A stretch of DNA of 64,000 bases from assembly GCF_000744285.1 (NCBI RefSeq), contig NZ_JQLQ01000002.1, positions 682,001-746,000 on the forward strand, read 5' to 3'. Numbering within the stretch: the stretch's first letter is position 1; every line of letters begins with the position of its first letter. A program made the position numbers and the translations under genes. The notes under the pieces were generated by a model that made no database searches, had not been told where the DNA came from, and saw nothing but the letters and a program-made list of their open reading frames with translations. This document shows positions 1 to 64,000 of this stretch, piece after piece. This DNA is from Carnobacterium pleistocenium FTR1. Lineage in GTDB: Bacteria; Bacillota; Bacilli; Lactobacillales; Carnobacteriaceae.

Positions 1-100
1 AGTTTAATTAATAAACTCAAAGTTTTTTAATACGAAATTAAAAATTAGATAGAAACTTTTACTAATTTATGAGCTTGAATAGAATCATGTGTTGAACTAG

Positions 101-139
101 AACAAGAATTTAATGCTTAAAAAGCAATAGATTCTTGTT
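101..139 (+). terminator. Terminator-like hairpin of a gene left of the window
   Basis: Arms AACAAGAAT and ATTCTTGTT enclose a second small stem (TGCTT/AAGCA) and are followed by a short T-run. The remaining part of the first 298 bases is A/T-rich and shows no other gene. A promoter for the downstream SRPBCC gene must lie here, but I see no convincing -35/-10 pair. Confidence 0.45.
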
Positions 140-298
140 TTAAATTGGTTACATAAAACAAACAGTAGAGATATTTTGATTTTTGATAACTTCTATATTA
201 TCATGAGCTTATAAAGAATAAACCTATATTCAAGTATAAAAACAGCTAGATGGCAATGTTCACGAGTGCAATCATTACGAAAAAGAAAGGAGAAAATT

Positions 299-1156
299 AT
301 GATTAGAATTCAAATTGAAAGGGCTTTTAATGTCGGTCCAGAACTGCTTTGGGAACTTGTGGTTGATCCGGATCATTATCATTTTTGGACAGAAACTTTC
401 TCTGAAGGCTCAGACTTTGATGGAGATTGGACTAAGGGTAGTACTATTCGTTTTGTGGCTGAAGATGAACATGGAATAGAGAGTGGCATGGTATCGGAAA
501 TTGTAGAAAGTCAATGGCCAGAGTTTATATCAATCAGGCATCTAGGCTTGGTGGTAAATGGTGTCAATGACTATGAATCCCCTTTGGCTCATGAATGGGC
601 ACCAGCCTTCGAGAATTATAGATTTATCCCGAAGGAAGATGGTAGGTGTATCTTTGCAGTAGAGCAAGATTTGCCAGAGGAACAAGCCGAAGAGTTTAAG
701 GTTAACTGGGAAAAATCTTTTGACCGTATGGCGATTCTACTTGAAACTAGTGCAAACGTTGGGAAGGTGATAACCCTTCGCGAAAGATCACACAATCGTC
801 CTGAGGTGATTTGGGAAAAGCTTGTCACGCCTGAAAAAGTAATGTCTTGGAATTATGCTAGCGATGATTGGTATTGTCCAAGCGCTAAAAGTAATTTAGA
901 GATTGGAGGCGAATTTCACTACGAAATGGCTGCTAAGGATGGCAGTTCGTCTTTTGATTTTTGGGGTACCTATACGGAAATTGAACCTGCTAAAAGATTG
1001 TGTTTTGTGTTGGGTGATGGGCGCAATGTGCGTATCAACATCTTTGAGAAACCTTATGGTTGCTTGATAGAAGAACGCTTTGAGGTAGAACAGCAAAATA
1101 CTTTGGACCTTCAACGCCAAGGGTGGCAAAATATTTTGAAAAATTTGGCTCGATAA
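299..1156 (+). CDS. Tandem SRPBCC (AHSA1/START-like) domain protein
   Basis: A 285-residue soluble protein made of two SRPBCC-type hydrophobic-ligand folds in tandem, about residues 1-145 and 150-285. Each half starts with the typical 'ERAFNVGPELLWELV' or 'SHNRPEVIWEKLV' helix-turn pattern and ends in a long helix. The usual family member has a single domain of 140-160 residues, so this is a duplicated version. I chose the ATG at 299 because AAAGGAG lies 5-11 bases upstream; a GTG at 266 is in frame but has no ribosome site. Families of this kind bind lipids or small hydrophobic molecules; the ligand here cannot be inferred. It stands alone, followed by a bidirectional terminator. Confidence 0.85.
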   Translation: MIRIQIERAFNVGPELLWELVVDPDHYHFWTETFSEGSDFDGDWTKGSTIRFVAEDEHGIESGMVSEIVESQWPEFISIRHLGLVVNGVNDYESPLAHEWAPAFENYRFIPKEDGRCIFAVEQDLPEEQAEEFKVNWEKSFDRMAILLETSANVGKVITLRERSHNRPEVIWEKLVTPEKVMSWNYASDDWYCPSAKSNLEIGGEFHYEMAAKDGSSSFDFWGTYTEIEPAKRLCFVLGDGRNVRINIFEKPYGCLIEERFEVEQQNTLDLQRQGWQNILKNLAR

Positions 1157-1301
1157 TGTAAAGCTGTTGCAGCATGAAAATGAACCAGTCAGTTTTTAAA
1201 ATAAATTCTGTGAATTAACAAATATATATATGATATTGGATAGAATCATATCTCCAAGGTGGGGATAAAACAGTGAATTTTTTTGTGAATTAGCCAAATA
1301 G

Positions 1302-1353
1302 AAAAAAAGCGCATAAAATCAACGTTTCTCAGTTTGATTTTATGCGCTTTTTT
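1302..1353. terminator. Bidirectional rho-independent terminator
   Basis: Arms of about 20 bases (core AGCGCATAAAATCAA with TTGATTTTATGCGCT) are flanked by an A-run on the left and a T-run on the right, so it can end transcription from both the SRPBCC gene and, if readthrough occurs, the converging KAS III gene. Confidence 0.85.
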
Positions 1354-1377
1354 GTTTTTAATACTTCTGTCCCAGCC

Positions 1378-1422
1378 ACTTTACAAGTGTTTAAGTTCTA
1401 TAGGACATAAAACTTGTAAAGT
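1378..1422. repeat. Inverted repeat, 11-bp arms
   Basis: Perfect arms ACTTTACAAGT and ACTTGTAAAGT are separated by 23 bases, just past the 3' end of the KAS III-like gene. There is no T-tract, so it is not a classical terminator. It may be an mRNA 3' stem or a remnant of a mobile sequence. Confidence 0.5.
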
Positions 1423-1448
1423 AGTGTTACTATACCTTAATTGTTTTT

Positions 1449-2444
1449 TTAATACTGGTAAAGAACAGCAATTAAGTTATAACCTACACCAACAGTCCAT
1501 AATAATACTTTATCTCCACGTTTAATTGTGCCTTGTTCAATTCCTTCGTAGAAAGCCAATAAGGGACTTGAAGTTCCGGAATACCCATATTTGTCACCTA
1601 TATAAATCATTTTTTCTTTTTCTAAACCATAGTGTTCTTGCATTCTATTAACATTTGCAATTGAAAATTGTGATAAACAGTAAGCTTTTATTTCATTAGG
1701 TGTTAAATTATTACGTTCTAGCAGTTCGTCGATGATCTTGTATGCAGGAGGCATAGCAATTCCGCCGTCAAAAGGTAACCATTGTACGTATTTGACACCC
1801 TCTTGACTTTTAAGTGCTTTAGATAAACCATTTTTTGGGAAAGTAACCATATCAGAATGACTTGAAGTTGTATGATAAATAGAATCAATTAAACCAGTAT
1901 TTTCTTCTTCTACACGTTCTAAAATAAGTGCAACAGCTATATCACCGAATGCTGGATATGTAAGACTATCTGTTGGGTTCATAATTAAGGATGCATGGTC
2001 TGAACCTACAAGTAACAATTTGTTCATTCTAGGATTAGACATTAAATATCTAGACGCTTGGTCTAAAGCAACAGTCATACCTGAACAATTAGCATTTAAA
2101 TCTAAAATACCGGTGTTTGAACTTGCTTGAAGTCCACGGTGCAGCATAGAAGCATTAGTAGGGAAAATATATTCAGGGACTTGTGTTGTAAACATAATCA
2201 TATCTAAGTCTTTAGCTAAAACGCCTGACTTTTTTAATACTTTATTAGAAGCTTCAATAGCCATTGTTACTGTATTTTCATCATCATTGTCGATAATGTG
2301 TCGCGAATCTCGACCTAAAACATCTTTTAAAAATTTTGTATGGTCCTTACCGGTAAGATTTTTAAAATGGTCGATATAAAAATCATTTTCAACTTTGTTT
2401 GCTGGATGATGAATAGCAATACTCTTAATTCTAATGCTTGTCAT
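1449..2444 (-). CDS. KAS III-like (FabH family) enzyme lacking catalytic His and Asn
   Basis: A 331-residue thiolase-fold protein of the 3-oxoacyl-ACP synthase III family. The nucleophile is present (Cys120 in NANCSGM). Aligning by eye to E. coli FabH, the HQAN histidine is Ser258 (LSQFS) and the GNTSAAS asparagine is Tyr288 (YGYSGTSS). The Cys-His-Asn triad is therefore reduced to the Cys, which argues against ordinary decarboxylating condensation and fits an acyl transfer or thioester-handling role (inference). It is not in a fab cluster. It follows a STAS-like gene on the same strand with a hairpin between them, suggesting attenuated co-expression. Length is normal for the family. Confidence 0.85.
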   Translation of the reverse strand: MTSIRIKSIAIHHPANKVENDFYIDHFKNLTGKDHTKFLKDVLGRDSRHIIDNDDENTVTMAIEASNKVLKKSGVLAKDLDMIMFTTQVPEYIFPTNASMLHRGLQASSNTGILDLNANCSGMTVALDQASRYLMSNPRMNKLLLVGSDHASLIMNPTDSLTYPAFGDIAVALILERVEEENTGLIDSIYHTTSSHSDMVTFPKNGLSKALKSQEGVKYVQWLPFDGGIAMPPAYKIIDELLERNNLTPNEIKAYCLSQFSIANVNRMQEHYGLEKEKMIYIGDKYGYSGTSSPLLAFYEGIEQGTIKRGDKVLLWTVGVGYNLIAVLYQY

Positions 2445-2490
2445 TTATTGAAACTCTCCTTTTTACTCGTTCACATACTTTAGCAAAACG

Positions 2491-2530
2491 AAAGGTTCCA
2501 TTTATCAGAAAAACGATAAATAGAACCTTT
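2491..2530 (-). terminator. Hairpin between the STAS-like and KAS III-like genes
   Basis: 16-base arms (AAAGGTTCCATTTATC with GATAAATAGAACCTTT, one mismatch) sit between two co-directional genes. On the minus strand the stem is followed by a weak T stretch. It could act as a partial terminator or set the expression ratio of the two genes. Confidence 0.6.
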
Positions 2531-2582
2531 TCCATTATTATTAGTCGGTTATATCACAGATTTCAGCTCGATTTACTTCTTG

Positions 2583-2948
2583 TTAGTCTACTATTACTAC
2601 TTCCGCATTTGTCAGTTTAGCCTTACGCGCTAAACGTCCTAATTGCATTTTCAAGTAGGGTGCTTCAATAATCTCAAAAATAACTTGTTTAAAACCAGAT
2701 GATTTGTACATATCGTAACAAAATGATAACGATGGTTCCAATTCTGGAGTTACTAATTTCAAATCTCGACAGTCAAGACGTAAAATTAAATCCTTTGCTT
2801 CTAGTGGACCAACAGTCTTCTTATATTCTGCAATAAATTCTTCCGCTTGAGTAGGCATCATTGATCCTTCAACAAGAATTTGAACTTCTTTCTTTAAATT
2901 ATTAACTATTATTTCATATACCCCTGATTCTGATATGTTTTTTGCCAT
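2583..2948 (-). CDS. Small STAS-like protein of unknown role
   Basis: A 121-residue soluble protein. The alternation of strands and helices, with 'KDLILRLDCRDLKLV' as a central strand and 'MYKSSGFKQVIFEI' as a helix-strand unit, resembles a STAS/SpoIIAA fold, but no phosphorylatable serine motif is evident, so the assignment is tentative. It has its own strong promoter (TTGACA-17-TATTAT on the minus strand) and lies 138 bases upstream of the KAS III-like gene. The pairing suggests a regulator or partner of that enzyme (inference). I do not recognise a named family. Confidence 0.75.
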   Translation of the reverse strand: MAKNISESGVYEIIVNNLKKEVQILVEGSMMPTQAEEFIAEYKKTVGPLEAKDLILRLDCRDLKLVTPELEPSLSFCYDMYKSSGFKQVIFEIIEAPYLKMQLGRLARKAKLTNAEVVIVD

Positions 2949-3010
2949 TATAATTCATCACCTTTTTTATTTTATGCAGGTTTTTATGTATTAAATAACC
3001 TAAACATACC

Positions 3011-3039
3011 ATAATACAACATGTGTTTTAATATGTCAA
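3011..3039 (-). promoter_or_regulatory. Sigma-A promoter of the STAS-like/KAS III unit
   Basis: On the minus strand TTGACA (3034-3039) and TATTAT (3011-3016) are spaced by exactly 17 bases, about 65 bases upstream of the ATG. The rest of the 2949-3342 gap shows no gene or structured element that I can support. Confidence 0.75.
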
Positions 3040-3342
3040 ACTTCTATTTGTCTCAAGCTAAAATAAAGAATTCAGTTATCTGTACAATAATACTAAATCT
3101 AAATGGAATAATACCAATTGAAAAATGAGCAAATGAAATAAAAACGTCTAAACGGAAGTGTTTCTAGCATGATAGCCCTTTTTTTCTACTATTTCTCTTT
3201 TCGTCTGATTATAGAGACTGTAGGTGGAAGTATCTATGGATACATGAAATTAGATAGAATCTTGTTTTGTTTTTGAATTAGACTCTAAAACTAATTTGAA
3301 AAATAATATATGAAGATGGAGTATTAGATCAAAAAGAAAGAC

Positions 3343-3396
3343 AAAAAAAGCTCCCGACCTACAATCCAAAAAGATTGTGAGTCGAGAATTTTTTGT
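3343..3396. terminator. Terminator downstream of the malT-linked nuclease gene
   Basis: Arms CTCCCGACCTACAATC and GATTGTGAGTCGAGAA pair with a few G-U or mismatched positions and are flanked by A-run and T-run, so the structure can work for the minus-strand operon and in reverse. Confidence 0.75.
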
Positions 3397-3400
3397 TGAA

Positions 3401-4237
3401 TCAAACGGTGGTTTGTTCTTCTGCAGTTGCAAGGTTGATGCTGACACCATAATGGTCCGAAACAATTGGATTATTTCTGCCATTGAAAAAGACTTTTGAG
3501 GCATCAACTTCAAAGGGGTGATTTGTAAAAATGAAATCGATTCTTAACTTTTCATTATTTTCAGCCCAACCGTCAATGTTTTTTTCTACGGTATACCCTT
3601 TATCCCGTTTATCTGCCAGATGGAAAGTATCAAACCAGTCTCTGGTCACTAATTCATAACCTTCATTGATTTTTTGTGCTGGATTATTAAAATCACCCAT
3701 CAAGTAAATTGGTCCGATCAACGTTTTGAAAAAAGCTGAACACACTGCCCATTGCTCTTTAAAAGAATCGTCTTCATCATTCCACCAACCTAAATGAAGA
3801 TTAAAGTACCAGCTGTCTTCGATTTGAACGCCTAATACAGGACGCGTTTTATAATTATCAAACGCTCTGCTTTTAGAAGCATAAAAGGTTTTGATTTCCT
3901 GGATCGGATGAAGGCTCAAAAATGCTAAACCTTCATCATAAATATCATAGCCAATGTGGGCTGGCTGCCAAGTCCAAATATATCGTAGACCAGCTTGTTC
4001 TAATTTTTGCTGTACAAGAAAAGCAAAATTATTTCGCTTGATTTGGACAGTAGGGTCAGCCGCTTGATAAGCGAAGTGATTTGACAGATCGAGAACAGAT
4101 TCATCGATGGATTGGTTTATTTCTTGGAAAGCAATCACATCGAACTGATTTACCAAAATGGTTTCGATAAGCGTATCCAATTTATCATACGGCTGTTCTT
4201 CTAACCAACTGTGAGTATTTAATGTTAATAACTTCAA
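3401..4237 (-). CDS. Endonuclease/exonuclease/phosphatase (EEP) family protein
   Basis: A 278-residue protein with the EEP fold hallmarks in order: LTLNTHSW at the N-terminus, FQEIN (metal-binding Glu) near residue 40, GDFNNP near 180, DFIFTNHP near 240 and SDHYGV (catalytic Asp-His) near 265. Members hydrolyse phosphodiesters in nucleic acids, phospholipids or inositol phosphates. No signal peptide, so it acts in the cytoplasm. The start codon is only 3 bases after the stop of the maltose PTS gene, so the two are probably translationally coupled. The link to sugar uptake suggests a sugar- or nucleotide-phosphate substrate, but this is inference. Confidence 0.88.
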   Translation of the reverse strand: MKLLTLNTHSWLEEQPYDKLDTLIETILVNQFDVIAFQEINQSIDESVLDLSNHFAYQAADPTVQIKRNNFAFLVQQKLEQAGLRYIWTWQPAHIGYDIYDEGLAFLSLHPIQEIKTFYASKSRAFDNYKTRPVLGVQIEDSWYFNLHLGWWNDEDDSFKEQWAVCSAFFKTLIGPIYLMGDFNNPAQKINEGYELVTRDWFDTFHLADKRDKGYTVEKNIDGWAENNEKLRIDFIFTNHPFEVDASKVFFNGRNNPIVSDHYGVSINLATAEEQTTV

Positions 4238-4240
4238 CTA

Positions 4241-5902
4241 TTATTCTCCTAAAGCATCCAGGATATCTGACTTTAAGACGTCTGCTTTTGGACCATAGAC
4301 AGCTTGGATGCCATTATTTTTTTTAATCAATCCTAAAGCGCCTAGTTTTTTCCAGGCAGGTTCATCGCCGACGATTGCGGGATCTTTTACAGTAACTCGT
4401 AAACGAGTCATACAAGCATCAACATCAGCGATATTTGTTGGGCCACCTAAAAGTGCGATAATATTTTGAACTTGTGCGCTTGCTGCTGAAACAGTTTCTC
4501 CTGTTGAGGCAGTAACTGAATCGGTGTCTTCAATAGAAGCTTCATCAATATAGTTGCCTAAACGACCAGGTGTTGCAATGTTGAAACGACCGATCAAGTA
4601 ATAAGAAATAAAATAGGCAAGTCCAAAGAAAACGATGCTACTAAGGACAAAGTTAATGACATCCCACATTAAACCGGCATTTACGGACATTGGAATCCGC
4701 GTTAGAAATTCTAAGTTTCCAAAAGAATGAACGCGTAATGGAATAAGATCAGCTAAAGCAAATGAGAGTCCTTGAAGTACTGCATAAATAACATATAAGA
4801 AAGGTGCTGCAAACATAAACATAAATTCAAGTGGTTCGGTAACTCCTGTTAAGAAGACCGCAATAGCTGCTGAGAAAAAGATAGATTTATATTTTTTGCG
4901 TTTATCAGCATCTGTTCGACGATACATCGCTAAAGCTACACCCAATAAGGTTCCGGTAGCTCCAATCATTTGACCAACTTTGAAACGAGCAGGAGTGATA
5001 GATGTTAATAAATCATTATAAGCTGCCGTATCGCCGCTATTTTTCAAGTTTACTAGATCGCTTACCCAAGCTAACCACAATGGGTCTTGACCAAACACTT
5101 GAGTGCCTACATTTGCACCCGTCAAGACCGTGTAAGTTCCGCCAAGTGCTGTGTAGTTTACTGGGATGGTCAACATATGATGCAATCCAAAAGGCAATAA
5201 GAGACGTTCTAGTGTTCCGTAAATGAATGGTGCTAGAACAGGAGCCGTATCACCAGATGTTGCGATCCATTGACCAAAATTGTTGATTCCCGTTTGAACG
5301 ATTGGCCAAAAAATTGCCAAGCCGACAGAAACAATCACAGACCATAAGATGACTACGAAAGGAACAAAGCGTTTTCCGTTAAAGAAGGAAAGAGCCTCTG
5401 GTAATTTCCGGTAGTTGTAATATTTGTTAAAAACGATTGCTCCAACAAAACCTGAAATGATTCCAATGAAAACACCCATGTTTAAGGCAGGAGCACCAAG
5501 GACAGATGTGAAGTATCCGTTAACTAAAATTTCTGAACCAAATAAGGTTTTTGTTGTAGCACCTTCAGTAACCAACATGTCAGCTGATACACCAAAAATA
5601 GCACCGGTAGTAACATTCATTAAAATAAAGGCTAACAATGCAGCAAAAGCTCCACCAGCTCGTTCTTTAGCCCATGAGCCCCCAATAGCAGCAGCAAAAA
5701 GAATATGTAAATTCCCAATGACACCCCAACCTAAGCTTTCCATCACATTTCCTATGACGGCTAGTAATTGAACATCGCCTCCAAACATGACGATCATTTT
5801 TCCGATACTAATCATTAAACCTGCAGCAGGCATAACAGCAATAACGACCATTAGAGCCTTCCCAAGTTTTTGCCAAAAATCAAATGAAAACATTTTTTTC
5901 AT
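4241..5902 (-). CDS. malT: Maltose/glucose PTS permease EIICB
   Basis: A 553-residue PTS permease of the glucose-maltose family. An N-terminal EIIC membrane domain (about residues 1-440, ten or so segments beginning FWQKLGKALMVVIAVMPAAG) is followed by a linker and a C-terminal EIIB domain whose phosphorylated cysteine is in DACMTRLR. There is no EIIA domain, so it must borrow a separate EIIA-Glc. It faces the malP-pgmB-malM-malR operon, the enterococcal malT arrangement, so maltose is the likely substrate; it would enter as maltose-6-phosphate, while maltose phosphorylase needs free maltose, so a dephosphorylation step is implied. Promoter and operator are visible upstream. Confidence 0.9.
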   Translation of the reverse strand: MKKMFSFDFWQKLGKALMVVIAVMPAAGLMISIGKMIVMFGGDVQLLAVIGNVMESLGWGVIGNLHILFAAAIGGSWAKERAGGAFAALLAFILMNVTTGAIFGVSADMLVTEGATTKTLFGSEILVNGYFTSVLGAPALNMGVFIGIISGFVGAIVFNKYYNYRKLPEALSFFNGKRFVPFVVILWSVIVSVGLAIFWPIVQTGINNFGQWIATSGDTAPVLAPFIYGTLERLLLPFGLHHMLTIPVNYTALGGTYTVLTGANVGTQVFGQDPLWLAWVSDLVNLKNSGDTAAYNDLLTSITPARFKVGQMIGATGTLLGVALAMYRRTDADKRKKYKSIFFSAAIAVFLTGVTEPLEFMFMFAAPFLYVIYAVLQGLSFALADLIPLRVHSFGNLEFLTRIPMSVNAGLMWDVINFVLSSIVFFGLAYFISYYLIGRFNIATPGRLGNYIDEASIEDTDSVTASTGETVSAASAQVQNIIALLGGPTNIADVDACMTRLRVTVKDPAIVGDEPAWKKLGALGLIKKNNGIQAVYGPKADVLKSDILDALGE

Positions 5903-5919
5903 TTTTGTTCATCTCCTCA

Positions 5920-5980
5920 AATAGGTATAATCAATGCAAACGATTGCTTTGATTATACCTATTAAAAATTTAACTTGCAA
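5920..5980 (-). promoter_or_regulatory. malT promoter with large operator palindrome
   Basis: On the minus strand, TTGCAA (5975-5980) and TATAAT (5952-5957) are 17 bases apart. Overlapping the -10 and start region is a 44-base near-perfect palindrome (5920-5963): perfect 15-base outer arms around a LacI-type core GCAAACGATTGC (5936-5947). Binding of the MalR product or CcpA here would block initiation (inference). The same palindrome would form a stem at the 5' end of the mRNA. Confidence 0.8.
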
Positions 5981-6113
5981 GCGATTTCTAGATAAGTAAA
6001 CGAAAATGAGATGTTGTTAACGGTAACAGAATATTTCATTAAACCGCCATTTTAGAAATTCTTATCTATAGTACATTATAATGAATAGTGATAGAGTTTA
6101 TGAAGAAATGAAA

Positions 6114-6142
6114 TTGACAACGCAATCGTTTGCGTTTATGAT
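6114..6142 (+). promoter_or_regulatory. malP operon promoter with operator in the spacer
   Basis: TTGACA (6114-6119) and TATGAT (6137-6142) are 17 bases apart, and the spacer holds the palindrome CGCAATCGTTTGCG (6121-6134), a LacI/GalR-type site matching the core in the divergent malT promoter. A repressor here would directly exclude RNA polymerase. Confidence 0.82.
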
Positions 6143-6214
6143 TGCGGTAGAACATTAAAAAGTCTGCTGTATAGTTTAAGATACATAAATGAAGCAGGTA
6201 GAGGAGGAAGAAAA

Positions 6215-8500
6215 ATGGGAAATAAACGATTATTTGAATTAGATGAATGGAAAATCGCAACGCAAACATTAGATAAAAAACAAAGACGATTACAAGAAAG
6301 CTTGACCAGTATTGGAAATGGGTATATGGGCATGCGTGGAAATTTTGAAGAACGCTATTCAGGCGATCATCATCAAGGAAGTTATTTAGCAGGTGTGTGG
6401 TATCCGGATAAAACGCGTGTCGGCTGGTGGAAAAATGGTTACCCCGATTACTTTGGTAAAGTGATCAATTCGATGAATTTTATCCAATTAGACTTGTTTA
6501 TAGATGGAGAGCCAGTAGATCTATATACCGATACCATCCGTGAATTTGAAATGGAGTTGGATATGCAGACGGGGATTTTATCGCGCCGCTATATCGTTGA
6601 GAAGAAGAATAAGCAAGTACTAGTAGAAGTTGAACGATTTGTTAGCCTAGCTCAAAAAGAATTGTGTGCGATTCGAATGAACGTGACCAGCTTGAATGAA
6701 GCCGTTGATATCCGTTTTGTTCCAGGTTTAGACAGTAATGTCACGAATGAAGATTCAAATTATGAAGAAAAATTCTGGCTTCCGGTTATGGCGGCTAAAG
6801 ACACATTGATTGTCGAAACGAAACCAAATGATTTTGGAATCGAACAATTTACAGTAGCTGCTACGATGTTGAACCGCACGTTCGGCGTTGAGAAAATCTG
6901 TGATACCGTATCAGATATGTGCGTCAATGAGGAGTTTGTTGGGAAACTAGCAGCAGGTGAACAAGCATCTATTGAAAAGTTAGTTATTTTAACAACTTCG
7001 CGAGACAGTTCAAAAGAAGAAGTAGGGACACGCAGTCAAGCATTGAGTGCGGACTTAATACCTGTCTCTTTTGCAGAATTAAGAAAACAACACGCTGAGT
7101 TATGGGAAGAGCGTTGGGCGAAAGCGGATGTGGTCATCGGAGGCGATAGTGCTGCACAACAAGGGATCCGCTACAATTTATTTCAACTATTCTCAACTTA
7201 TTATGGTGAAGATGAGCGTTTAAATATTGGACCAAAAGGCTTTACGGGTGAAAAATACGGTGGAGCAACATACTGGGACACAGAAGCGTATGCCGTTCCA
7301 TTGTACTTAGCTTTGGCTGATCAAAAAGTGGCAAAAAATTTACTGACTTATCGACACAATCAATTGCCGCAAGCTGAACACAATGCGCGTCAACAAGGAT
7401 TAAAAGGAGCACTTTACCCAATGGTAACGTTCACTGGGGTTGAATGCCACAATGAATGGGAAATCACATTTGAAGAAATTCACCGTAATGGGGCAATGGC
7501 GTATGCTATTTACAATTATACGAATTATACCGGTGATGAAAGTTACTTAGTAGATAAAGGATTGGATGTTTTAGTGGGAATCAGCCGTTTCTGGGCAGAC
7601 CGTATTCACTATAACCAAGGAAAAGATCAATATATGATGCATGGTGTCACAGGTCCGAATGAATATGAAAATAATGTTAACAACAATTGGTATACAAATA
7701 CGATGGCAGTTTGGACATTGAACTATACGTTGGCGGCTTTAGAAAAAGCTCCAAACAAAAAAACGGCGTTGACCGTAACGGAAACGGAATTAAATGAATG
7801 GAAAGCGATTAGTTCAAAAATGTATTACCCATATGATACTGAAAAAGGCGTATTCATCCAACACGATACCTTTATGGATAAAGATTTGCGTCCGGTTACT
7901 GAATTAGCCCCAAGTGATTTGCCGTTGAGTCAGAATTGGTCATGGGATAAAATTTTGCGTTCGCCTTTCATTAAGCAAGCGGATGTCTTGCAAGGTATTT
8001 ATTTCTTTAAAGAAGAGTTTACGAAAGAAGAGAAACAGCGTAATTTTGATTTCTATGAACCAATGACTGTTCATGAATCAAGTCTTTCACCAAGTATTCA
8101 TGCAATTTTGGCAGCAGATCTACACCGAATGGATAAGGCAGTTGAATTATATGGCCGTTCAGCTCGATTAGATCTAGACAATTACAATAACGATACACAA
8201 GATGGGCTGCATATTACATCGATGACGGGTAGCTGGTTAACGATCGTAGAAGGTTTTGCTGGTATGCGTACAGCAAATGAAATATTGGCTTTTGCGCCAT
8301 TATTACCGACAAACTGGACTCATTATGAATTCCATATCAATTATCGCGGACGCTTATTGAAAATCACTGTATCTCAAACGGCTACAACGATTGAATTAGT
8401 GTCCGGTGAACCGTTAGAAATGAAAGTCTACGAAAAAGTTATTATATTAGAAAATCAATATACTTGTGCAACAAATGCTGCAACAGCAGTAGTAAAATAG
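6215..8500 (+). CDS. malP: Maltose phosphorylase (GH65)
   Basis: A 761-residue glycoside hydrolase family 65 enzyme that splits maltose with phosphate into beta-glucose-1-phosphate and glucose in the cytoplasm. An N-terminal beta-sandwich (about 1-270) is followed by the (alpha/alpha)6 barrel; the general-acid glutamate lies in VTGPNEYE (about Glu483), and the phosphate-loop region shows [10 protein letters not shown] near residue 627. Length matches characterised lactobacillal enzymes (about 755). AGGAGG stands just upstream of the ATG. First gene of a four-gene operon with pgmB, malM and malR that completes the pathway. Trehalose or kojibiose phosphorylase is the alternative reading, made less likely by the mal context. 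Confidence 0.93.
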
Positions 8501-8515
8501 GAAGGTGGAGACAAA

Positions 8516-9187
8516 ATGAAAGCTGTATTATTTGATTTAGACGGAATTCTGACAGACACAGCTAATTACCATTATCAAGCATGGAAGGCGTTAGGTGCGG
8601 AATTAGGAGTTGAAATAGACGAGGCATTCAATGAACAATTGAAAGGCGTCAGCCGAACGGATTCTTTAGCTTTGATCTTAGCTAAAGACGGCTTAGAAGA
8701 AAAGTTTACAATTGTAGAAAAAGAGGCCTTAGCAACTAAGAAAAATGATGTCTACAAAAAAATGATTGAGCAAATGTCTGCTGAGGATATATTGCCTGGA
8801 ATCAAAACCTTATTGATCGACCTAAAAGCAAAAGGTATTCTATTGGGACTGGCTTCAGCAAGTCAAAACGGACCCAATATTTTAGGAAAATTAGGCTTGG
8901 AAGACTTCTTTGATACGATCGTCGACCCAGCTAAATTAGCTGCAGGAAAACCTCACCCAGAAATTTTTGAAACAGGAGCTAAGCAATTGAACGTGTCTGT
9001 TCAAGAGTGCATCGGGATCGAAGATGCAGCAGCAGGAGTTCAATCGATCAATAGCGCCGGCATGGCAGCAGTAGCCGTTGGAGACGAGACCACATTGAGA
9101 GCAGCTGCTAAAGTTGTTGCCTCGACCAATGAGTTGACTGCAGATTTATTGACCGCTGTTTGGGCAGAGTCTGTTGGAGTTCACTAA
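8516..9187 (+). CDS. pgmB: Beta-phosphoglucomutase
   Basis: A 223-residue HAD-superfamily enzyme that converts beta-glucose-1-phosphate, the maltose phosphorylase product, into glucose-6-phosphate. The HAD nucleophile and acid/base are Asp8 and Asp10 in LFDLDGILTDT, with the cap domain at about residues 15-90, the conserved LASASQN motif II near 120, and GIEDAAAG (motif IV acid pair) near 165. GGAAGGTGGAG precedes the ATG, 15 bases after malP. Its 3' end overlaps the malM start by 14 bases, so the two are coupled. Confidence 0.93.
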   Translation: MKAVLFDLDGILTDTANYHYQAWKALGAELGVEIDEAFNEQLKGVSRTDSLALILAKDGLEEKFTIVEKEALATKKNDVYKKMIEQMSAEDILPGIKTLLIDLKAKGILLGLASASQNGPNILGKLGLEDFFDTIVDPAKLAAGKPHPEIFETGAKQLNVSVQECIGIEDAAAGVQSINSAGMAAVAVGDETTLRAAAKVVASTNELTADLLTAVWAESVGVH

Positions 9188-10175
9188 ACGACGATTCGGT
9201 TGGATAGCCGATCAAGAGATAATAGAATACCAACTGACCACTAAACAAGGTGCTGTTTTTAAGTGCTTAAATTACGGAGCGATCGTGTCCAGTATTGAAG
9301 TACCTGATAAAAATGGGGACTGTGAAAATGTGGTGTTGGGTTTTGATACTCTTGAAGAGTACATTGAGGATTCGCCTTATTTTGGTGCGGTAGTTGGACG
9401 AGTAGCTGGACGGATCAAAAATGGAATATGGGATACGCATAAATTGACTCAAAATGAAGGGTTACACCACATCCATGGCGGACAAGCTAATTTCAGTCAA
9501 ATCGTATGGGACACTGAAGTGAATAAAGCTGTTGATTTTATCGATATTATCTTCACGCATATAAGTCCAGCTGGAGACAACGGATATCCAGGAAACTTAA
9601 CGGTAAAAGTGGTTTATCGATGGACCGAAAAGGCTGTTTGGACTATGGATATTCGAGCAGAGACGGATGCAACAACCTTGTTCAATCCGACGAACCATAC
9701 GTATTTCAATTTGAGCGGATCGGTCAAACGGACCATTCTAAACCATAAATTGCAAATTGCCAGCGCTGCTTATGCTGAAGTTGGAGCTGATAAATGTCCA
9801 ACGGGAAGGTTATGCCCAGTTGATGGAACACCTTATGATTTTCGAACGCCTATTTTTATGAGCGAAGCATTGGCAAAACAGCCTGCTGGCTATGACACAC
9901 CTTTTAAATTAACTACTGGAAACGTGTTGCTTAGTGAACCAGAAAGTGGTCGGCAATTAGCGATTCGTACGACTCGAGAAGCAGTCGTCGTTTTTTCGAC
10001 GACCGGAATGGATGAAGAGTATGTAGTGATGGGCAAAAAAATGTGCAGTCACCTAGGGATTGCTCTAGAAACGCAAGAGCTGCCAGATGCTGTCCATCAT
10101 CCCCATTTCCAATCCATCATTTTAAAACCGGGAGAGAAGTATTTTTCACAAACAACCTATCGTTTTTCTGCTTGA
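9174..10175 (+). CDS. malM: Aldose 1-epimerase (mutarotase)
   Basis: A 333-residue galactose-mutarotase-fold enzyme that interconverts alpha and beta glucose, feeding the glucose released by maltose phosphorylase to glucokinase. Conserved motifs are GRVAGRI near 80, LHHIHGG (catalytic-site His) near 100, NPTNHTYFNLSG near 175 and ALETQELPDAVHH (catalytic Glu) near 300. The best start is a TTG inside the 3' end of pgmB; no ATG gives a full N-terminus. This implies translational coupling with pgmB. Symbol follows enterococcal usage; galM is the generic alternative. Confidence 0.9.
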   Translation: MEFTKRRFGWIADQEIIEYQLTTKQGAVFKCLNYGAIVSSIEVPDKNGDCENVVLGFDTLEEYIEDSPYFGAVVGRVAGRIKNGIWDTHKLTQNEGLHHIHGGQANFSQIVWDTEVNKAVDFIDIIFTHISPAGDNGYPGNLTVKVVYRWTEKAVWTMDIRAETDATTLFNPTNHTYFNLSGSVKRTILNHKLQIASAAYAEVGADKCPTGRLCPVDGTPYDFRTPIFMSEALAKQPAGYDTPFKLTTGNVLLSEPESGRQLAIRTTREAVVVFSTTGMDEEYVVMGKKMCSHLGIALETQELPDAVHHPHFQSIILKPGEKYFSQTTYRFSA

Positions 10176-10253
10176 CAAATCTTGCTAATCGTTAGTTTCT
10201 AACTTATGATAAGGGAAAGAAACAAAAATAATACAGGTTGAGGGAGTGAACAG

Positions 10254-11279
10254 ATGGCGATCACGATTAAAGATGTTGCAAAAAAAGCAGGTGTGGCGAC
10301 CTCAACTGTTTCTCGAACGATTCAAGATCATTCCAGTATCAGCGAAAAAACGAAGAAAAAAGTCCGTTTGATAATGAAAGAACTCGGTTATCAACCTAAC
10401 TTGGCGGCGCGAGGATTAGTAAATCAAAATACTCGGACGATTGGAATCATTTTGCCTGTATCGGACGGGGGAGTCTTTCAAAATCCTTTCTTCTTAGAAA
10501 TGATTCGCGGCATCAGTAAGACTTGTAATGAGAAAAAATACATGGTGGCAATTGCTTCAGGGACAACGGAAGAAGAATTACTGGAAAGTATTCAAATGAT
10601 GGCAAAGGGTGGTCGAGCAGACGGTTTTATCGTCTTGTATTCTAAAAAAGAAGATCAAGTGATTGATTATTTGCATCAAGAGAAGTTGAATTATGCCATT
10701 ATTGGAAAACCTTATCAGCATGAAAATGAAATCTTATATGTCGATAACGATAACCAATTAGCCGGAAAAGATGCAACAAATTATATGATTGGTTTAAACC
10801 ATCAAAAGATTGCTTATATATGCAACGATATGGACGAAATGGTTACAGCTGAACGTTTATCAGGTTACCAACAGGCCATGGCTACAGCGAATATTGCCAT
10901 TGATCCAACTTATGTTGTAGCAGAAGACTTTAAAGGAGCAGAGTATAAGCAACGATTAATAGCATTATTTCTTGCTGATAAACACCCCACAGCAGTAGTG
11001 GCGAGTGATGATATAGTAGCTATGAGTTTGAGCAATTTGTTAAAGGATATTGGCTTATCTGTGCCAAATGATGTTTCAATTATCAGTTTCAATAATTCGA
11101 TTTTTGCTAAAATGACCCAACCAGCGTTAACTTCAATTGATATCCACATTAATTACTTGAGCAGTCAGGTAGTTGAGAAGTTGGTTGAATTTATTGAAGG
11201 CAGACAAACAATACCGATGAAAGTTATCTTGTCGCATAAGATTATTGAACGAGATTCGTGCAAGAATAGAACAGAATAA
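10254..11279 (+). CDS. malR: LacI/GalR-family maltose regulator
   Basis: A 341-residue repressor with an N-terminal LacI helix-turn-helix (IKDVAKKAGVATSTVSRT, residues 4-21), the hinge helix PNLAARGLV near 50, and a periplasmic-binding-protein-like effector domain to the end. It closes the maltose operon. Likely operators are the two GCAAACGATTGC-like palindromes in the malT and malP promoters. Just upstream, TTGACA overlaps the malM stop and is followed by a small CTAATCGTTAG palindrome, hinting at an additional weak promoter with its own control, but no good -10 is present. Confidence 0.9.
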   Translation: MAITIKDVAKKAGVATSTVSRTIQDHSSISEKTKKKVRLIMKELGYQPNLAARGLVNQNTRTIGIILPVSDGGVFQNPFFLEMIRGISKTCNEKKYMVAIASGTTEEELLESIQMMAKGGRADGFIVLYSKKEDQVIDYLHQEKLNYAIIGKPYQHENEILYVDNDNQLAGKDATNYMIGLNHQKIAYICNDMDEMVTAERLSGYQQAMATANIAIDPTYVVAEDFKGAEYKQRLIALFLADKHPTAVVASDDIVAMSLSNLLKDIGLSVPNDVSIISFNNSIFAKMTQPALTSIDIHINYLSSQVVEKLVEFIEGRQTIPMKVILSHKIIERDSCKNRTE

Positions 11280-11280
11280 A

Positions 11281-11324
11281 ACCAAAAAAAGGACATTCTT
11301 ATCTAAAAGAATGTCCTTTTTGGT
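11281..11324. terminator. Terminator of the maltose operon
   Basis: Arms AAAAAGGACATTCTT and AAGAATGTCCTTTTT with a six-base loop, starting immediately after the malR stop codon; symmetrical A- and T-runs make it bidirectional. Confidence 0.9.
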
Positions 11325-11329
11325 CGCTA

Positions 11330-11493
11330 TTTTTTAGTGTTGATTGGTTTAATCCAATTCCTTATCCATAATTTTTGAAGCTTGAATGCCGGAAAACTTC
11401 TTTTAGGCTTAAGACGGTCCATTGGCTCCACAAGTAAACCTGTCTATTCCAGAAAAAATTTATTATGAAGTATCAATACTGTCTGTCAACTAG
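11330..11493 (+). repeat. Dispersed structured repeat, copy A (internally deleted)
   Basis: Starts TTTTTAGTGTTGAT and ends ATCAATACTGTCTG, the two ends pairing with each other. It keeps the GAAGCTTGAA...TTTTAGGCTT second hairpin and the CACAAGTAAACC...ATTCCAG distal arm, but the proximal arm and first hairpin are missing. See the family description in the findings. Confidence 0.75.
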
Positions 11494-11531
11494 CCTTCAA
11501 TATGAAATAATTAATCCAATTAAACTTATTT

Positions 11532-12722
11532 TTAAAGTTTTTTCTCGTAGCCTTCCATTGGAGCAAATTGTCCTGAGTAATCATCGTTCACATTAGCTGA
11601 ATCTGTTGAGAAGTGCATAACAGAACTAAACGATTCAACTAGATAAACTTGCATTACAGGAGGGATAGCTAATTCATCCATATCCAGTAGGCTAATTTCT
11701 TTCCGGATACTACTTTCATCATTTGAAGCTACTTTTTGTACCCATTGAGGTTCACGAATCAATTCTCTTCCTAATGCAACCAAGTTAGCGCCATTCGCTA
11801 AAATGTCATCTGCATCTTTAGGATTTTCAGCTGAACCGACTCCGATTAAAGGAACATTATTTTCTGTTACTTTAACAAATTGGTTTAAGATCGGAGTGAT
11901 ATCAGTTTTATCATTTAATGATGTACGTTTATAACTTGCAATCGATAAATGAAGATAATCAATTTTTCCTTTAATTGCATCTGCAAAATAAAGAGAATCT
12001 GCTAAACGAATTCCAGGAGTTTCAATTTCTTCTGGAGACATTCTATAGCCTAAAATAAATGGGCGATCAGCGTATTGTTTAATAATATCAGCAGCGTGGT
12101 CAATAACTGCTAGAGGGAAAGTAAGTCTCTTGTCTCTTGATCCGCCCCATTTGTCTGTTCTTCTATTTGAATGTTCTGAGTAAAATTGTTGTAGAAGGTA
12201 GGTGTTAGCACCATGCAATTCAACGCCGTCAAAACCAGCGACTATTGCTCTACGTGTAGCTTCTCCGAAATCAACGATGATTTGTTCGATTTCATCATTC
12301 GTTAATTCTTTTGGCATTTCAGAATCTGTTGGGTAAGGAGCTGCAATAGCACTCGCACTTACAGGTTGATCGCCTTTTAATATCCTTGAGTAAGTTTTTC
12401 TACCAACATGGAAAATTTGCAGAACAGCTTTTGTGCCTTTTTGTTTAATGGCCGTAGCTAATTTTTCAAGACCTGGAATCATTGAGTCATCTGCAACAGA
12501 TAATTCACCTTCAAATCCCTTACCATTGTCGCTTACGTAAGCAACTCCAGTGATGATCATTCCGGGACCTCCAGCTCGCGCTCCATAGTAATTTATTTCA
12601 TCTGTAGTAATCATTCCGTTATGAAAGCTAGACATAGTTGTCATTGGCGCCATCACGATTTTGTTTTTTAATTTTTGTCCATTTTTAAATTCAAAACTAT
12701 CTAAAAAATCATATTTAGTCAT
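11532..12722 (-). CDS. NADH:flavin oxidoreductase (old yellow enzyme family)
   Basis: A 396-residue FMN-dependent TIM-barrel oxidoreductase. Motifs in order: KIVMAPMTT near residue 22, the HGANTYLLQQFYSEHSN stretch near 175 that carries family-typical FMN and substrate contacts, RTDKWGG near 195, and VALGREL near 325 for FMN phosphate. It has only the OYE barrel, not the Fe-S and reductase domains of 2,4-dienoyl-CoA reductase. Such enzymes reduce electrophilic alkenes and some quinones. It is divergent from an HxlR regulator with palindromes in the shared promoter, so it is likely induced by a reactive electrophile (inference). Confidence 0.9.
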   Translation of the reverse strand: MTKYDFLDSFEFKNGQKLKNKIVMAPMTTMSSFHNGMITTDEINYYGARAGGPGMIITGVAYVSDNGKGFEGELSVADDSMIPGLEKLATAIKQKGTKAVLQIFHVGRKTYSRILKGDQPVSASAIAAPYPTDSEMPKELTNDEIEQIIVDFGEATRRAIVAGFDGVELHGANTYLLQQFYSEHSNRRTDKWGGSRDKRLTFPLAVIDHAADIIKQYADRPFILGYRMSPEEIETPGIRLADSLYFADAIKGKIDYLHLSIASYKRTSLNDKTDITPILNQFVKVTENNVPLIGVGSAENPKDADDILANGANLVALGRELIREPQWVQKVASNDESSIRKEISLLDMDELAIPPVMQVYLVESFSSVMHFSTDSANVNDDYSGQFAPMEGYEKKL

Positions 12723-12817
12723 TAGTGTTCCTCCAACTAGTTATTTAAGAAGACGATGTCTTTAAATCATTTCTTATATATGTTAGTATACTTACTATAA
12801 ACGAAAAAGATAAGTAC

Positions 12818-12852
12818 GCACTTTAAAGTGCTATAGGTACTTAAAAGTGCCT
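12818..12852. promoter_or_regulatory. Operator-like palindromes between OYE gene and hxlR gene
   Basis: A perfect 14-base palindrome GCACTTTAAAGTGC (12818-12831) is followed 20 bases on by a related site, GTACTTAAAAGTGCC (12838-12852). The centre-to-centre distance is about two helical turns. This is where an HxlR dimer controlling both divergent genes would be expected to bind. Confidence 0.65.
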
Positions 12853-12878
12853 ATCAGAAAAATAAGGGGGAAAATAAG

Positions 12879-13253
12879 TTGGGAAAAATTTATAATCTTG
12901 GTGTGGAAGCTACACTTGAAGTGATTGGTGGAAAATGGAAACCCATTATCTTGTGCCAATTAGGTCATGGAGCGTTACGAACAGGAGAAATGAGAAGAAG
13001 AATTCCAGCAATTACACAAAAAATGTTGACGCAACAATTAAGAGAACTTGAAGAAGACAGCATTATAGCTAGAGAAGTGTTTAATCAAGTACCTCCTAAA
13101 GTTATTTATTCTTTAACAAAAGAGGGAAAGTCATTAAGAGAAGTTTTGATCGCCATGTCTGTTTGGGGAGAAGAACGAATCAATAATGATCAAAAAAATG
13201 GAAAAGATGTTCAGATTACCAGTCAGGACTATACTGGATTTGTTGAAATGTAA
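12879..13253 (+). CDS. HxlR-family winged-helix regulator
   Basis: A 124-residue MarR-like regulator of the HxlR/YodB type: VIGGKWKPIILCQL (helix 1) near residue 12, the recognition region ITQKMLTQQLRELEEDSI near 45-62, and the wing PPKVIYSLTKEG near 73. No cysteine is present in the N-terminal six-residue redox position used by YodB; the only obvious Cys is in LCQL. The start is a TTG preceded by AAGGGGGAA. Divergent from the flavin oxidoreductase it probably controls. Confidence 0.88.
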   Translation: MGKIYNLGVEATLEVIGGKWKPIILCQLGHGALRTGEMRRRIPAITQKMLTQQLRELEEDSIIAREVFNQVPPKVIYSLTKEGKSLREVLIAMSVWGEERINNDQKNGKDVQITSQDYTGFVEM

Positions 13254-13260
13254 ATGCACC

Positions 13261-13354
13261 TTATAATTTTTAATGGTGCTAGATTTAATCTAGGCAAACC
13301 GGTCCATTCCAGCAGAAATTTTATTTTGAATCACCCACACTGTTAGAACTAAAG
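13261..13354 (+). repeat. Dispersed structured repeat, copy B (short, deleted)
   Basis: Begins TTATAATTTTTAATGG and ends TCACCCACACTGTTAGAACT. Only the two ends and the GGTCCATTCCAGCAG distal arm remain; the centre with both hairpins is deleted. Lies directly after the HxlR gene. Confidence 0.65.
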
Positions 13355-13377
13355 GCTAAAAAACCAACAAAAAATAT

Positions 13378-13427
13378 AATGACCCCCAAATGTTAGATCA
13401 AAATCTAACGTTTGGGGGTCATTTTTT
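13378..13427. terminator. Bidirectional terminator
   Basis: Perfect GC-rich stem: ATGACCCCCAAA..TTAGAT pairs with ATCTAA..TTTGGGGGTCAT, followed by T6 on the plus strand and preceded by an A-rich stretch. It separates the HxlR gene from the converging lipoprotein gene. Confidence 0.92.
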
Positions 13428-13508
13428 ATGGCTAAATAGATAAAAGAATGTCGACTTGCTTTTTTCTCCCTATGAGTCATATGAATATAGCAAATAAACA
13501 AGTAAGAA

Positions 13509-13964
13509 TTAGTTGTTTTCTTGAAGAACTACTTTTACTTTTTCAATCACTTCTTGATCATTTTTTTCATAAATAAATTCGATAAATAAATTTTCTTCAA
13601 AATCAATATTCTTAGTGGGTATAATAAAGCCAACCAGGTCGCCTTCTAATAGAGTTGTACGCGTATCAAGAATTCCTTCTTGATTTGCACCAGTGCTGAC
13701 TGAGTAAAAAAGAGTATTATTTTTATCATAAAAATTCATATTAGCTTGTTGAACTAAATCTTCAATATCGCTGTCTGTGTGTTCAATAGCGAATAATTGA
13801 TAGGTTGGTTGAATATATAATTCGTCCTCATTTGATACAATTACTAAGTTTTCGAGAGCAACATCTTTTGTTCTAGCGTCGATTGAAAATGTATGTAATG
13901 TATTAGTTGCCGTACAGGCACTCAAAAATATAAAACTCATCAAAACTAAGATAAACTTTTTCAT
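13509..13964 (-). CDS. Small lipoprotein, possible DUF4352-like fold
   Basis: A 151-residue exported lipoprotein: a basic N-terminus, a hydrophobic stretch and the lipobox LSAC at residues 14-17, so it should be anchored to the outer face of the membrane. The mature part is beta-rich and acidic; 'EGDLVGFIIPTKNIDFEENLFIE' resembles the strand pattern of immunoglobulin-like DUF4352 or telomeric-repeat-like lipoproteins, but this is only a visual impression. It has a good AAGGAG site and no co-directional neighbour, so no function can be inferred. Confidence 0.8.
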   Translation of the reverse strand: MKKFILVLMSFIFLSACTATNTLHTFSIDARTKDVALENLVIVSNEDELYIQPTYQLFAIEHTDSDIEDLVQQANMNFYDKNNTLFYSVSTGANQEGILDTRTTLLEGDLVGFIIPTKNIDFEENLFIEFIYEKNDQEVIEKVKVVLQENN

Positions 13965-14019
13965 TTTTTAACTCCTTATAGAAAAAAATTCGTATTTTTT
14001 TTCAACACCAAGAATAGGT

Positions 14020-14270
14020 TTATAATTTTTAGTACGAATAGATTTAATCCATGCACTCATCCTAAATTTCTGGCGGAATAGGGTGGCTTGTAACCATGTT
14101 AAGTATTCAATGAGAATTACACAACGTTGGCGCTTTAGCGATTACGCTGTGTTTGAAGCTTGAAAGCTGGAAGACTTCTTTTAGGCTTCAAGCGGTGCCA
14201 TGGTTTCACAAGCAAACCCGTCCATTCCAGCAGAAATCTTATTTTGAATCATCCACATCGTTTGAACTAG
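14020..14270 (+). repeat. Dispersed structured repeat, copy C (full length)
   Basis: Reference full-length copy, about 250 bp. Parts in order: TATAATTTTTAGT end; proximal arm CTGGCGGAATAG..CTTGTAACCATG; hairpin 1 (ACACAACG...TTTA...CGCTGTGT); hairpin 2 starting TTGAAGCTTGAAAGC; distal arm CATGGTTTCACAAGC..CCATTCCAG pairing with the proximal arm; end ATCCACATCGTTTGAAC. It fills the gap between ndk and the lipoprotein gene. Confidence 0.85.
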
Positions 14271-14280
14271 AACTTGAAAT

Positions 14281-14325
14281 GTTCTAGAAGAAATTTTATT
14301 TTAAAAATCAACACTATTTGCCACA
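14281..14325 (+). repeat. Second 3'-end fragment of the dispersed repeat
   Basis: GTTCTAGAAGAAATTTTATT followed by ATCAACACTATTTGCC repeats the 3' end of the repeat family immediately after copy C, as if two copies had recombined or one had been truncated at its 5' side. Confidence 0.55.
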
Positions 14326-14331
14326 TAACTT

Positions 14332-14370
14332 AAAAATACCTACCAAGCTAATTTTGGTAGGTATTTTTAA
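14332..14370. terminator. Terminator of ndk (bidirectional)
   Basis: Arms AAAAATACCTACCAA and TTGGTAGGTATTTTT flank a short loop (GCTAATT) just beyond the minus-strand ndk stop codon. Confidence 0.88.
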
Positions 14371-14383
14371 TGGAGATTAACTT

Positions 14384-14785
14384 TTAGTTAAACCAAATGG
14401 AACGTTCTCTGATTGCACTTTCTAGTGAATCAGAAGCGTGAACAGTATTTTCAGCCATGCTAAGACCATACAAGGCACGAATCGTATTGTCTTGGGAATC
14501 TTCAGGATCTGTAGTCCCATTCAATGTTCGAACGCGACTGACTACATCTTCACCTTCTAAAACAAGAGCAACTAATGGACTTCTTGTAAGATAAGTAACT
14601 AATCGGTTAAAGAAAGGTTTTCCATTATGTTCTGCATAATGTTGTTCTGCCATTTCTGTAGAAGCATTGATTAATTTCAGTTCAATAACTTTCAAACCAT
14701 TTCTTTCGTATTCAACTAAAATACTTCCAATTAAGTTTCGTTCTACCGCATCTGGCTTAATCAATACAAGTGTTTTTTCTGTCAT
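14384..14785 (-). CDS. ndk: Nucleoside diphosphate kinase
   Basis: A 133-residue cytoplasmic enzyme that transfers the gamma phosphate from ATP to nucleoside diphosphates. The N-terminus TLVLIKPDAVERN, the RNGLKVIELKL strand and the active-site NTVHASDS (phosphohistidine His116) are all present. The NGTTDPEDSQDNTIRALYG loop deviates from the classical NPADAAPGTIRGDF but keeps the TIR arginine. It has normal family length, an AGGAGG site before the ATG and its own terminator. Confidence 0.93.
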   Translation of the reverse strand: MTEKTLVLIKPDAVERNLIGSILVEYERNGLKVIELKLINASTEMAEQHYAEHNGKPFFNRLVTYLTRSPLVALVLEGEDVVSRVRTLNGTTDPEDSQDNTIRALYGLSMAENTVHASDSLESAIRERSIWFN

Positions 14786-14901
14786 TGCTAATCATCCTCC
14801 TAGAAATACCCTTAATAAGAGTTTAACATGTTCTGTTTCTTTAGGGTAGAAAGAAGAGAACACTTAATGAAATGAAACTAAAAGCGCTAAGGATTTTTTG
14901 A

Positions 14902-15588
14902 CTATTCTAAATAATATTTTTTAGTCACCATCAATTCTTCATTTAATTCATAAACAAGTGGCTGACCAGTCGGAATATCGATAGCCATGATTTCTTCATC
15001 CGATAGTTCTTCTAGGTATTTGATCAATGCCCGAATCGAATTCCCATGTGCAGCAATCAATACAGTTTTATTATCTAGAATTGCTGGTGCAATATGATCT
15101 TCCCAAAAAGGTATCACTCGTTCTAAAGTTACTTTTAGACTTTCACCCATTGGGATGGTCCTTTTTTGAAGATTGGCATAACGACGATCATTCAACGCAG
15201 AATTTAAATCGTTTGGTTTTAATAGTGGTGGCAAAGTGTCATACGAACGACGCCAGATTTGAACTTGTTCGGGCCCAAATTCTTCAATAGTCGCTTGTTT
15301 ATTCAACCCTTGCAAGGCTCCATAATGACGTTCATTTAAGCGCCAAGATTTGGTTTCCGGAACCCATAATTGATCTGATTCTTCTAAAATAATATGGCAA
15401 GTCTTGATGGCTCTTTTTAAGACAGATGTAAAAGCGAAATCAAAATTAATTCCGGCATTTTTAATTTTTTGTCCAGCTTTATGTGCTTCGTCATACCCTT
15501 GTTCACTTAAATCAGCATCCATCCACCCGGTAAATTGATTTAATTTATTCCATTCGCTTAAACCATGTCGCACAAAAATTAATTTCAA
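14902..15588 (-). CDS. gpmA: 2,3-bisphosphoglycerate-dependent phosphoglycerate mutase
   Basis: A 228-residue glycolytic enzyme interconverting 3- and 2-phosphoglycerate. The histidine phosphatase signature VRHGLSEWN carries the phospho-His (His8), [13 protein letters not shown] lies near residue 80 and [15 protein letters not shown] holds the second catalytic His near 180. An in-frame TTG at 15621 would add 11 residues, but AAGGTGG is correctly placed for the TTG at 15588, which gives the family-typical MKLIFVRHG start and the typical 228-230 residue length. Confidence 0.92.
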
Positions 15589-15785
15589 TTCATCCACCAC
15601 CTTTTTTGTAATCGAACGCAAGCTTTACCATAATTTTACTCTTGTTTTTTGTAAAAGCTATTAATAAGATACCTCTTGGAAAATAAAAGATGAAGTGTCG
15701 AGGTTTGAAAATAGACGCTTTTTTTTTATTGAGCTATACTGAATATAAGTGGCTATTCGCTAGAAAAGATATTTGGAGGGATTAG

Positions 15786-16571
<786 letters not shown>

Positions 16572-16620
16572 GAAAAAACACTTAGAAATAAGGTGTTTAT
16601 AAAAATGAATCAACTTTATT

Positions 16621-16647
16621 CGGAGTAGGTTATCTACTCCGTTTTTT
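16621..16647 (+). terminator. Terminator of the SDR gene
   Basis: Stem CGGAGTAG/CTACTCCG with a five-base loop, followed by TTTTTTG. Confidence 0.9.
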
Positions 16648-16808
16648 GTTTTCATACAATGAAATCGGATACTCGAATCAATTTAAGAGAATTTTCTCAT
16701 TTAAAAGCAACAAAAATAGACGGCAATTTTTCGGTAGGATATACTAGTTAAGAAACGAACTCGTATAACAATGAGTACGATGCATTAAATGAAAGGTAAG
16801 ATAAAAAA

Positions 16809-17828
16809 ATGAAGACTATTACCATATTGATCCCTGCTTATAATGAAGAAGACGTAATTGACAAAATGTACGAAAAATTAGATAGCGTCTGTGGAGGTTT
16901 ATCTCAGTATGCGTTTGAATTTCTATTTGTGAATGATGGAAGTACAGATAGAACCCTTGAACAGATAAAAGCTTTTAAACAAAATGATCCACGTGTGCAG
17001 TATGTGGATTTATCTCGTAATTTTGGAAAAGAGCCAGCAATGTTAGCTGGATTTGATTATGCTAAGGGCGATGCATTGATTATTATAGATGCCGATCTGC
17101 AGCAACCGCCAGAAATATTTTCTGAAATGATCCATTGGTGGGAAGAAGGTTACGATGATGTCTATGCTGTTCGCAAAGAACGCGAAGGGGAAACATGGTT
17201 AAAGAAATGGACCTCTGACATGTATTACAGAGTATTACAAAAAGTTGCTAAAGTAAAAGTTTACCCTCAAGCAGGTGATTTTAGATTATTGGATAAAAAA
17301 TGTGTGACAGCCTTAACTCAACTTAGAGAACATGAGCGTTACACAAAAGGAATGTATGGCTGGATAGGTTTTAAAAAGAAAGAGATTGCTTATATAGCTG
17401 AAGCTAGGGCTGGTGGAGAAACCAAATGGAATATCTCAGATTTGATGAATTTAGCATTAAATGGTATCACCTCTTATAGCACGATACCTTTAAAGATTTG
17501 GTCAATTATTGGCATCAGCATCTCAATATTTTCTTTTATCTATCTGGCTGTTGAAATTATTCGAACAACATTATTTGGAACAAATGTGGACGGATACCCT
17601 TCTTTAATTGCCGGTATTTTATTTTTAGGTGGCATCCAACTCATTTCACTTGGCATTATTGGCGAGTATTTGGGTCGCGTGTTTATCGAAACAAAGGAAC
17701 GACCAGTTTACTTCATTCAAGAATATTCAGAAGGAAAAACTGAAAAAGACGAAGTAACTCCTCGTGAACGAAAAGAAGAAGAGAAAGAGATGGATGTAAG
17801 AAATGACAAAGATAAAAGAGCTCATTAG
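16809..17828 (+). CDS. Polyprenyl-phosphate glycosyltransferase (GT2, CsbB/GtrB type)
   Basis: A 339-residue inner-membrane enzyme. A cytoplasmic GT2 domain (residues 1-220) has ILIPAYNEE, the VNDGSTDRT metal/nucleotide loop and IIDADLQQPPE with the DxD. Two transmembrane helices follow (about 232-255 and 265-290), then a charged tail rich in K, E and R. Relatives load a sugar from a UDP donor onto undecaprenyl phosphate. It overlaps the GtrA gene by 26 bases and is followed by YfhO, forming the three-component system known to glycosylate teichoic acids in Bacillus and Listeria. The sugar is unknown. The hydrophilic tail of about 45 residues is longer than usual. Confidence 0.9.
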   Translation: MKTITILIPAYNEEDVIDKMYEKLDSVCGGLSQYAFEFLFVNDGSTDRTLEQIKAFKQNDPRVQYVDLSRNFGKEPAMLAGFDYAKGDALIIIDADLQQPPEIFSEMIHWWEEGYDDVYAVRKEREGETWLKKWTSDMYYRVLQKVAKVKVYPQAGDFRLLDKKCVTALTQLREHERYTKGMYGWIGFKKKEIAYIAEARAGGETKWNISDLMNLALNGITSYSTIPLKIWSIIGISISIFSFIYLAVEIIRTTLFGTNVDGYPSLIAGILFLGGIQLISLGIIGEYLGRVFIETKERPVYFIQEYSEGKTEKDEVTPRERKEEEKEMDVRNDKDKRAH

Positions 17829-18219
17829 TAAATACGATGAGGTAATTGGGTATTTGATTTTTGGCGGTTTAACAACCGTTGTAAATATTATTGTTTTTTA
17901 TTTATTTGATTCTATTCTTGGGGTGCATTACTTAGTTGCAAATGCGCTGGCTATTATTGTTTCAATTTTATTTGCTTTTTTTACTAATAAAAAATATGTA
18001 TTTAAATCATCAACCCCGACTTTTCAATTGTGGCTGAAAGAATTTAGTTTGTTTGTCTCTTTTCGTTTACTATCAGCTGTCTTTGACATGGGAAGTATGT
18101 GGCTGTTAGTTGATGGATTGGATTTTGATGCAAACTGGGCAAAAATCATCACACAATTTATTGTCGTGGTACTGAATTATGCATTCAGTAAATTCTTTAT
18201 TTTTAAACAAGGAGAGTGA
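17803..18219 (+). CDS. GtrA-family membrane protein (probable lipid-linked sugar flippase)
   Basis: A 138-residue protein with four predicted membrane helices (about 12-32, 38-58, 80-100, 108-130) and the GtrA signatures YLIFGGLTTVVNI near the N-terminus and FFTNKKYVFKS in the middle. GtrA proteins are proposed to flip undecaprenyl-phosphate sugars across the membrane. It overlaps the GT2 gene in front and the YfhO gene behind, the arrangement expected for coupled synthesis of one system. Confidence 0.9.
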   Translation: MTKIKELISKYDEVIGYLIFGGLTTVVNIIVFYLFDSILGVHYLVANALAIIVSILFAFFTNKKYVFKSSTPTFQLWLKEFSLFVSFRLLSAVFDMGSMWLLVDGLDFDANWAKIITQFIVVVLNYAFSKFFIFKQGE

Positions 18220-18224
18220 ATCAG

Positions 18225-20975
18225 TTGTTAAAAGACCTTGGCGAAAATTTATTTGAAGAAAAAAAAATCACCAAACAAACATTTGCTCTCTTCACCGGGT
18301 TGTTCTTAATTATGATTCTTGGAATCTATAGCTACTTTGTAGTGGTGCAAAAATCGTTTATCTGGGAAGGAGACGGTTTTTCACAGCATTATCTAATTTT
18401 TAAAGATTATCTTACTTCAATCAAAGACTATTTTGCAGATCCTTCTGTGGGGTTACCCTTTTGGGACTGGACAAATGGGATGGGAGCAGACCTGCTAAGT
18501 GCCTATGGGTATTATGTTATCGGTGATCCGTTTGTCTATCTTGGATTACTATTTCCTGCGAGTATGACTGAACTTGCTTTTCATATTTTGATAATATTAC
18601 GTCTTTACTTTATAGGTATCGCCTTTTTATTTTATTGTCGCGAGATGCAAGTTGGCAGTTCGGGTGCTTTAGCGGGTTCAATGATGTACACCTTTACTTT
18701 TTATGTCATTTTAAATGTTACGCGCCATCCTTTTTTTCTTATGCCAATGCTATTTTTCCCATTATTGTGTATTGGGATCGAAAAAATCTTACACAATGAA
18801 TCAAATACAGTATTTATAATCATTATTTTTCTTAGTGCGTGCAGCAATTTTTACTTTTTTTATATGCTGAGTGTATTGATTTTCATTTATGCTGTTATAC
18901 GGTATTTTCATCTTTACGGCAAAAAAACCATTAGACATTTTCTGACGTATGTTTGGGTATCCATTTATTCTTACTTGATTGGATTATTGCTCTCAAGCGT
19001 ATTATTCGTCCCAATCGTTGGGGGATTCTTACAATCGTCAAGAGAGCCTGGAAAATTTGCCAGCGGACTGCTTGTTTACCCTGTTAAGTATTATTGGTCT
19101 TTAATTTTAAATATTTTTGTTTCTGAGCGGTATTTATGGACAGTATTTGGCTTTTCTTCTTTTGCGTTGTTTTTGCTGCCGCTGCTATGGATGAAACGCA
19201 AAAAATTTGGTTATATTTCTATTAGCCTAGGGTTGTTTGCAGTAATATTGTTATTGCCAGCTTTTGGTTCCATAATGAATGGCTTTGCAGGTCCGTATAA
19301 CCGTTGGACCTTTGCTATTCCTTTATTTATTTCATTGGGAGCCGCATTGCTTTTCAACAGTCGATTCAACTTAACGAAAAAAGAGTATTCTGCAATGGGT
19401 TGGGTGCTTTTACTGTACAGTGGAGCAATTATTTTGATCATGCAAGTTGTCGGCTTTAAAGCAGCGTATGTCACTCCCTTGATTTTTGCAGCTGTGATGT
19501 GGCTGTTGTTAGTCTTAGCAAATAAACAGCAAACTAAAAAGCCGTTAACCAGGCGTTCTAAGTGGATCTATTCGGCCGCTTTACTGGTGATCATTATGGT
19601 GGATTTAGGTTTTAGTGCGATGGATTACTATTACCCATGGGGACAAAATAGTATAGAATTATCATTAGATTATGGAACGGTAGATGAAAATTACTTATCA
19701 ACCTTTGACGGGCTAGAGCAAGAACTGCCACAAAATCAAGATATTTCTCGCATTGGGGTAACGAGTAAAGATAATCAAGTGAAAAATCAGATGATTACCT
19801 TAGAAAAAATGGGCTTGAATTCATATTTATCGGTTTCAAATGGATATATCTCAAATTTTGCCAAACAATTAGAATCAGGGCAATTTCAACTTATTCAGCC
19901 TTTAAGGAACGGTTTTGACGACCGCCAAATCGCCAATAATTTCTTAGGCATTCGTTACATTCTGACAGAAAAAGAAAATGAAGCTTATCTTCCATACGGG
20001 TACGAAGTAATGGATGATCTTTCTGATAAGAGTTCTTCCTTTGTTGTAGCGGAAACAAAAAATTACTTTCCTTTTGCTTATGCTAACACGACTTATTTAA
20101 CATATGAATCATTTAGACAACTGAATCCCATTGAGAAAGAACAGTTCTTATCATATGGAGTCGTTGTATCATCAGAAGAAGTAGACACGACGGACTTAAC
20201 GTTATTTGATCAAGCATTAGAGGTCAAAAGTGAAGACTATCAATTGGTTTCAAACGATTCAAGTAAAGCTAGCGTTGAAGAAGAGGGTATAATAATCAAC
20301 GAGCCTAATGGGAAAGTTGAACTGGTACTAGATGACTCAACTGCTCTACAAAATGCTGAGGTCTACGTTTATTTAGAAGGATTAGATTTCACGCCAAGTG
20401 TCAGTGATCCTTTGACAAGAACACCGACTAGTTTTACTGCTCAAGTTGCATTAGGGGAACGAAAAAAAGCCATTCGCCAATCAGACATTTTAAGTTTCAG
20501 TTCTTATATCAAACGTTCAGAAATGTTGTTTAACATGGGTTACCAAGATGAAAATAGCGAAGAAGAAACAATTTCGCTTCAATTTTCTGAAGTAGGAGAA
20601 TATGCATTGGAAGACATTACGGTATTTGTCGTTCCGCTAGATGAAGATTATTCAACTAGAGTGGCAGAAAAAAGAACCAATCAATTAAATATAGAACAAT
20701 TTACTAATAAAATAGTTAGCGGCTCAATCACAATGACTGAATCTGCTATCTTATCCACCACAATTCCCTATACCCAGGGATGGAAAGCAGAAGTGAATGG
20801 GGAAGAGGTTGAAACGATTCTGGTTAATGAAGGATTTATAGGACTTCCATTAGAAGCTGGAACTTCAGCAGTCACGTTTATGTATCAACCACCATTTTTG
20901 ATCATGGGAGCTTGGCTTTCTTTTGCAGGACTAGCCGCATTAGCATTAAATTACGTATTTTGGAATAGACATTAA
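18225..20975 (+). CDS. YfhO-family GT-C glycosyltransferase
   Basis: A polytopic protein of about 916 residues. Roughly a dozen membrane helices fill the first 430 residues, then comes a large extracytoplasmic domain (about 450-885) and one final helix near 890-910. The first outer loop has WEGDGFSQHY, which carries the acidic pair typical of GT-C catalytic loops. In Bacillus and Listeria, YfhO/GtlB-type proteins transfer the lipid-linked sugar to lipoteichoic acid outside the cell. A GTG at 18216 overlaps the gtrA stop but touches the AAGGAGA site; the TTG at 18225 is better spaced and was chosen. Confidence 0.88.
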   Translation: MLKDLGENLFEEKKITKQTFALFTGLFLIMILGIYSYFVVVQKSFIWEGDGFSQHYLIFKDYLTSIKDYFADPSVGLPFWDWTNGMGADLLSAYGYYVIGDPFVYLGLLFPASMTELAFHILIILRLYFIGIAFLFYCREMQVGSSGALAGSMMYTFTFYVILNVTRHPFFLMPMLFFPLLCIGIEKILHNESNTVFIIIIFLSACSNFYFFYMLSVLIFIYAVIRYFHLYGKKTIRHFLTYVWVSIYSYLIGLLLSSVLFVPIVGGFLQSSREPGKFASGLLVYPVKYYWSLILNIFVSERYLWTVFGFSSFALFLLPLLWMKRKKFGYISISLGLFAVILLLPAFGSIMNGFAGPYNRWTFAIPLFISLGAALLFNSRFNLTKKEYSAMGWVLLLYSGAIILIMQVVGFKAAYVTPLIFAAVMWLLLVLANKQQTKKPLTRRSKWIYSAALLVIIMVDLGFSAMDYYYPWGQNSIELSLDYGTVDENYLSTFDGLEQELPQNQDISRIGVTSKDNQVKNQMITLEKMGLNSYLSVSNGYISNFAKQLESGQFQLIQPLRNGFDDRQIANNFLGIRYILTEKENEAYLPYGYEVMDDLSDKSSSFVVAETKNYFPFAYANTTYLTYESFRQLNPIEKEQFLSYGVVVSSEEVDTTDLTLFDQALEVKSEDYQLVSNDSSKASVEEEGIIINEPNGKVELVLDDSTALQNAEVYVYLEGLDFTPSVSDPLTRTPTSFTAQVALGERKKAIRQSDILSFSSYIKRSEMLFNMGYQDENSEEETISLQFSEVGEYALEDITVFVVPLDEDYSTRVAEKRTNQLNIEQFTNKIVSGSITMTESAILSTTIPYTQGWKAEVNGEEVETILVNEGFIGLPLEAGTSAVTFMYQPPFLIMGAWLSFAGLAALALNYVFWNRH

Positions 20976-20994
20976 AAGAGACTGAAAAAGGGCT

Positions 20995-21155
20995 CTATAA
21001 TTTTTAGTGTCGATAAATTTAAGTTAACTACTTTTCTGAAAGTTCTGGAGGAATAGAGTTGCTTGTAGCCATGTGCAAGATCCAATGAGAATTACAAAAC
21101 GTTGGCGCTTCAGCGATTACGTTATATTTGAAGGGAGTGTGACTAAAAGCGTCAC
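20995..21155 (+). repeat. Dispersed structured repeat, copy D (5' half of the long form)
   Basis: From TATAATTTTTAGTGTCGATAA through the proximal arm GGAGGAATAGAGTTGCTTG, hairpin 1 (CGTTGGCGCTTCAGCG) and then GAGTGTGACTAAAAGCGT, a sequence otherwise found only in the long copy at 37.3 kb. The 3' half is absent. Confidence 0.75.
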
Positions 21156-21174
21156 TATTTTACGTAGAACAAAA

Positions 21175-21212
21175 AAAGAACAAAAGTGAGTAGTTTTCAC
21201 TTTTGTTCTTTT
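21175..21212. terminator. Bidirectional terminator
   Basis: Arms AAAAGAACAAAAGTGA and TCACTTTTGTTCTTTT with a short loop. It lies against the stop codon of the mgtC-like gene and serves the converging YfhO operon too. Confidence 0.85.
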
Positions 21213-21918
21213 AGTTTTCTCTTAACGTTTGGATACGCTGAATGTTTTTAAATTCAGAAAGATCTTCCACTACAGAAGCGATAGATTTCGTATCTGGTAA
21301 ACTAAGTGTATAAAGATTGATGTAACTATTTTTTTCCGCGCTCTTTGTATCAACACTGTAATCCAATCCAAGGATATTGATTTTCATTTTAGTAAAGTAA
21401 GAGTTCAAAAACTGTTTAGTTTCTTCGTGATTAATATAATAAATTTCAATTCTTTTGGAACTTTGAACACGAAATAGTTTTTTAATAACACGTAAAACAA
21501 GAAGAATAATCAAACAACCTATCAAAGCTAAAAAGTAACTTCCCATTCCAACGGCGATCCCTAGACCAGCAATTGCCCAAATAGAAGCTGCTGTAGTTAA
21601 TCCGGTGACACTTTTTTTAGTTACAATAATCGTACCTGCTCCTAAAAAGCCAATACCACTAATGATTTGAGCTGGTATTCGTGTCATATCGGTATTTAAA
21701 ACTTGAGTTAGATCTGGCTCACTTAATGCCATTTCAATCGTGCTATAGGTTACTTGCAGTTGAACTAGAGTAATAATACAAGCACCGACACATACTAATA
21801 TATGTGTCCGTAAACCCGCATCATGGCCTTTAATTTCACGCTCGTATCCAATTGCACTTCCAAACAAAACAGCTAGGATTAAGCGAAGAATAATCTCACT
21901 ATATGCCAATTCAAACAT
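21211..21918 (-). CDS. MgtC/SapB-family membrane protein
   Basis: A 235-residue protein with four to five helices in the first 145 residues carrying the MgtC signatures LLAVLFGSAIGYERE, AGLRTHILVCVGA and GIGFLGAGTII, and a cytoplasmic C-terminal ACT-like domain (about 150-235). Members are linked to Mg2+ homeostasis and, in Salmonella, to ATP-synthase control. An upstream in-frame start at 21993 would add 25 hydrophobic residues; I preferred the ATG at 21918, which has TAGGGG in front and begins with the family-typical N-terminus. It is not in an operon. Confidence 0.87.
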   Translation of the reverse strand: MFELAYSEIILRLILAVLFGSAIGYEREIKGHDAGLRTHILVCVGACIITLVQLQVTYSTIEMALSEPDLTQVLNTDMTRIPAQIISGIGFLGAGTIIVTKKSVTGLTTAASIWAIAGLGIAVGMGSYFLALIGCLIILLVLRVIKKLFRVQSSKRIEIYYINHEETKQFLNSYFTKMKINILGLDYSVDTKSAEKNSYINLYTLSLPDTKSIASVVEDLSEFKNIQRIQTLREN

Positions 21919-22046
21919 GTAACCCCTACTTTCTGGAAGAACGATGTAAAATAAAATCTTCTTTCTCAGTATAAAGAAAATAAAAAGATTCACAACTCAT
22001 CCATCTCTGAATAAATCAAGTCTGTTAGAAAAAATAGCTGGGCAAA

Positions 22047-22616
22047 TCAAAGTATTGTAACTCCGTAAAGAATCACTCGAACTATTCCAGCTGCTAGCAT
22101 AACAATGATAGGACCTATTTTTGTTTTTCTTAGTATAATTAAACCAATAACGAACAAACCCAAAGAAACGAGATCCAATTCAGCCCACTCAATTGGAAGA
22201 GCATCTTTATTAAATAAAGCAGTCAGCAAAATGGATAACCCAGCAGAAGCAATCAAAGCCACAACAGCAGGACGTAAACCTTTAATAACCCCTTGTACTA
22301 AAGATAAACCTTTGTATTTGTAATAAAAAACGGCTAATATTAAAACAATAATAACAGAAGGCGTGATACATCCCAGGGTAGCAAAAATCGAGCCGGGTAT
22401 TCCAGCTACTTTCGTACCAACAAAGGTAGAAGCATTCAAAGCAATTGGGCCAGGTGTCATCTGTGAGATCGTCAAAACGTCAATGTATTCAGTACTCGTC
22501 AACCAATTGTTTTTCTCAATCACTTGCTCCTGGATCAATGGCAATGCAGCATAACCGCCACCAAAGCTTAAAGCGCCGACTTGGAAAAAACTCCAAAATA
22601 ATTGCAAATAAATCAT
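22047..22616 (-). CDS. Chromate transporter family protein, second half
   Basis: A 189-residue membrane protein equal to one CHR domain: LSFGGGYAALPLI near residue 16 and TISQMTPGPIALNASTFVG near 50, with about five to six helices. Full-length ChrA has two such domains in one chain; here they are two genes. The start codon directly follows the stop of the upstream half, so the two should be made in equal amounts and form a heterodimer. The substrate could be chromate or sulfate-like anions; family annotation only. Confidence 0.88.
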   Translation of the reverse strand: MIYLQLFWSFFQVGALSFGGGYAALPLIQEQVIEKNNWLTSTEYIDVLTISQMTPGPIALNASTFVGTKVAGIPGSIFATLGCITPSVIIVLILAVFYYKYKGLSLVQGVIKGLRPAVVALIASAGLSILLTALFNKDALPIEWAELDLVSLGLFVIGLIILRKTKIGPIIVMLAAGIVRVILYGVTIL

Positions 22617-23192
22617 TTACTTTAGTCCTCCTTTCATTTTTTGTGCTTCTTTATAGGTCGTATAAGCCCCTATTGCTCCACAAATAAACAAAATGACGAC
22701 AATATTGATTGAAGTAAAAGCAGCTGCAAGGAAAGAAAGTACCATAACGATAATAGGTAAAATCTTTTTGTCTTTTGTTATGCCACTTACCATATTGATG
22801 ACAACATTTACGATTACAGCAGCGACACCAGCTTGCATGCCGAATAACACAGCGTTTATAACTGGATTATCGCGAAACGTTAAATAAAAATAGGACACAA
22901 TAGTAATAATAATCAATGGGGGTAAAGAAGTGCCGAGCACAGATAAAAGAGCTCCTCGAATACCAGCCATCCGGTATCCTATGATAATTGAAGCATTGAC
23001 AGCAATAGGCCCTGGAGCTGATTGAGCAATGGCTACCAAATCAAGCATTTCTTCTTCATCGATCCATTTCAGTTCGTTCACAAAACGTTTTTGCATTAGA
23101 GGAACAATCACGTATCCTCCTCCGAAAGTAAAGGTACTCAAAGTAAACGTCGATAAAAATAAAGTTCGATAAAATGTTGCATCTTTTTCCAA
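22617..23192 (-). CDS. Chromate transporter family protein, first half
   Basis: A 191-residue one-domain CHR protein: FTFGGGYVIVPLM near residue 22 and AIAQSAPGPIAVNASIIIGY near 50-68. It is the upstream partner of the next gene, with zero bases between stop and start. An N-terminal cytoplasmic stretch of ten residues precedes the first helix. AGGAGGG is seen before the ATG. Confidence 0.88.
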   Translation of the reverse strand: MEKDATFYRTLFLSTFTLSTFTFGGGYVIVPLMQKRFVNELKWIDEEEMLDLVAIAQSAPGPIAVNASIIIGYRMAGIRGALLSVLGTSLPPLIIITIVSYFYLTFRDNPVINAVLFGMQAGVAAVIVNVVINMVSGITKDKKILPIIVMVLSFLAAAFTSINIVVILFICGAIGAYTTYKEAQKMKGGLK

Positions 23193-23359
23193 TAAATCCC
23201 TCCTAAAAAATTAGTTATCCTTATTATATCTTATCCAATTTGAAATAAATTTGCAAAAAAATTGAGAATACTGAATAATAAGAAACAACCTCTAGCTTGA
23301 GTCACTTAAATAGTAAAAAAGACGATAAAATTAAAATCAACGGTTAAGGCGGTATATTG

Positions 23360-24223
23360 ATGCAAAAAAATGAATTCACATTCCCAGGATTAAATGTCCG
23401 TATTAAAGAGGCACAAAATGTACAGTTAGAAATTCTATTAGAGTTTGATCGATTATGTAAAAAAAATAACATCCAATATCAACTGTTCTCAGGAACACTG
23501 ATTGGAGCAATCAGACATAACGGTTTTATCCCTTGGGACGATGATATTGATGTTTGTATGTTAAGAGAAGAGTACGATCAATTTTTGGAAGCTAGTAAAA
23601 AAGAGTTAAGTGAAAATTATTTCGTACAAAATTACCACACAGATAAAAAATTTCAATCTCAGTATTCAAAAATCAAAAAAAATAATACACGCTATGTTGA
23701 AGATCTCGTTCAAGATGTAGACATGCACCAAGGGATTTTTATAGATGTATTTCCCTATGATCATGTAAGGCCTCAGACGTTCAAAGGTAGAGCTCAACGA
23801 ATTGCGATAGACCAATTAAAAATAATCAATTACTGTAGAGTTATGAGGGTAAATGATACTGAAAAGAAGAAAAGTTTAAGAACGGCTAAAAAAGCTACTT
23901 ATTATTTATTAAAAGTAATTCCAAAAAATAAAATAGATCGTTTGATTACAAAGCTTGTCTGTACATTTAACCATAAAGAGGAAAAATATGTAGGGGAATT
24001 GAGTGTTTCAACAGGTAAACAGACATATGAATCATTTGTTTTAAAAAAAGAGTTCTTTTATGATTCGATTGAGTGGGATTTTGAAGGACACAAATTTCCT
24101 GTGCCACGAGCATATGATGAAATTTTAACAAAAAATTATGGCAACTATATGAAAATGCCACCTTTAAAAGAACAAGAGCCTCATCACGGAGTTATTGAAA
24201 TTAATTTCAATACAAAAGAATAA
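23360..24223 (+). CDS. licD: LicD-family phosphocholine transferase
   Basis: A cytoplasmic protein of about 287 residues with the LicD hallmark GTLIGAIRHNGFIPWDDDID near residues 50-70, where the aspartates bind metal. LicD enzymes transfer phosphocholine from CDP-choline to a glycan precursor of teichoic acid or lipo-oligosaccharide. ATG at 23360 was preferred over the in-frame TTG at 23357 because AAGGCGG is well spaced. It is first in a four-gene unit with choline kinase, cytidylyltransferase and permease, which supports phosphocholine rather than another polyol phosphate. Confidence 0.9.
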   Translation: MQKNEFTFPGLNVRIKEAQNVQLEILLEFDRLCKKNNIQYQLFSGTLIGAIRHNGFIPWDDDIDVCMLREEYDQFLEASKKELSENYFVQNYHTDKKFQSQYSKIKKNNTRYVEDLVQDVDMHQGIFIDVFPYDHVRPQTFKGRAQRIAIDQLKIINYCRVMRVNDTEKKKSLRTAKKATYYLLKVIPKNKIDRLITKLVCTFNHKEEKYVGELSVSTGKQTYESFVLKKEFFYDSIEWDFEGHKFPVPRAYDEILTKNYGNYMKMPPLKEQEPHHGVIEINFNTKE

Positions 24224-24268
24224 AAAAGTTGTGCGAGCTTTATCGCACAACAAGAAGGGAAGAAAACT

Positions 24269-25204
24269 ATGGGAAATCAAGATGAAGCATTAAAAGAGAA
24301 AGTTTTAAATCCAGAAATTGTAGCAGTCATCACTAAAGCAATGGCCATTGAACCTGACGAGGTAAAGAATATCACGTACTTAAAAAAAGGAATGACAAAT
24401 AATTCTTTTAAATTTGATGTTAAAGACAAGAGCTATATTATTCGCTTTCCAGGTGCAGGTACGGACCAACTGATCAATAGGTCAAATGAATACAATGTAT
24501 ATGGCGTATTAAAGGGGAAGAATATAAGTGACCACATTGTTTACATCTCAAATGACAGCGGTATCAAAATAACGGAATTTTGGGAAACGGCAAGAGTGAG
24601 CGATCCTTTTAATAAAGAGGATGTAGTGCGATGTATGAACAAATTAAAAGAATTTCATACTAGCGACTTAAAAGTTTCGCATTCTTTTGATCCTTTTGCA
24701 GAAATTGAATTTTACGAAAGTTTATGGAAGGGCAAGCCATCAGTCTTTGAAGACTATGTCAAAGTGAAAAAACGCATTATGTCTTTAGAAAAACTAATCG
24801 ATCAATTCCCTAAAGAACTTGTCTTAGCTCATGTAGATTCTGTTTCAGATAATTTTTTATTTGTAGCTGATGAGGTATTCATCATCGATTGGGAATACGC
24901 TGCGATGCAAGATCCTCACTTCGATGTAGCAATGTTTGCTATTTACTCACTTTACAACAGAGAACAAACTGATTTTTTGATTGATTGTTATTTTTCTGGC
25001 AGCTGTACGATTGAAACAAGTATGAAAATTTATAGTTATATGGCAGTAGGGGGATTGCTTTGGAGCAACTGGTGTGAGTACAAGAGTTCTTTAGGTGTAG
25101 ATTTTGGGGAATATGCTTTAAAACAATATGAATTTGCTAAAGAGTATTACGCTATTGTTGTAGACGAATTTTTACCAAAGGCAAATAGTGATTTAAAACA
25201 ATAA
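24269..25204 (+). CDS. licA: Choline kinase (LicA type)
   Basis: A 311-residue APH/choline-kinase-fold phosphotransferase. The ATP lobe shows LKKGMTNNSFKFDV and YIIRFPG; the catalytic Brenner motif is LAHVDSVSDNFLF (HxDxxxxN, near residue 190) and the metal motif is IIDWEYA near 210. It would phosphorylate imported choline as the first step towards CDP-choline. GAAGGGAAG precedes the ATG. Genes on either side are the transferase and the cytidylyltransferase of the same pathway. Confidence 0.9.
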   Translation: MGNQDEALKEKVLNPEIVAVITKAMAIEPDEVKNITYLKKGMTNNSFKFDVKDKSYIIRFPGAGTDQLINRSNEYNVYGVLKGKNISDHIVYISNDSGIKITEFWETARVSDPFNKEDVVRCMNKLKEFHTSDLKVSHSFDPFAEIEFYESLWKGKPSVFEDYVKVKKRIMSLEKLIDQFPKELVLAHVDSVSDNFLFVADEVFIIDWEYAAMQDPHFDVAMFAIYSLYNREQTDFLIDCYFSGSCTIETSMKIYSYMAVGGLLWSNWCEYKSSLGVDFGEYALKQYEFAKEYYAIVVDEFLPKANSDLKQ

Positions 25205-25239
25205 AATAAGATAAGCTAGAAAAATGAGGGATAAACGAA

Positions 25240-26133
25240 ATGAATGTAAAAGAAGAACCATTACTTAAAGTCGAGAATGCGATTATTATGGCTGCAGGAT
25301 TTTCTTCTCGATTCGCGCCAATTTCTTACGAATATCCAAAGTCTTTAGTAAAAGTCAAAGGACAAATTTTAATAGAAAGACAGATTCTGCAATTAAAAGA
25401 AGCTGGTATCGATGATATTACAATCGTTGTGGGGTATAAAAAAGAACTATTTTACTATCTAATAGATCAATTTCAGGTGAAGTTAGTTGAAAACCCCGAT
25501 TATGTTAGCCGCAACAATCATTCATCGATCTATGTTGTAAGAGAAAAACTTGGAAATACGTATATTTGTTCAGCAGATAACTACTTTACCCAAAACGTAT
25601 TTGAGACTTATGTTAATAAAGCTTACTATTCATCTGTTTATGAAGAAGGAGAAACAAATGAGTGGTGCATCGAAACGGATGAAACGGGTCTAATAACGGA
25701 TTTAAAAATAGGTGGAAAAGATAAGTGGGTTATGTTGGGACATGTATTTTTCTCTCGTGATTTTTCAAAGAAATTTGTAGGAATTTTAGAAGATGTCTAT
25801 GAAAATCCTGAAACAAAGAATCTTTTATGGGAAAGTATTTATGCAAATCATATTGACGAGTTAGAGCTATATATTCGTGAATACTCTAAAGAAATCATCT
25901 TTGAATTTGATACATTGGATGAGTTGCGAGCATTTGATCCTCATTATATTGATTCTACAGGCTCCATAATTTTACAATCTATTTGCGAGCAGTTGAATTG
26001 TAACGAAAGTGATATTACACGTCTCTCTTCGATAATAGGGAATGGCGAAACGATTGGTTTTGATTGTTTTATAAAAGATGCTAATTATTCCTATTTTTAT
26101 GAAACAAAAGAGTTATTAATACACAAATCTTGA
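25240..26133 (+). CDS. licC: Choline-phosphate cytidylyltransferase (LicC type) with C-terminal extension
   Basis: A 297-residue nucleotidyltransferase: the N-terminal signature AIIMAAGFSSRFAPISYEYP (residues 15-34) with the following PKSLVKVKG lysines, the aspartate in SADNYF near 112, and the metal-binding region in the core fold. It would make CDP-choline. Pneumococcal LicC is about 230 residues; here about 70 extra residues at the C-terminus (from SICEQLNCNESDI on) form a small mixed domain that I cannot identify. It has an AGGG site and lies between licA and the permease. Confidence 0.88.
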   Translation: MNVKEEPLLKVENAIIMAAGFSSRFAPISYEYPKSLVKVKGQILIERQILQLKEAGIDDITIVVGYKKELFYYLIDQFQVKLVENPDYVSRNNHSSIYVVREKLGNTYICSADNYFTQNVFETYVNKAYYSSVYEEGETNEWCIETDETGLITDLKIGGKDKWVMLGHVFFSRDFSKKFVGILEDVYENPETKNLLWESIYANHIDELELYIREYSKEIIFEFDTLDELRAFDPHYIDSTGSIILQSICEQLNCNESDITRLSSIIGNGETIGFDCFIKDANYSYFYETKELLIHKS

Positions 26134-26157
26134 AAAAGATAACTAGGAGAATGAGAT

Positions 26158-27102
26158 ATGGCATATGGCTTATTAGCAGGTTTCTTTTGGGGGCTAGACA
26201 CAGTTATATTGGGAATTGCTTTAGTTATGTCACCATTTTTATCAACTGAGCAGGCAATTTTATTAGCCCCATTTATTAGTACTTTTATCCACGATTTTTG
26301 CTCGTCCCTATGGATGTTAGGTTATATGGGTATCAAAAAGGAATCAAAAAAAATAGTTGCTGCTTTAAAAACCAGAAGTGGAAAAGTAATTGTTCTGGCA
26401 GCTGTAATGGGCGGTCCAATTGGGATGACGGGTTACGTTTTATCAATCAGTTATATTGGAGCAGCGTACACAGCCATTATATCTGCTTTATTTCCAGGAG
26501 TTGGTGCACTTTTATCTTACATCTTTTTAAAGGAAAAAATGAAAGGTTATCAACTAGTTGGCTTAACGGTTAGTATTTTGGGCGTTATTGCTTTAGGCTA
26601 TTCACCAGGCGGTAATGAATCAACGAATATGCTTTTAGGTTTCTTATTTGCCCTTATGTGTGTTATTGGATGGGCGTCCGAAGCAGTTATTATCGCTTAT
26701 GGACTAAGGACGCAAGAAATTAGTGATCGGCTAGCTCTTCAGATAAGACAATTAACATCAACAGTCTTTTATGGAGCAATTATCATACCATTTGTTGGAG
26801 GTTGGTCATTCACTATAGCTATGCTACCAACAAAAACAGCAGCTATTATTTTGTTGGCTGCACTATTCGGGACTGCTTCGTATTTATTTTATTATAAAGC
26901 TATTAATAAAATTGGCGCTTCTAAAGCCATGGCTTTAAACATAACGTATTCTGCTTGGTCAATCGTTTTTGGAGCAATTATCTTGAACGAAGAAGTATCG
27001 CTGAGAAGCATTATTTATGCACTGATCATTGTAGGGGGTTCAGTTACTGCAGCAGCTAATTTAGAAGAAATAATGAAATTTAAGAAGAAAGCTATCAACT
27101 AA
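26158..27102 (+). CDS. licB: DMT-superfamily permease, probable choline importer (LicB type)
   Basis: A 314-residue membrane protein with ten predicted helices and two EamA repeats (about 1-145 and 165-305). EamA features such as ILLAALFGTASYLFYYKA near 245 are visible. Its place at the end of the lic unit and its resemblance to LicB proteins point to choline uptake. Starts 24 bases after licC with AGGAG before the ATG. No terminator is obvious directly behind it. Confidence 0.86.
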   Translation: MAYGLLAGFFWGLDTVILGIALVMSPFLSTEQAILLAPFISTFIHDFCSSLWMLGYMGIKKESKKIVAALKTRSGKVIVLAAVMGGPIGMTGYVLSISYIGAAYTAIISALFPGVGALLSYIFLKEKMKGYQLVGLTVSILGVIALGYSPGGNESTNMLLGFLFALMCVIGWASEAVIIAYGLRTQEISDRLALQIRQLTSTVFYGAIIIPFVGGWSFTIAMLPTKTAAIILLAALFGTASYLFYYKAINKIGASKAMALNITYSAWSIVFGAIILNEEVSLRSIIYALIIVGGSVTAAANLEEIMKFKKKAIN

Positions 27103-27226
27103 ATAGAGAACAGTCAGTGCAAATGGGAACGTATCTTTTGGATAAACCAAGTTAAATTGCTATAGTTAAATGAGTTCTGAAGTAAGTAAATCAGTCAATT
27201 CAGTAAGAAAAGAAAGGAAGGACTAA

Positions 27227-27688
27227 ATGGATCAGTTTATGCAAAGAGCAGTTAAACTTGCGATAGAAAATGTTCGTGACGGTGGAACACCTTTTGGAGC
27301 AGTGCTTGTTAAAAATAAAGAAATAATTTCTGAAGGAGTCAACGAATTGCACCACATATTTGATAGTAGTGGGCATGCAGAAATGTTGGCGATACGTAAA
27401 GCTCAAGCAAAACTTAAGACGCTTGATTTATCGGATTACACCATGTACGCCAGTGGTGAACCTTGTCCGATGTGCTTGTCTGTTATGTACTTATCTGGAA
27501 TAAAACAAGGCTACTATTGTGAATCAGTTGATGTAGCAGCAGAAATTGGATTAGGTGATTCTAAAGTTATTTACGAAGATTTGAAAAAAGATAAAGCCGC
27601 ACGTAAACTTTATTTAAAGCAAATGCCTTTAGAGCAAGGTCAAGAAAGTCCAATGGAGATATGGACAGAAAAAAAATCGAGTGAGTAA
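27227..27688 (+). CDS. CMP/dCMP-type nucleoside deaminase, guanine deaminase-like
   Basis: A 153-residue zinc deaminase with the metal and catalytic motifs HAEMLAI (His and Glu, near residue 50) and EPCPMCLSVMY (two Cys, near 82). The DGGTPFGAVLVKNKEII start and the C-terminal region resemble Bacillus GuaD (about 156 residues) more than TadA, which favours guanine to xanthine deamination. A purine permease lies about 3.7 kb downstream, but two glycosyltransferases intervene. GAAGGA precedes the ATG. A tRNA-adenosine deaminase remains possible. Confidence 0.85.
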   Translation: MDQFMQRAVKLAIENVRDGGTPFGAVLVKNKEIISEGVNELHHIFDSSGHAEMLAIRKAQAKLKTLDLSDYTMYASGEPCPMCLSVMYLSGIKQGYYCESVDVAAEIGLGDSKVIYEDLKKDKAARKLYLKQMPLEQGQESPMEIWTEKKSSE

Positions 27689-27701
27689 TAGAGCAGATTT
27701 C

Positions 27702-27754
27702 AAAAACTTAAGGGAATTGCGATATTAATTTATTGTCGTTTCTTAAGTTTTTTT
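27702..27754 (+). terminator. Terminator after the deaminase gene
   Basis: AAAAACTTAAG pairs with CTTAAGTTTTT across a 22-base loop and runs into T7. The long loop makes it weaker than other terminators here. Confidence 0.6.
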
Positions 27755-27943
27755 GTTAGATTCATTAGGCTAGAGTTAAGCAAACACTAACTGAATAAAA
27801 AATGACAGTTTTTTAACACTTGCTATGTGCTAAAATATTGTCTACGAGTTTGTTTTAAACTATTTTTTGAAACATAACATCGAAAAATATAAATATTTGA
27901 ATGAATAAAATGAGTGCGATTTCTTTTAGAAAGGTGGTAAACC

Positions 27944-29989
27944 ATGAATAAGTTTATTGAATTAAGAAATAATTATTTTGCCAAAGAACAGGATTCTTCA
28001 TTCCCTTTATATTTTTTGAAAAAATATCAAAAAGAGAATCTTGTGGATATGTTAAAATCAGAAACAGTTTTAAATCAGTTTAAAGAAATTATGCAATTCG
28101 CTACAAAAAAAGAGATAACAGAGAGCGAAATTGTTAAAAGTCTTGCTTATTTAGGCCAAAATGATTACTTGGATCGGTATATAGTAAAGTTAGTTGTGGA
28201 GAACCATCTTCTTCTTACCAAAGAAGGTTTTGATAAAGCAGTGATTGAGCATTTGTCTAAAGAAAAAACAGGTGAAGCCATCGTTTACGCTTTAGTGGAT
28301 AGTTGCATTGAATGCGATAGGGATATATTGACTAAAGAAATGTTGGATAATTTATTGAAATACCACATAAAGCAGTTGGATGTTTTCTCGATAATAATAG
28401 ACTATCTGTATCATTTTAAAGTAGCAGGATTCGAGTCAGCTATATACGAGTGGCTGAAAGAAGAATTTCCAATTAATATTAAGATACAACTGATAGATTT
28501 ATTGGTAGAACTTTATTCATTCGAAAAACTAAAGCAGGAAAATATTGAAAATTTACTTCCTTTTCAAGCAAACAAAAAATTATTTAGTGACTATATGGCT
28601 ATTCTCAACAAGGAACAGCTCGTTAAACATAATGGGCTGACGATTTTACAATCAATGTTTTATGGTGATTTTGAAAACAGTGGAAAAGGCAACAATGGAG
28701 GAATGGCGGTATTTTTGAAGTCGCTAGGCAATGAATTATCTAATGCAGATGAAGTCTCGCTAGTCGTAACATTAACGATCACAAATGAATGGGCACCGAA
28801 TCAATCCCTTATGAATTATTACTCTGATGATCATTTGTTTTTGAGAGCTCCTATTTATATCGATGCAACAAATAAAGATCCTTTTTTGAAAAAAGAACAA
28901 CTTATTAAACGAGCTATTGGTAGATTCCTAAAAAAATTAGAGATTGAACCGGACATTTTTCATGTGCGCTATTTAGATAATGCGTCTAAAGCAGTAGCGC
29001 TTTTAAGTAAGCAATTAGATAAAAAATTAGTTTTTACTTTAACACCGGATCCACATCGGAATATGACCAACGCTGATGGAACGTTAAAAATTTTTGATGC
29101 TAATGAATTTTTTCAAAAGCTAAATAAAATAAAAATAGGTGACGAATTAATTTCTGAAAGTGATCAAATAGTTGGAATAGGGAATCATGCAGTGGGAAAA
29201 GAATTAGAATCTTATTTCCCACAATTACTTAAAGAAGATAAAAAAGAAACACTGTGGATGATTAGTGAAGGAATAAAGGCAGATGAAAATTTAGAAAAGG
29301 TGGATGAGCAATTAGATCGCTACAAAGAATTAAAAGGAATCAATTTAAAAAAGAAATTCTTTGACAGACCTATCATTCTAAATGTGGGTAGATTAGAACA
29401 ATTGAAATCGCAAGATGAGTTGTTAAAGGCATGGGGGAATTCGAGTATTTCAGATGTGTACAATTTACTGTTGATTGGTGGCGATTTAGAAAATCCTAGT
29501 AAAGACGAAATGAAGATGATTCATTCGTTTGAAGAATACCTTACTGAACAGCCACATCTAAGAGATAGATTTCAGCATGTGGGTGCTTTATCAAATGAAA
29601 AAATAAGAATCATTGAAAAGGAAATCATGAAGCATCAAGGAAATTACCCACAAATTTATCTTTGTTCAAGTAAAAAAGAAGAGTTTGGGATAGCTATTTT
29701 AGAAGCCCTATCACAAAAGTTCTTAGTATTGGGACCAGAAAGAGGCGGCGTAAAAAGTTATTTGGAAAATGATATCAATGGATTTCTAATTGATACCTCT
29801 AATTGGCAAACTATTGCTGAAGAAACAGAAATAATTATTCAGCAATTTAAAAATAATCCGATAGCTTTTGAAAAGATACAAAATGCTGGAGAGAAAACAG
29901 TTAAAGACCGTTTTTCTATGAAAGAAATAGCTAAAGAGTTTTTATTATTTTATGTATCTTTAGAAAGGAAAGAAGTAAATGAGTACTAA
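27944..29989 (+). CDS. GT-B glycosyltransferase with an alpha-helical N-terminal domain
   Basis: A 681-residue protein. Residues 1-215 are an all-helical region of repeated helix pairs, HEAT- or TPR-like in appearance. A GT4-type GT-B glycosyltransferase follows: the acceptor half starts at GKGNNGGMAVFLKSLGNEL near 247, the donor half at IILNVGRLEQLKSQDELLKA near 478, and the GT4 E-x7-E motif is EEFGIAILE near 580. A GGTGG site lies before the ATG and the 3' end overlaps the next glycosyltransferase by 11 bases. The acceptor is unknown; the N-terminal domain may recruit a protein partner or acceptor (inference). Confidence 0.85.
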   Translation: MNKFIELRNNYFAKEQDSSFPLYFLKKYQKENLVDMLKSETVLNQFKEIMQFATKKEITESEIVKSLAYLGQNDYLDRYIVKLVVENHLLLTKEGFDKAVIEHLSKEKTGEAIVYALVDSCIECDRDILTKEMLDNLLKYHIKQLDVFSIIIDYLYHFKVAGFESAIYEWLKEEFPINIKIQLIDLLVELYSFEKLKQENIENLLPFQANKKLFSDYMAILNKEQLVKHNGLTILQSMFYGDFENSGKGNNGGMAVFLKSLGNELSNADEVSLVVTLTITNEWAPNQSLMNYYSDDHLFLRAPIYIDATNKDPFLKKEQLIKRAIGRFLKKLEIEPDIFHVRYLDNASKAVALLSKQLDKKLVFTLTPDPHRNMTNADGTLKIFDANEFFQKLNKIKIGDELISESDQIVGIGNHAVGKELESYFPQLLKEDKKETLWMISEGIKADENLEKVDEQLDRYKELKGINLKKKFFDRPIILNVGRLEQLKSQDELLKAWGNSSISDVYNLLLIGGDLENPSKDEMKMIHSFEEYLTEQPHLRDRFQHVGALSNEKIRIIEKEIMKHQGNYPQIYLCSSKKEEFGIAILEALSQKFLVLGPERGGVKSYLENDINGFLIDTSNWQTIAEETEIIIQQFKNNPIAFEKIQNAGEKTVKDRFSMKEIAKEFLLFYVSLERKEVNEY

Positions 29990-31283
29990 ACATCTGTTTT
30001 TTATAAGTCCTCCGTTTTATTCTCATTTCACTCCTCTTTTAGTTCTTGCAAAGAGTTTTAAAAAACTTGGAAAAGAAGTGACATTTGGATGTAGCAGTGA
30101 GTTCAGGGAGCAAGTCGAACAAGCAAATTTATCTTTTTATGAGATTGATATCAGTAAAAATAAAAATGTTGGCAAAGCTGAAATCACGAAACAGCCTGAT
30201 TCAGAAAAAGATAGATTAGATGAATTTTTTGAATCAACAAGAAAAGGAGCTATTGAAACGCTCATTACACAGTCTAAGCATAGGAAAAAAGATATGCTGT
30301 ATAAGCCAGAAGAACTTGTTTCGAAAATCAAGAAAATAGCTGATTCTTTAGAGGTCGATTTATATGTGGTGGATATTTTATCTTATGGAGTCACTTTAGG
30401 ATTGTATACTTTAGACCTTCCTTTTGTAACATTTTGCCCACCGCATCCACGAACGATTCCATTAAAGAATGAGAACTATGGTGTGCCTAAGAATTGGCCT
30501 ACTGCTATACCCGTGGATCAAAAAAAATTAGCGGAGTTAAAACAAGTTTCGAAAGACACTCAAAACGAATTTACAACAATTTTTAATACCATGATAGAAG
30601 AAAGTTCGAGTGATCGTAAACAAATTGAAAATGCGTTTAGTTTAGTTTCAGATAAAGCAATCCTTTACAATTATTTTGATTTTGATTCGATTGAGGATAC
30701 TAACCAGCTACCCAATAAAATCTTTATGGGCAATTGTTTTGAAGAAGAGTCATTAAATAATGAATGGCTAAACAAGATAAATGGTAAACAGAATAAAATA
30801 TTAATCACTTTAGGAACATTCTTATCCAATCGAGTAGATGTACTTGAAAAATTAATAAGCGGCTCAATGAAAGCTTATCCAGATTCACTTTTGATTGTTT
30901 CAGCAGGAAGCAATGCTGAAAAATTAAGCGAATACCGCTCTGATTCTGTTATCATTGAAGAATTTATTCCACAAAAAGCTCTAATGCCTTATATGAATAA
31001 TGTTATTTTCCACGGAGGTTGCAATACCTTTACAGAGGCACTGTATTATGGCAAACCAATGATTATTTTACCCTTTTCAAGCGATCAATTTAATATTGCC
31101 TATGATTGTGAAAAAAGACAGTTAGCTGAAATACTTGATCCGAACACGTTCACAGAAGAAGAATTACTGGAAGCTCTTTTAAAAATAAACAATCAAGATA
31201 ATAAAGAAATAGCGTACTGGAGCAAAATTTCTCAAGATAGAGGACCAGATTTTGCAGTTAAACAATTAATAAAAAACATTTAA
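29979..31283 (+). CDS. GT1-family (UGT/macrolide type) glycosyltransferase
   Basis: A 434-residue GT-B enzyme of the UDP-glycosyltransferase type. N-terminal SPPFYSHFTPLLVLAKSFK (residues 8-26) carries the usual acceptor-domain His, and the donor signature reads FIPQKALMPYMNNVIFHGG near 335-350 followed by NTFTEALYYGKPMIILPF. Relatives glucosylate small lipophilic acceptors such as macrolides, carotenoids or diacylglycerol. Its start overlaps the previous glycosyltransferase gene, so the two are coupled and may build one disaccharide-bearing product (inference). Confidence 0.85.
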   Translation: MSTKHLFFISPPFYSHFTPLLVLAKSFKKLGKEVTFGCSSEFREQVEQANLSFYEIDISKNKNVGKAEITKQPDSEKDRLDEFFESTRKGAIETLITQSKHRKKDMLYKPEELVSKIKKIADSLEVDLYVVDILSYGVTLGLYTLDLPFVTFCPPHPRTIPLKNENYGVPKNWPTAIPVDQKKLAELKQVSKDTQNEFTTIFNTMIEESSSDRKQIENAFSLVSDKAILYNYFDFDSIEDTNQLPNKIFMGNCFEEESLNNEWLNKINGKQNKILITLGTFLSNRVDVLEKLISGSMKAYPDSLLIVSAGSNAEKLSEYRSDSVIIEEFIPQKALMPYMNNVIFHGGCNTFTEALYYGKPMIILPFSSDQFNIAYDCEKRQLAEILDPNTFTEEELLEALLKINNQDNKEIAYWSKISQDRGPDFAVKQLIKNI

Positions 31284-31361
31284 ATGGATAAAATGTTGGA
31301 GTGATCTGACAAAACTAAGCGGTAAGCGTGCGCTATGATTATAAATTAGGAGCTGATTAGA

Positions 31362-32705
31362 ATGAATTTTCTTTCTTCGATGAAAAGAAATGAACCCGTT
31401 AATAGAAGCAAGTTTGATGTAGATGGTATTCCCCCCTTGAGAGAAGCTGTTCCACTAGGGTTGCAACACATTTTCGCCATGTTTTTAGGCAATATAGCTG
31501 TTCCGATAATTGTAGCAAAAGTAGTTGGGATTTCTGGTAATGACTTAACCGTGCTAGTCCAAAGTGCAATGGTTATGGCTGGAGTAGCAACGTTAATACA
31601 GTGTTATCCCATCTGGAGAGTGGGAGCTAAACTTCCTGTTGTAATGGGAACCAGTTTTGGTTTCTTACCAACGAATATTTCAATCGCTAGTGGATACGGA
31701 ATCTCTGGTTTATTAGGAGCTACATTCGTCGGAGGGCTCTTTTGTGCTGGATTAGGATTTATTTTAAAACCCTTGAGACGTTTTTTTCCAAAAGTGGTTA
31801 CGGGAACAGTCGTGTTGACGATTGGTTTATCCTTACTTCCAACTGGTATTCAGGCTATGGCTGGTGGAAATGGGTCTGAAACATTTGGTTCAATGAAAAA
31901 TTGGTCAGTATCTTTGTTTGTTATGTTTGTAGTTTTACTTTTAAATCAATTTGGTAAAGGTATGGCTAAAACATCATCAATTTTAATTGCTATCGTGATA
32001 GGTTATATCGTGGCAGTTGCTCTTAACATGGTAGAGTTTGGCCCTATTAGAGAAGCTTCGTGGTTTTCATTGCCTCAACCTTTTTATTTCCCGTTGACGT
32101 TTCACTGGGGAGCAATCGCACCTATGTTAATTATGTTTGTCGTTACAGCAGTAGAAACAGTTGGAGATGTTACCGCAATAACGATGGGTGGATCAGATAG
32201 AGAGCCAACAGATAAAGAACTATCTGGATCTATCATAGCGAACGGAGTGACTTCTACTTTAGCATCTATGTTTAATTCTTTACCGAACACCTCTTTCAGT
32301 CAAAATGTAGGGATGATTTCTTTTACTAAGATGATGAGTCGGTATATTGTAGCAGTTGGATCTGTCTTTTTAATAGCTGCTGGGTTGGTGCCTAAATTTG
32401 GGGCAATGATTTCTACTTTACCTCAAGCTGTTATCGGTGGGGCTTCCATTGTCATCTTTTCCCAAATTACACTAACAGGAATTAGTATACTAACTGCAGA
32501 GCCTTTAACGGATCGCTCAAAAGTGATTATTGGTCTTTCTTTAGTATTTGGATTAGGATTGACCCAAGTTCCTGAAGCTATGGCTGGTTTACCAGATTTG
32601 GTAGCAATTTTATTTGGAGAGTCAGCTATTGTGATAGCTTGTTTAGTGGCTTTGGTTTTGAATATTATTATGCCAGCTGAACCCGTAGCAAAGGCTGACA
32701 TTTAA
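31362..32705 (+). CDS. NCS2-family purine/uracil permease
   Basis: A 447-residue nucleobase-cation symporter with about 14 membrane segments. Seen are PLGLQHIFAMFLGNIAVP at the N-terminus, QSAMVMAGVATLIQ (TM3 region) and the NCS2 motif TAVETVGDVTAITMGG near 255-270, whose Glu is substrate-binding. The lack of a long loop and the PbuX-like N-terminus fit a xanthine or uric-acid transporter. AGGAG precedes the ATG. No purine riboswitch is seen in front of it, unlike the other purine permease at 35.4 kb. Confidence 0.88.
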   Translation: MNFLSSMKRNEPVNRSKFDVDGIPPLREAVPLGLQHIFAMFLGNIAVPIIVAKVVGISGNDLTVLVQSAMVMAGVATLIQCYPIWRVGAKLPVVMGTSFGFLPTNISIASGYGISGLLGATFVGGLFCAGLGFILKPLRRFFPKVVTGTVVLTIGLSLLPTGIQAMAGGNGSETFGSMKNWSVSLFVMFVVLLLNQFGKGMAKTSSILIAIVIGYIVAVALNMVEFGPIREASWFSLPQPFYFPLTFHWGAIAPMLIMFVVTAVETVGDVTAITMGGSDREPTDKELSGSIIANGVTSTLASMFNSLPNTSFSQNVGMISFTKMMSRYIVAVGSVFLIAAGLVPKFGAMISTLPQAVIGGASIVIFSQITLTGISILTAEPLTDRSKVIIGLSLVFGLGLTQVPEAMAGLPDLVAILFGESAIVIACLVALVLNIIMPAEPVAKADI

Positions 32706-32860
32706 ATACTTAACTAACTATTAAATACATTTTAAAAAATAAGTTAAGTACCTTAAAGAATAAGTACACTAACAAAAGAAACTTGCAAAACCTTCTTCTT
32801 TCTTTGTAACTAATAAATTGCTATACTTAAGTAAGCATATGAAAGAAAGTAGGAGATAAA

Positions 32861-34213
32861 ATGGTCGAGAAATATGATTATATTGCTATCGGTGGCGGAA
32901 GTGGTGGAATAGCTTCTATCAATCGTGCAGGAAAGCACGGGGCTAAAGGCGCGTTAATAGAAAGCAATGTTATCGGTGGAACATGTGTCAATGTAGGCTG
33001 TGTACCTAAAAAAATCATGTGGCACGGTGCACAAATGATGGAAGAAATGAACTTATATGCTCCTGGTTATGGAATTGACATACCTTCTAAAAATTTGAAC
33101 TTTTCCAAGTTAGTTAAAAACAGAGAAACTTTTATTGAACGATTACACGGTAGTTACAAGAATGGTTTAGCTAGTAATGCCGTTGATTTAATAGACGGCT
33201 ATGCGAAGTTTATTGATAATAATACTGTTGAAGTAAATGGGGAACAATATACGGCAGATCACATTTTAATTGCAACAGGTGGACGACCTGAATTTCCAAC
33301 CATTCCAGGAGCTGAATACGGCATAGATTCGGATGGCTTTTTTGAACTAACAGAATTGCCAAAACGAACAGCTATCGTAGGAGCAGGTTACATTGCAGTA
33401 GAATTAGCAGGCGTATTACATGGATTAGGATCCGATACGCATCTATTTGTTCGCCAACATGCACCATTAAGAAATTTTGATTCGATCATCGTTGAGGGAA
33501 TACTCGAAACAATGGAACGAGAAGGAGCTACTCTTCATACGTATGCGACTCCTAAAAAAGTAGAAAAGAATGATGATGGTAGCCTGACTCTTTATTTAGA
33601 AGATGGAACAACTCACGAAACAGATACACTCATTTGGGCAATCGGCCGTAAGCCAAACACAGAAAATTTAAATTTAGAAGTGACGGATGTTAAAGTTAAT
33701 GATGGCGGATATATTGTTGTTGATGAATTACAAAATACAACAGCAACAGGTATATATGCCATCGGAGATGTAACCGGCCGTATTGAATTAACACCAGTTG
33801 CGATTGCAGCAGGAAGACGCCTTTCAGAGCGTTTATTCAATTGTAAACCATTAGAGCATTTAGATTATGATAATATACCAACAGTTGTTTTTACTCACCC
33901 ACCAATTGGGACAGTAGGTATGACTGAAGAACAAGCCGTTGATAAGTTTGGTAAATTGCACATAAAAACATATGAGTCAAGATTTACTGCTATGCACAGT
34001 TCTATTACAGAAAATAGACAAAAGACTTATATGAAATTAGTTTGTTATGGACCAGAAGAAAAAGTTGTTGGCCTCCACGGAATGGGAGCAGGAATGGATG
34101 AAATGCTTCAAGGTTTCGCTGTAGCCATTAAAATGGGCGCGACTAAAGCTGATTTTGATAACACGGTAGCTATCCATCCTACTGGAGCTGAAGAATTCGT
34201 TACAATGACTTAA
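32861..34213 (+). CDS. gor: Glutathione-disulfide reductase
   Basis: A 450-residue flavoprotein disulfide reductase. FAD motif GGGSGG at residues 11-16, redox-active [13 protein letters not shown] with Cys42 and Cys47, the NADPH-binding [14 protein letters not shown] near 170, and the C-terminal HPTGAEEFV with the catalytic His-Glu pair. Complete and of typical length. It keeps glutathione or a similar low-molecular-weight thiol reduced in the cytoplasm. It is monocistronic, with GTAGGAG before the ATG and a terminator behind. Confidence 0.92.
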
Positions 34214-34239
34214 TTAAGTTAGAAATAATTCCTTTTTTG

Positions 34240-34277
34240 AAACTTACTTTTCCATCATGGAAGAGTAAGTTTTTTTT
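34240..34277 (+). terminator. Terminator of gor
   Basis: Arms AAACTTACT(TTT)CCA and TGG(AAG)AGTAAGTTT with a tri-nucleotide loop, followed by T8. Just beyond it, GCTTGTTCGTCAAA (near 34285) recurs as ACTTGTTCGTCAAA (near 34338), a short imperfect direct repeat of unknown meaning. Confidence 0.85.
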
Positions 34278-34412
34278 GCTTCGCTTGTTCGTCAAAGTTG
34301 ATTTGACGGTGAAGTGAGTCTCTCTTTTGGTTCTACTTGTTCGTCAAAAGTCGTTTCATGGAAGAGTGGCACCTCAAGTAATCAAAAAAGCCAGGAAAAT
34401 TAGTCAAAACAA

Positions 34413-34467
34413 AGAAAACGCACTCTGATTATGATGATTTACCTCATCAAATCAGCGTGCGTTTTCT
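34413..34467. terminator. Terminator downstream of the 75-residue protein gene
   Basis: Arms AGAAAACGCACTCTGATT and AATCAGCGTGCGTTTTCT (one mismatch) around a loop with a second small stem (GATGA/TCATC). The T-run on the minus strand fits termination of the gene at 34527-34754. Confidence 0.8.
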
Positions 34468-34526
34468 AAAGAGCATTTATCTAATAGCATTTTTTAAGAA
34501 AGTAAGTTTTAAAGCACTGAAACAAA

Positions 34527-34754
34527 TCAGTACCAAGAACCATCAGGTGTATAGTGAAAGATCGTCCCATTTTTGAAAGTGATAGAAACAAAATTTTGTT
34601 TAGAATCGTCATCGATCTCAATAATATTATCGACCGCATACTCAGGTGGATTCTGTAATGTTTCCATGTGACGAGCGTAAACTAAACTAAGAACCTGTAA
34701 TTGTTCTTCATCTAAATCGGAATAGCCTTTGACTTGAGTTAATTGTGATAACAT
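34527..34754 (-). CDS. Small uncharacterised protein
   Basis: A 75-residue acidic soluble protein with no signal peptide or membrane helix. The first 40 residues are helical (DLDEEQLQVLSLVYARHM) and the rest forms short beta strands ending FHYTPDGSWY. It has a GGAGGG site before the ATG and a strong terminator behind it, so it is very likely a real gene. I do not recognise its family and the neighbours give no hint. Confidence 0.75.
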   Translation of the reverse strand: MLSQLTQVKGYSDLDEEQLQVLSLVYARHMETLQNPPEYAVDNIIEIDDDSKQNFVSITFKNGTIFHYTPDGSWY

Positions 34755-35120
34755 AACAATCCCTCCTAATGACGTATCTCTTATTTCCTAATTATACTAT
34801 CAATCAAAAATAAAATAAAAAAAAGTGACTCAAGATCCTTTGTTTTCACTAATACGATATTGATAAGGTAGCTTCACAAAAATTACGCGTAACCCCATTT
34901 TTCATGACTGCTGTAATGAGTAAGAGAGTACTTGTATAAAAAGAGAGCGTTTAACAATTAAAAACAAATAAGAGAATATACAGCTAAATTACTCGATAAT
35001 GCTAGATATATCTGCTTTCTCAATAGAAAACACGAACTATCTAACGAATAAATTGTTGTAATATCATTTTTTTGTTGTTTTTCAGAAAAATATCTTTTAT
35101 AATAAACTAGCAATGTTTAG

Positions 35121-35190
35121 AACCGAATATAATTAAGCGATATGGGCTTTAAGTTTCTACCGGACACCGTAAATGTTCAGACTATTGGTT
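35121..35190 (+). promoter_or_regulatory. Purine riboswitch, guanine class
   Basis: The conserved aptamer parts are present in order: P1 AACCGA pairing with TTGGTT, AGCGATATGGGCTT (P2 and loop), AAGTTTCTACC, GGACACCGTAAATGTTC (P3) and GACTAT. The specificity base before P1 is C (GACTAT), as in guanine/hypoxanthine-binding xpt-type aptamers; adenine types carry U. It lies 183 bases upstream of a purine permease. A TAAATAAAC/GTTTATTTA hairpin follows at 35191-35218; without a T-run its role as expression platform is unclear. The stretch 34755-35120 shows nothing else I can support. Confidence 0.92.
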
Positions 35191-35372
35191 TTAAATAAAC
35201 TTGTTTTTGGTTTATTTAGAGATACATTAGAAGCATTTAGAATAACTGTGATTTTTTATATTGATTTTTTTGCAATCATAGCTCAATAAGCAGTTAGGTA
35301 GAAAAACTGAAACTCGATTGATTTAAGTATAACGGTTCACTTTGTAATATAAAAAAGTGGGGAACTAATAAA

Positions 35373-36833
35373 ATGGAAAATTTTTTCAAACTGAAAGAAA
35401 ATGGAACGACAGTAACTACTGAAATCATGGCAGGGCTGACAACTTTCTTCGCAATGTCTTATATTATTTTTGTTAACCCAGCAATTCTTTCTTTAACAGG
35501 TATGCCTACGCAAGCCGTTTTCTTATCTACTATCATAGCGGCTACTGTTGGTACGTTAGTAATGGGGTTATTTGCAAATGTACCTTATGCGCAAGCTCCA
35601 GGTATGGGATTAAATGCATTCTTCACGTATACAGTTGTTTTTGCATTAGGTTTTTCATGGCAAGAAGCTTTAGCAATGGTCTTTATCTGTGGAATAGTTA
35701 ATGTTCTAATTACAGTAACAAAAATACGTAAATCAATTATTCATTCCATTCCAGAAAGTCTACAACATGCTATTAGTGCTGGAATCGGTGTTTTTGTTGC
35801 TTATATTGGAATCAAAAATGCTGGTTTTCTTCAGTTTACTTCTGAACCTGGAAATATCCAAGCCATCAATAATGCACCTTTTGATGCAACAGGTTCTTAC
35901 GCTGAAGGTATTTCAAGTGTTATAACGGGTGGAGGAATTGTTCCTGCACTAGTTAGTTTTACAAGTCCAGGAGCTTTATTAGCCTTGATAGGTTTAATCA
36001 TTACTACGATTTTACTAATAAGAAATGTTAAAGGAGCTATTTTGATTGGGATCATCGTTACAACCATTATTGGAATTCCAATGGGCGTTGTTGACGTATC
36101 GGTCGTATCTAATCCGGCTAATTCATTAGGAAACGCTTTTTCTGAGTTAGGAACAACTTTTGGTGCTGCATTCGGTAATGAAGGAATGATTTCATTATTT
36201 ACAGATGTAGCACGCTTACCATTAGTCATCATGACGGTTTTTGCTTTTAGTTTATCTGATATATTTGACACGATTGGAACTTTCATTGGAACTGGTCGAA
36301 AAACAGGTATCTTTAGTGCAGAAGATGAACTTGCGCTAGATAACAGTACTGGATTCAAAACAAAAATGGACAAAGCATTATTTGCAGATGCAATCGCAAC
36401 TTCTGCAGGAGCTCTTTTTGGAACATCTAATACAACGACTTATGTTGAAAGTGCAGCTGGTATCGCTGCTGGTGGAAGAACAGGTTTAACAAGTGTAGTG
36501 GTAGCTGTATTGTTTTTATTGACAAGCCTATTCTCACCATTTGTAGCTCTTGTGCCAACTCAAGCAACCTCTGCTTCTTTAATCTTAGTAGGTGTGATGA
36601 TGATGTCATCGTTTTTAGAAATCAATTGGGAAAATCTTGAAGAAGCTATCCCAGCATTTTTTGCTTCAATTTTTATGGGGCTATCATATAGCATTTCATA
36701 TGGTATTGCTGCTGGATTTATCTTCTATGTGATCGTTAAGGTAGCTAAAGGAAAAATAAAAGATATTCACCCCGTTTTATGGGTATCAACAGGATTGTTT
36801 GTTCTTAATTTCATAATCATGGCTTTCATTTAA
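35373..36833 (+). CDS. pbuG: NCS2/AzgA-family guanine-hypoxanthine permease
   Basis: A 486-residue symporter with about 13-14 membrane segments. Signatures of the AzgA subgroup: EIMAGLTTFFAMSYIIFVNP at residues 18-37, PGMGLNAFFTY near 75, FSLSDIFDTIGTFIGTGRK near 295 and GTSNTTTYVESAAGIAAGG near 350. It imports guanine/hypoxanthine with protons. The guanine-class riboswitch in its leader directly supports that substrate. PbuG and PbuO are close paralogues, so the symbol is a best guess. Confidence 0.9.
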   Translation: MENFFKLKENGTTVTTEIMAGLTTFFAMSYIIFVNPAILSLTGMPTQAVFLSTIIAATVGTLVMGLFANVPYAQAPGMGLNAFFTYTVVFALGFSWQEALAMVFICGIVNVLITVTKIRKSIIHSIPESLQHAISAGIGVFVAYIGIKNAGFLQFTSEPGNIQAINNAPFDATGSYAEGISSVITGGGIVPALVSFTSPGALLALIGLIITTILLIRNVKGAILIGIIVTTIIGIPMGVVDVSVVSNPANSLGNAFSELGTTFGAAFGNEGMISLFTDVARLPLVIMTVFAFSLSDIFDTIGTFIGTGRKTGIFSAEDELALDNSTGFKTKMDKALFADAIATSAGALFGTSNTTTYVESAAGIAAGGRTGLTSVVVAVLFLLTSLFSPFVALVPTQATSASLILVGVMMMSSFLEINWENLEEAIPAFFASIFMGLSYSISYGIAAGFIFYVIVKVAKGKIKDIHPVLWVSTGLFVLNFIIMAFI

Positions 36834-36965
36834 AAGAAGTATGACAGAAAAAGATTTAGATCTGCTTTTGGAATACAGTATAAACTAAATAGTCAGCTAT
36901 GTAAAAATCATCTTGATCTAAGTAGGGGAACCTGAATTGGTCAAGGTGTTTTTTTGTTGATTTAT

Positions 36966-37439
36966 AAAGACTACGAGTCAAATGATGTGGCTGCTTCAAG
37001 ATAAAATTTTTCTGGAATGTACGGGTTTGCTTGTGGAAAGCCATGGGAACGTCTGTAAGTGTCATTCTAAAACGTGTTCCAAGCAGACCCAACGTGCACT
37101 TTGTCATGACTGTAGTTGCTTCAGCTACGTACAGGCATGATACACTTAGGCGTAGCCTACATGCTTTCGCAAGGTGGTCGGTGACCATCCTGCGCTTATT
37201 CGTTCCAGTTGCCCTAGCTCTTGTGGCTTTAGCCACATTAGAGATAAGGTATGAGTTAGAAGATTTCGGGTCTGAACGCTTTTAGTCACACTCTCTTCAA
37301 ACAAATCGTAATCGCGCTAAAGCGCAAACGTTTTGTAATTCTTATTGAATCCAGTTCACGGCTACAAGCAACCCCTATTCCTCCAGTAATTTTGGAACGA
37401 GTTATTTAATTCATTTATTTAGCCATACCAGAAATTATA
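36966..37439 (-). repeat. Dispersed structured repeat, copy E (long form, about 470 bp)
   Basis: Read on the minus strand it starts TATAATTTCTGG, has the proximal arm CTGGAGGAATAGGGG, hairpin 1 (ACAAAACG...CGATTTGT), then a region of about 230 bases replacing the usual short hairpin 2, and ends with CATGGC..CACAAGC..CATTCCAG and AGCCACATCATTTGAC. The inserted arm begins GAGTGTGACTAAAAGCGTTC and ends GAACACGTTTTAGAATGACA, which are roughly complementary, with many small hairpins between (for example GTGGCTAAAGCCAC). It occupies the whole gap between the pbuG-like gene and the next gene. Confidence 0.85.
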
Positions 37440-37540
37440 CAGCCTATTCTTTATGATTTAGAAAATACTTCTCAAGTTGGATTGCAAAATTTGAAACTTC
37501 TTGTACAATAAATAAAATGAACGGAAAGTAGGGAATAGAA

Positions 37541-38017
37541 ATGGATGATTTAAAAGAGATATTAGATAAATCAATCAAAGGAATCAAAGGTTATTTTAAA
37601 GCAGAATTAAAATTGGCTACACTGACTTTTGTTCTGCTATGTATCGGATTTTATATTATAGGAATCGATTATTGGGGAATCAAAGCATTAGGCATTGCTA
37701 TAGTGGACATTATCCCGATAGTAGGAAGTGGTATTATCATGATTCCGTGGGCACTTATCCACTTTTTGATGGGGAATACAACTATTGCTTGGCAAATAGG
37801 CCTAGTGTATATCGTGATCACTGTGATTCGCCAAATCGCTGAGCCGTTTGTTACTGGAAGAGAAATTGGGGTAAGGCCTCTTTATACATTTATTGTAACG
37901 GCTGTATGCATGCTTATTTTTGGACCCCTAGGAGCATTAGTAGGAGCAGCGGCAGCAATTGTTATAAAGGCTGTTTATGAAGTGAAAATGATTCGAGAAA
38001 GTGATCTGAATGAATAG
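37541..38017 (+). CDS. Half-length AI-2E/YtvI-family membrane protein
   Basis: A 158-residue membrane protein with about five helices that corresponds to the C-terminal half of AI-2E transporter/YtvI proteins (normally 330-370 residues). Family-typical stretches are KGYFKAELKLATLTFVLL near 17-34 and IAIVDIIPIVGSGIIMIPWA near 52-71. The start is convincing (AGTAGGG before ATG) and no N-terminal half is found upstream, where the long repeat lies. It is either a natural short form or a relic of a truncated gene that kept expression. Function unknown. Confidence 0.8.
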   Translation: MDDLKEILDKSIKGIKGYFKAELKLATLTFVLLCIGFYIIGIDYWGIKALGIAIVDIIPIVGSGIIMIPWALIHFLMGNTTIAWQIGLVYIVITVIRQIAEPFVTGREIGVRPLYTFIVTAVCMLIFGPLGALVGAAAAIVIKAVYEVKMIRESDLNE

Positions 38018-38059
38018 GATCATCAAAAAGATGACATTGTTTCTCTAACTGTACAATAT

Positions 38060-38097
38060 TTGGTGTGGATGAAGAAATTCAGTCACACCAATTTTTT
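38060..38097 (+). terminator. Terminator of the half-length YtvI-like gene
   Basis: TTGGTGTG/CACACCAA stem with a 16-base loop, then T6. Confidence 0.82.
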
Positions 38098-38147
38098 ATA
38101 CCAAAAATAAAATCCATTCATCCCAGAAGACTTTTTACCAATAAATA

Positions 38148-38897
38148 TTAGTCTTCATTAAAATAACCATGCAGCTTAAAGCCATCATCTTTAGGTTGAT
38201 AGCCAATATCTACTCTAGCTTGATCGATATCTAAACGCGGAAAAGTGTTATTTGAAAGTCCATTGACTAGTAAGAAAGGTTCTTTTAAAGTCGCGGATAA
38301 ACAACAGTCAATAAGATGGCACATATCTCTCCCTGATAAGTAATTCGCCATTGCTTCGGGTGTATTCATCGCAGGCAAATCGTCATTTTTAAAGTCACCA
38401 ATTCGAAGACCAATGGATTCTAACCCAGTTGTAAAAGCATAATGACTAGCTAATCCTTCTAAATATACTTTGGATACACCATATAGATCAGCAGGCCGAA
38501 CGGGATCATTTGTAGCAATCTGTACATTTTGAGGATAAGCGTCAACAGCATGAATCGAACTGGCAAAAATGATCCGCTTGACGGAATCAGTTTTTGAAGC
38601 CTCAAGGTAAAGATTATGTGGAAGTTGATAATTTAACGGTAAAAGACTAGCATAAAATTCTGCTTCTGGGCTAGGATCTCCAGCTAATTGAATGACATAT
38701 TCAATCCCATCCAATAAACCATGCCAATTATCTAAAACAGATAGATCTAATTCTTTTGTTTGGGTATCTTTTACAAATTCTTTATCAGAATCAGAAAATG
38801 CAACATCAACTAATGTCAAATGATGTTTCTTTTTTAAATGAGTCGTTAGTACTTTGCCAATTCTTCCTTTCGCTCCAGTAATCAAAATTCTAGCCAT
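38148..38897 (-). CDS. NAD-dependent epimerase/dehydratase, uronate dehydrogenase-like
   Basis: A 249-residue extended-SDR enzyme: ILITGAKGRIGKVL (Rossmann motif, residues 4-17), FASSIHAVDAYP with the catalytic Ser near 115, and the Tyr/Lys pair YGVSKVYLEGLA near 140. The short length and the GDFKNDD...GRDMCHLI pattern resemble uronate dehydrogenase rather than UDP-sugar epimerases. No uronate genes are nearby, so the substrate is open. It follows csbD on the same strand but a terminator separates them. Confidence 0.85.
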   Translation of the reverse strand: MARILITGAKGRIGKVLTTHLKKKHHLTLVDVAFSDSDKEFVKDTQTKELDLSVLDNWHGLLDGIEYVIQLAGDPSPEAEFYASLLPLNYQLPHNLYLEASKTDSVKRIIFASSIHAVDAYPQNVQIATNDPVRPADLYGVSKVYLEGLASHYAFTTGLESIGLRIGDFKNDDLPAMNTPEAMANYLSGRDMCHLIDCCLSATLKEPFLLVNGLSNNTFPRLDIDQARVDIGYQPKDDGFKLHGYFNED

Positions 38898-38970
38898 ATT
38901 ATGTCCTCCTTAGTAAAGTGAATGTATAATAAATAGTGTTGCTACTTCAAATTAAAGTCAGTTAAGTGAA

Positions 38971-38998
38971 AAAAGAGTACCACGTTAGCAGTACTCTT
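38971..38998 (-). terminator. Terminator of the csbD-like gene
   Basis: AAGAGTAC/GTACTCTT with a ten-base loop; on the minus strand it runs into T6. Separates the CsbD-family gene from the following epimerase gene. Confidence 0.78.
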
Positions 38999-39020
38999 AA
39001 GGGGAAAACAAAGTTAATGA

Positions 39021-39218
39021 TTATTTGTCGTCTTTGTCGTTTAATTTCTCTTTTGTTTTACCGACTGTTTTTTCAACTTCGCCTTTAGCTTTTTGAGCTT
39101 TACCTTCGGCTTGTTTGCTATGATCGTTTGTAGCATCACCATAAGAATCTTTAGCTTCGCCAACAATCTTATCTTTAATACCTTTAGCTTTATCTTTCAT
39201 TCCGTTATCTTTGTCCAT
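39021..39218 (-). CDS. CsbD-family stress protein
   Basis: A 65-residue, lysine- and aspartate-rich hydrophilic protein of the CsbD family: KAKGIKDKIVGEAKDSYGD near residue 10 followed by the AEGKAQKAKGEVEKTVG repeat. Members are abundant general-stress proteins of unknown mechanism, probably unstructured or helical. AGGAGG stands before the ATG, and a terminator follows. Confidence 0.88.
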   Translation of the reverse strand: MDKDNGMKDKAKGIKDKIVGEAKDSYGDATNDHSKQAEGKAQKAKGEVEKTVGKTKEKLNDKDDK

Positions 39219-39469
39219 GTGTATTTCCTCCTATGAAACTAAATTTTTTTACAGTGGTCATTTTCCTGTCCAAATAGTACATCATTACAATAACTATCTG
39301 GAAATGAAATAGGAATCGTCTTACAAATAAAGCATAACTTGTTGGAAATTAAAAATCAACTGATACGCTTTCAAAAGAACATTCGAAATTAGACAGTTAA
39401 GTTTTCACGAGATATGTGCTAAAATAAAATTATCATAATGGACTAGTCGTATAAAAAAAGGAGCTTTTC

Positions 39470-40192
39470 ATGAAGTTATTGGCAATAGACACTTCTAATC
39501 AAGCAATGAGTATTGCAGTATTAGAGGATCAAAAAGTTATCGGAGAAATCACAACAAATATCAAACGCAATCATAGCGAACGCTTAATGCCAGCTATTGA
39601 TGACTTGATGAAAGATGTACAATGGCAACCTAGTGAACTAGACCGAATAGTAGTAGCTAAAGGACCTGGTTCCTATACAGGATTACGAATTGGTGTAACG
39701 ATTGCCAAAACGTTAGCGTGGACTCTAGGAATCGAGTTAGTAGGAATTTCGAGTCTGGAAATGTTAGCTGGAAATTGTGAAGCTTCATCACACTATCTTG
39801 TCCCTTTATTTGATGCTCGTCGAAGCAATATTTATACAGGTTTATATCAATGGCAGAATGGGAAATTGATTCAAATCGAAGCAGATAAGCATATTGCAGC
39901 AGAACAATGGGCTAAATATTTAAGTGGAAAAGAAGGAACATTCGAATTGATTGGAGAAGACCGTTTCTTATACAAAGACATATTTGAACGTTATCTAACG
40001 AACCGGGTGTATGAAGCGCCACTAAAAGACCATCTTCCTAAAGCGAGTGTATTAGGGTTATTAGGTTTAACAGGAGAGCCTGTTGATGCTCACACGTTTA
40101 CGCCTGATTACTTGAAATTGGCAGAAGCGGAGGAAAATTGGCGCAAAGAACACCCAGATCAACTGGAGGAAGTTTATGTTGAAAAAATTTAA
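39470..40192 (+). CDS. tsaB: tRNA t6A37 synthesis protein TsaB
   Basis: A 240-residue ASKHA-fold protein that partners with TsaD and TsaE to make threonylcarbamoyl-adenosine at tRNA position 37. Typical features are LLAIDTSNQAMSIAVL at the N-terminus, HSERLMPAIDDL near 40 and KGPGSYTGLRIGVT near 65. It overlaps rimI by 17 bases and starts the tsaB-rimI-GNAT-tsaD operon, a common Lactobacillales order. Confidence 0.93.
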   Translation: MKLLAIDTSNQAMSIAVLEDQKVIGEITTNIKRNHSERLMPAIDDLMKDVQWQPSELDRIVVAKGPGSYTGLRIGVTIAKTLAWTLGIELVGISSLEMLAGNCEASSHYLVPLFDARRSNIYTGLYQWQNGKLIQIEADKHIAAEQWAKYLSGKEGTFELIGEDRFLYKDIFERYLTNRVYEAPLKDHLPKASVLGLLGLTGEPVDAHTFTPDYLKLAEAEENWRKEHPDQLEEVYVEKI

Positions 40193-40751
40193 GCAATGGT
40201 TTAGTAATGAAGAAATAGATGAATTTAGTCAAATAATCCATAGTAAGAATTTGGCTAAGCGCTCAAGACTAGCAAAAGAAACCGTTCAGTTGAGTGATGG
40301 TTCTTTCTTAAAAGTATCAATTGGATCCGTACTAGATATTCCCGATATTCTAGAAATAGAAACTCTTTGCTACAATGGTAAAGCTCCGTGGAATAAAAAA
40401 GCGTTAGAACAAGAAATCAAGCATAATACTAACGCTATTTACCTGATTGTTCGAGAGTCGAATAAAGCAGTTGGATTCGTTAGTGCTTGGTTAGTAGAAG
40501 AGGAAACTCATATTACAAACGTAGCAGTCATTCCAAACTACCAAAAGCGAGGTATTGCTACGTTCTTGATTACTGAATTACAAAAAATTTCGCAGTATGA
40601 AGGTATGAATAAGATTAGTTTAGAAGTTCGTGTTTCAAATGGAAAGGCTCAACGACTATATAACAGACTAGGGTTTCAAAATGGGAAAATAAAAAAGGAC
40701 TACTATACTGGTGATCGCGAAGATGCGCTGGAAATGAGTAAGTTTTTATGA
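40176..40751 (+). CDS. rimI: Ribosomal-protein-alanine N-acetyltransferase RimI
   Basis: A 191-residue GNAT acetyltransferase that probably acetylates the N-terminus of ribosomal protein S18. The acetyl-CoA motif is VIPNYQKRGIATFLITELQ near 125-143 and the C-terminal LEVRVSNGKAQRLYNRLGF is RimI-like. An N-terminal extension of about 45 residues (LKKFKQWFSNEEIDEF...) is not found in typical 150-residue RimI proteins. GGAGGAAG and the overlap with tsaB support this start. Confidence 0.9.
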   Translation: MLKKFKQWFSNEEIDEFSQIIHSKNLAKRSRLAKETVQLSDGSFLKVSIGSVLDIPDILEIETLCYNGKAPWNKKALEQEIKHNTNAIYLIVRESNKAVGFVSAWLVEEETHITNVAVIPNYQKRGIATFLITELQKISQYEGMNKISLEVRVSNGKAQRLYNRLGFQNGKIKKDYYTGDREDALEMSKFL

Positions 40752-41236
40752 GGAATCAACTGGTGGATAACGATCCTACAAATGAAGAAATTGTTTTTTT
40801 GTTCAATCAAAGCACAAATTTAACTGAACATGAATTATTCCATTTGGCTGAAGGTAGTTATCCGAATGGAAGCCCTTGGTCTATTAAAGCGTATAAAAGT
40901 GAATTGACCGGAACGTATAATGAATATGGAATTGCTCTGAAACAAGGGAAAAAAGTTGGCTTTATTGGATACACACAGCTTTTTGATGAAGCAGAAATAA
41001 CAACATTTGGCATTTTAAAACCATTTAATAATCAAGGAATCGGTCAATTATTTTTACAATCACTTCTAGCGTTTTTAGAAGGTGAAGAAATAAAAGTAGT
41101 GTTTTTAGAAGTTCGAGAGCAGAATAAATCGGCTATTGCCATATATGAAAAATTAGGTTTTAAAACGATTGCTGTTCGCAAAAACTATTACCATGATCCG
41201 ATAGAACATGCCTTGATGATGCAATTGAATATGTAA
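40748..41236 (+). CDS. Second GNAT acetyltransferase of the tsaB-tsaD operon
   Basis: A 162-residue RimI-like GNAT: ILKPFNNQGIGQLFLQSLL near residue 95 is the acetyl-CoA loop and LEVREQNKSAIAIYEKLGF near 125 the C-terminal signature. ATG overlaps the rimI stop codon (ATGA), so the two are coupled. Two consecutive RimI-like genes before tsaD also occur in other Lactobacillales; which one is the true S18 acetyltransferase cannot be told from sequence alone. Confidence 0.88.
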   Translation: MRNQLVDNDPTNEEIVFLFNQSTNLTEHELFHLAEGSYPNGSPWSIKAYKSELTGTYNEYGIALKQGKKVGFIGYTQLFDEAEITTFGILKPFNNQGIGQLFLQSLLAFLEGEEIKVVFLEVREQNKSAIAIYEKLGFKTIAVRKNYYHDPIEHALMMQLNM

Positions 41237-41265
41237 AAAGAGTCTATTAAAGAAAGAGTGAAACC

Positions 41266-42285
41266 ATGTCTATAAAAAGAAATTTAATTTTAGCGGTTGA
41301 ATCTAGTTGTGATGAAACCAGTGTAGCTGTGGTTGAAGATGGTACTATTGTTCATTCAAATATCATTGCATCACAAATAAAAAGCCATATGCGTTTTGGG
41401 GGCGTAGTACCTGAAATCGCCAGTCGGCATCATGTTGAACAGATCACCCAATGTATTGAAGAAGCTCTACTGGAAGCTGAAGTTGCCTATCAAGACCTTT
41501 CAGCAGTAGCTGTTACTCAAGGACCTGGATTAGTAGGTGCCCTTTTGATTGGGGTCAATGCAGCTAAAGCTGTTGCCTATGCCCATCAGTTACCCTTGAT
41601 TGCTGTTGATCACATGGCGGGTCATATTTATGCTAATCGATTGGTTAAACCGCTTGTTTTTCCGCTTCTAGCATTGGTTGTTAGTGGAGGACATACTGAG
41701 TTGGTTTACATGAAAGAAGATGGCGACTATACGATTATTGGAGAAACAAGAGACGACGCGGCAGGAGAAGCATACGATAAAGTTGGACGAGTATTAGGAT
41801 TAGCTTATCCAGGTGGAAAGAAAATTGATGAGATGGCTCAGCTTGGAGAAGATACATATCATTTTCCAAGAGCTATGATGAAAGAACCTAATTATGATTT
41901 TAGTTTCAGTGGCTTAAAAAGTTCTTTTATCAACACCGTTCATAATGCCAATCAAAAAGGCGAACCATTAAATGACATCAATTTAGCAACTAGTTTTCAA
42001 GCAAGCGTTATCGACGTCTTAGTTTCTAAAACACTGAGAGCGACTAAAGAATTTGAAGTGAAACAGTTACTTTTAGCAGGTGGGGTAGCTGCAAACAAAG
42101 GCTTACGTGATGCCCTTACGAAAGTTATGGCTGAAGAATTGCCAGATGTAGCATTAGTTATTCCACCATTGTCGCTGTGCGGGGATAATGCAGCTATGAT
42201 TGGAGCAGCCGCATTCGTTCAGTATCAAAAAAATCAATTCTCAAATTATGCATTGAATGCTAGACCTGGCTTAACCTTTAATTAA
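41266..42285 (+). CDS. tsaD: tRNA t6A37 threonylcarbamoyltransferase TsaD
   Basis: A 339-residue ASKHA/Kae1 enzyme that transfers the threonylcarbamoyl group to adenosine 37 of ANN-decoding tRNAs. [18 protein letters not shown] at the N-terminus, the iron-binding HMAGHIYA near residue 118, and [12 protein letters not shown] near 140 are all intact; [11 protein letters not shown] is near the C-terminus. It is the last gene of the operon with tsaB and ends at a strong terminator. Confidence 0.95.
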
Positions 42286-42289
42286 AAAC

Positions 42290-42326
42290 AAAAAGGAAAT
42301 TGGATTAATCATCCAATTTCCTTTTT
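42290..42326. terminator. Bidirectional terminator between tsaD and the ABC-F gene
   Basis: Perfect arms AAAAAGGAAATTGGAT and ATCCAATTTCCTTTTT with a five-base loop; both converging genes end against it. Confidence 0.92.
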
Positions 42327-42330
42327 CTAT

Positions 42331-44280
42331 TTATTGGTTTAATTCTTCAAGTTTCAAACTTTTCTCTTCCCACTCACTCACTAGAGTATCTAGTTTCTCT
42401 TGAGCAGCAGTCATTTCTTCGTTCAGTTCTTGTACACGTAGGTGATCCCCAAATACCTCTGGATCAATCAATTGTTTTTCACAATTGGTAATAACCGTTT
42501 CAAGATTATCCATTTCTATTTCAATCGTTTCAATGCGACGTGTAAGTTGACGAAGTATTTTTTGTTCAGCTTTATTGTTTTCTCGATTCGCTTTGACTGT
42601 TGGAACAGATTCAATTTTAGTTTTCTTAGTAGTTTCAGCCTCAGCTAGTAAGCGCAACTCTTCTTGTTCAGCCTTTTTTTCAATATAATAGTCGTAATCC
42701 CCTAAATAAAGGGTACTGCCATTCTCAGAGAGCTCAATAACGGTTGTCGCGATCCGGTTAATAAAGTAGCGGTCATGGGAAACAAACAACAGTGTCCCGT
42801 CAAAATCAATTAAGGCATTTTCTAAAACTTCTTTACTATCGATATCCAAATGATTCGTAGGCTCATCTAGCATCAGAAAATTATCTTTATTCATTGCTAA
42901 CTTAGCTAAAGCCAAACGTGCTTTTTCGCCACCACTCAGTGAAGAAACAGCTTTTTCTACATCTTCGCCAGAGAACAAGAAACTGCCTAAAATAGAACGA
43001 ATGTCTTTTTCAGGAGTCGTTTGATGCGCGTCCCAAAGTTCTGCTAAAACCGATTTAGTCGAATTCAAATCTGATTGTTCTTGGTCATAGTATCCCAATA
43101 AAACATTCGTACCGCTTTGTTTTTCACCTTGAATCAATGGAAGTTGTCCAATAAGTGACTTCAATAAAGTTGATTTTCCAATTCCGTTAGGTCCGACTAA
43201 TGCAATCGAATCATATTTTCGAACATCTATATTAACAGGACTAGATAAAATAGTGTCGTCATATCCAATCGCACCGTTAGACAAGTTTAAAACGGCATTG
43301 CCACTTTCTTTTTCTGCTTCAAAAGAGAAGCGGGCTGATTTTTCGTCTCCTTGAGGCCTACCGATTCGGTCTATTTTTTCTAACTGCTTGCGTCTACTTT
43401 GAGCACGTTTTGTGGTTGATGCACGGACTAAATTTCGGCTAACGAAATCTTCTAACTTAGCAATTTCGCCTTGTTGTTTTTCGAATTCTTTCCATTCTTG
43501 TTCCAATTGTGTAGCTTTCAAATCCAAATATCTTGAATAGTTTCCTTTATAATGAGTGATTTTTTTACGACTGATTTCATAAACCTCATTTACAACCTTG
43601 TCTAGGAAGTAACGGTCATGAGAAACAATCAATAATGCTCCATCATAAGACTGCAAATAGTTCTCCAGCCAGCTTAACGTTTCGATATCCAAATGATTCG
43701 TAGGCTCATCAAGAATCAATAAGTCTTTCTTTTCGAGTAGTAGTTTTGCTAAAGCTAAACGCGTTTTTTGACCACCTGAAAGTTGACTGATAAGTTTAGT
43801 ATAATCTTCTTCGAAAAAACGAAAACCATGTAAAACAGAACGGACCTCAGCTTGATATCCGAAGCCATTTTCTTCGCGAAAGCGATTTTGAATATGATCA
43901 TAGCGGTTTAGAGTTGCGTGATAAAGTTCTTCATTTGACAGCAGATCGGGATCTCCAAGCTGCTTCTCAATTGTGTGCATGTCTTGTTCAAGTTGAATGA
44001 CCGATTCAAAAACCGTTAACATTTCATCCCAAATAGTTCTTTCAGAAGCCAAACCAGTATTTTGAGCTAAATAGCCAATACTAACTTGTTTTCCTTTAAC
44101 GATTTTTCCTGCATCAGGCTGCTCTATATTAGCAATCATTTTTAAAAGCGTTGATTTTCCTGTGCCATTTCTTCCAACTAAAGCAATACGGGAGCTTTCT
44201 TGGATTTCTAAATAAATATTTTCAAACAATACATCTGCTCCGAAATAACGGGCGACGTGTTGTGCTTGTAATAGAATCAT
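42331..44280 (-). CDS. ABC-F family ATPase (YdiF/Uup-like)
   Basis: A 649-residue soluble protein with two ABC domains and no membrane part. Domain 1 has ALVGRNGTGKSTLLK (near 33) and LSGGQKTRLALAKLLL (near 162); domain 2 has ALVGPNGIGKSTLLK (near 360) and LSGGEKARLALAKLAM (near 450). The linker between them is rich in Arg/Lys (P-site-tRNA-interacting region), and a coiled coil of about 90 residues ends the protein. Such proteins act on the ribosome. The ATG at 44280 has GAGGA at good distance and begins the family-typical sequence; an upstream in-frame start would add five residues. Confidence 0.92.
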   Translation of the reverse strand: MILLQAQHVARYFGADVLFENIYLEIQESSRIALVGRNGTGKSTLLKMIANIEQPDAGKIVKGKQVSIGYLAQNTGLASERTIWDEMLTVFESVIQLEQDMHTIEKQLGDPDLLSNEELYHATLNRYDHIQNRFREENGFGYQAEVRSVLHGFRFFEEDYTKLISQLSGGQKTRLALAKLLLEKKDLLILDEPTNHLDIETLSWLENYLQSYDGALLIVSHDRYFLDKVVNEVYEISRKKITHYKGNYSRYLDLKATQLEQEWKEFEKQQGEIAKLEDFVSRNLVRASTTKRAQSRRKQLEKIDRIGRPQGDEKSARFSFEAEKESGNAVLNLSNGAIGYDDTILSSPVNIDVRKYDSIALVGPNGIGKSTLLKSLIGQLPLIQGEKQSGTNVLLGYYDQEQSDLNSTKSVLAELWDAHQTTPEKDIRSILGSFLFSGEDVEKAVSSLSGGEKARLALAKLAMNKDNFLMLDEPTNHLDIDSKEVLENALIDFDGTLLFVSHDRYFINRIATTVIELSENGSTLYLGDYDYYIEKKAEQEELRLLAEAETTKKTKIESVPTVKANRENNKAEQKILRQLTRRIETIEIEMDNLETVITNCEKQLIDPEVFGDHLRVQELNEEMTAAQEKLDTLVSEWEEKSLKLEELNQ

Positions 44281-44507
44281 AGTCTTGGTCCTCATTTCAT
44301 CATTCTCAGTAATAGTTTAGCATAGATTTAGGTCTAGGGAAATTATAATCCGCTAAAAGCTAACTTTTAAGAAGCGGATTCACAAAGCTTCTTGTGAATT
44401 TTGGTAATATACTAATTGTAAGTATACATGAAAATATGAGATTTTAAAAAAAATACTAGTATTATAATAGGAAAATGATATAATAAAAACGTTCACTATG
44501 GAAAGAT

Positions 44508-44527
44508 TGTGAAATAAAATTTATGAT
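44508..44527 (+). promoter_or_regulatory. Possible Rex operator upstream of rex
   Basis: TTGTGAAATAAAATTTATGA keeps the left half (TTGTGAA) of the Rex consensus TTGTGAA-N4-TTCACAA but a poor right half; another TTTGTGAAAA half-site lies about 25 bases downstream. Autoregulation by NADH/NAD+ is plausible but the site is weak. Confidence 0.35.
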
Positions 44528-44607
44528 GATTTGTTTGTGAAAAAAAACAGCAGATCAATTGAAGAAATTTAAATTTATGGCTGTATGGCTGATGGAGGAA
44601 AAAAAGA

Positions 44608-45249
44608 ATGGTAGAAAAGAAAATACCCAATGCAACGGCTAGGCGACTGCCGATTTATTATCGCTATTTGCGATTCTTACATGATTCCGGAAAAGTGCGT
44701 GTCTCTTCAACTGAATTGAGTGAAGCTATCAAAGTGGATAGTGCAACGATTCGAAGAGATTTCTCTTATTTTGGTGCTCTAGGAAAAAGAGGATACGGAT
44801 ACGATGTTGAAGATTTAATGAATTTCTTTAGCAAAACACTTAAGCAAGATCAGTTAACAAATGTCGCATTGATTGGGGTAGGGAACTTAGGCCGTGCTTT
44901 ACTAAACTACAATTTCCATCAAAGCAATAATATGCGGATCAGTGCAGCTTTTGATGTGAAAGAAGAAATCGTAGGCACTATTTTAAGTGGGGTCCCTATT
45001 TACCATATGGACGATATGATTGAACAATTAAAGGTTCAACAAATTGAAATTGTTATTATCACTATCCCCTCAACTGTAGCGCAAGAGATAGCTGATCGAT
45101 TAGTTGAAGCGAATGTAAGAGGGATCTTGAACTTTACGCCTTTTAGAATCTCTGTACCAGACAGTGTCAGAGTTCAAAATGTTGATTTAACAAATGAACT
45201 ACAAACATTGATTTACTTCATTGATCATTACAAACCAACAGAAGAATAA
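44608..45249 (+). CDS. rex: Redox-sensing transcriptional repressor Rex
   Basis: A 213-residue repressor responding to the NADH/NAD+ ratio. An N-terminal winged helix ([16 protein letters not shown]..., with [14 protein letters not shown] as recognition region near residues 48-61) is joined to a Rossmann domain with [10 protein letters not shown] near residue 94 and a C-terminal swapped helix. It is complete and the usual length. A GGAGG site precedes the ATG. It typically represses fermentation and anaerobic-metabolism genes. Confidence 0.94.
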
Positions 45250-45255
45250 TTGAAT

Positions 45256-45296
45256 AAAAAAGGAAACAAACTGTTTAAGGTTTGTTTCCTTTTTTT
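45256..45296. terminator. Bidirectional terminator after rex
   Basis: Arms AAAAAAGGAAACAAAC and GTTTGTTTCCTTTTTT. The right arm is also the last coding triplets of the converging small membrane-protein gene, so one stem serves as terminator and coding sequence. Confidence 0.88.
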
Positions 45297-45502
45297 AGTT
45301 TGTAGTAAACTTCAAGTACTTTTGAAGCCCTAATAAAATAACTTGTAGAGAATAGGACATAAAGTATGGAAAAGAATGTCCAACCGGAGTTGTTTACAGA
45401 ATCAATAGCAAACCAGATAAATACTCCCGACATCAAGTAGCTAAGGATGATTTGTATTATAAAATTACGATTTTTTATCAAATGAAAATTCCTTTCTAAC
45501 AT
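45275..45502 (-). CDS. Small two-helix membrane protein
   Basis: A 75-residue protein with two predicted transmembrane helices (about residues 13-33 and 38-58) and basic ends (MLERNFHLIKNRN, KLKKGNKP), giving a likely hairpin with both ends in the cytoplasm. It starts 8 bases after the stop of the CPBP protease gene, so it is probably co-translated. The last codons lie inside the rex terminator stem. I do not recognise a family; a partner or substrate of the upstream protease is possible (inference). Confidence 0.7.
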   Translation of the reverse strand: MLERNFHLIKNRNFIIQIILSYLMSGVFIWFAIDSVNNSGWTFFSILYVLFSTSYFIRASKVLEVYYKLKKGNKP

Positions 45503-45510
45503 TCAGTGAT

Positions 45511-46176
45511 TCACCATAAAAGGGCCACTAACATAACTAACGTGTTCATAGCAATGTGGGTAATAATTGGGGTAGCAATATTTTTTGTCTTACTATAGAG
45601 GAAACAAAAAACAAAAGACATAGCAGAGTAAAGTAAGATATGTCCATCAAAATGCATAAAAGCAAAGATAAGCGAACTAATCACTGCTGCACCTATACCA
45701 CCTGTAAGGTCATACAAGAAGCCAAAAATCACTTTTCTAAAAACGAATTCTTCCATGATTGGTCCCATAATGGAAACAATGATCATATAAATAGGATAAC
45801 TTTCTACGATCACAAGAATATTTTGTGTATTAGCAGAGTCAACTGGAAGTCCCAATAGTAGAATTTCAATAATATTTGCGATATATTGCGTTAAAAGAAC
45901 TAGAGGTATCCCAACAATGATTCCCCAATAAAGGACTCTTTTTAAAGGTACGGATGGACTTAAGGTTAGAGAATTTCGGATGGTCGACTTCCGATTAAGT
46001 AGAAGCATAGCAATGGCTCCTATAGAAAAGCTAACTATCGTTCCATAAATCGAAGCTTCCGTTTGGAAATCTTTCGGAGCTGCAAGAAGAATAACTACCG
46101 GTAAAAATTGAGCAAGTAGATAAAAGAGTATAATTAAAATCGATGTGTGACTAGCGAGTTTTTTCACTGTAATCAA
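45511..46176 (-). CDS. CPBP-family intramembrane metalloprotease
   Basis: A 221-residue membrane protein with about six to seven helices. The CPBP (Abi/CAAX-like) motifs are intact: EEFVFRK (Glu-Glu and Arg) near residue 140, FAFMHF (His) near 174, and HIAMN near 207. Bacterial members are implicated in bacteriocin self-immunity and in protein processing. It is transcribed away from groESL; this neighbourhood recurs in other Lactobacillales. A small membrane protein is encoded directly downstream. Confidence 0.88.
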   Translation of the reverse strand: MITVKKLASHTSILIILFYLLAQFLPVVILLAAPKDFQTEASIYGTIVSFSIGAIAMLLLNRKSTIRNSLTLSPSVPLKRVLYWGIIVGIPLVLLTQYIANIIEILLLGLPVDSANTQNILVIVESYPIYMIIVSIMGPIMEEFVFRKVIFGFLYDLTGGIGAAVISSLIFAFMHFDGHILLYSAMSFVFCFLYSKTKNIATPIITHIAMNTLVMLVALLW

Positions 46177-46412
46177 ACCCTTCTTTTCAAGATTAATGAT
46201 TCTTATTTTATAGAGCTATAAAATAACTTTAGGAGAAAAGCTCCCTGATAAAGTAACAAGAACCAACAAAAATTTTATACAAACTGAAAATAACTTCGCT
46301 TTCTAGTATACCATAAAAGAACAAAAAAAGAATACAACACTATAGAAGACAAAGATTTTTTGAAATAAAGAGGGGTCTAGCTAAAAAGGAATCGGAGTCG
46401 AGATTAAAATTC

Positions 46413-46440
46413 TTGCATTCTGTTCTGTATTTGTTATTAT
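46413..46440 (+). promoter_or_regulatory. groESL promoter
   Basis: TTGCAT (46413-46418) and TATTAT (46435-46440) with a 16-base spacer, ending 11 bases before the CIRCE operator. Confidence 0.65.
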
Positions 46441-46451
46441 AAAGAAGTAGT

Positions 46452-46478
46452 TTAGCACTTGAGTTGTCTGAGTGCTAA
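46452..46478 (+). promoter_or_regulatory. CIRCE operator (HrcA binding site)
   Basis: TTAGCACTT-N9-GAGTGCTAA, one base off the consensus TTAGCACTC-N9-GAGTGCTAA, between the groESL promoter and the groES start. It shows HrcA-controlled heat-shock regulation. Confidence 0.95.
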
Positions 46479-46511
46479 AACGGAAGAAATAATTTAGACG
46501 GAGGGATTTAC

Positions 46512-46796
46512 GTGTTAAAACCATTAGGAGATCGTGTCATCATTGAAGTTGCTAAGGAAGAGGAAAAAACAATCAGTGGGATTGTTTTACCGGGTTCAGC
46601 TAAAGAAAAACCTCAAACAGGTTCAGTCATAGCTGTTGGTGGAGGTCGTGTTTTAGAAAACGGCTCAACAGTAGCAGTAGCAGTAAAAGTAGGCGATACT
46701 GTCCTATTTGAAAAATATGCTGGAGCAGAAGTGAAATACGATGGTAAAGAATATTTAGTGGTAAAAGAACACGATATCGTGGCAGTCATAGATTAA
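46512..46796 (+). CDS. groES: Co-chaperonin GroES
   Basis: A 94-residue cap subunit of the chaperonin. N-terminal [16 protein letters not shown], the mobile loop [18 protein letters not shown] (about 20-37), and [18 protein letters not shown] at the C-terminus are typical. The start is GTG at 46512 with GGAGGG in front. It is the first gene of the groESL operon, below a promoter and CIRCE element. Confidence 0.96.
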
Positions 46797-46834
46797 AACC
46801 AATAAACAAAAACTTGAACAAACTAACTTAATGA

Positions 46835-48472
<1,638 letters not shown>

Positions 48473-48503
48473 GTCCATCAACTTAAAACAAATAGTATGA
48501 CAC

Positions 48504-48537
48504 AAAAAGAGTTCAGACATTTGTCTGAACTCTTTTT
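48504..48537. terminator. Terminator of groESL (bidirectional)
   Basis: Perfect arms AAAAAGAGTTCAGACA and TGTCTGAACTCTTTTT with a two-base loop. Confidence 0.93.
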
Positions 48538-48567
48538 GCGTAGAAGTGGTTATTCTACTATGAACGG

Positions 48568-48888
48568 TTATCCAAATTCTAATTCCGTCATCATTTCATC
48601 TAAGTTTTCTAAAGCTTCATTCTTTTCAATAAAGTCAATCCAATCTTGATATGGATCAGCTGACGTAGTTTTGATTGATATTTTAAATTTATTGTAAATG
48701 CTTGTAGCCATATCCGTCCACATTTTATTAACAGCTCGTTCTAATTTTGCTTCGTTCCATCTTTTTGCAGGAGCTCTTCTGGCGTTTCTTCTGATTTGAT
48801 CTTCCATAGCTTTTTCAAAAAAGATACTTTTACTTCCTAAATTAGCGTTTAAATATTCTTCAAACTCTTTAAAATTCAAATTTATCAC
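48568..48888 (-). CDS. Uncharacterised small basic/acidic helical protein
   Basis: A 106-residue soluble protein, mostly helical, with a basic middle (DQIRRNARRAPAKRWNEAKL, residues 27-46) and an acidic C-terminus (ENLDEMMTELEFG). No signal peptide or known motif seen. It has an AAGGTGAT site and converges on groEL with a shared terminator. It stands at the left edge of an accessory region, and I do not recognise its family; a nucleic-acid contact through the basic stretch is conceivable but unproven. Confidence 0.7.
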   Translation of the reverse strand: MINLNFKEFEEYLNANLGSKSIFFEKAMEDQIRRNARRAPAKRWNEAKLERAVNKMWTDMATSIYNKFKISIKTTSADPYQDWIDFIEKNEALENLDEMMTELEFG

Positions 48889-49162
48889 CTTTCTATAACT
48901 CGTTTTTTAAACCTGTATACCTCGTACTGTCAATAAATCAAAGAAGTTAGTTATAAAATCAATTACTAAATTTAATTTCTTCAACCCTTTATCGTATTCT
49001 AAAAAGGGGATAGTAGGTGTCTTTAATCATACCATAAAGCATAAAGCAATAGAATACTTTCGGAGGATAAACCTGTTTTGGCAAATAAATTTTGTGGGAA
49101 AATTAAAATATGGGAAAGTTTTACTGTTGTTTAATAAAGTCTAAATTCTTATCACGGAAGTA

Positions 49163-49365
49163 ATGCCAAAACCCTTCACGATATCAGACCACAAATGCTC
49201 ACCAAAAACCGAATTGAAAGCCATGTTCGACTATCTTATGAAAGATTGTGCTGCAATTGAAGGGAAAGCAATTGAAAATATCGACAAAAAATAATTGCAA
49301 TACTAGATAAAGCTGAAGAAAATATTTGTGAATTATTCGAGGAAAAGCTAATTTTAATATGCTAA
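49163..49365 (+). pseudogene. Small frameshifted reading frame
   Basis: ATG at 49163 opens a 43-codon frame (MPKPFTISDHKCSP...AIENIDKK) that stops at 49292 right after a run of six A. Adding one A restores a frame that continues IIAILDKAEENICELFEEKL to a stop at 49363-49365, giving a protein of about 67 residues. This looks like a short gene broken in a homopolymer, or a sequencing error. No family recognised. The rest of the 48889-49478 gap shows no other feature. Confidence 0.4.
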
Positions 49366-49478
49366 AAGGCGAGTCCAAAAATTAGGTGAATGTAGATTAA
49401 CGAACACGGGTTGTTTAATGCATATTTTTGAATTAACATAAAACAAGGAATCAAATGGGTAAAAAGGGGATATAAAGA

Positions 49479-50018
49479 GTGAAAAAATTTTTGATAGTTT
49501 TAGGAAGTATAGTCGCAATTGGTGGGGTGGTCTTCATAACATTTCCGTATATTGAAAAAGCGAGGATTAATTTAATCGAAGAAACAGCACGAAATCAGAT
49601 AGGAAAAACCAAAGCGGTCAAAAGTTCTGAAAGCGTAGAAAGTGTAATCGTAGAAAAAGAATCACGTTTAAGTCACCCGGTACGTGGGAACTATCTACCA
49701 TTCGAAGAAGGCGAAGAAGAATTCATGCAAGATATTCACGATATGACCCACCAAAAGGTATATGCGGAAGACAAATGGGGTTCCGTAGAACTAAACGAAC
49801 AAAACATAAACGCGTTATTATCAATTTTAGACGAAACGAATTTCGCAGATGAAGACTACTACCGTGAAGTTTTTAATTTATGGAAAGAAGGCGACTTTTC
49901 TGATAGCGTCGAAGTACATAATAAGATATGGAAAGACCAGGGCGGATTCATTGGTAAAGCTGAAAGGTTATTGACGGCGGAAGAAGAACAAGAACTTGTC
50001 GAAACTAATTTCAGATAA
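49479..50018 (+). CDS. Membrane-anchored DUF6241-like protein
   Basis: A 179-residue protein with one N-terminal membrane helix (residues 3-23), a short linker, and an extracytoplasmic acidic domain from about 65. The stretch DIHDMTHQKVYAEDKWGSVE near 90-109 and GGFIGKAERLLTAEEEQELV near the C-terminus resemble a domain I associate with DUF6241 proteins of Bacillales. The start is GTG with AAGGGGAT upstream. Function unknown. It lies in the accessory region between a frameshifted relic and a lipoprotein gene. Confidence 0.7.
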   Translation: MKKFLIVLGSIVAIGGVVFITFPYIEKARINLIEETARNQIGKTKAVKSSESVESVIVEKESRLSHPVRGNYLPFEEGEEEFMQDIHDMTHQKVYAEDKWGSVELNEQNINALLSILDETNFADEDYYREVFNLWKEGDFSDSVEVHNKIWKDQGGFIGKAERLLTAEEEQELVETNFR

Positions 50019-50121
50019 TGGTGTAAGTGGAAATGAATTATTATGATTAGTTGTAGTACAAAAGATGAATCAAATGAGGGATGGACTATTTTACAAGATT
50101 TGAGTTCTAAATAAACCTAAT

Positions 50122-50158
50122 AAAACCCTATCTCTTAATGGAGGTAGGGTTATTTTTT
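50122..50158. terminator. Bidirectional terminator
   Basis: AACCCTA(T)CTC pairs with GAG(G)TAGGGTT around TTAATG and is followed by ATTTTTT; it separates the DUF6241-like gene from the converging lipoprotein gene. Confidence 0.85.
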
Positions 50159-50182
50159 CATACCTTTTACTGACAAATGAAA

Positions 50183-50608
50183 TTATTTCTGTCCTGTTTC
50201 GTAAGTACCATCTGTATAAATTGTATATAGACCTACAGTTCCAGAACCACCTTGATCAAATAGGGATTTACTTATTAATTTCAGAACGTAAGAATCTTCA
50301 TTGGATTCTAAAACTTCATAAACAATATCGGTGTTAGCAGCTTCAACGCCAGTTTGTTCCTTGATGAAAGTAAAAGCTTCTTCTTCAGAATGGATGACAT
50401 TTTCTGATATCCTCGGAGTACTTTCTGCTGGCACTTCAGAGCTAATCGAACTTGAAGAATCATTCTGTTCAACAGAATCGATAGAACTTGAGGTGCTTTC
50501 TGCAATAGAAAATTGTGAAGACACTTCTTCCTTTTCATTGCTAGTACCACAACTGGTTAAAATGAATAATACTGTAAGCATAGTTATAGTCATACTTAAC
50601 TTTTTCAT
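50183..50608 (-). CDS. Small serine-rich lipoprotein
   Basis: A 141-residue lipoprotein: basic start, hydrophobic stretch and lipobox LTSC at residues 17-20. A serine/glutamate-rich linker (about 25-72) leads to a small C-terminal domain containing SEEEAFTFIKEQTGVEA and a glycine-containing strand pair ending YTIYTDGTYETGQK. It would be tethered to the outer membrane leaflet surface. No specific family recognised; the C-terminal domain is similar in style to PepSY-like or substrate-sensing lipoprotein modules. Confidence 0.78.
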   Translation of the reverse strand: MKKLSMTITMLTVLFILTSCGTSNEKEEVSSQFSIAESTSSSIDSVEQNDSSSSISSEVPAESTPRISENVIHSEEEAFTFIKEQTGVEAANTDIVYEVLESNEDSYVLKLISKSLFDQGGSGTVGLYTIYTDGTYETGQK

Positions 50609-50810
50609 TTTTTCTCCTTTTTATATATGGTTTTTGTTCTAGTGAGTAATATTTCACAAATTTAGTATATCATTACAATAATGCTTAAAAAGTAAGCGTA
50701 GAAGATATACTTACATTAATTAAGCCATGAGCAAGATGCTCAGCTTCACAAATAGAATCAAAAGGGACAATCTGTTTTTTTTATGTATTTGACCCTGTCA
50801 GACAATATAT

Positions 50811-50845
50811 TTTTTAGTTAAAATATTGACGATTTTAACTAAAAA
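50811..50845. repeat. 35-bp palindrome upstream of tRNA-Leu
   Basis: Perfect 14-base arms TTTTTAGTTAAAAT and ATTTTAACTAAAAA around ATTGACG, 20 bases before the tRNA-Leu -35 box. It could be an operator or a terminator for transcription entering from the left; the gap 50609-50810 has nothing else I can support. Confidence 0.6.
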
Positions 50846-50864
50846 TAATAGATTCTACCAAACC

Positions 50865-50893
50865 TTTACAATTGATTGCAGCATTGATATAAT
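50865..50893 (+). promoter_or_regulatory. tRNA-Leu promoter
   Basis: TTTACA (50865-50870) and TATAAT (50888-50893) with a 17-base spacer, 18 bases upstream of the mature tRNA 5' end. Confidence 0.85.
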
Positions 50894-50911
50894 AATAGTT
50901 GTTGTTAATAA

Positions 50912-50995
50912 GCGGCCGTGGCGGAATGGTAGACGCGTCAGCTTGAGGGGCTGGTGGGAGGTTCTCCCGTGGAAGTTCGAGTCTTCTCGGCCGCA
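50912..50995 (+). tRNA. tRNA-Leu (anticodon GAG)
   Basis: Class II tRNA of 84 bases. Acceptor GCGGCCG/CGGCCGC with discriminator A at 50995; D-arm GGCGGAATGGTAGACGC; anticodon stem CAGC/GCTG with loop TTGAGGG giving GAG (reads CUC/CUU); long variable arm; T-loop GTTCGAGTC. CCA is not encoded. It lies just before a decayed tyrosine integrase, as expected for an integration target, but no second copy of its 3' end was found downstream. Confidence 0.95.
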
Positions 50996-51018
50996 TAATA
51001 CATTCATATCAATGGTTA

Positions 51019-51067
51019 CAGCTATTTTCTTTGCTCTTTTGAGCATGAGGAAAATGGCTGTTTTTTT
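51019..51067 (+). terminator. Terminator of tRNA-Leu
   Basis: ACAGCTATTTTC...GAGCATGAGGAAAATGGCTGT forms a long stem with an inner GCTC/GAGC pair and runs into T7. Confidence 0.85.
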
Positions 51068-51308
51068 GCAAGTGGGCTGGCGTGAGAGGTTGGTGTATTT
51101 CCCAATTTTAGCAAAAAGATAAGTTTTAAAAATCTATCTCAATTTAAAAAATACGTAACTTGAAAGTTTTAATTTAGCTATTTTAAAAGATGTTATATTG
51201 CGTGCTTATACGTTCTTTTAAAGCATGTTTTAAAAAAGAAGGGAATGTAAATATTTTGTCAAGAAGAAAAAAACGTTAGACAAGGATAATCAGAATGAAC
51301 TTTATAAT

Positions 51309-52160
51309 ATGGATAACAAAAAGAGTACTGAAGAAGATATACAAATATTTTTGAGAGTTAAACAATTAGAAAATGTAAGCGAAAGAACGATTGGGAAATA
51401 CTTAGAAGTTTTTAATGTAATTTCTCGTGACCTTAAAGTTTTAGAAATGGAAACGGAATTAGTAAATTTAACTAAAAAGGTATTGAAAATTTAATTTTAT
51501 TCTGGAAAAATGAGGTTGCAATTGCAACTATAAATGGACGATTGCGTGTTTTAAAACTTTTTTTAAAGAACTTGATAAGCGCAATTATCTAATTGTAAAT
51601 CCAATAATCAACATAAAAAAATTAAAGGAAAGAGAAATTATAAAAGATGTACATGACGATAATGAAATAAAAGAACTAATAAACTGCTTTAAATACAATA
51701 AAACTTTTGTAGGTTATCGTAATTTAGTTACTTTCAGCTTAATTTTAGATGTAGGAATACGTATAGGAGAGTGCTTAAATATACAAATAAAGGATATAAA
51801 AGAGGATGGTATTTTGATTCGGCTAAGTAAAAATGGTAAAGAAAGACTTGTGTATCCGTTTTTAAATTACATAGTACTTTTAAATGAATATATTAAAATA
51901 AGAGGAACAGACCTTCAAACGGATATTCTTTTTATAAATGTTGATAATGAACCTTTAAAAATAAAGACTTATCAATAGGTATTTAGCACAGCAGGTAAAA
52001 ATTGTGGACTTGAGAAACGTATAAGTCCATATACGTACCGAAGAACATGTGCTAAGAACTCTTTTTACCAGTAATGGAAGTATTTAGTTTGTCCAGGTTT
52101 TTAGGGCATTCCACGCTTGAAGTAACTAAAAACTATGCCCAAATTTGGAGCAACGACTAA
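51309..52160 (+). pseudogene. Degenerate tyrosine-family integrase
   Basis: The first 61 codons from ATG 51309 encode a SAM-like core-binding domain, then the frame is lost near 51494. A long open stretch without a good start (about 51560-51975) carries LILDVGIRIGECL, the box I Arg region, and LSKNGKERLVYPF, and stops at TAG 51976. Further out-of-frame pieces give ISPYTYRRTCAKN, where the box II His-x-x-Arg histidines have become Tyr and Arg, and LGHSTLEVTKNYAQIW with the nucleophile Tyr. At least two frameshifts, one stop and lost histidines make it inactive. Its place beside tRNA-Leu marks an old integrated element. Confidence 0.85.
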
Positions 52161-52360
52161 AAAAACAATCAGCAAAAACAAAAGATTTATCCAAACTATT
52201 TATATAGTTCCTTTACTAAAAAAATAATTTCAAAAAAGTAGACCAATTAGAAATAACATATATATTTTATTTGCATATTCTTGCAAAATAAGATTGTAAT
52301 CGATTTAAATAACGTCTATAATCATTTAGAAAGCGTACATAAAAAATTGGGGGTAATTTT

Positions 52361-53584
52361 TTGAAAAAGACGGTTAAAGGTTTATTGGTATCAACAGCAT
52401 TATTAGGGTTAATAGCTGGAACAACAGTTTTACCACTATCAAATAACATATTAGGAATTCAAGAAGTACATGCAGCAAACGCTCAAAAAGGTTCTGTTAA
52501 CGTTACAATGGACTTATCACAAGCATCTAAAGACCTTTATCGAGGTCAAGATAATGCTAAAGTAAGTAAAACATCAGATGGTTCAGGTACAGTTTATGCT
52601 TACTACCAATCAGATATGAATGAACTAACTATTGTTATAGCATTTGCCGCACCAGATGGTTCACTTGCTGAAACTTCAATATTCGTTACTGAGTCAGGAA
52701 CATACCAACTTACAGATGTTGATGCAAACGGAAGTTATTACACAGTAAATATTACTCTTACACCAGACACAACTGAGGAAGAAATTCCTGTAGAAGAAGA
52801 AACTCCTGTTGAGGAAGAAACACCAGTAGAAGAAGAAACACCAGTAGAAGAAGAAGACCCAGAATGGGAAGAAGAAATCCCTGAAGAAGAAATCCCTGAA
52901 GAAGAAGTGCCTGTAGAAGAAGAAACACCAGTAGAAGAAGAAACACCAGTAGAAGAAGAAACACCAGTAGAAGAAGAAACACCAGTAGAAGAAGAAGCTC
53001 CTGTAGAAGAAGATGACTCTGAAACACCAGTAGTAGATGACCCAGAATGGGAAGAAGATACAACAGAAGAAACTGAAACACCAGTAGAAGAAGATACAGA
53101 GGAAGAAACTGAAACTCCTGAATCAGCAAATCGTTTAGCTGTAAATGGTATTTACACAGTAGTATTGGACGACACATTATCCGAAATTGCTGAAGACTTT
53201 GATGTAACAGTTGCTAACTTAATGGCCTGGAACAACTTAAGCTCAGAACAATTGACTAATGGGCAAAATTTAGTTGTAGTTGCAACTGAAACTTCAGAAG
53301 AAGCTGCAAACGTAGAAGAAGTAACTGCAATTGAAACTTCAGAAGAAGCTACAAACGTAGAAGAAGCAACTGCAACTGAAGCTTCAAAAGAAGCTACAGC
53401 CGTTGAAGAAGCAACTGCAACTGAAACTTCAAAAGAAGCTATAGACGTTGATAAAAATAACAAACCGACAAAACTATTACAAACAGATATTTCAACCCTT
53501 AGCACTTTAGGTACAGCAGGAGTTGGAGCATCTACAGTGTTAGCAGGTATCTATTCTTTCCTTTCACGTAAAAAGAAAAAATAA
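52361..53584 (+). CDS. LysM-containing surface protein with atypical C-terminal anchor
   Basis: A 407-residue exported protein. Signal peptide at residues 1-38 (cleavage after VHA), a beta-rich domain at about 40-140, an acidic proline repeat region at about 143-255 built from TPVEEE-type units, a LysM domain at about 258-306 (YTVVLDDTLSEIAEDF...LMAWNNL), four 16-residue TSEEA/VEEA repeats, and a C-terminal hydrophobic helix followed by RKKKK. Where LPxTG is expected, the sequence is LLQTD. TTG start with GGGGGT upstream. The sortase gene next door is probably its processing enzyme. It lies in the decayed integrated region. Confidence 0.88.
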   Translation: MKKTVKGLLVSTALLGLIAGTTVLPLSNNILGIQEVHAANAQKGSVNVTMDLSQASKDLYRGQDNAKVSKTSDGSGTVYAYYQSDMNELTIVIAFAAPDGSLAETSIFVTESGTYQLTDVDANGSYYTVNITLTPDTTEEEIPVEEETPVEEETPVEEETPVEEEDPEWEEEIPEEEIPEEEVPVEEETPVEEETPVEEETPVEEETPVEEEAPVEEDDSETPVVDDPEWEEDTTEETETPVEEDTEEETETPESANRLAVNGIYTVVLDDTLSEIAEDFDVTVANLMAWNNLSSEQLTNGQNLVVVATETSEEAANVEEVTAIETSEEATNVEEATATEASKEATAVEEATATETSKEAIDVDKNNKPTKLLQTDISTLSTLGTAGVGASTVLAGIYSFLSRKKKK

Positions 53585-53621
53585 GCTATAAAATACATTA
53601 AATTAACCTAATTTGATGCTA

Positions 53622-53661
53622 AAATGAAAAAGGAGTATCTTTAAAGATATTCCTTTTCATT
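53622..53661 (+). terminator. Hairpin between the surface protein and sortase genes
   Basis: AATGAAAAAGGA(G)TATCTTT pairs with AAAGATA(T)TCCTTTTCATT. Only a short T/C-mixed tail follows, so it may be a partial terminator that keeps sortase expression below that of its substrate. Confidence 0.55.
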
Positions 53662-53683
53662 TACTTAAAAAGGGGTTAAACCT

Positions 53684-54370
53684 ATGAGAAATCAACATAA
53701 ACAATTGAAAATATTTAGAAGAAGAAAACTGAAACAAAGAATTGCTATGGTTGTCTTCATTTTAGGTCTTTTAGTTTTAGCATATGAACCTTTAATGAAT
53801 TTATATATAGAGTATTCTGTTGAAAAAACACTTGTAGAAGAGGTTAAACCATTAAATGAGGTTATTGCACAAGATTTAGAACAAACAGACTTAAATAAGC
53901 CAGTAGATACCTACTACGATATGGATAGCCGTCAAATTGTTATTGGTAAATTAGCTATACCATCTGTCAGTTTAAAACTTTCAATTATTAAAGGTGTAGG
54001 TCAAGAAAATGGTGACCCTATGGAAAAAGGTGCTGCTACTAATAAAGAGGGTCAAGAAATGGGTTTACGAAATTATGTTTTATCAAGTCATGCTATGAAA
54101 GACCCAACATTATTATTTTCACCACTATTTAACGTTGATTATGATGATAAAATGTATGTTACAGATGAAGAAAATGTGTATGTTTATAATGTAACAGCAA
54201 TAGAAACTGTTGAACCAGAAAGAGTAGATATTTTAGATGATGTTGATGGTCGTCAAATGATTACCCTATATACATGTACACAAGCCGGTAGCAAACGTAT
54301 TGTTATAACAGGAGATTTAGTAGAAACTTCAGAGTATATCGAAAAAACTGCAACTTATTTTAATAACTAA
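53684..54370 (+). CDS. Class A-like sortase
   Basis: A 228-residue type II membrane protein: basic N-terminus (LKIFRRRKLKQR), one helix at about 20-40, and an extracellular sortase barrel from about 80. The catalytic residues are His136 in SSHAMKD, Cys198 in ITLYTCT and Arg205 in SKRIVITG. IGKLAIPSVSLKLSI near 88 marks the usual first strand of class A/D enzymes. It follows the LysM surface protein by 99 bases with AAGGGG before its ATG. The neighbour's LLQTD motif suggests either altered specificity or action on other LPxTG proteins. Confidence 0.9.
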   Translation: MRNQHKQLKIFRRRKLKQRIAMVVFILGLLVLAYEPLMNLYIEYSVEKTLVEEVKPLNEVIAQDLEQTDLNKPVDTYYDMDSRQIVIGKLAIPSVSLKLSIIKGVGQENGDPMEKGAATNKEGQEMGLRNYVLSSHAMKDPTLLFSPLFNVDYDDKMYVTDEENVYVYNVTAIETVEPERVDILDDVDGRQMITLYTCTQAGSKRIVITGDLVETSEYIEKTATYFNN

Positions 54371-54392
54371 TGCAAAATAGTATAGTAAGGCT

Positions 54393-54427
54393 TAATCCAG
54401 GTGACTAATAGTCTGGATTATTTTAGA
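54393..54427 (+). terminator. Probable terminator of the sortase gene
   Basis: TAATCCAG/CTGGATTA with a 12-base loop, followed by TTTTAGATCTTT. Confidence 0.6.
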
Positions 54428-54650
54428 TCTTTATAATTTTAAATAATTTATAATTTTATCTGATTTCAATTATTGAAGGCTGTTTTAAAAGTTTCTCATT
54501 TCAAGAAATATTATTTTTTTAACAGTATCCTTTTTACCATAGCTCCAGATGCTCTAGCTATAATGATGGCAACTAAAGTACCAACAAATTGAATTTTTCT
54601 TGAAGAATTAATTATTCTACGTTGTACATTTTTAATAATATTTTCAATTT

Positions 54651-54695
54651 AAAAGAAGTCTGGCTTAGAGTTCACTCATAAGCCTAACTTCTTTT
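54651..54695. terminator. Bidirectional terminator-like hairpin
   Basis: AAAAGAAGTCTGGCTTA pairs with TAAGCCTAACTTCTTTT (one mismatch) around an 11-base loop. It separates the sortase island from the following repeat. Confidence 0.75.
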
Positions 54696-54704
54696 CTATC
54701 AATA

Positions 54705-54942
54705 TTTTTTTACTTTTGGTAAGTTAGTTAAGCAAGTTACATAAAATTTCTGGAGGGATAGGGGTGCTTGTAACCGTGCCAAGGATTCAATGAGAATTAC
54801 AGAGCGTTAACGCTTCAGCGATTATGCTCTGTTTGAAGCTTGAAAGACTTAAGACAATAGGCTTAAGTCGGTACCACGGTTTTTACAAGCTAGCCCGTTT
54901 ATCCCAGAAGAAATTTCTTTGAAGCACTACTACTATTCATCA
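54705..54942 (+). repeat. Dispersed structured repeat, copy F (full length)
   Basis: Proximal arm CTGGAGGGATAGGGGTGCTT with GTAACCGTG pairs with CACGGTTTTTAC..CGTTTATCCCAG. Relative to copy C the arm has changed GAAT to GGAT and the partner ATTC to ATCC; likewise ACCATG/CATGGT became ACCGTG/CACGGT. Hairpin 1 is ACAGAGC...GCTCTGT and hairpin 2 GACTTAAG...CTTAAGTC. The 5' terminal sequence has drifted. Confidence 0.82.
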
Positions 54943-54973
54943 AAAAATTTTTTTGGAATTTTAATGTAGAAAA

Positions 54974-55897
54974 TCAATTCATTGAGAAGGCAAATTCAGC
55001 GATTCCTATCATTAAAGGCATACTGATGATAGAAAGCAATGTCGATAACACAACTAAGCGAGCACCGTATTCGTAGTCTCCACCATAAAGTTGTGAAAAC
55101 AAAGCTGTATTTACAGCGATTGGAGCAGCAGTTGTAATGATTAAGACAAAAAAGACTAAGTAATTATCTAAAGGCAATAGCCATAGTAGAGCAATGCTGA
55201 CAAGTGGAGATAAAATCAAAGATATAAAGATAGTCCAGTAAGCTCGAGGATGATTAAAAAGATCGATTAATTTAGACTCTGCTACATAACTACCTAGTAA
55301 AATCATGGCTAGTGGTGTATTTAAATCAGCAATTGTGTAAAGTGAATCACTGAAAAGAGTCGGTAGCTGTATGCGCAGTAAATAAAAAATCAATCCAATA
55401 AGAGCTCCTAGAGATGCCGGGTTTAATAAGGCATTCTTAGGAGTAATCATAGCTTTATCCCCTGAAATGATGTAAATGCCATAAGTTCGTTGTAGGATAT
55501 TTGTTACAGTAATATAAGCAGCTACAAAAAAAACACCTTCGTAACCAAGGACTGCTAAAACTAACGGAATCCCAATAAATCCTGCATTTGTAAAGGTTGT
55601 GGCATAACGATCTGTTCGAGAGGCATTGTGCAAGAAAAAATAGTTCACTAAAATGCGAACCGCCAACAATAAAATTGAAATTCCAATTGTTGCAAGAAAC
55701 CATTTGAATTGATTGGAATCAAAAACTTGTTGGAAAGACATAAATAAAAGCACAGGGGTGATGAAATTTGCTAACATTTTAGCAATCTGCTTGGTACCAG
55801 AAGCATTTAAAACATTATTTTTAACAAGTATGTATCCGAAAAGTATGAGGATGAACATACTGCTTAACTGTTGCAAAATGATTGTACTGATATTCAT
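54974..55897 (-). CDS. AEC-family (auxin efflux carrier-like) transporter
   Basis: A 307-residue membrane protein with about ten helices. LMSFQQVF near 55 and a glycine-rich stretch FTNAGFIGIPLVLAVLGYEG near 105-124 (typical of AEC proteins), plus the second-repeat helices to the end. Lactobacillales members include malate permeases and transporters of unknown organic acids. I chose the ATG at 55897 since AGGAAGG is 9 bases upstream; the ATG at 55906 touches the ribosome site. It is monocistronic. Confidence 0.88.
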   Translation of the reverse strand: MNISTIILQQLSSMFILILFGYILVKNNVLNASGTKQIAKMLANFITPVLLFMSFQQVFDSNQFKWFLATIGISILLLAVRILVNYFFLHNASRTDRYATTFTNAGFIGIPLVLAVLGYEGVFFVAAYITVTNILQRTYGIYIISGDKAMITPKNALLNPASLGALIGLIFYLLRIQLPTLFSDSLYTIADLNTPLAMILLGSYVAESKLIDLFNHPRAYWTIFISLILSPLVSIALLWLLPLDNYLVFFVLIITTAAPIAVNTALFSQLYGGDYEYGARLVVLSTLLSIISMPLMIGIAEFAFSMN

Positions 55898-56103
55898 CTT
55901 GTTCATCCTTCCTTATAAAAGTAGACTATAAGAAGTATAGCTTAAATCAAGTGAGTACTGCAAAAAAATATTTCTACTCTTAAATGATAAGCTAGTGACA
56001 AATAGATCATTTAATGCTAATTTAAAGAAACCAAATAATTATGGTTAAGCAAATGGAAAACAATTAAATGCTTTATTGAGCAATTTAATAAGAGGAGAAA
56101 AAT

Positions 56104-56640
56104 ATGAAACAGGTTAATGTAAAAGAAAGTCTGAATGTTGAAAAGGTTCGTATTGAATTAGCTACCAAAGAAGATATTGATCAAATCATTGCTATTTGTA
56201 CCGAAGGATATGCTTATGCAGCAGCAATTGTAAAAGATAAGGAAAAAGTGCAAGAAAAGGTTGAAGAGTATTATCATCCTGAAAGAATCTTAAAAGAAAT
56301 TGAAGAGGTATCTGCTAAATGGAGCGGATGGATCGTTGCTCGATTAGATGAACGAATTATTGGCGTAATCGGTGGAGGCACCGTTGATTCAAAAGTAGGT
56401 AAAATTTTCGTTTTATATGTTGATTCCAATTACTTAAGAAAAGGGATTGGAAAACGTTTAGTTGATCACTTAACACAAATGCAGCAGTTATTAGGAAATA
56501 ACACTCAATTGGTCAGCTTCTTGAAATCGAATAAAGAGGATCTTTTGTTTTATGAAGCCCTTGGATTTAAAACTATTCACGATATCGTCGATAATGAAAA
56601 CTCGGATTTTACAAGTATTGAAATGATCCGCGACATCTAA
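56104..56640 (+). CDS. GNAT-family N-acetyltransferase
   Basis: A 178-residue protein with the GNAT fold from about residue 15: RIELATKEDIDQIIAICTEG at the N-terminus, IFVLYVDSNYLRKGIGKRLV (acetyl-CoA loop) near 100-119, and LFYEALGFKTI near 150. The acceptor is unknown. It begins with an extra 15 residues before the fold. AGAGGAG precedes the ATG. The VOC protein gene starts 18 bases after its stop, so the two are co-transcribed. Confidence 0.88.
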   Translation: MKQVNVKESLNVEKVRIELATKEDIDQIIAICTEGYAYAAAIVKDKEKVQEKVEEYYHPERILKEIEEVSAKWSGWIVARLDERIIGVIGGGTVDSKVGKIFVLYVDSNYLRKGIGKRLVDHLTQMQQLLGNNTQLVSFLKSNKEDLLFYEALGFKTIHDIVDNENSDFTSIEMIRDI

Positions 56641-56658
56641 ACTAATTGGGGGAAAAGT

Positions 56659-57042
56659 ATGTTAAACATAAAAAAAATTCATCATGTTGCAATTATTGCA
56701 TCTGACTATCAAAAATCAAAAGAATTTTACACTGAAATTTTAGGTTTAGAAATCGTACGCGAAAACTATCGATCAGAACGAGATTCCTACAAACTGGATT
56801 TAAAATTGGGAGAGAGTGAAATTGAATTATTTTCTTTCCCAAATCCAACAAAACGACCTACACAACCTGAAGCAGCAGGGCTAAGACACTTGTGTTTTTA
56901 TGTGGAGGATTTTGATGAAGCCATTCAGCTATTGAATCAAAAAGGAATTGAAACTGAGCCAGTGCGCATAGACGAATACACAGGTGGAAAATTCACCTTT
57001 TTTACAGATCCTGATGATTTGCCGTTAGAAATACATGAATGA
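56659..57042 (+). CDS. VOC-family (GloA2-like) protein
   Basis: A 127-residue vicinal-oxygen-chelate fold: KKIHHVAIIASDYQKSKEFY at the N-terminus with the first metal His, Glu in ESEIELFSF near 53, His in GLRHLCFYVEDF near 77 and Glu in PLEIHE at the end. The arrangement matches the SMU1112c/YwkD-type subgroup often annotated gloA2. It may act on glyoxal-derived or other electrophilic substrates. It lies between a GNAT gene and a second VOC gene. Confidence 0.87.
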   Translation: MLNIKKIHHVAIIASDYQKSKEFYTEILGLEIVRENYRSERDSYKLDLKLGESEIELFSFPNPTKRPTQPEAAGLRHLCFYVEDFDEAIQLLNQKGIETEPVRIDEYTGGKFTFFTDPDDLPLEIHE

Positions 57043-57118
57043 TTAACCTTTGAAGTCTAAATAGAATTGTATTAGAATAGAGAAGTATGAAGTGATGAAA
57101 TGAAAGGATGATTGAAAC

Positions 57119-57499
57119 ATGGCAAAAAAAATGTTGCATACTTGTGTTCGAGTGAAAGATTTAGAAAAATCAATGGAATTTTATACAACGATACTAGGTT
57201 TTAAAGAAGCTCGTCGTTTAGACTTTCCGGAGTTTAAATTCACCCTAGTTTATCTTGCTTTAGATAATGACGACTACGAATTAGAATTAACATATAATTA
57301 TGATCAAGAAGAAGCCTATACACTTGGTAATGGTTATGGTCATGTTGCTATTGGTGTAGATGATTTAAATGCAACTCAAAAAGAGTATAAAGCTAGTGGC
57401 TATGAAGTTACAGATGTAAAAGTTCTTCCAAATGGTGCAGCTACTTATTTTTTTGTAACTGATCCAGATGGTTATAAAATCGAAGTTATTCAAAATTAA
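57119..57499 (+). CDS. gloA: Lactoylglutathione lyase (glyoxalase I)
   Basis: A 126-residue VOC-fold enzyme that isomerises the hemithioacetal of methylglyoxal and glutathione. All four metal ligands are in expected places: His8 (LHTCVRVKDLEKS), Glu in DYELELTYN near 55, His in GYGHVAIGVDD near 76, and Glu in YKIEVIQN at the C-terminus. With the glutathione reductase at 32.9 kb this fits a glutathione-based detoxification route. It has its own GAAAGGATG region and a strong terminator follows. Confidence 0.9.
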   Translation: MAKKMLHTCVRVKDLEKSMEFYTTILGFKEARRLDFPEFKFTLVYLALDNDDYELELTYNYDQEEAYTLGNGYGHVAIGVDDLNATQKEYKASGYEVTDVKVLPNGAATYFFVTDPDGYKIEVIQN

Positions 57500-57517
57500 G
57501 ATAACTTTTTTACTTTA

Positions 57518-57562
57518 GGTTTTAGGCGGTACATGGTTTCTTGAAAATCCGGCCAGTCTTAA
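57518..57562 (+). repeat. Possible fragment of the dispersed repeat
   Basis: TTTTAGGCGGTACATGGTTT followed by CTTG resembles the TTTTAGGC...GGTGCCATGGTTTCACAAG portion of copy C, with an internal deletion. Too short to be sure. Confidence 0.35.
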
Positions 57563-57600
57563 ATAAATTGCATGCAGTTAGTCTGGTAACACCAAAAACT

Positions 57601-57656
57601 TTAGATTAAAAAACGGTTTTCAGACAATATTGTCTAAAAACCGTTTTTTAATCTAT
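57601..57656. terminator. Bidirectional terminator after gloA
   Basis: Very long stem: TTAGATTAAAAAACGGTTTT and AGACAATATTGTCT inside, closed by AAAACCGTTTTTTAATCTA. The two converging genes end against it. Confidence 0.93.
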
Positions 57657-57665
57657 TTTTTACTT

Positions 57666-58085
57666 TTATTCTTTTAAACCAAAGCGTTCAATTAGATTGT
57701 ATAGATTTTCTTTATGCCAAGGTAAATCAGCGACTTCTTTAGGTACTTTGTATTTTTTAAGACGGTCATCGTCAGCGGTAGCATTTTTGTATTGGATCAT
57801 TAAGGAATAATGATTAAGTTGTTTTTTGAAATAAATTGATTTAACTTCTAGTAACGGGACTTGAGCATAGTCACCTTCGACAAGGGCTAGAGAATCTTGG
57901 ACAATTGGCAAAATAACGAATTCTCTTTCAGCAAAATTTAAGTAGATCTTTTCAGTTTCGTTTTTTCCAAACAATGTAGCATACCATTTTCGATTACGTG
58001 TTTTTCTTTCAACTAAAATAGTAGCGCCTGTTTTTGCTTCTAATCCATGGCGATCTAAATAATTTACAATAACTTCCTCTTTCAT
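57666..58085 (-). CDS. Uncharacterised PH-like/YcxB-style cytoplasmic protein
   Basis: A 139-residue soluble protein, beta-rich in the first 110 residues (ATILVERKTRNRKWYATLFG, EREFVILPIVQD) with a final helix (KENLYNLIERFG). The pattern of strands plus a C-terminal helix resembles a PH-like domain, but I cannot name a family. AGGAGG stands before the ATG. It converges on gloA. The next 760 bases upstream hold a separate structured RNA candidate and a repeat. Confidence 0.72.
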   Translation of the reverse strand: MKEEVIVNYLDRHGLEAKTGATILVERKTRNRKWYATLFGKNETEKIYLNFAEREFVILPIVQDSLALVEGDYAQVPLLEVKSIYFKKQLNHYSLMIQYKNATADDDRLKKYKVPKEVADLPWHKENLYNLIERFGLKE

Positions 58086-58243
58086 AAAAAGGCCTCCTTA
58101 AAATAAAGTCTTGCCTAATATAGAGAAGAAACTCCTCTATTGAATCAACCCCATTATAGAACAGCTAAATAGTTAGTACCAATGATAAGCATGGAAAATA
58201 AAAAATGGTTTATGCATAATGACAAAAAAGAAAAGGAATCTTC

Positions 58244-58281
58244 TTGTGTTTAACGAATATACATGTTAAAGTATATACATG
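58244..58281 (+). promoter_or_regulatory. Promoter region with direct repeats for the RNA candidate
   Basis: Possible -35 TTGTGT (58244) or TTAACG (58250) with -10 TAAAGT (58267) or TATACA (58274). The nine-base sequence ATATACATG occurs twice (58257-58265 and 58273-58281), 16 bases apart, which looks like a regulator site over the promoter. Confidence 0.5.
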
Positions 58282-58282
58282 C

Positions 58283-58486
58283 GATGAGTTGACCTCCAAC
58301 CAGGTGACTTCGGTCATTTCGCTGCGGCGACAAGTGGTTGGAACTTTAGACAAGACACGACTGTACTTAGGTACGACTGCAAGATGCAGGTGTTTGGACC
58401 CCTCTGTTTTGTGGAATTCATGGGACCTATTTATGTAAATAAATATTGTCGGAAAAAACACTGATTTTATCAGTGTTTTTTTTTTA
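58283..58486 (+). ncRNA. Unidentified structured RNA candidate, about 200 nt
   Basis: No credible ORF. Stem CCAACCA/TGGTTGG (58296-58302 with 58335-58341) encloses two hairpins, TGAC-TTCG-GTCA and TCGC-TGCG-GCGA. A second stem CAAGACAC/GTGTTTGG (58351-58358 with 58390-58397) encloses GTAC-TTAG-GTAC and CTGCA-AGA-TGCAG. Both are three-way junctions capped by stable loops. A single-stranded region follows, and then a strong terminator (AAAAAACACTGA/TCAGTGTTTTTT). The unit lies alone between genes and I cannot match it to 6S, SRP, RNase P, tmRNA, T-box or a riboswitch that I know. Confidence 0.6.
58453..58486 (+). terminator. Terminator of the RNA candidate
   Basis: AACACTGA/TCAGTGTT stem with TTTTA loop, followed by T9. 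Confidence 0.9.
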
Positions 58487-58507
58487 CAAAAAAATAAATA
58501 AAAGGGC

Positions 58508-58758
58508 TATATAATTTTTAGTGTGGATAAATAAATGAGTTAAATGACTCACCCAAAATTTTTGGAGGAATAGAGTTACTTGTAGCTATACACAGGATTC
58601 AATGAGAATTATAAACCGTTAACGCTTCAGCGTTTACAGTTTATTTGAAGCTTGAAAGTCGGTAAGTCTAAAGGCTTACCGACTTTCAAGCTTCACAAGC
58701 AAACACGCCTATTCCAGAAGGGATTTTATTTTAAAGCATCCACACTATTTGACTTAGA
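58508..58758 (+). repeat. Dispersed structured repeat, copy G (full length)
   Basis: The best-folded copy. Ends TAGTGTGGAT and ATCCACACTA pair perfectly; hairpin 1 is ATAAACCGTTAACGC-TTCA-GCGTTTACAGTTTAT; hairpin 2 has a perfect 20-base stem (GAAGCTTGAAAGTCGGTAAG with CTTACCGACTTTCAAGCTTC); the outer arms GGAATAGAGTTACTTGTA and CACAAGCAAACACGCCTATTCC also pair. It lies between the RNA candidate and the phosphodiesterase gene. Confidence 0.88.
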
Positions 58759-58846
58759 GCCAATAAAATCAGTTACCTGAAATGACAGAAATACTCTTTT
58801 TCAAAAGTAAACTTATGAGATAATAAATAGAAAAGGAGAAAAATGA

Positions 58847-60124
58847 ATGAAGAAAAAGCGCTTATATATGATTTCTTTAGATGCTTTTGGAGCAAAAGAT
58901 TTGGCGTATGCTCGTACCTTACCAACATTTAAATATTTGTTGGATCGCAGTGCTTTAGTAGAAAAAGTGGAAACGGTCTATCCATCTTTGACCTATATAG
59001 CTCATACTTCTATTGTAACGGGAGTACACCCTAAGAAACACGGTATTACGAATAATACATATCTACAACCCGAAAGAAAATCACCTGATTGGCACTGGTA
59101 TGCAAAAGATATCCAAGTTCCCACTCTTTTTGATGTCGCTCATGAAGCAGGATACACGATTGCTTCTTTCCTGTGGCCTGTGATGGGTCGAAACAAAGCA
59201 ATCACTTACAATTTTACGGAGATTTTTGCTAATCGACCTTGGCAATCACAGGCACTCATTTCATTATGGGCCTCCTCACCAAAATTTGTGTTTGATTTAG
59301 AACGTAAATTCGGCAAAATCCGTAAAGGAATCAACCAACCGGAACTAGACCATTTCTTAACTGCTGGAATTGTTGATACGATCCATACTAAAAATCCTGA
59401 TTTAATGGCAATCCATTTAGTTGATCTAGACAGCACGAGACATCAATTTGGTGTAGATACTAAAGAGTCAAGGGTAGCCATTGAACGAATGGATGAACAC
59501 TTAAAGCAAATTATCACTGCTATGAAAGAAAAAGGAATCTTTGAAGAGACCGTACTAGCAGTATTTGGGGATCATTATCAACTAGATGCCCACACAGTTG
59601 TGAGGTTGAATCAACTATTTAAAATGCAAGGCTGGTTAAAAGAAGGCAAAGACGGACTGATCCAAGAATGGGATGTATTGGCTAAAGGAGCAGATGGTTC
59701 ATGCTACATCTATACAAAATCCGGAATAAACTTGGCTGATGTACAAAAGCTTTTAGAAAAGCATCCAGAACAAATTGAGACTATTTACACGCAAGCAGAA
59801 GCAGCTGAACTAGGTGCAAATGATACCTGTAGTTTTTTAGTGGAAGCTAAGCGAGGCTATTACTTTATCAGTGGCAGCGATGGCCCCTTTTTAGAAAAAA
59901 TTAATTTGGACGGCAAGACCGCATTTCATAAAGGTACACATGGTTATAGTCCTAAAAAAGATCATTATGAAACGACTCTCTTTATTTCAGGTCCTGGGAT
60001 CGATTCAGCTGCCGTTTTACCGGCTGCTCGATTGATCGATGAAGGGCCAACATTCTTACATGCGATTGGGCTAAAATTTCCCGATGTGGTTGATGGAAAA
60101 GTTTTAAATACTTTATTTAAGTAA
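58847..60124 (+). CDS. Alkaline phosphatase superfamily phosphodiesterase (NPP type)
   Basis: A 425-residue metal-dependent phosphodiesterase/pyrophosphatase. MISLDAFGAKD near residue 8 (metal Asp), nucleophile region PSLTYIAHTSIVTGVHPKKH near 46-65, LVDLDSTRHQFG near 193 (metal Asp/His), VFGDHYQ near 240 and KGTHGYSP (His) near 365 are all intact. No signal peptide, so it is cytoplasmic, unlike many relatives. It lies 13 bases before an MFS exporter gene, so a nucleotide- or lipid-headgroup-derived product might be exported (inference). Confidence 0.9.
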   Translation: MKKKRLYMISLDAFGAKDLAYARTLPTFKYLLDRSALVEKVETVYPSLTYIAHTSIVTGVHPKKHGITNNTYLQPERKSPDWHWYAKDIQVPTLFDVAHEAGYTIASFLWPVMGRNKAITYNFTEIFANRPWQSQALISLWASSPKFVFDLERKFGKIRKGINQPELDHFLTAGIVDTIHTKNPDLMAIHLVDLDSTRHQFGVDTKESRVAIERMDEHLKQIITAMKEKGIFEETVLAVFGDHYQLDAHTVVRLNQLFKMQGWLKEGKDGLIQEWDVLAKGADGSCYIYTKSGINLADVQKLLEKHPEQIETIYTQAEAAELGANDTCSFLVEAKRGYYFISGSDGPFLEKINLDGKTAFHKGTHGYSPKKDHYETTLFISGPGIDSAAVLPAARLIDEGPTFLHAIGLKFPDVVDGKVLNTLFK

Positions 60125-60137
60125 AGGGGTGTCAATA

Positions 60138-61409
60138 GTGGCTATACAAAAGGAACAATTTAAGTATACATTACCTGAAAAAAGTTGGATTTTACAAGAT
60201 TGGGCTAACTCAGCCTACTCGATCATGATAACGACAGCTGTTTTTCCTTTATTTTTCAAGGCAGTTTCTGAAGGTGCAGGTGTTAGTGCCGTAAACTCAA
60301 CAGCTTATTTAGGGTATGCGAATGCAATTGGAACATTGGTTGTTTCATTATTGGCTCCTATTTTAGGAGCGGTTGCTGATTATAAAGGCTACCGCAACCC
60401 AATGTTTACTTTAGCAACGGGACTTGGAATCATTGCCACACTTAGTTTTGCATTTATTCCAGATGAAAATTGGTTATTACTGTTGATTATTTACGCAGTC
60501 TCTTCAATTGGCTACGGCGCAGCAAATATCTTTTATGATGCTTCACTAGTCGATTCTACCACCTTAGATCGAATGGATCGTATATCCAGTGCCGGTTATG
60601 GCTGGGGATATATAGGCAGTTCAATTCCGTTTGTTATTTTTATTTTTTTTCAATTAACCGGTATTCTTCCTATTTCGCAAAGTGCCTTAATTAAAGGTGG
60701 ATTTGTAGCAACGGCTTTATGGTGGTTGGTTTTTAGCATTCCATACTGGAAAAATGTCGAACAAAAAACGTATATTGAAAGACAATCGCATGTTGTTAAA
60801 CGTAGTTTTTCCAGGTTATGGGAAACAATTAAGAATGTTCGTCAATACCGTAATGTCTTTTTATTTTTGATTGCCTATTTCTTTTACATTGATGGCGTAG
60901 GTACCATTTTTCAAATGGCGACCGCTATTGGATCAGATATTGGACTTGTTGCTAACGATTTAATCGTAGTGATGATGGTGAGCCAGTTTGTAGCTTTTCC
61001 CTTCTCAATTTTATATGGGATTTTAGCTGGCCGATTTGGCAACAAAAAAATGATTTATGTTGGAATCGTTACGTATACCTTTATTTGTATCTATGCACTC
61101 ACGTTAGATTCATTGCTGACCTTCATTATATTGGCTGTTCTTGTTGGAACAGCCCAAGGCGGAGTACAAGCGCTTAGCCGTTCGCTATTTGGACAATTGA
61201 TCCCGAAGAAACATGCAAATGAATTTTTTGGTTTCTATAATATTTTCGGGAAATTTGCAGCTGTTATTGGACCTCTCTTAGTCGGGATTATTTCTCAAAT
61301 AACCGGGAATTCTTTAAATGGCGTATTTGCTTTGATTATCCTCTTTATTATAGGTGGATCGGTCCTGTATTTTGTTGAAGAACCAACTCTTGAAAACAAA
61401 TTGAATTAA
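60138..61409 (+). CDS. MFS transporter, UMF1/Atg22 type
   Basis: A 423-residue transporter with 12 membrane helices. The N-terminal SWILQDWANSAYSIMITTAVFP region and the two-block layout fit the UMF1 (Atg22-like) family. Helices around residue 260 and 320 carry GNKKMIYVG and VQALSRSLFGQLIPKKH. A GTG at 60129 overlaps the AAGGGG site, so I chose the GTG at 60138, spaced 8 bases. Directly follows the phosphodiesterase and ends at a terminator. Substrate unknown. Confidence 0.88.
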   Translation: MAIQKEQFKYTLPEKSWILQDWANSAYSIMITTAVFPLFFKAVSEGAGVSAVNSTAYLGYANAIGTLVVSLLAPILGAVADYKGYRNPMFTLATGLGIIATLSFAFIPDENWLLLLIIYAVSSIGYGAANIFYDASLVDSTTLDRMDRISSAGYGWGYIGSSIPFVIFIFFQLTGILPISQSALIKGGFVATALWWLVFSIPYWKNVEQKTYIERQSHVVKRSFSRLWETIKNVRQYRNVFLFLIAYFFYIDGVGTIFQMATAIGSDIGLVANDLIVVMMVSQFVAFPFSILYGILAGRFGNKKMIYVGIVTYTFICIYALTLDSLLTFIILAVLVGTAQGGVQALSRSLFGQLIPKKHANEFFGFYNIFGKFAAVIGPLLVGIISQITGNSLNGVFALIILFIIGGSVLYFVEEPTLENKLN

Positions 61410-61418
61410 ACCATAGGG

Positions 61419-61457
61419 ACATGGACAGCTAAAGCAGCTGGATATGTTTCTTTTTTT
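61419..61457 (+). terminator. Terminator of the phosphodiesterase-MFS operon
   Basis: ACATGGACAGCT and AGCTGGATATGT pair around AAAGC, followed by TTCTTTTTTT. Confidence 0.75.
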
Positions 61458-61537
61458 ACTGTTGCACTCCTACAATGATTGCAGTATGATGAGAAAAATA
61501 GCTATTAAGTGTGTAGAAGCGGAAAGCAGGAACGAAT

Positions 61538-62473
61538 ATGAATAGTATTGATATGCATTGTGATGTCCTTTATAAGATGCAAAAAAGCCAAGGAACGTTG
61601 AATTTTAAAGATTCTGACCAGCTAGATGTAAATCTTGAACGATTGAAGCAAGGAAAAGTAAAAGTCCAAGCTTTTGCTATTTTTATCGAGCCAGAGCTTC
61701 TTTCTGACAAACAATTTGCAGCTGTTCTAGAACAAATCGACTATTATCAAAAGGATGTTCTTGGTAAAAATCCTGAAATGAAACAAATAAAAAAATGGAC
61801 AGAGATCAAAGATTTAAAAGAAGGCGAGATAGGATCATTCTTAACGTTAGAAGGCGTCTCTTCTATTGGGAATGATCTAAACAAGTTAGAGTACTTATTA
61901 GATGCAGGCGTATTGTCAGTAGGTCTAACGTGGAATCCAGCCAACCTTGCAGCAGATGGAATTGGAGAACCAAGAGGTGGGGGATTAACGGATTTTGGAT
62001 TTGAAATTGTCAAACGATTAAATGAACGCAAAGTTTTTACAGATGTTTCTCACTTAAGTGTTCAAGGTTTTTGGGATGTCATGAAATGCGCGAGCTACCC
62101 CATTGCTACTCATTCAAATGTTCTTTCTCTTTGTAGCCATGTTCGAAATTTAAATGACAAGCAGATCAAGGCGATGATTGAACGTGATGCTATGATCCAT
62201 GTCATCTTTAACCCAACATTTACAGTTGAAGAAGGACAGGATAAAAAGGTGACTATAACTGATTTGATTCCTCATGTTGAACGGTTAGTTGAGTTGAATG
62301 CTGTGCGAACAATTGGATTTGGATCTGATTTTGATGGGATCAGTACACATATTGAAGGGTTGTCACATACTGGAGAAACGCAAAATTTTATCCAAGCTTT
62401 ACTCGAGAAATTTACCGTAAAAGAAGTTGAAGGCTTTGCTTTTCAAAATTTCATGAATCATTTGCCACAATAA
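61538..62473 (+). CDS. Membrane dipeptidase family (M19) peptidase
   Basis: A 311-residue zinc dipeptidase of the amidohydrolase-like TIM barrel. SIDMHCDVLYK at the N-terminus (metal His and Asp), TLEGV (metal Glu) near 105, the LTWNPANLAADG region near 130, HLSVQGFWD and ATHSNVLSLCSHVRN near 180-205 (metal His pair), and IGFGSDFDG near 265. Bacterial relatives cut short dipeptides, including D-containing ones. A bacterial copy lacks the eukaryotic GPI signal and is cytoplasmic. It is near an OppA-type protein, fitting peptide use. Confidence 0.9.
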   Translation: MNSIDMHCDVLYKMQKSQGTLNFKDSDQLDVNLERLKQGKVKVQAFAIFIEPELLSDKQFAAVLEQIDYYQKDVLGKNPEMKQIKKWTEIKDLKEGEIGSFLTLEGVSSIGNDLNKLEYLLDAGVLSVGLTWNPANLAADGIGEPRGGGLTDFGFEIVKRLNERKVFTDVSHLSVQGFWDVMKCASYPIATHSNVLSLCSHVRNLNDKQIKAMIERDAMIHVIFNPTFTVEEGQDKKVTITDLIPHVERLVELNAVRTIGFGSDFDGISTHIEGLSHTGETQNFIQALLEKFTVKEVEGFAFQNFMNHLPQ

Positions 62474-62605
62474 AAGAAACTGGTACACAAGTCCAAGCCA
62501 TTTTTGCTTATCCACCTACAGATTCTAAAGGTATTTCTAAAAGTAGCTTTTCCAGAAGGAAGTTTCTTTTGAAAAACTTTAGTAAACAATTAATAGATAT
62601 AGAAC

Positions 62606-62648
62606 AAAAAGGGTCTGCTCATCAAGAAAATGATGAGCAGACCCTTTT
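62606..62648. terminator. Bidirectional terminator between dipeptidase and OppA genes
   Basis: Perfect arms AAAAGGGTCTGCTCATCA and TGATGAGCAGACCCTTTT around AGAAAA. Confidence 0.93.
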
Positions 62649-62678
62649 CGCTATTCTCAAATGGCTGTTCAAGCCTCG

Positions 62679-64000
62679 TTATTCAAGAATATAAGCATCT
62701 TTATAACTGTATCTAGCTCCAACTGAATTGATGCTGATATTCTTAATTTTTGGATTGCGCAACATGGCTTCTCCTTTTTGGTACAACGGAATAATGGCAG
62801 CTTCTTCGACTGCAATTTGATGAGCTGCTAACATATCGTTCCAACGCAAGGGAGCATCATTTGCGTGAATTCCTTTTGCATCATCAATTAATTGATCTAC
62901 TTCACTATTAGAATAGCCTCCATTATTATAAGAAGAGGTACTGTACAGAACATCTAGCATGATGATTGGGTCCGATACATATCCGCTCCAACCAGAAGAA
63001 ATCAAATCAAAATCACCTAGTGCAGCTTTACTTAAACGTGCACTGAATGGGACATTCAACAAGTTGATTTTCACACCGGTTAGATTATTTTGTATTTCTC
63101 CTTGTAGATATTCCATTACGCGTTTACTTGTTTCATCGTCATCACCAAGCAATTCAAGTTCAATCGTATCTACCCCAAGTTCAGCTTTAGCTTCTGCTAA
63201 TAATTTCTTGGATTCTGGCAAATCATACGTATAAAATTCGCCAGCTTCTTCAGCAAATTCTGTATCAGATTCAGGATTTTTAACAAAGTGATCTGGAACC
63301 AATCCAGTGATTGGTAAAGAACCATTATTCAAAATGACAGAAGTTAATTCTTCACGATTAATAGCTAAGGCAAGAGCTTTTCTAAACGATTCATTTTTCA
63401 AATAAGGATTATCTGTTTGGTTTACCTCTAAGTAATTAGTTCTTGAAAAATATTCTACTGTGTAACTAGGATCATCTTGGAATTGTTTGGCGTATTCACC
63501 AGATAATAAGGCATTGTCTATAGTGCCTTTCTCGAATAAGTTTACGCCAGTCGCAACTTCTTTGATGACTTGATTCGTAATCTTGGTTAACTGAACGTTT
63601 TCAGCATCCCAATAAGTAGGATTTTTTTCGTAATTCCACTTTTCATCTACTCCACTACTCCAATCAGTCAATACGAAAGGACCATTTGAAAGAGTCGTTT
63701 CAACGCTAGTTCCATATTGATCACCAGCCTCAGTTACAAAAGCCTCATTTTGTGGAAAGAATGAAACAAATGACATAAGAGCAGGGAAGTAAGCAATCGG
63801 TGTTTCAAGTGTAACTTCTAAAGTTGTATCATCCAAAGCGCTGACACCGAGTTCCTCAATTGGCAGCTCTTTTGCCATAATGTCAGCAGCATTTTTTATA
63901 TTTTCAAATAAATAGGCATAAGCTGCTCCAGAAGTGGGATCAACATTTTTACGCCATGAAAATACAAAATCATGTGCGGTAACCGGATCGCCGTTTGACC
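62679..64000 (-). CDS. Peptide ABC transporter substrate-binding protein (OppA type), 5' end outside the window
   Basis: C-terminal 440 residues of an oligopeptide-binding protein. The frame stays open to the right edge of the window and the extra codons read NGDPVTAHDFVFSWRKNVDP, the OppA N-lobe signature, so the protein continues beyond the window. Further family features are ENIKNAADIMAKEL and the NREELTSVILNNG helix. An in-frame ATG at 63878 is internal and is not the start. The lipobox that should anchor it is not visible. It ends at a bidirectional terminator. Confidence 0.92.
   Translation of the reverse strand, partial: SNGDPVTAHDFVFSWRKNVDPTSGAAYAYLFENIKNAADIMAKELPIEELGVSALDDTTLEVTLETPIAYFPALMSFVSFFPQNEAFVTEAGDQYGTSVETTLSNGPFVLTDWSSGVDEKWNYEKNPTYWDAENVQLTKITNQVIKEVATGVNLFEKGTIDNALLSGEYAKQFQDDPSYTVEYFSRTNYLEVNQTDNPYLKNESFRKALALAINREELTSVILNNGSLPITGLVPDHFVKNPESDTEFAEEAGEFYTYDLPESKKLLAEAKAELGVDTIELELLGDDDETSKRVMEYLQGEIQNNLTGVKINLLNVPFSARLSKAALGDFDLISSGWSGYVSDPIIMLDVLYSTSSYNNGGYSNSEVDQLIDDAKGIHANDAPLRWNDMLAAHQIAVEEAAIIPLYQKGEAMLRNPKIKNISINSVGARYSYKDAYILE

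Follow-up and report, generated by a model that had tools for sequence, protein, structure and literature searches.

The dispersed intergenic repeats of the 64-kb window (the whole stretch of Carnobacterium pleistocenium DNA that was analysed, 64,000 nucleotides) are MITEs, that is, short non-coding multi-copy elements with ISL3-type ends. The core that they carry, about 150 nt long, forms a three-arm fold, shown beyond phylogeny by covariation on an order-wide set of copies. We consider that they probably represent a mobile structured-RNA element which in this host is ISL3-borne, its core not being tied to the ISL3 vehicle.

Copies in the window and their transposon ends

The repeat family proposed by the original prediction proved to be real: in the host genome (2.66 Mb) there were at least 85 matches to the covariance model R1 at E ≤ 0.01 (150 of 1064 candidates scored) and at least 41 BLAST matches to copy C, itself included (40 of 133 candidates scored). 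R1 was built from 41 rows, copies F and G among them. Members of the family occurred at all seven places predicted (A to G), although of differing kinds: C, F and G were full copies, whereas A, B, D and E were partial or chimeric (Table 1). Full copies measured about 254–268 bp. In copy G a longer palindrome took the place of the P3 arm, and the conserved strand that follows P3 was missing; around this copy neither a promoter- or terminator-like site nor a consensus promoter was found. Copy E is a chimera of the MITE and a second repeat (module M), which was also found standing alone in other genomes; copies D and E shared a 40-nt match at 90%.

Table 1. Members of the repeat family in the window, with the parts of copy C and module M.
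Feature	Position	Strand	Evidence or remark
Copy C, full MITE, TIR to TIR	14016..14274	+	Element bounds; R1 148.8 bits
Copy C, structured core (P1, J1/2, P4+P2 arm, J2/3, P3 arm, J3/1)	14071..14219	+	R1 match 1-148
Copy C, conserved junction strand J1/2, ending ATTCAATGAGAATTA	14100..14119	+	Conserved columns
Copy C, P2 hairpin (ACACA...TGTGT)	14119..14152	+	Covarying helices 4 and 5
Copy C, P3 hairpin	14166..14193	+	Covarying helix 6
Copy F, full, decayed ends	54696..54949	+	Core 54751-54896, R1 148.8 bits; flanks agree 3/8
Copy G, full	58505..58761	+	R1 122.1 bits; flanks AATAAAAG/AATAAAAT agree 7/8
Copy D, truncated: left end through P2, followed by the start of module M	20991..21152	+	R1 58.5 bits
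Copy E, MITE with module M replacing inner arm	36969..37444	-	R1 54.9 bits on left part
Copy A, internally deleted: left-end remnant, P3, right half	11330..11497	+	R1 22.6 bits at 11304-11441
Copy B, coreless fusion of left and right ends	13261..13355	+	Matches D4 and D7
Module M inside copy E, separate repeat family	37062..37296	-	22 own-genome matches at E ≤ 0.1

The elements were bounded by terminal inverted repeats of 24 bp (GGCTGTATAATTTTTRGTGTGGAT / GGCTCTAGGTCAAATRGTGTGGAT). Of 16 copies from the host's family (f1), 10 exceeded the 1% null at both ends and another 5 at one end. Target duplications of 8 bp were exact in 7 of 32 copies (mean 0.25 for re-paired ends) and matched at 7 or more of the 8 positions in 11 of 32 (0.59 for re-paired ends). 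The outer ends, which had been put forward as evidence for a fold, are therefore terminal inverted repeats of the ISL3 type, accompanied by 8-bp duplications of the target; transposon ends, the explanation that the original prediction had named as its own refutation, account for the outer pairs but not for the inner ones. The insertion at locus L014 had an empty site in all four congeners aligned, from which, together with the patchy distribution, we infer that the MITE has transposed. No recurring ORF across the element was found in 30 own-genome loci.

With ISL3-family insertion sequences the MITE has in common the type of its terminal repeats and the 8-bp length of its duplications. An ISL3 element of a congener (L061, genome G001), flanked by an exact 8-bp duplication, had ends 1 and 2 mismatches away from the MITE end strings used; unlike it, the element lacks a transposase, and homology between the two was confined to the outer 25–33 bp. 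Both terminal repeats and 8-bp duplications were displayed by 8 of 20 ISL3 loci. An ISL3-family transposase acting in trans would recognise the MITE ends. No ISL3 transposase was detected in the host genome by PF01610, so that nothing visible there is able to move the MITE now.

Beyond the host's family, an ISL3-like end was absent in 23 of 27 copies, present on one side in 3 and on both sides in 1 (L180); the non-ISL3 kinds of ends in these copies were inspected by eye only. The core was found in none of 20 sampled ISL3 loci. It adjoined a transposase in L199/L277, lying between the transposase stop and the right TIR, and the single case of a core inside an ISL3 element (L277) was picked because the core was present. 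Two genomes (G012 and G013) carried the core reversed between its ends, as judged by eye, so that co-transcription from the promoter end of a transposase is no general rule.

The covarying three-arm core

The core consists of a stem (P1) and two arms (P4 with P2, and P3) set around near-invariant junction strands. These strands (GAATTA, TTTGA and others) were at least 90% conserved over 105 copies, in long runs shared across families, which contradicts the earlier view that the fold and not the sequence is conserved. Covariation was assessed in two alignments, A2 (41 copies, host's family) and A3 (105 copies, order-wide), using a 40-pair structure set by hand from conserved anchors; RNAalifold gave a weak fold on another alignment, A1 (-5.75 kcal/mol, 25 pairs). 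The compensatory arms quoted in the original prediction were present in the sequence. Across A3, 94.7% of paired cells could pair (70.6% in shuffled alignments), the covariation score was 0.601 (0.164 shuffled), and double changes occurred in 38 of the 40 pairs (30.7 shuffled). Under a tree-aware null, 20 of the 40 pairs in A3 exceeded all 205,920 null scores, as did two further pairs outside the model, one of them Watson-Crick in 90 of the 105 copies, the second Watson-Crick in 74 and A-A in 23. None of the 40 pairs passed in A2, so that the predicted selection on a cloverleaf-like fold was borne out order-wide but not on the 41 copies of the host's family alone. Structure-free realignment yielded 13 significant pairs, namely 11 within the fold and the same two outside the model.

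Changes from Watson-Crick to G-U outnumbered those to A-C in both alignments (48:24 in A2 and 98:44 in A3). With the structure-free alignment the excess was smaller (83–84 to 57–58; P = 0.035, a value that, like the others of the strand test, assumes independent events), and on its terminal branches the two kinds were near parity (56–57 to 47–49). The G-U excess makes a single folded strand probable: of the RNA or cruciform originally proposed, one folded strand is favoured over a two-strand cruciform with moderate support, strong on the model-fitted alignment and modest on the structure-free one. By folding energy the antisense strand was equally good (z -5.0 vs. -3.9).

The changes were unevenly spread over the tree. 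On internal branches of A3 the G-U to A-C ratio was 23:4, and on the terminal branches of the host's own copies it was 26:21, with 20 other breaks in addition. Both flanks were shared with an own-genome locus by 5 of 31 loci in genome G001, giving the pairs L306/L009, L311/L019, L312/L342, L316/L340 and L317/L158; L306/L009 and L316/L340 were simple orthologues in appearance, and the copies of L317/L158 were oppositely oriented. These five pairs are too few for a selection test; in L340/L316, 9 of the 40 base pairs were intact in at most one copy.

Distribution, neighbourhood and known families

The covariance-model search suggested by the original prediction was run over the order, and the R1 core appeared in 40 of 395 sampled genomes and 21 of 80 genera, in a very patchy manner: Enterococcus rivorum had 36 matches vs. 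none in its 21 congeners, and none of the 40 matching genomes came from family f3. In a class-wide sample of 398 genomes, four matched, every one of them a member of this order. Distant blastn searches found no match to copy E among plasmid and phage records or to a Desemzia copy among plasmid records, and a pattern scan of IMG/VR was likewise empty.

The gene on the 3' side converged on the element in 27 of 30 own copies, and in 18 of 30 the 5'-side gene lay on the strand of that converging gene; other genomes showed the same lean in orientation. A simple hairpin scan placed several copies beyond, and not within, the terminator of the converging gene. Of the clusters formed by the 703 neighbouring ORFs of 87 loci, one comprised 23 ORFs from 10 groups and the rest reached at most 5 groups; neither a clear partner protein recurring beside the copies nor a partner recombinase was recognised among them.

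In agreement with the original prediction, no described family matched as far as Rfam 15 is concerned: the window and 15 loci from other genomes gave nothing above gathering score, and at E ≤ 10 the hits of copies C, E and L104 were all weak and fell far short of the gathering scores. Among the titles and abstract openings listed in searches of the CC-licensed PMC literature, none names the element, and in a word search the available part of a review of prokaryotic MITEs (PMC10969869) mentioned neither ISL3 nor Carnobacterium nor Enterococcus.

The nearest parallels are the BOX, RUP and SPRITE repeats of Streptococcus pneumoniae, which according to the part available of PMC3049150 occur in many short intergenic copies with strong secondary structures and modules, have TIRs resembling those of an insertion sequence (ISSpn2 for BOX, IS630 for RUP), are enriched near the 3' ends of convergent genes (SPRITE) and are in some cases transcribed (BOX). 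Our element shares with them the short structured intergenic copies, the modules, the IS-like TIRs and the placement at convergent 3' ends. They are described there as pneumococcal, rare in other streptococci and with related types in S. suis (PMC3049150), whereas the R1 core, with its covarying stems and fixed junctions, extends over 21 genera; BOX was compared by description. The Bacillus cereus group repeats bcr1-bcr18 include MITE-like intergenic ones (bcr1-3) and some with conserved structure, bcr10 and bcr18, predicted to be functional RNAs; about half of the copies are transcribed (PMC3446304, as far as available). The present element is likewise MITE-like and intergenic with a conserved structure; compared by description, bcr repeats are reported for the B. 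cereus group, whereas class-wide R1 matches were found only in this order.

EFAR was also compared by description. R1 lends no support to its being the present element, having no match in 21 of the 22 genomes of the genus of E. rivorum, in which E. faecalis is not necessarily included. EFAR elements are modular, 42–650 bp long, and lie in stem-loops, keeping vestiges of the target stem at their ends. Some copies of 263_SSPC (L201, L202 and L232) sit within terminator-like stem-loops and resemble this mode of insertion. In Enterococci, EFAR has been called a MITE (PMC3733652, as far as available).

Readings of the element

In the reading we favour, the core of about 150 nt, carried by the MITE, would fold as one strand and be transcribed in the sense direction. 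The same fold occurs throughout the order and, in most copies from other families than the host's, lacks ISL3-like ends. Since structure is kept along lineages and frays in single copies, the fold would matter to the element's spread, for example through protein binding, rather than to each host locus. Copies may lie mostly next to the 3' ends of converging genes because outward transcription is least harmful there.

A bolder version is tentative and, in our judgement, rather doubtful: the core would be an RNA-centred mobile element that secures its own spread and swaps between ISL3-type MITEs, the 3' region of an ISL3 element and non-ISL3 forms, either by recruiting several kinds of transposase or by RNA-based insertion into terminator hairpins.

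It seems unlikely that the copies are instead regulatory RNAs serving the host, each acting on its neighbour gene, e.g., by extending a terminator or stabilising the mRNA. The strong orientation and the placement beside gene 3' ends would suit such a role, and precedents have been described, as BOX modules alter neighbour expression (PMC3049150, in the part available) and a correlation between bcr3 and the rate of mRNA decay is reported (PMC3446304, likewise), but several copies lie past the terminator of the converging gene, pairs are broken between L340 and L316, and G-U and A-C changes are near parity on the host's own terminal branches.

Slightly less likely still is an ordinary MITE, selfish and derived from ISL3, that folds only because its body is palindromic and whose apparent covariation reflects the shared ancestry of subfamilies. 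The TIRs, the target-site duplications, the empty site, the decay of single copies, the failure of the host's family alone to beat the tree-aware null and the two ISL3-like ends of L180 all agree with it; against it stand the order-wide pairs that do beat this null, the 11 of 13 structure-free pairs that fall in the fold, the junction strands conserved across families and the lack of any ISL3-like end in most copies outside the host's family.

Folding of one strand could also be that of single-stranded DNA, as in attC sites and IS200/IS605-type ends, and the strand asymmetry does not separate it from RNA; yet selection on an element that moves or is recognised as a single-stranded DNA hairpin, to which the copies within terminator-like stem-loops would conform, is quite improbable given that the Carnobacterium ends act as transposase ends with 8-bp duplications and that no partner recombinase was recognised beside the copies.

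If the favoured reading of a mobile structured-RNA element is true, Lactobacillales would hold a large and patchy family of mobile elements built around an RNA-like fold absent from Rfam 15, and with R1 scores of intergenic regions can be annotated in some of their genomes. Bridge RNAs and omega RNAs help larger transposable elements to spread; the present family would offer a test case for structured RNAs aiding the spread of small ones.

The repeat family and its outer ends

In the 2.66-Mb host genome, a BLAST search with copy C as query returned at least 41 matches, itself included (40 of 133 candidates scored), and R1, a covariance model built from copies of the host's repeat family, gave at least 85 matches at E ≤ 0.01 (1064 candidates, of which 150 were scored). 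Among the weaker R1 matches, many were short or cut. R1 ranked the copies of the window in the order F, C, G, D, E, A, and copy B was an end-to-end fusion without the core, the inner fold of the element.

Aligned copies are terminated by inverted repeats of about 24 bp. With fixed boundaries, exact 8-bp flanking duplications were present in 7/32 copies, flanks agreeing in at least 7 of 8 positions in 11/32, and in at least 6 of 8 in 17/32; when ends were re-paired among copies (2,000 trials), the means were 0.25, 0.59, and 2.16, and the maxima 3, 4, and 7, respectively. At the insertion site of one host copy (L014) the element was absent in all four congeners aligned; the flanks join within two bases in congener G001 and lie about 126 bases apart in G004, a fifth congener outside the alignment. 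No ISL3 transposase was found in the host genome by PF01610 search; matches occurred in 21 of the 39 genomes searched, including G001, which alone had 18 matches. An ISL3 element of G001 (L061; 1,500 bp, exact 8-bp duplication) has ends that differ from the MITE end strings used by one and two mismatches, and the likeness ends after 25–33 bp. The element is a MITE: terminal repeats, duplications, empty site and the L061 end match therefore identify as transposon ends the outer pairs (TGTGGAT/ATCCACA and alike) that the original prediction had counted as part of the fold.

In copy E and in at least four other own-genome MITEs (L032, L033, L034, L036), module M, a second repeat family, takes the place of the inner arm. 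Module M, present also in L074, L075, L076, L084, L086 and L095, occurs standalone too; standalone copies begin near GGGAGTGRGAC, and in several a terminator-like hairpin follows. Each subdomain of module M can be present or missing irrespective of the others, a small hairpin carries compensatory changes, and a relative was found in L182, from another family. Tandem element pairs about 240–270 bp apart were frequent (L310, L311, L312, L314, L315, and L318 in G001; L019 in the host). Both flanks of the L311/L019 pair are common to two species, and its copies appeared by eye closer to their own neighbour than to their counterpart in the other species. L317 and L158 occupy one intergenic place in two species, with the element in opposite orientations.

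Further features of the window
Feature	Position	Strand	Remark
Module M	37062-37296	minus	Separate intergenic repeat family, ~236 nt
Purine riboswitch	35104-35204
Coding tandem repeats, units of 18 and 45 bp	52755-53455		Inside 407-aa ORF
Rfam Ref68 (Lacto-3) sRNA	58280-58419		Immediately upstream of copy G

An inner fold conserved across the order

The predicted pairing by compensatory changes was borne out in the inner stems. In copies from other genera the sequence of P2 and P3 is wholly changed and pairing is kept (e.g., ACTTAGCG/CGCTGAGT, ACGAAGCG/CGCTTCGT; GCGTGGAG/CTCCACGC, GTTTTGAG/CTCAAAAC). P4 is a five-pair stem linking GATNCAA with TTGN'A, where the N-N' pair is T-A in 29, G-C in 9, and A-T in 2 of 41 copies. 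In alignment A2 (41 of 68 extracted cores, all from the host's family f1), 93.6% of cells were paired vs. 86.0% after shuffling.

Under a tree-aware null, with substitutions redistributed along a FastTree tree in the R-scape manner, covariation was significant order-wide but not within f1: 0/40 model pairs passed on A2, whereas on A3 (100 loci, chosen from 291, with 105 matches) 20/40 scored higher than every one of the 205,920 null values. Only two pairs outside the model also exceeded all null scores in A3, one being G-C 52, A-T 19, C-G 12, and T-A 7, the other T-A 45, C-G 29, and A-A 23 (n = 105); they are likely further contacts at the junctions. Because A3 is itself fitted to the model, a realignment without structure was made; 13 pairs passed, 11 of them within the fold, and the remaining two were the same two extra residue pairs (103/104 and 102/102 rows agree). 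The fold and its conservation thus hold for the order.

Reach, placement and vehicles

Of 395 genomes drawn from the order, at least 40 (21/80 genera) had the R1 core, under strict filters with at most seven candidates scored per genome; in a class-wide sample of 398, R1 found it in four, namely the host and three of its own order. A pattern scan located it in Carnobacterium jeotgali, two Desemzia, Pisciglobus halotolerans, Enterococcus rivorum, E. aquimarinus, a Candidatus Tetragenococcus, 'Streptococcus sp. 263_SSPC' and one record named C. maltaromaticum. In a record named Carnobacterium maltaromaticum 757_CMAL (L235) the copy equals by eye the f4-type copy L192, which may reflect a wrong name or a mixed record. 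The distribution is patchy: E. rivorum has 36 R1 matches, and R1 gave none in 21 further genomes from that genus. It was not found in plasmid and phage collections with copy E as query, in the plasmid collection with a Desemzia copy, or in the viral collection by pattern scan. BOX, SPRITE, and bcr repeats have a life-style in common with the element; compared by description, not sequence, none is presented, in the accounts available, as spanning genera with such covariation.

With flanking ORFs called mechanically, the 3'-side gene converges on the element in 27 of 30 own copies, the best-scoring ones among 85 and including one tandem pair, and the 5'-side gene lies on a converging gene's strand in 18/30. 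Among copies with a 3' gene called, it converges in E. rivorum (9/12), 263_SSPC (13/15), C. jeotgali (7/8), Desemzia (12/13), Pisciglobus (3/3) and a one-per-order-genome set (20/22); these sets overlap slightly, and some ORF calls overlap the element. A simple hairpin scan placed some own copies just beyond the terminator of the converging gene.

With a scoring matrix built on 14 ISL3 ends (threshold, 1% null), both ends were ISL3-like in 10/16 and one end in 5/16 of the f1 copies. Outside f1, both ends were so in 1/27 (L180 in G213, family f4), one end in 3/27 (L196, L199, L287) and neither in 23/27, nine of the 27 being from E. rivorum. The L180 copy slightly lowers the confidence in the overall reading. 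In G103 (L199, L277) the core lies within an ISL3 element, between transposase stop and right inverted repeat, and the seven copies scored had near-equal R1 scores; none of 20 ISL3 loci from the PF01610 search contained the core. Some 263_SSPC copies lie within terminator-like stems (L201, L202, L232), and copies in E. rivorum and in families f2 and f4 showed, by eye, outer parts that are conserved but lack clear inverted ends.

Strand and level of selection

Of the original prediction of a cloverleaf-like RNA or cruciform, the cloverleaf-like fold is supported by the covarying inner stems, and the cruciform is disfavoured: a two-strand cruciform predicts equal G-U and A-C changes. Changes from Watson-Crick pairs to G-U exceeded those to A-C on A2 (48:24; P = 0.006), on A3 (98:44; P = 7e-6) and on the structure-free alignment (83–84 to 57–58; P about 0.035), P-values assuming independent events. 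Folding of one strand is thus moderately supported; the excess points to one strand, not to RNA as such.

The G-U to A-C ratio on A3 was 23:4 on internal and 76:39 on terminal branches (structure-free, 26–27 to 8–11 and 56–57 to 47–49, respectively), and 26:21, plus 20 other breaks, on A3 terminal branches of the host's own copies. Structure is thus kept along spreading lineages and frays in single copies. The core would presumably be transcribed, have a protein partner and play a role in spread. Because the G-U bias is strong on internal branches and weak among the host's own terminal ones, the data suggest, without proving it, that selection acts on the spread of the element.
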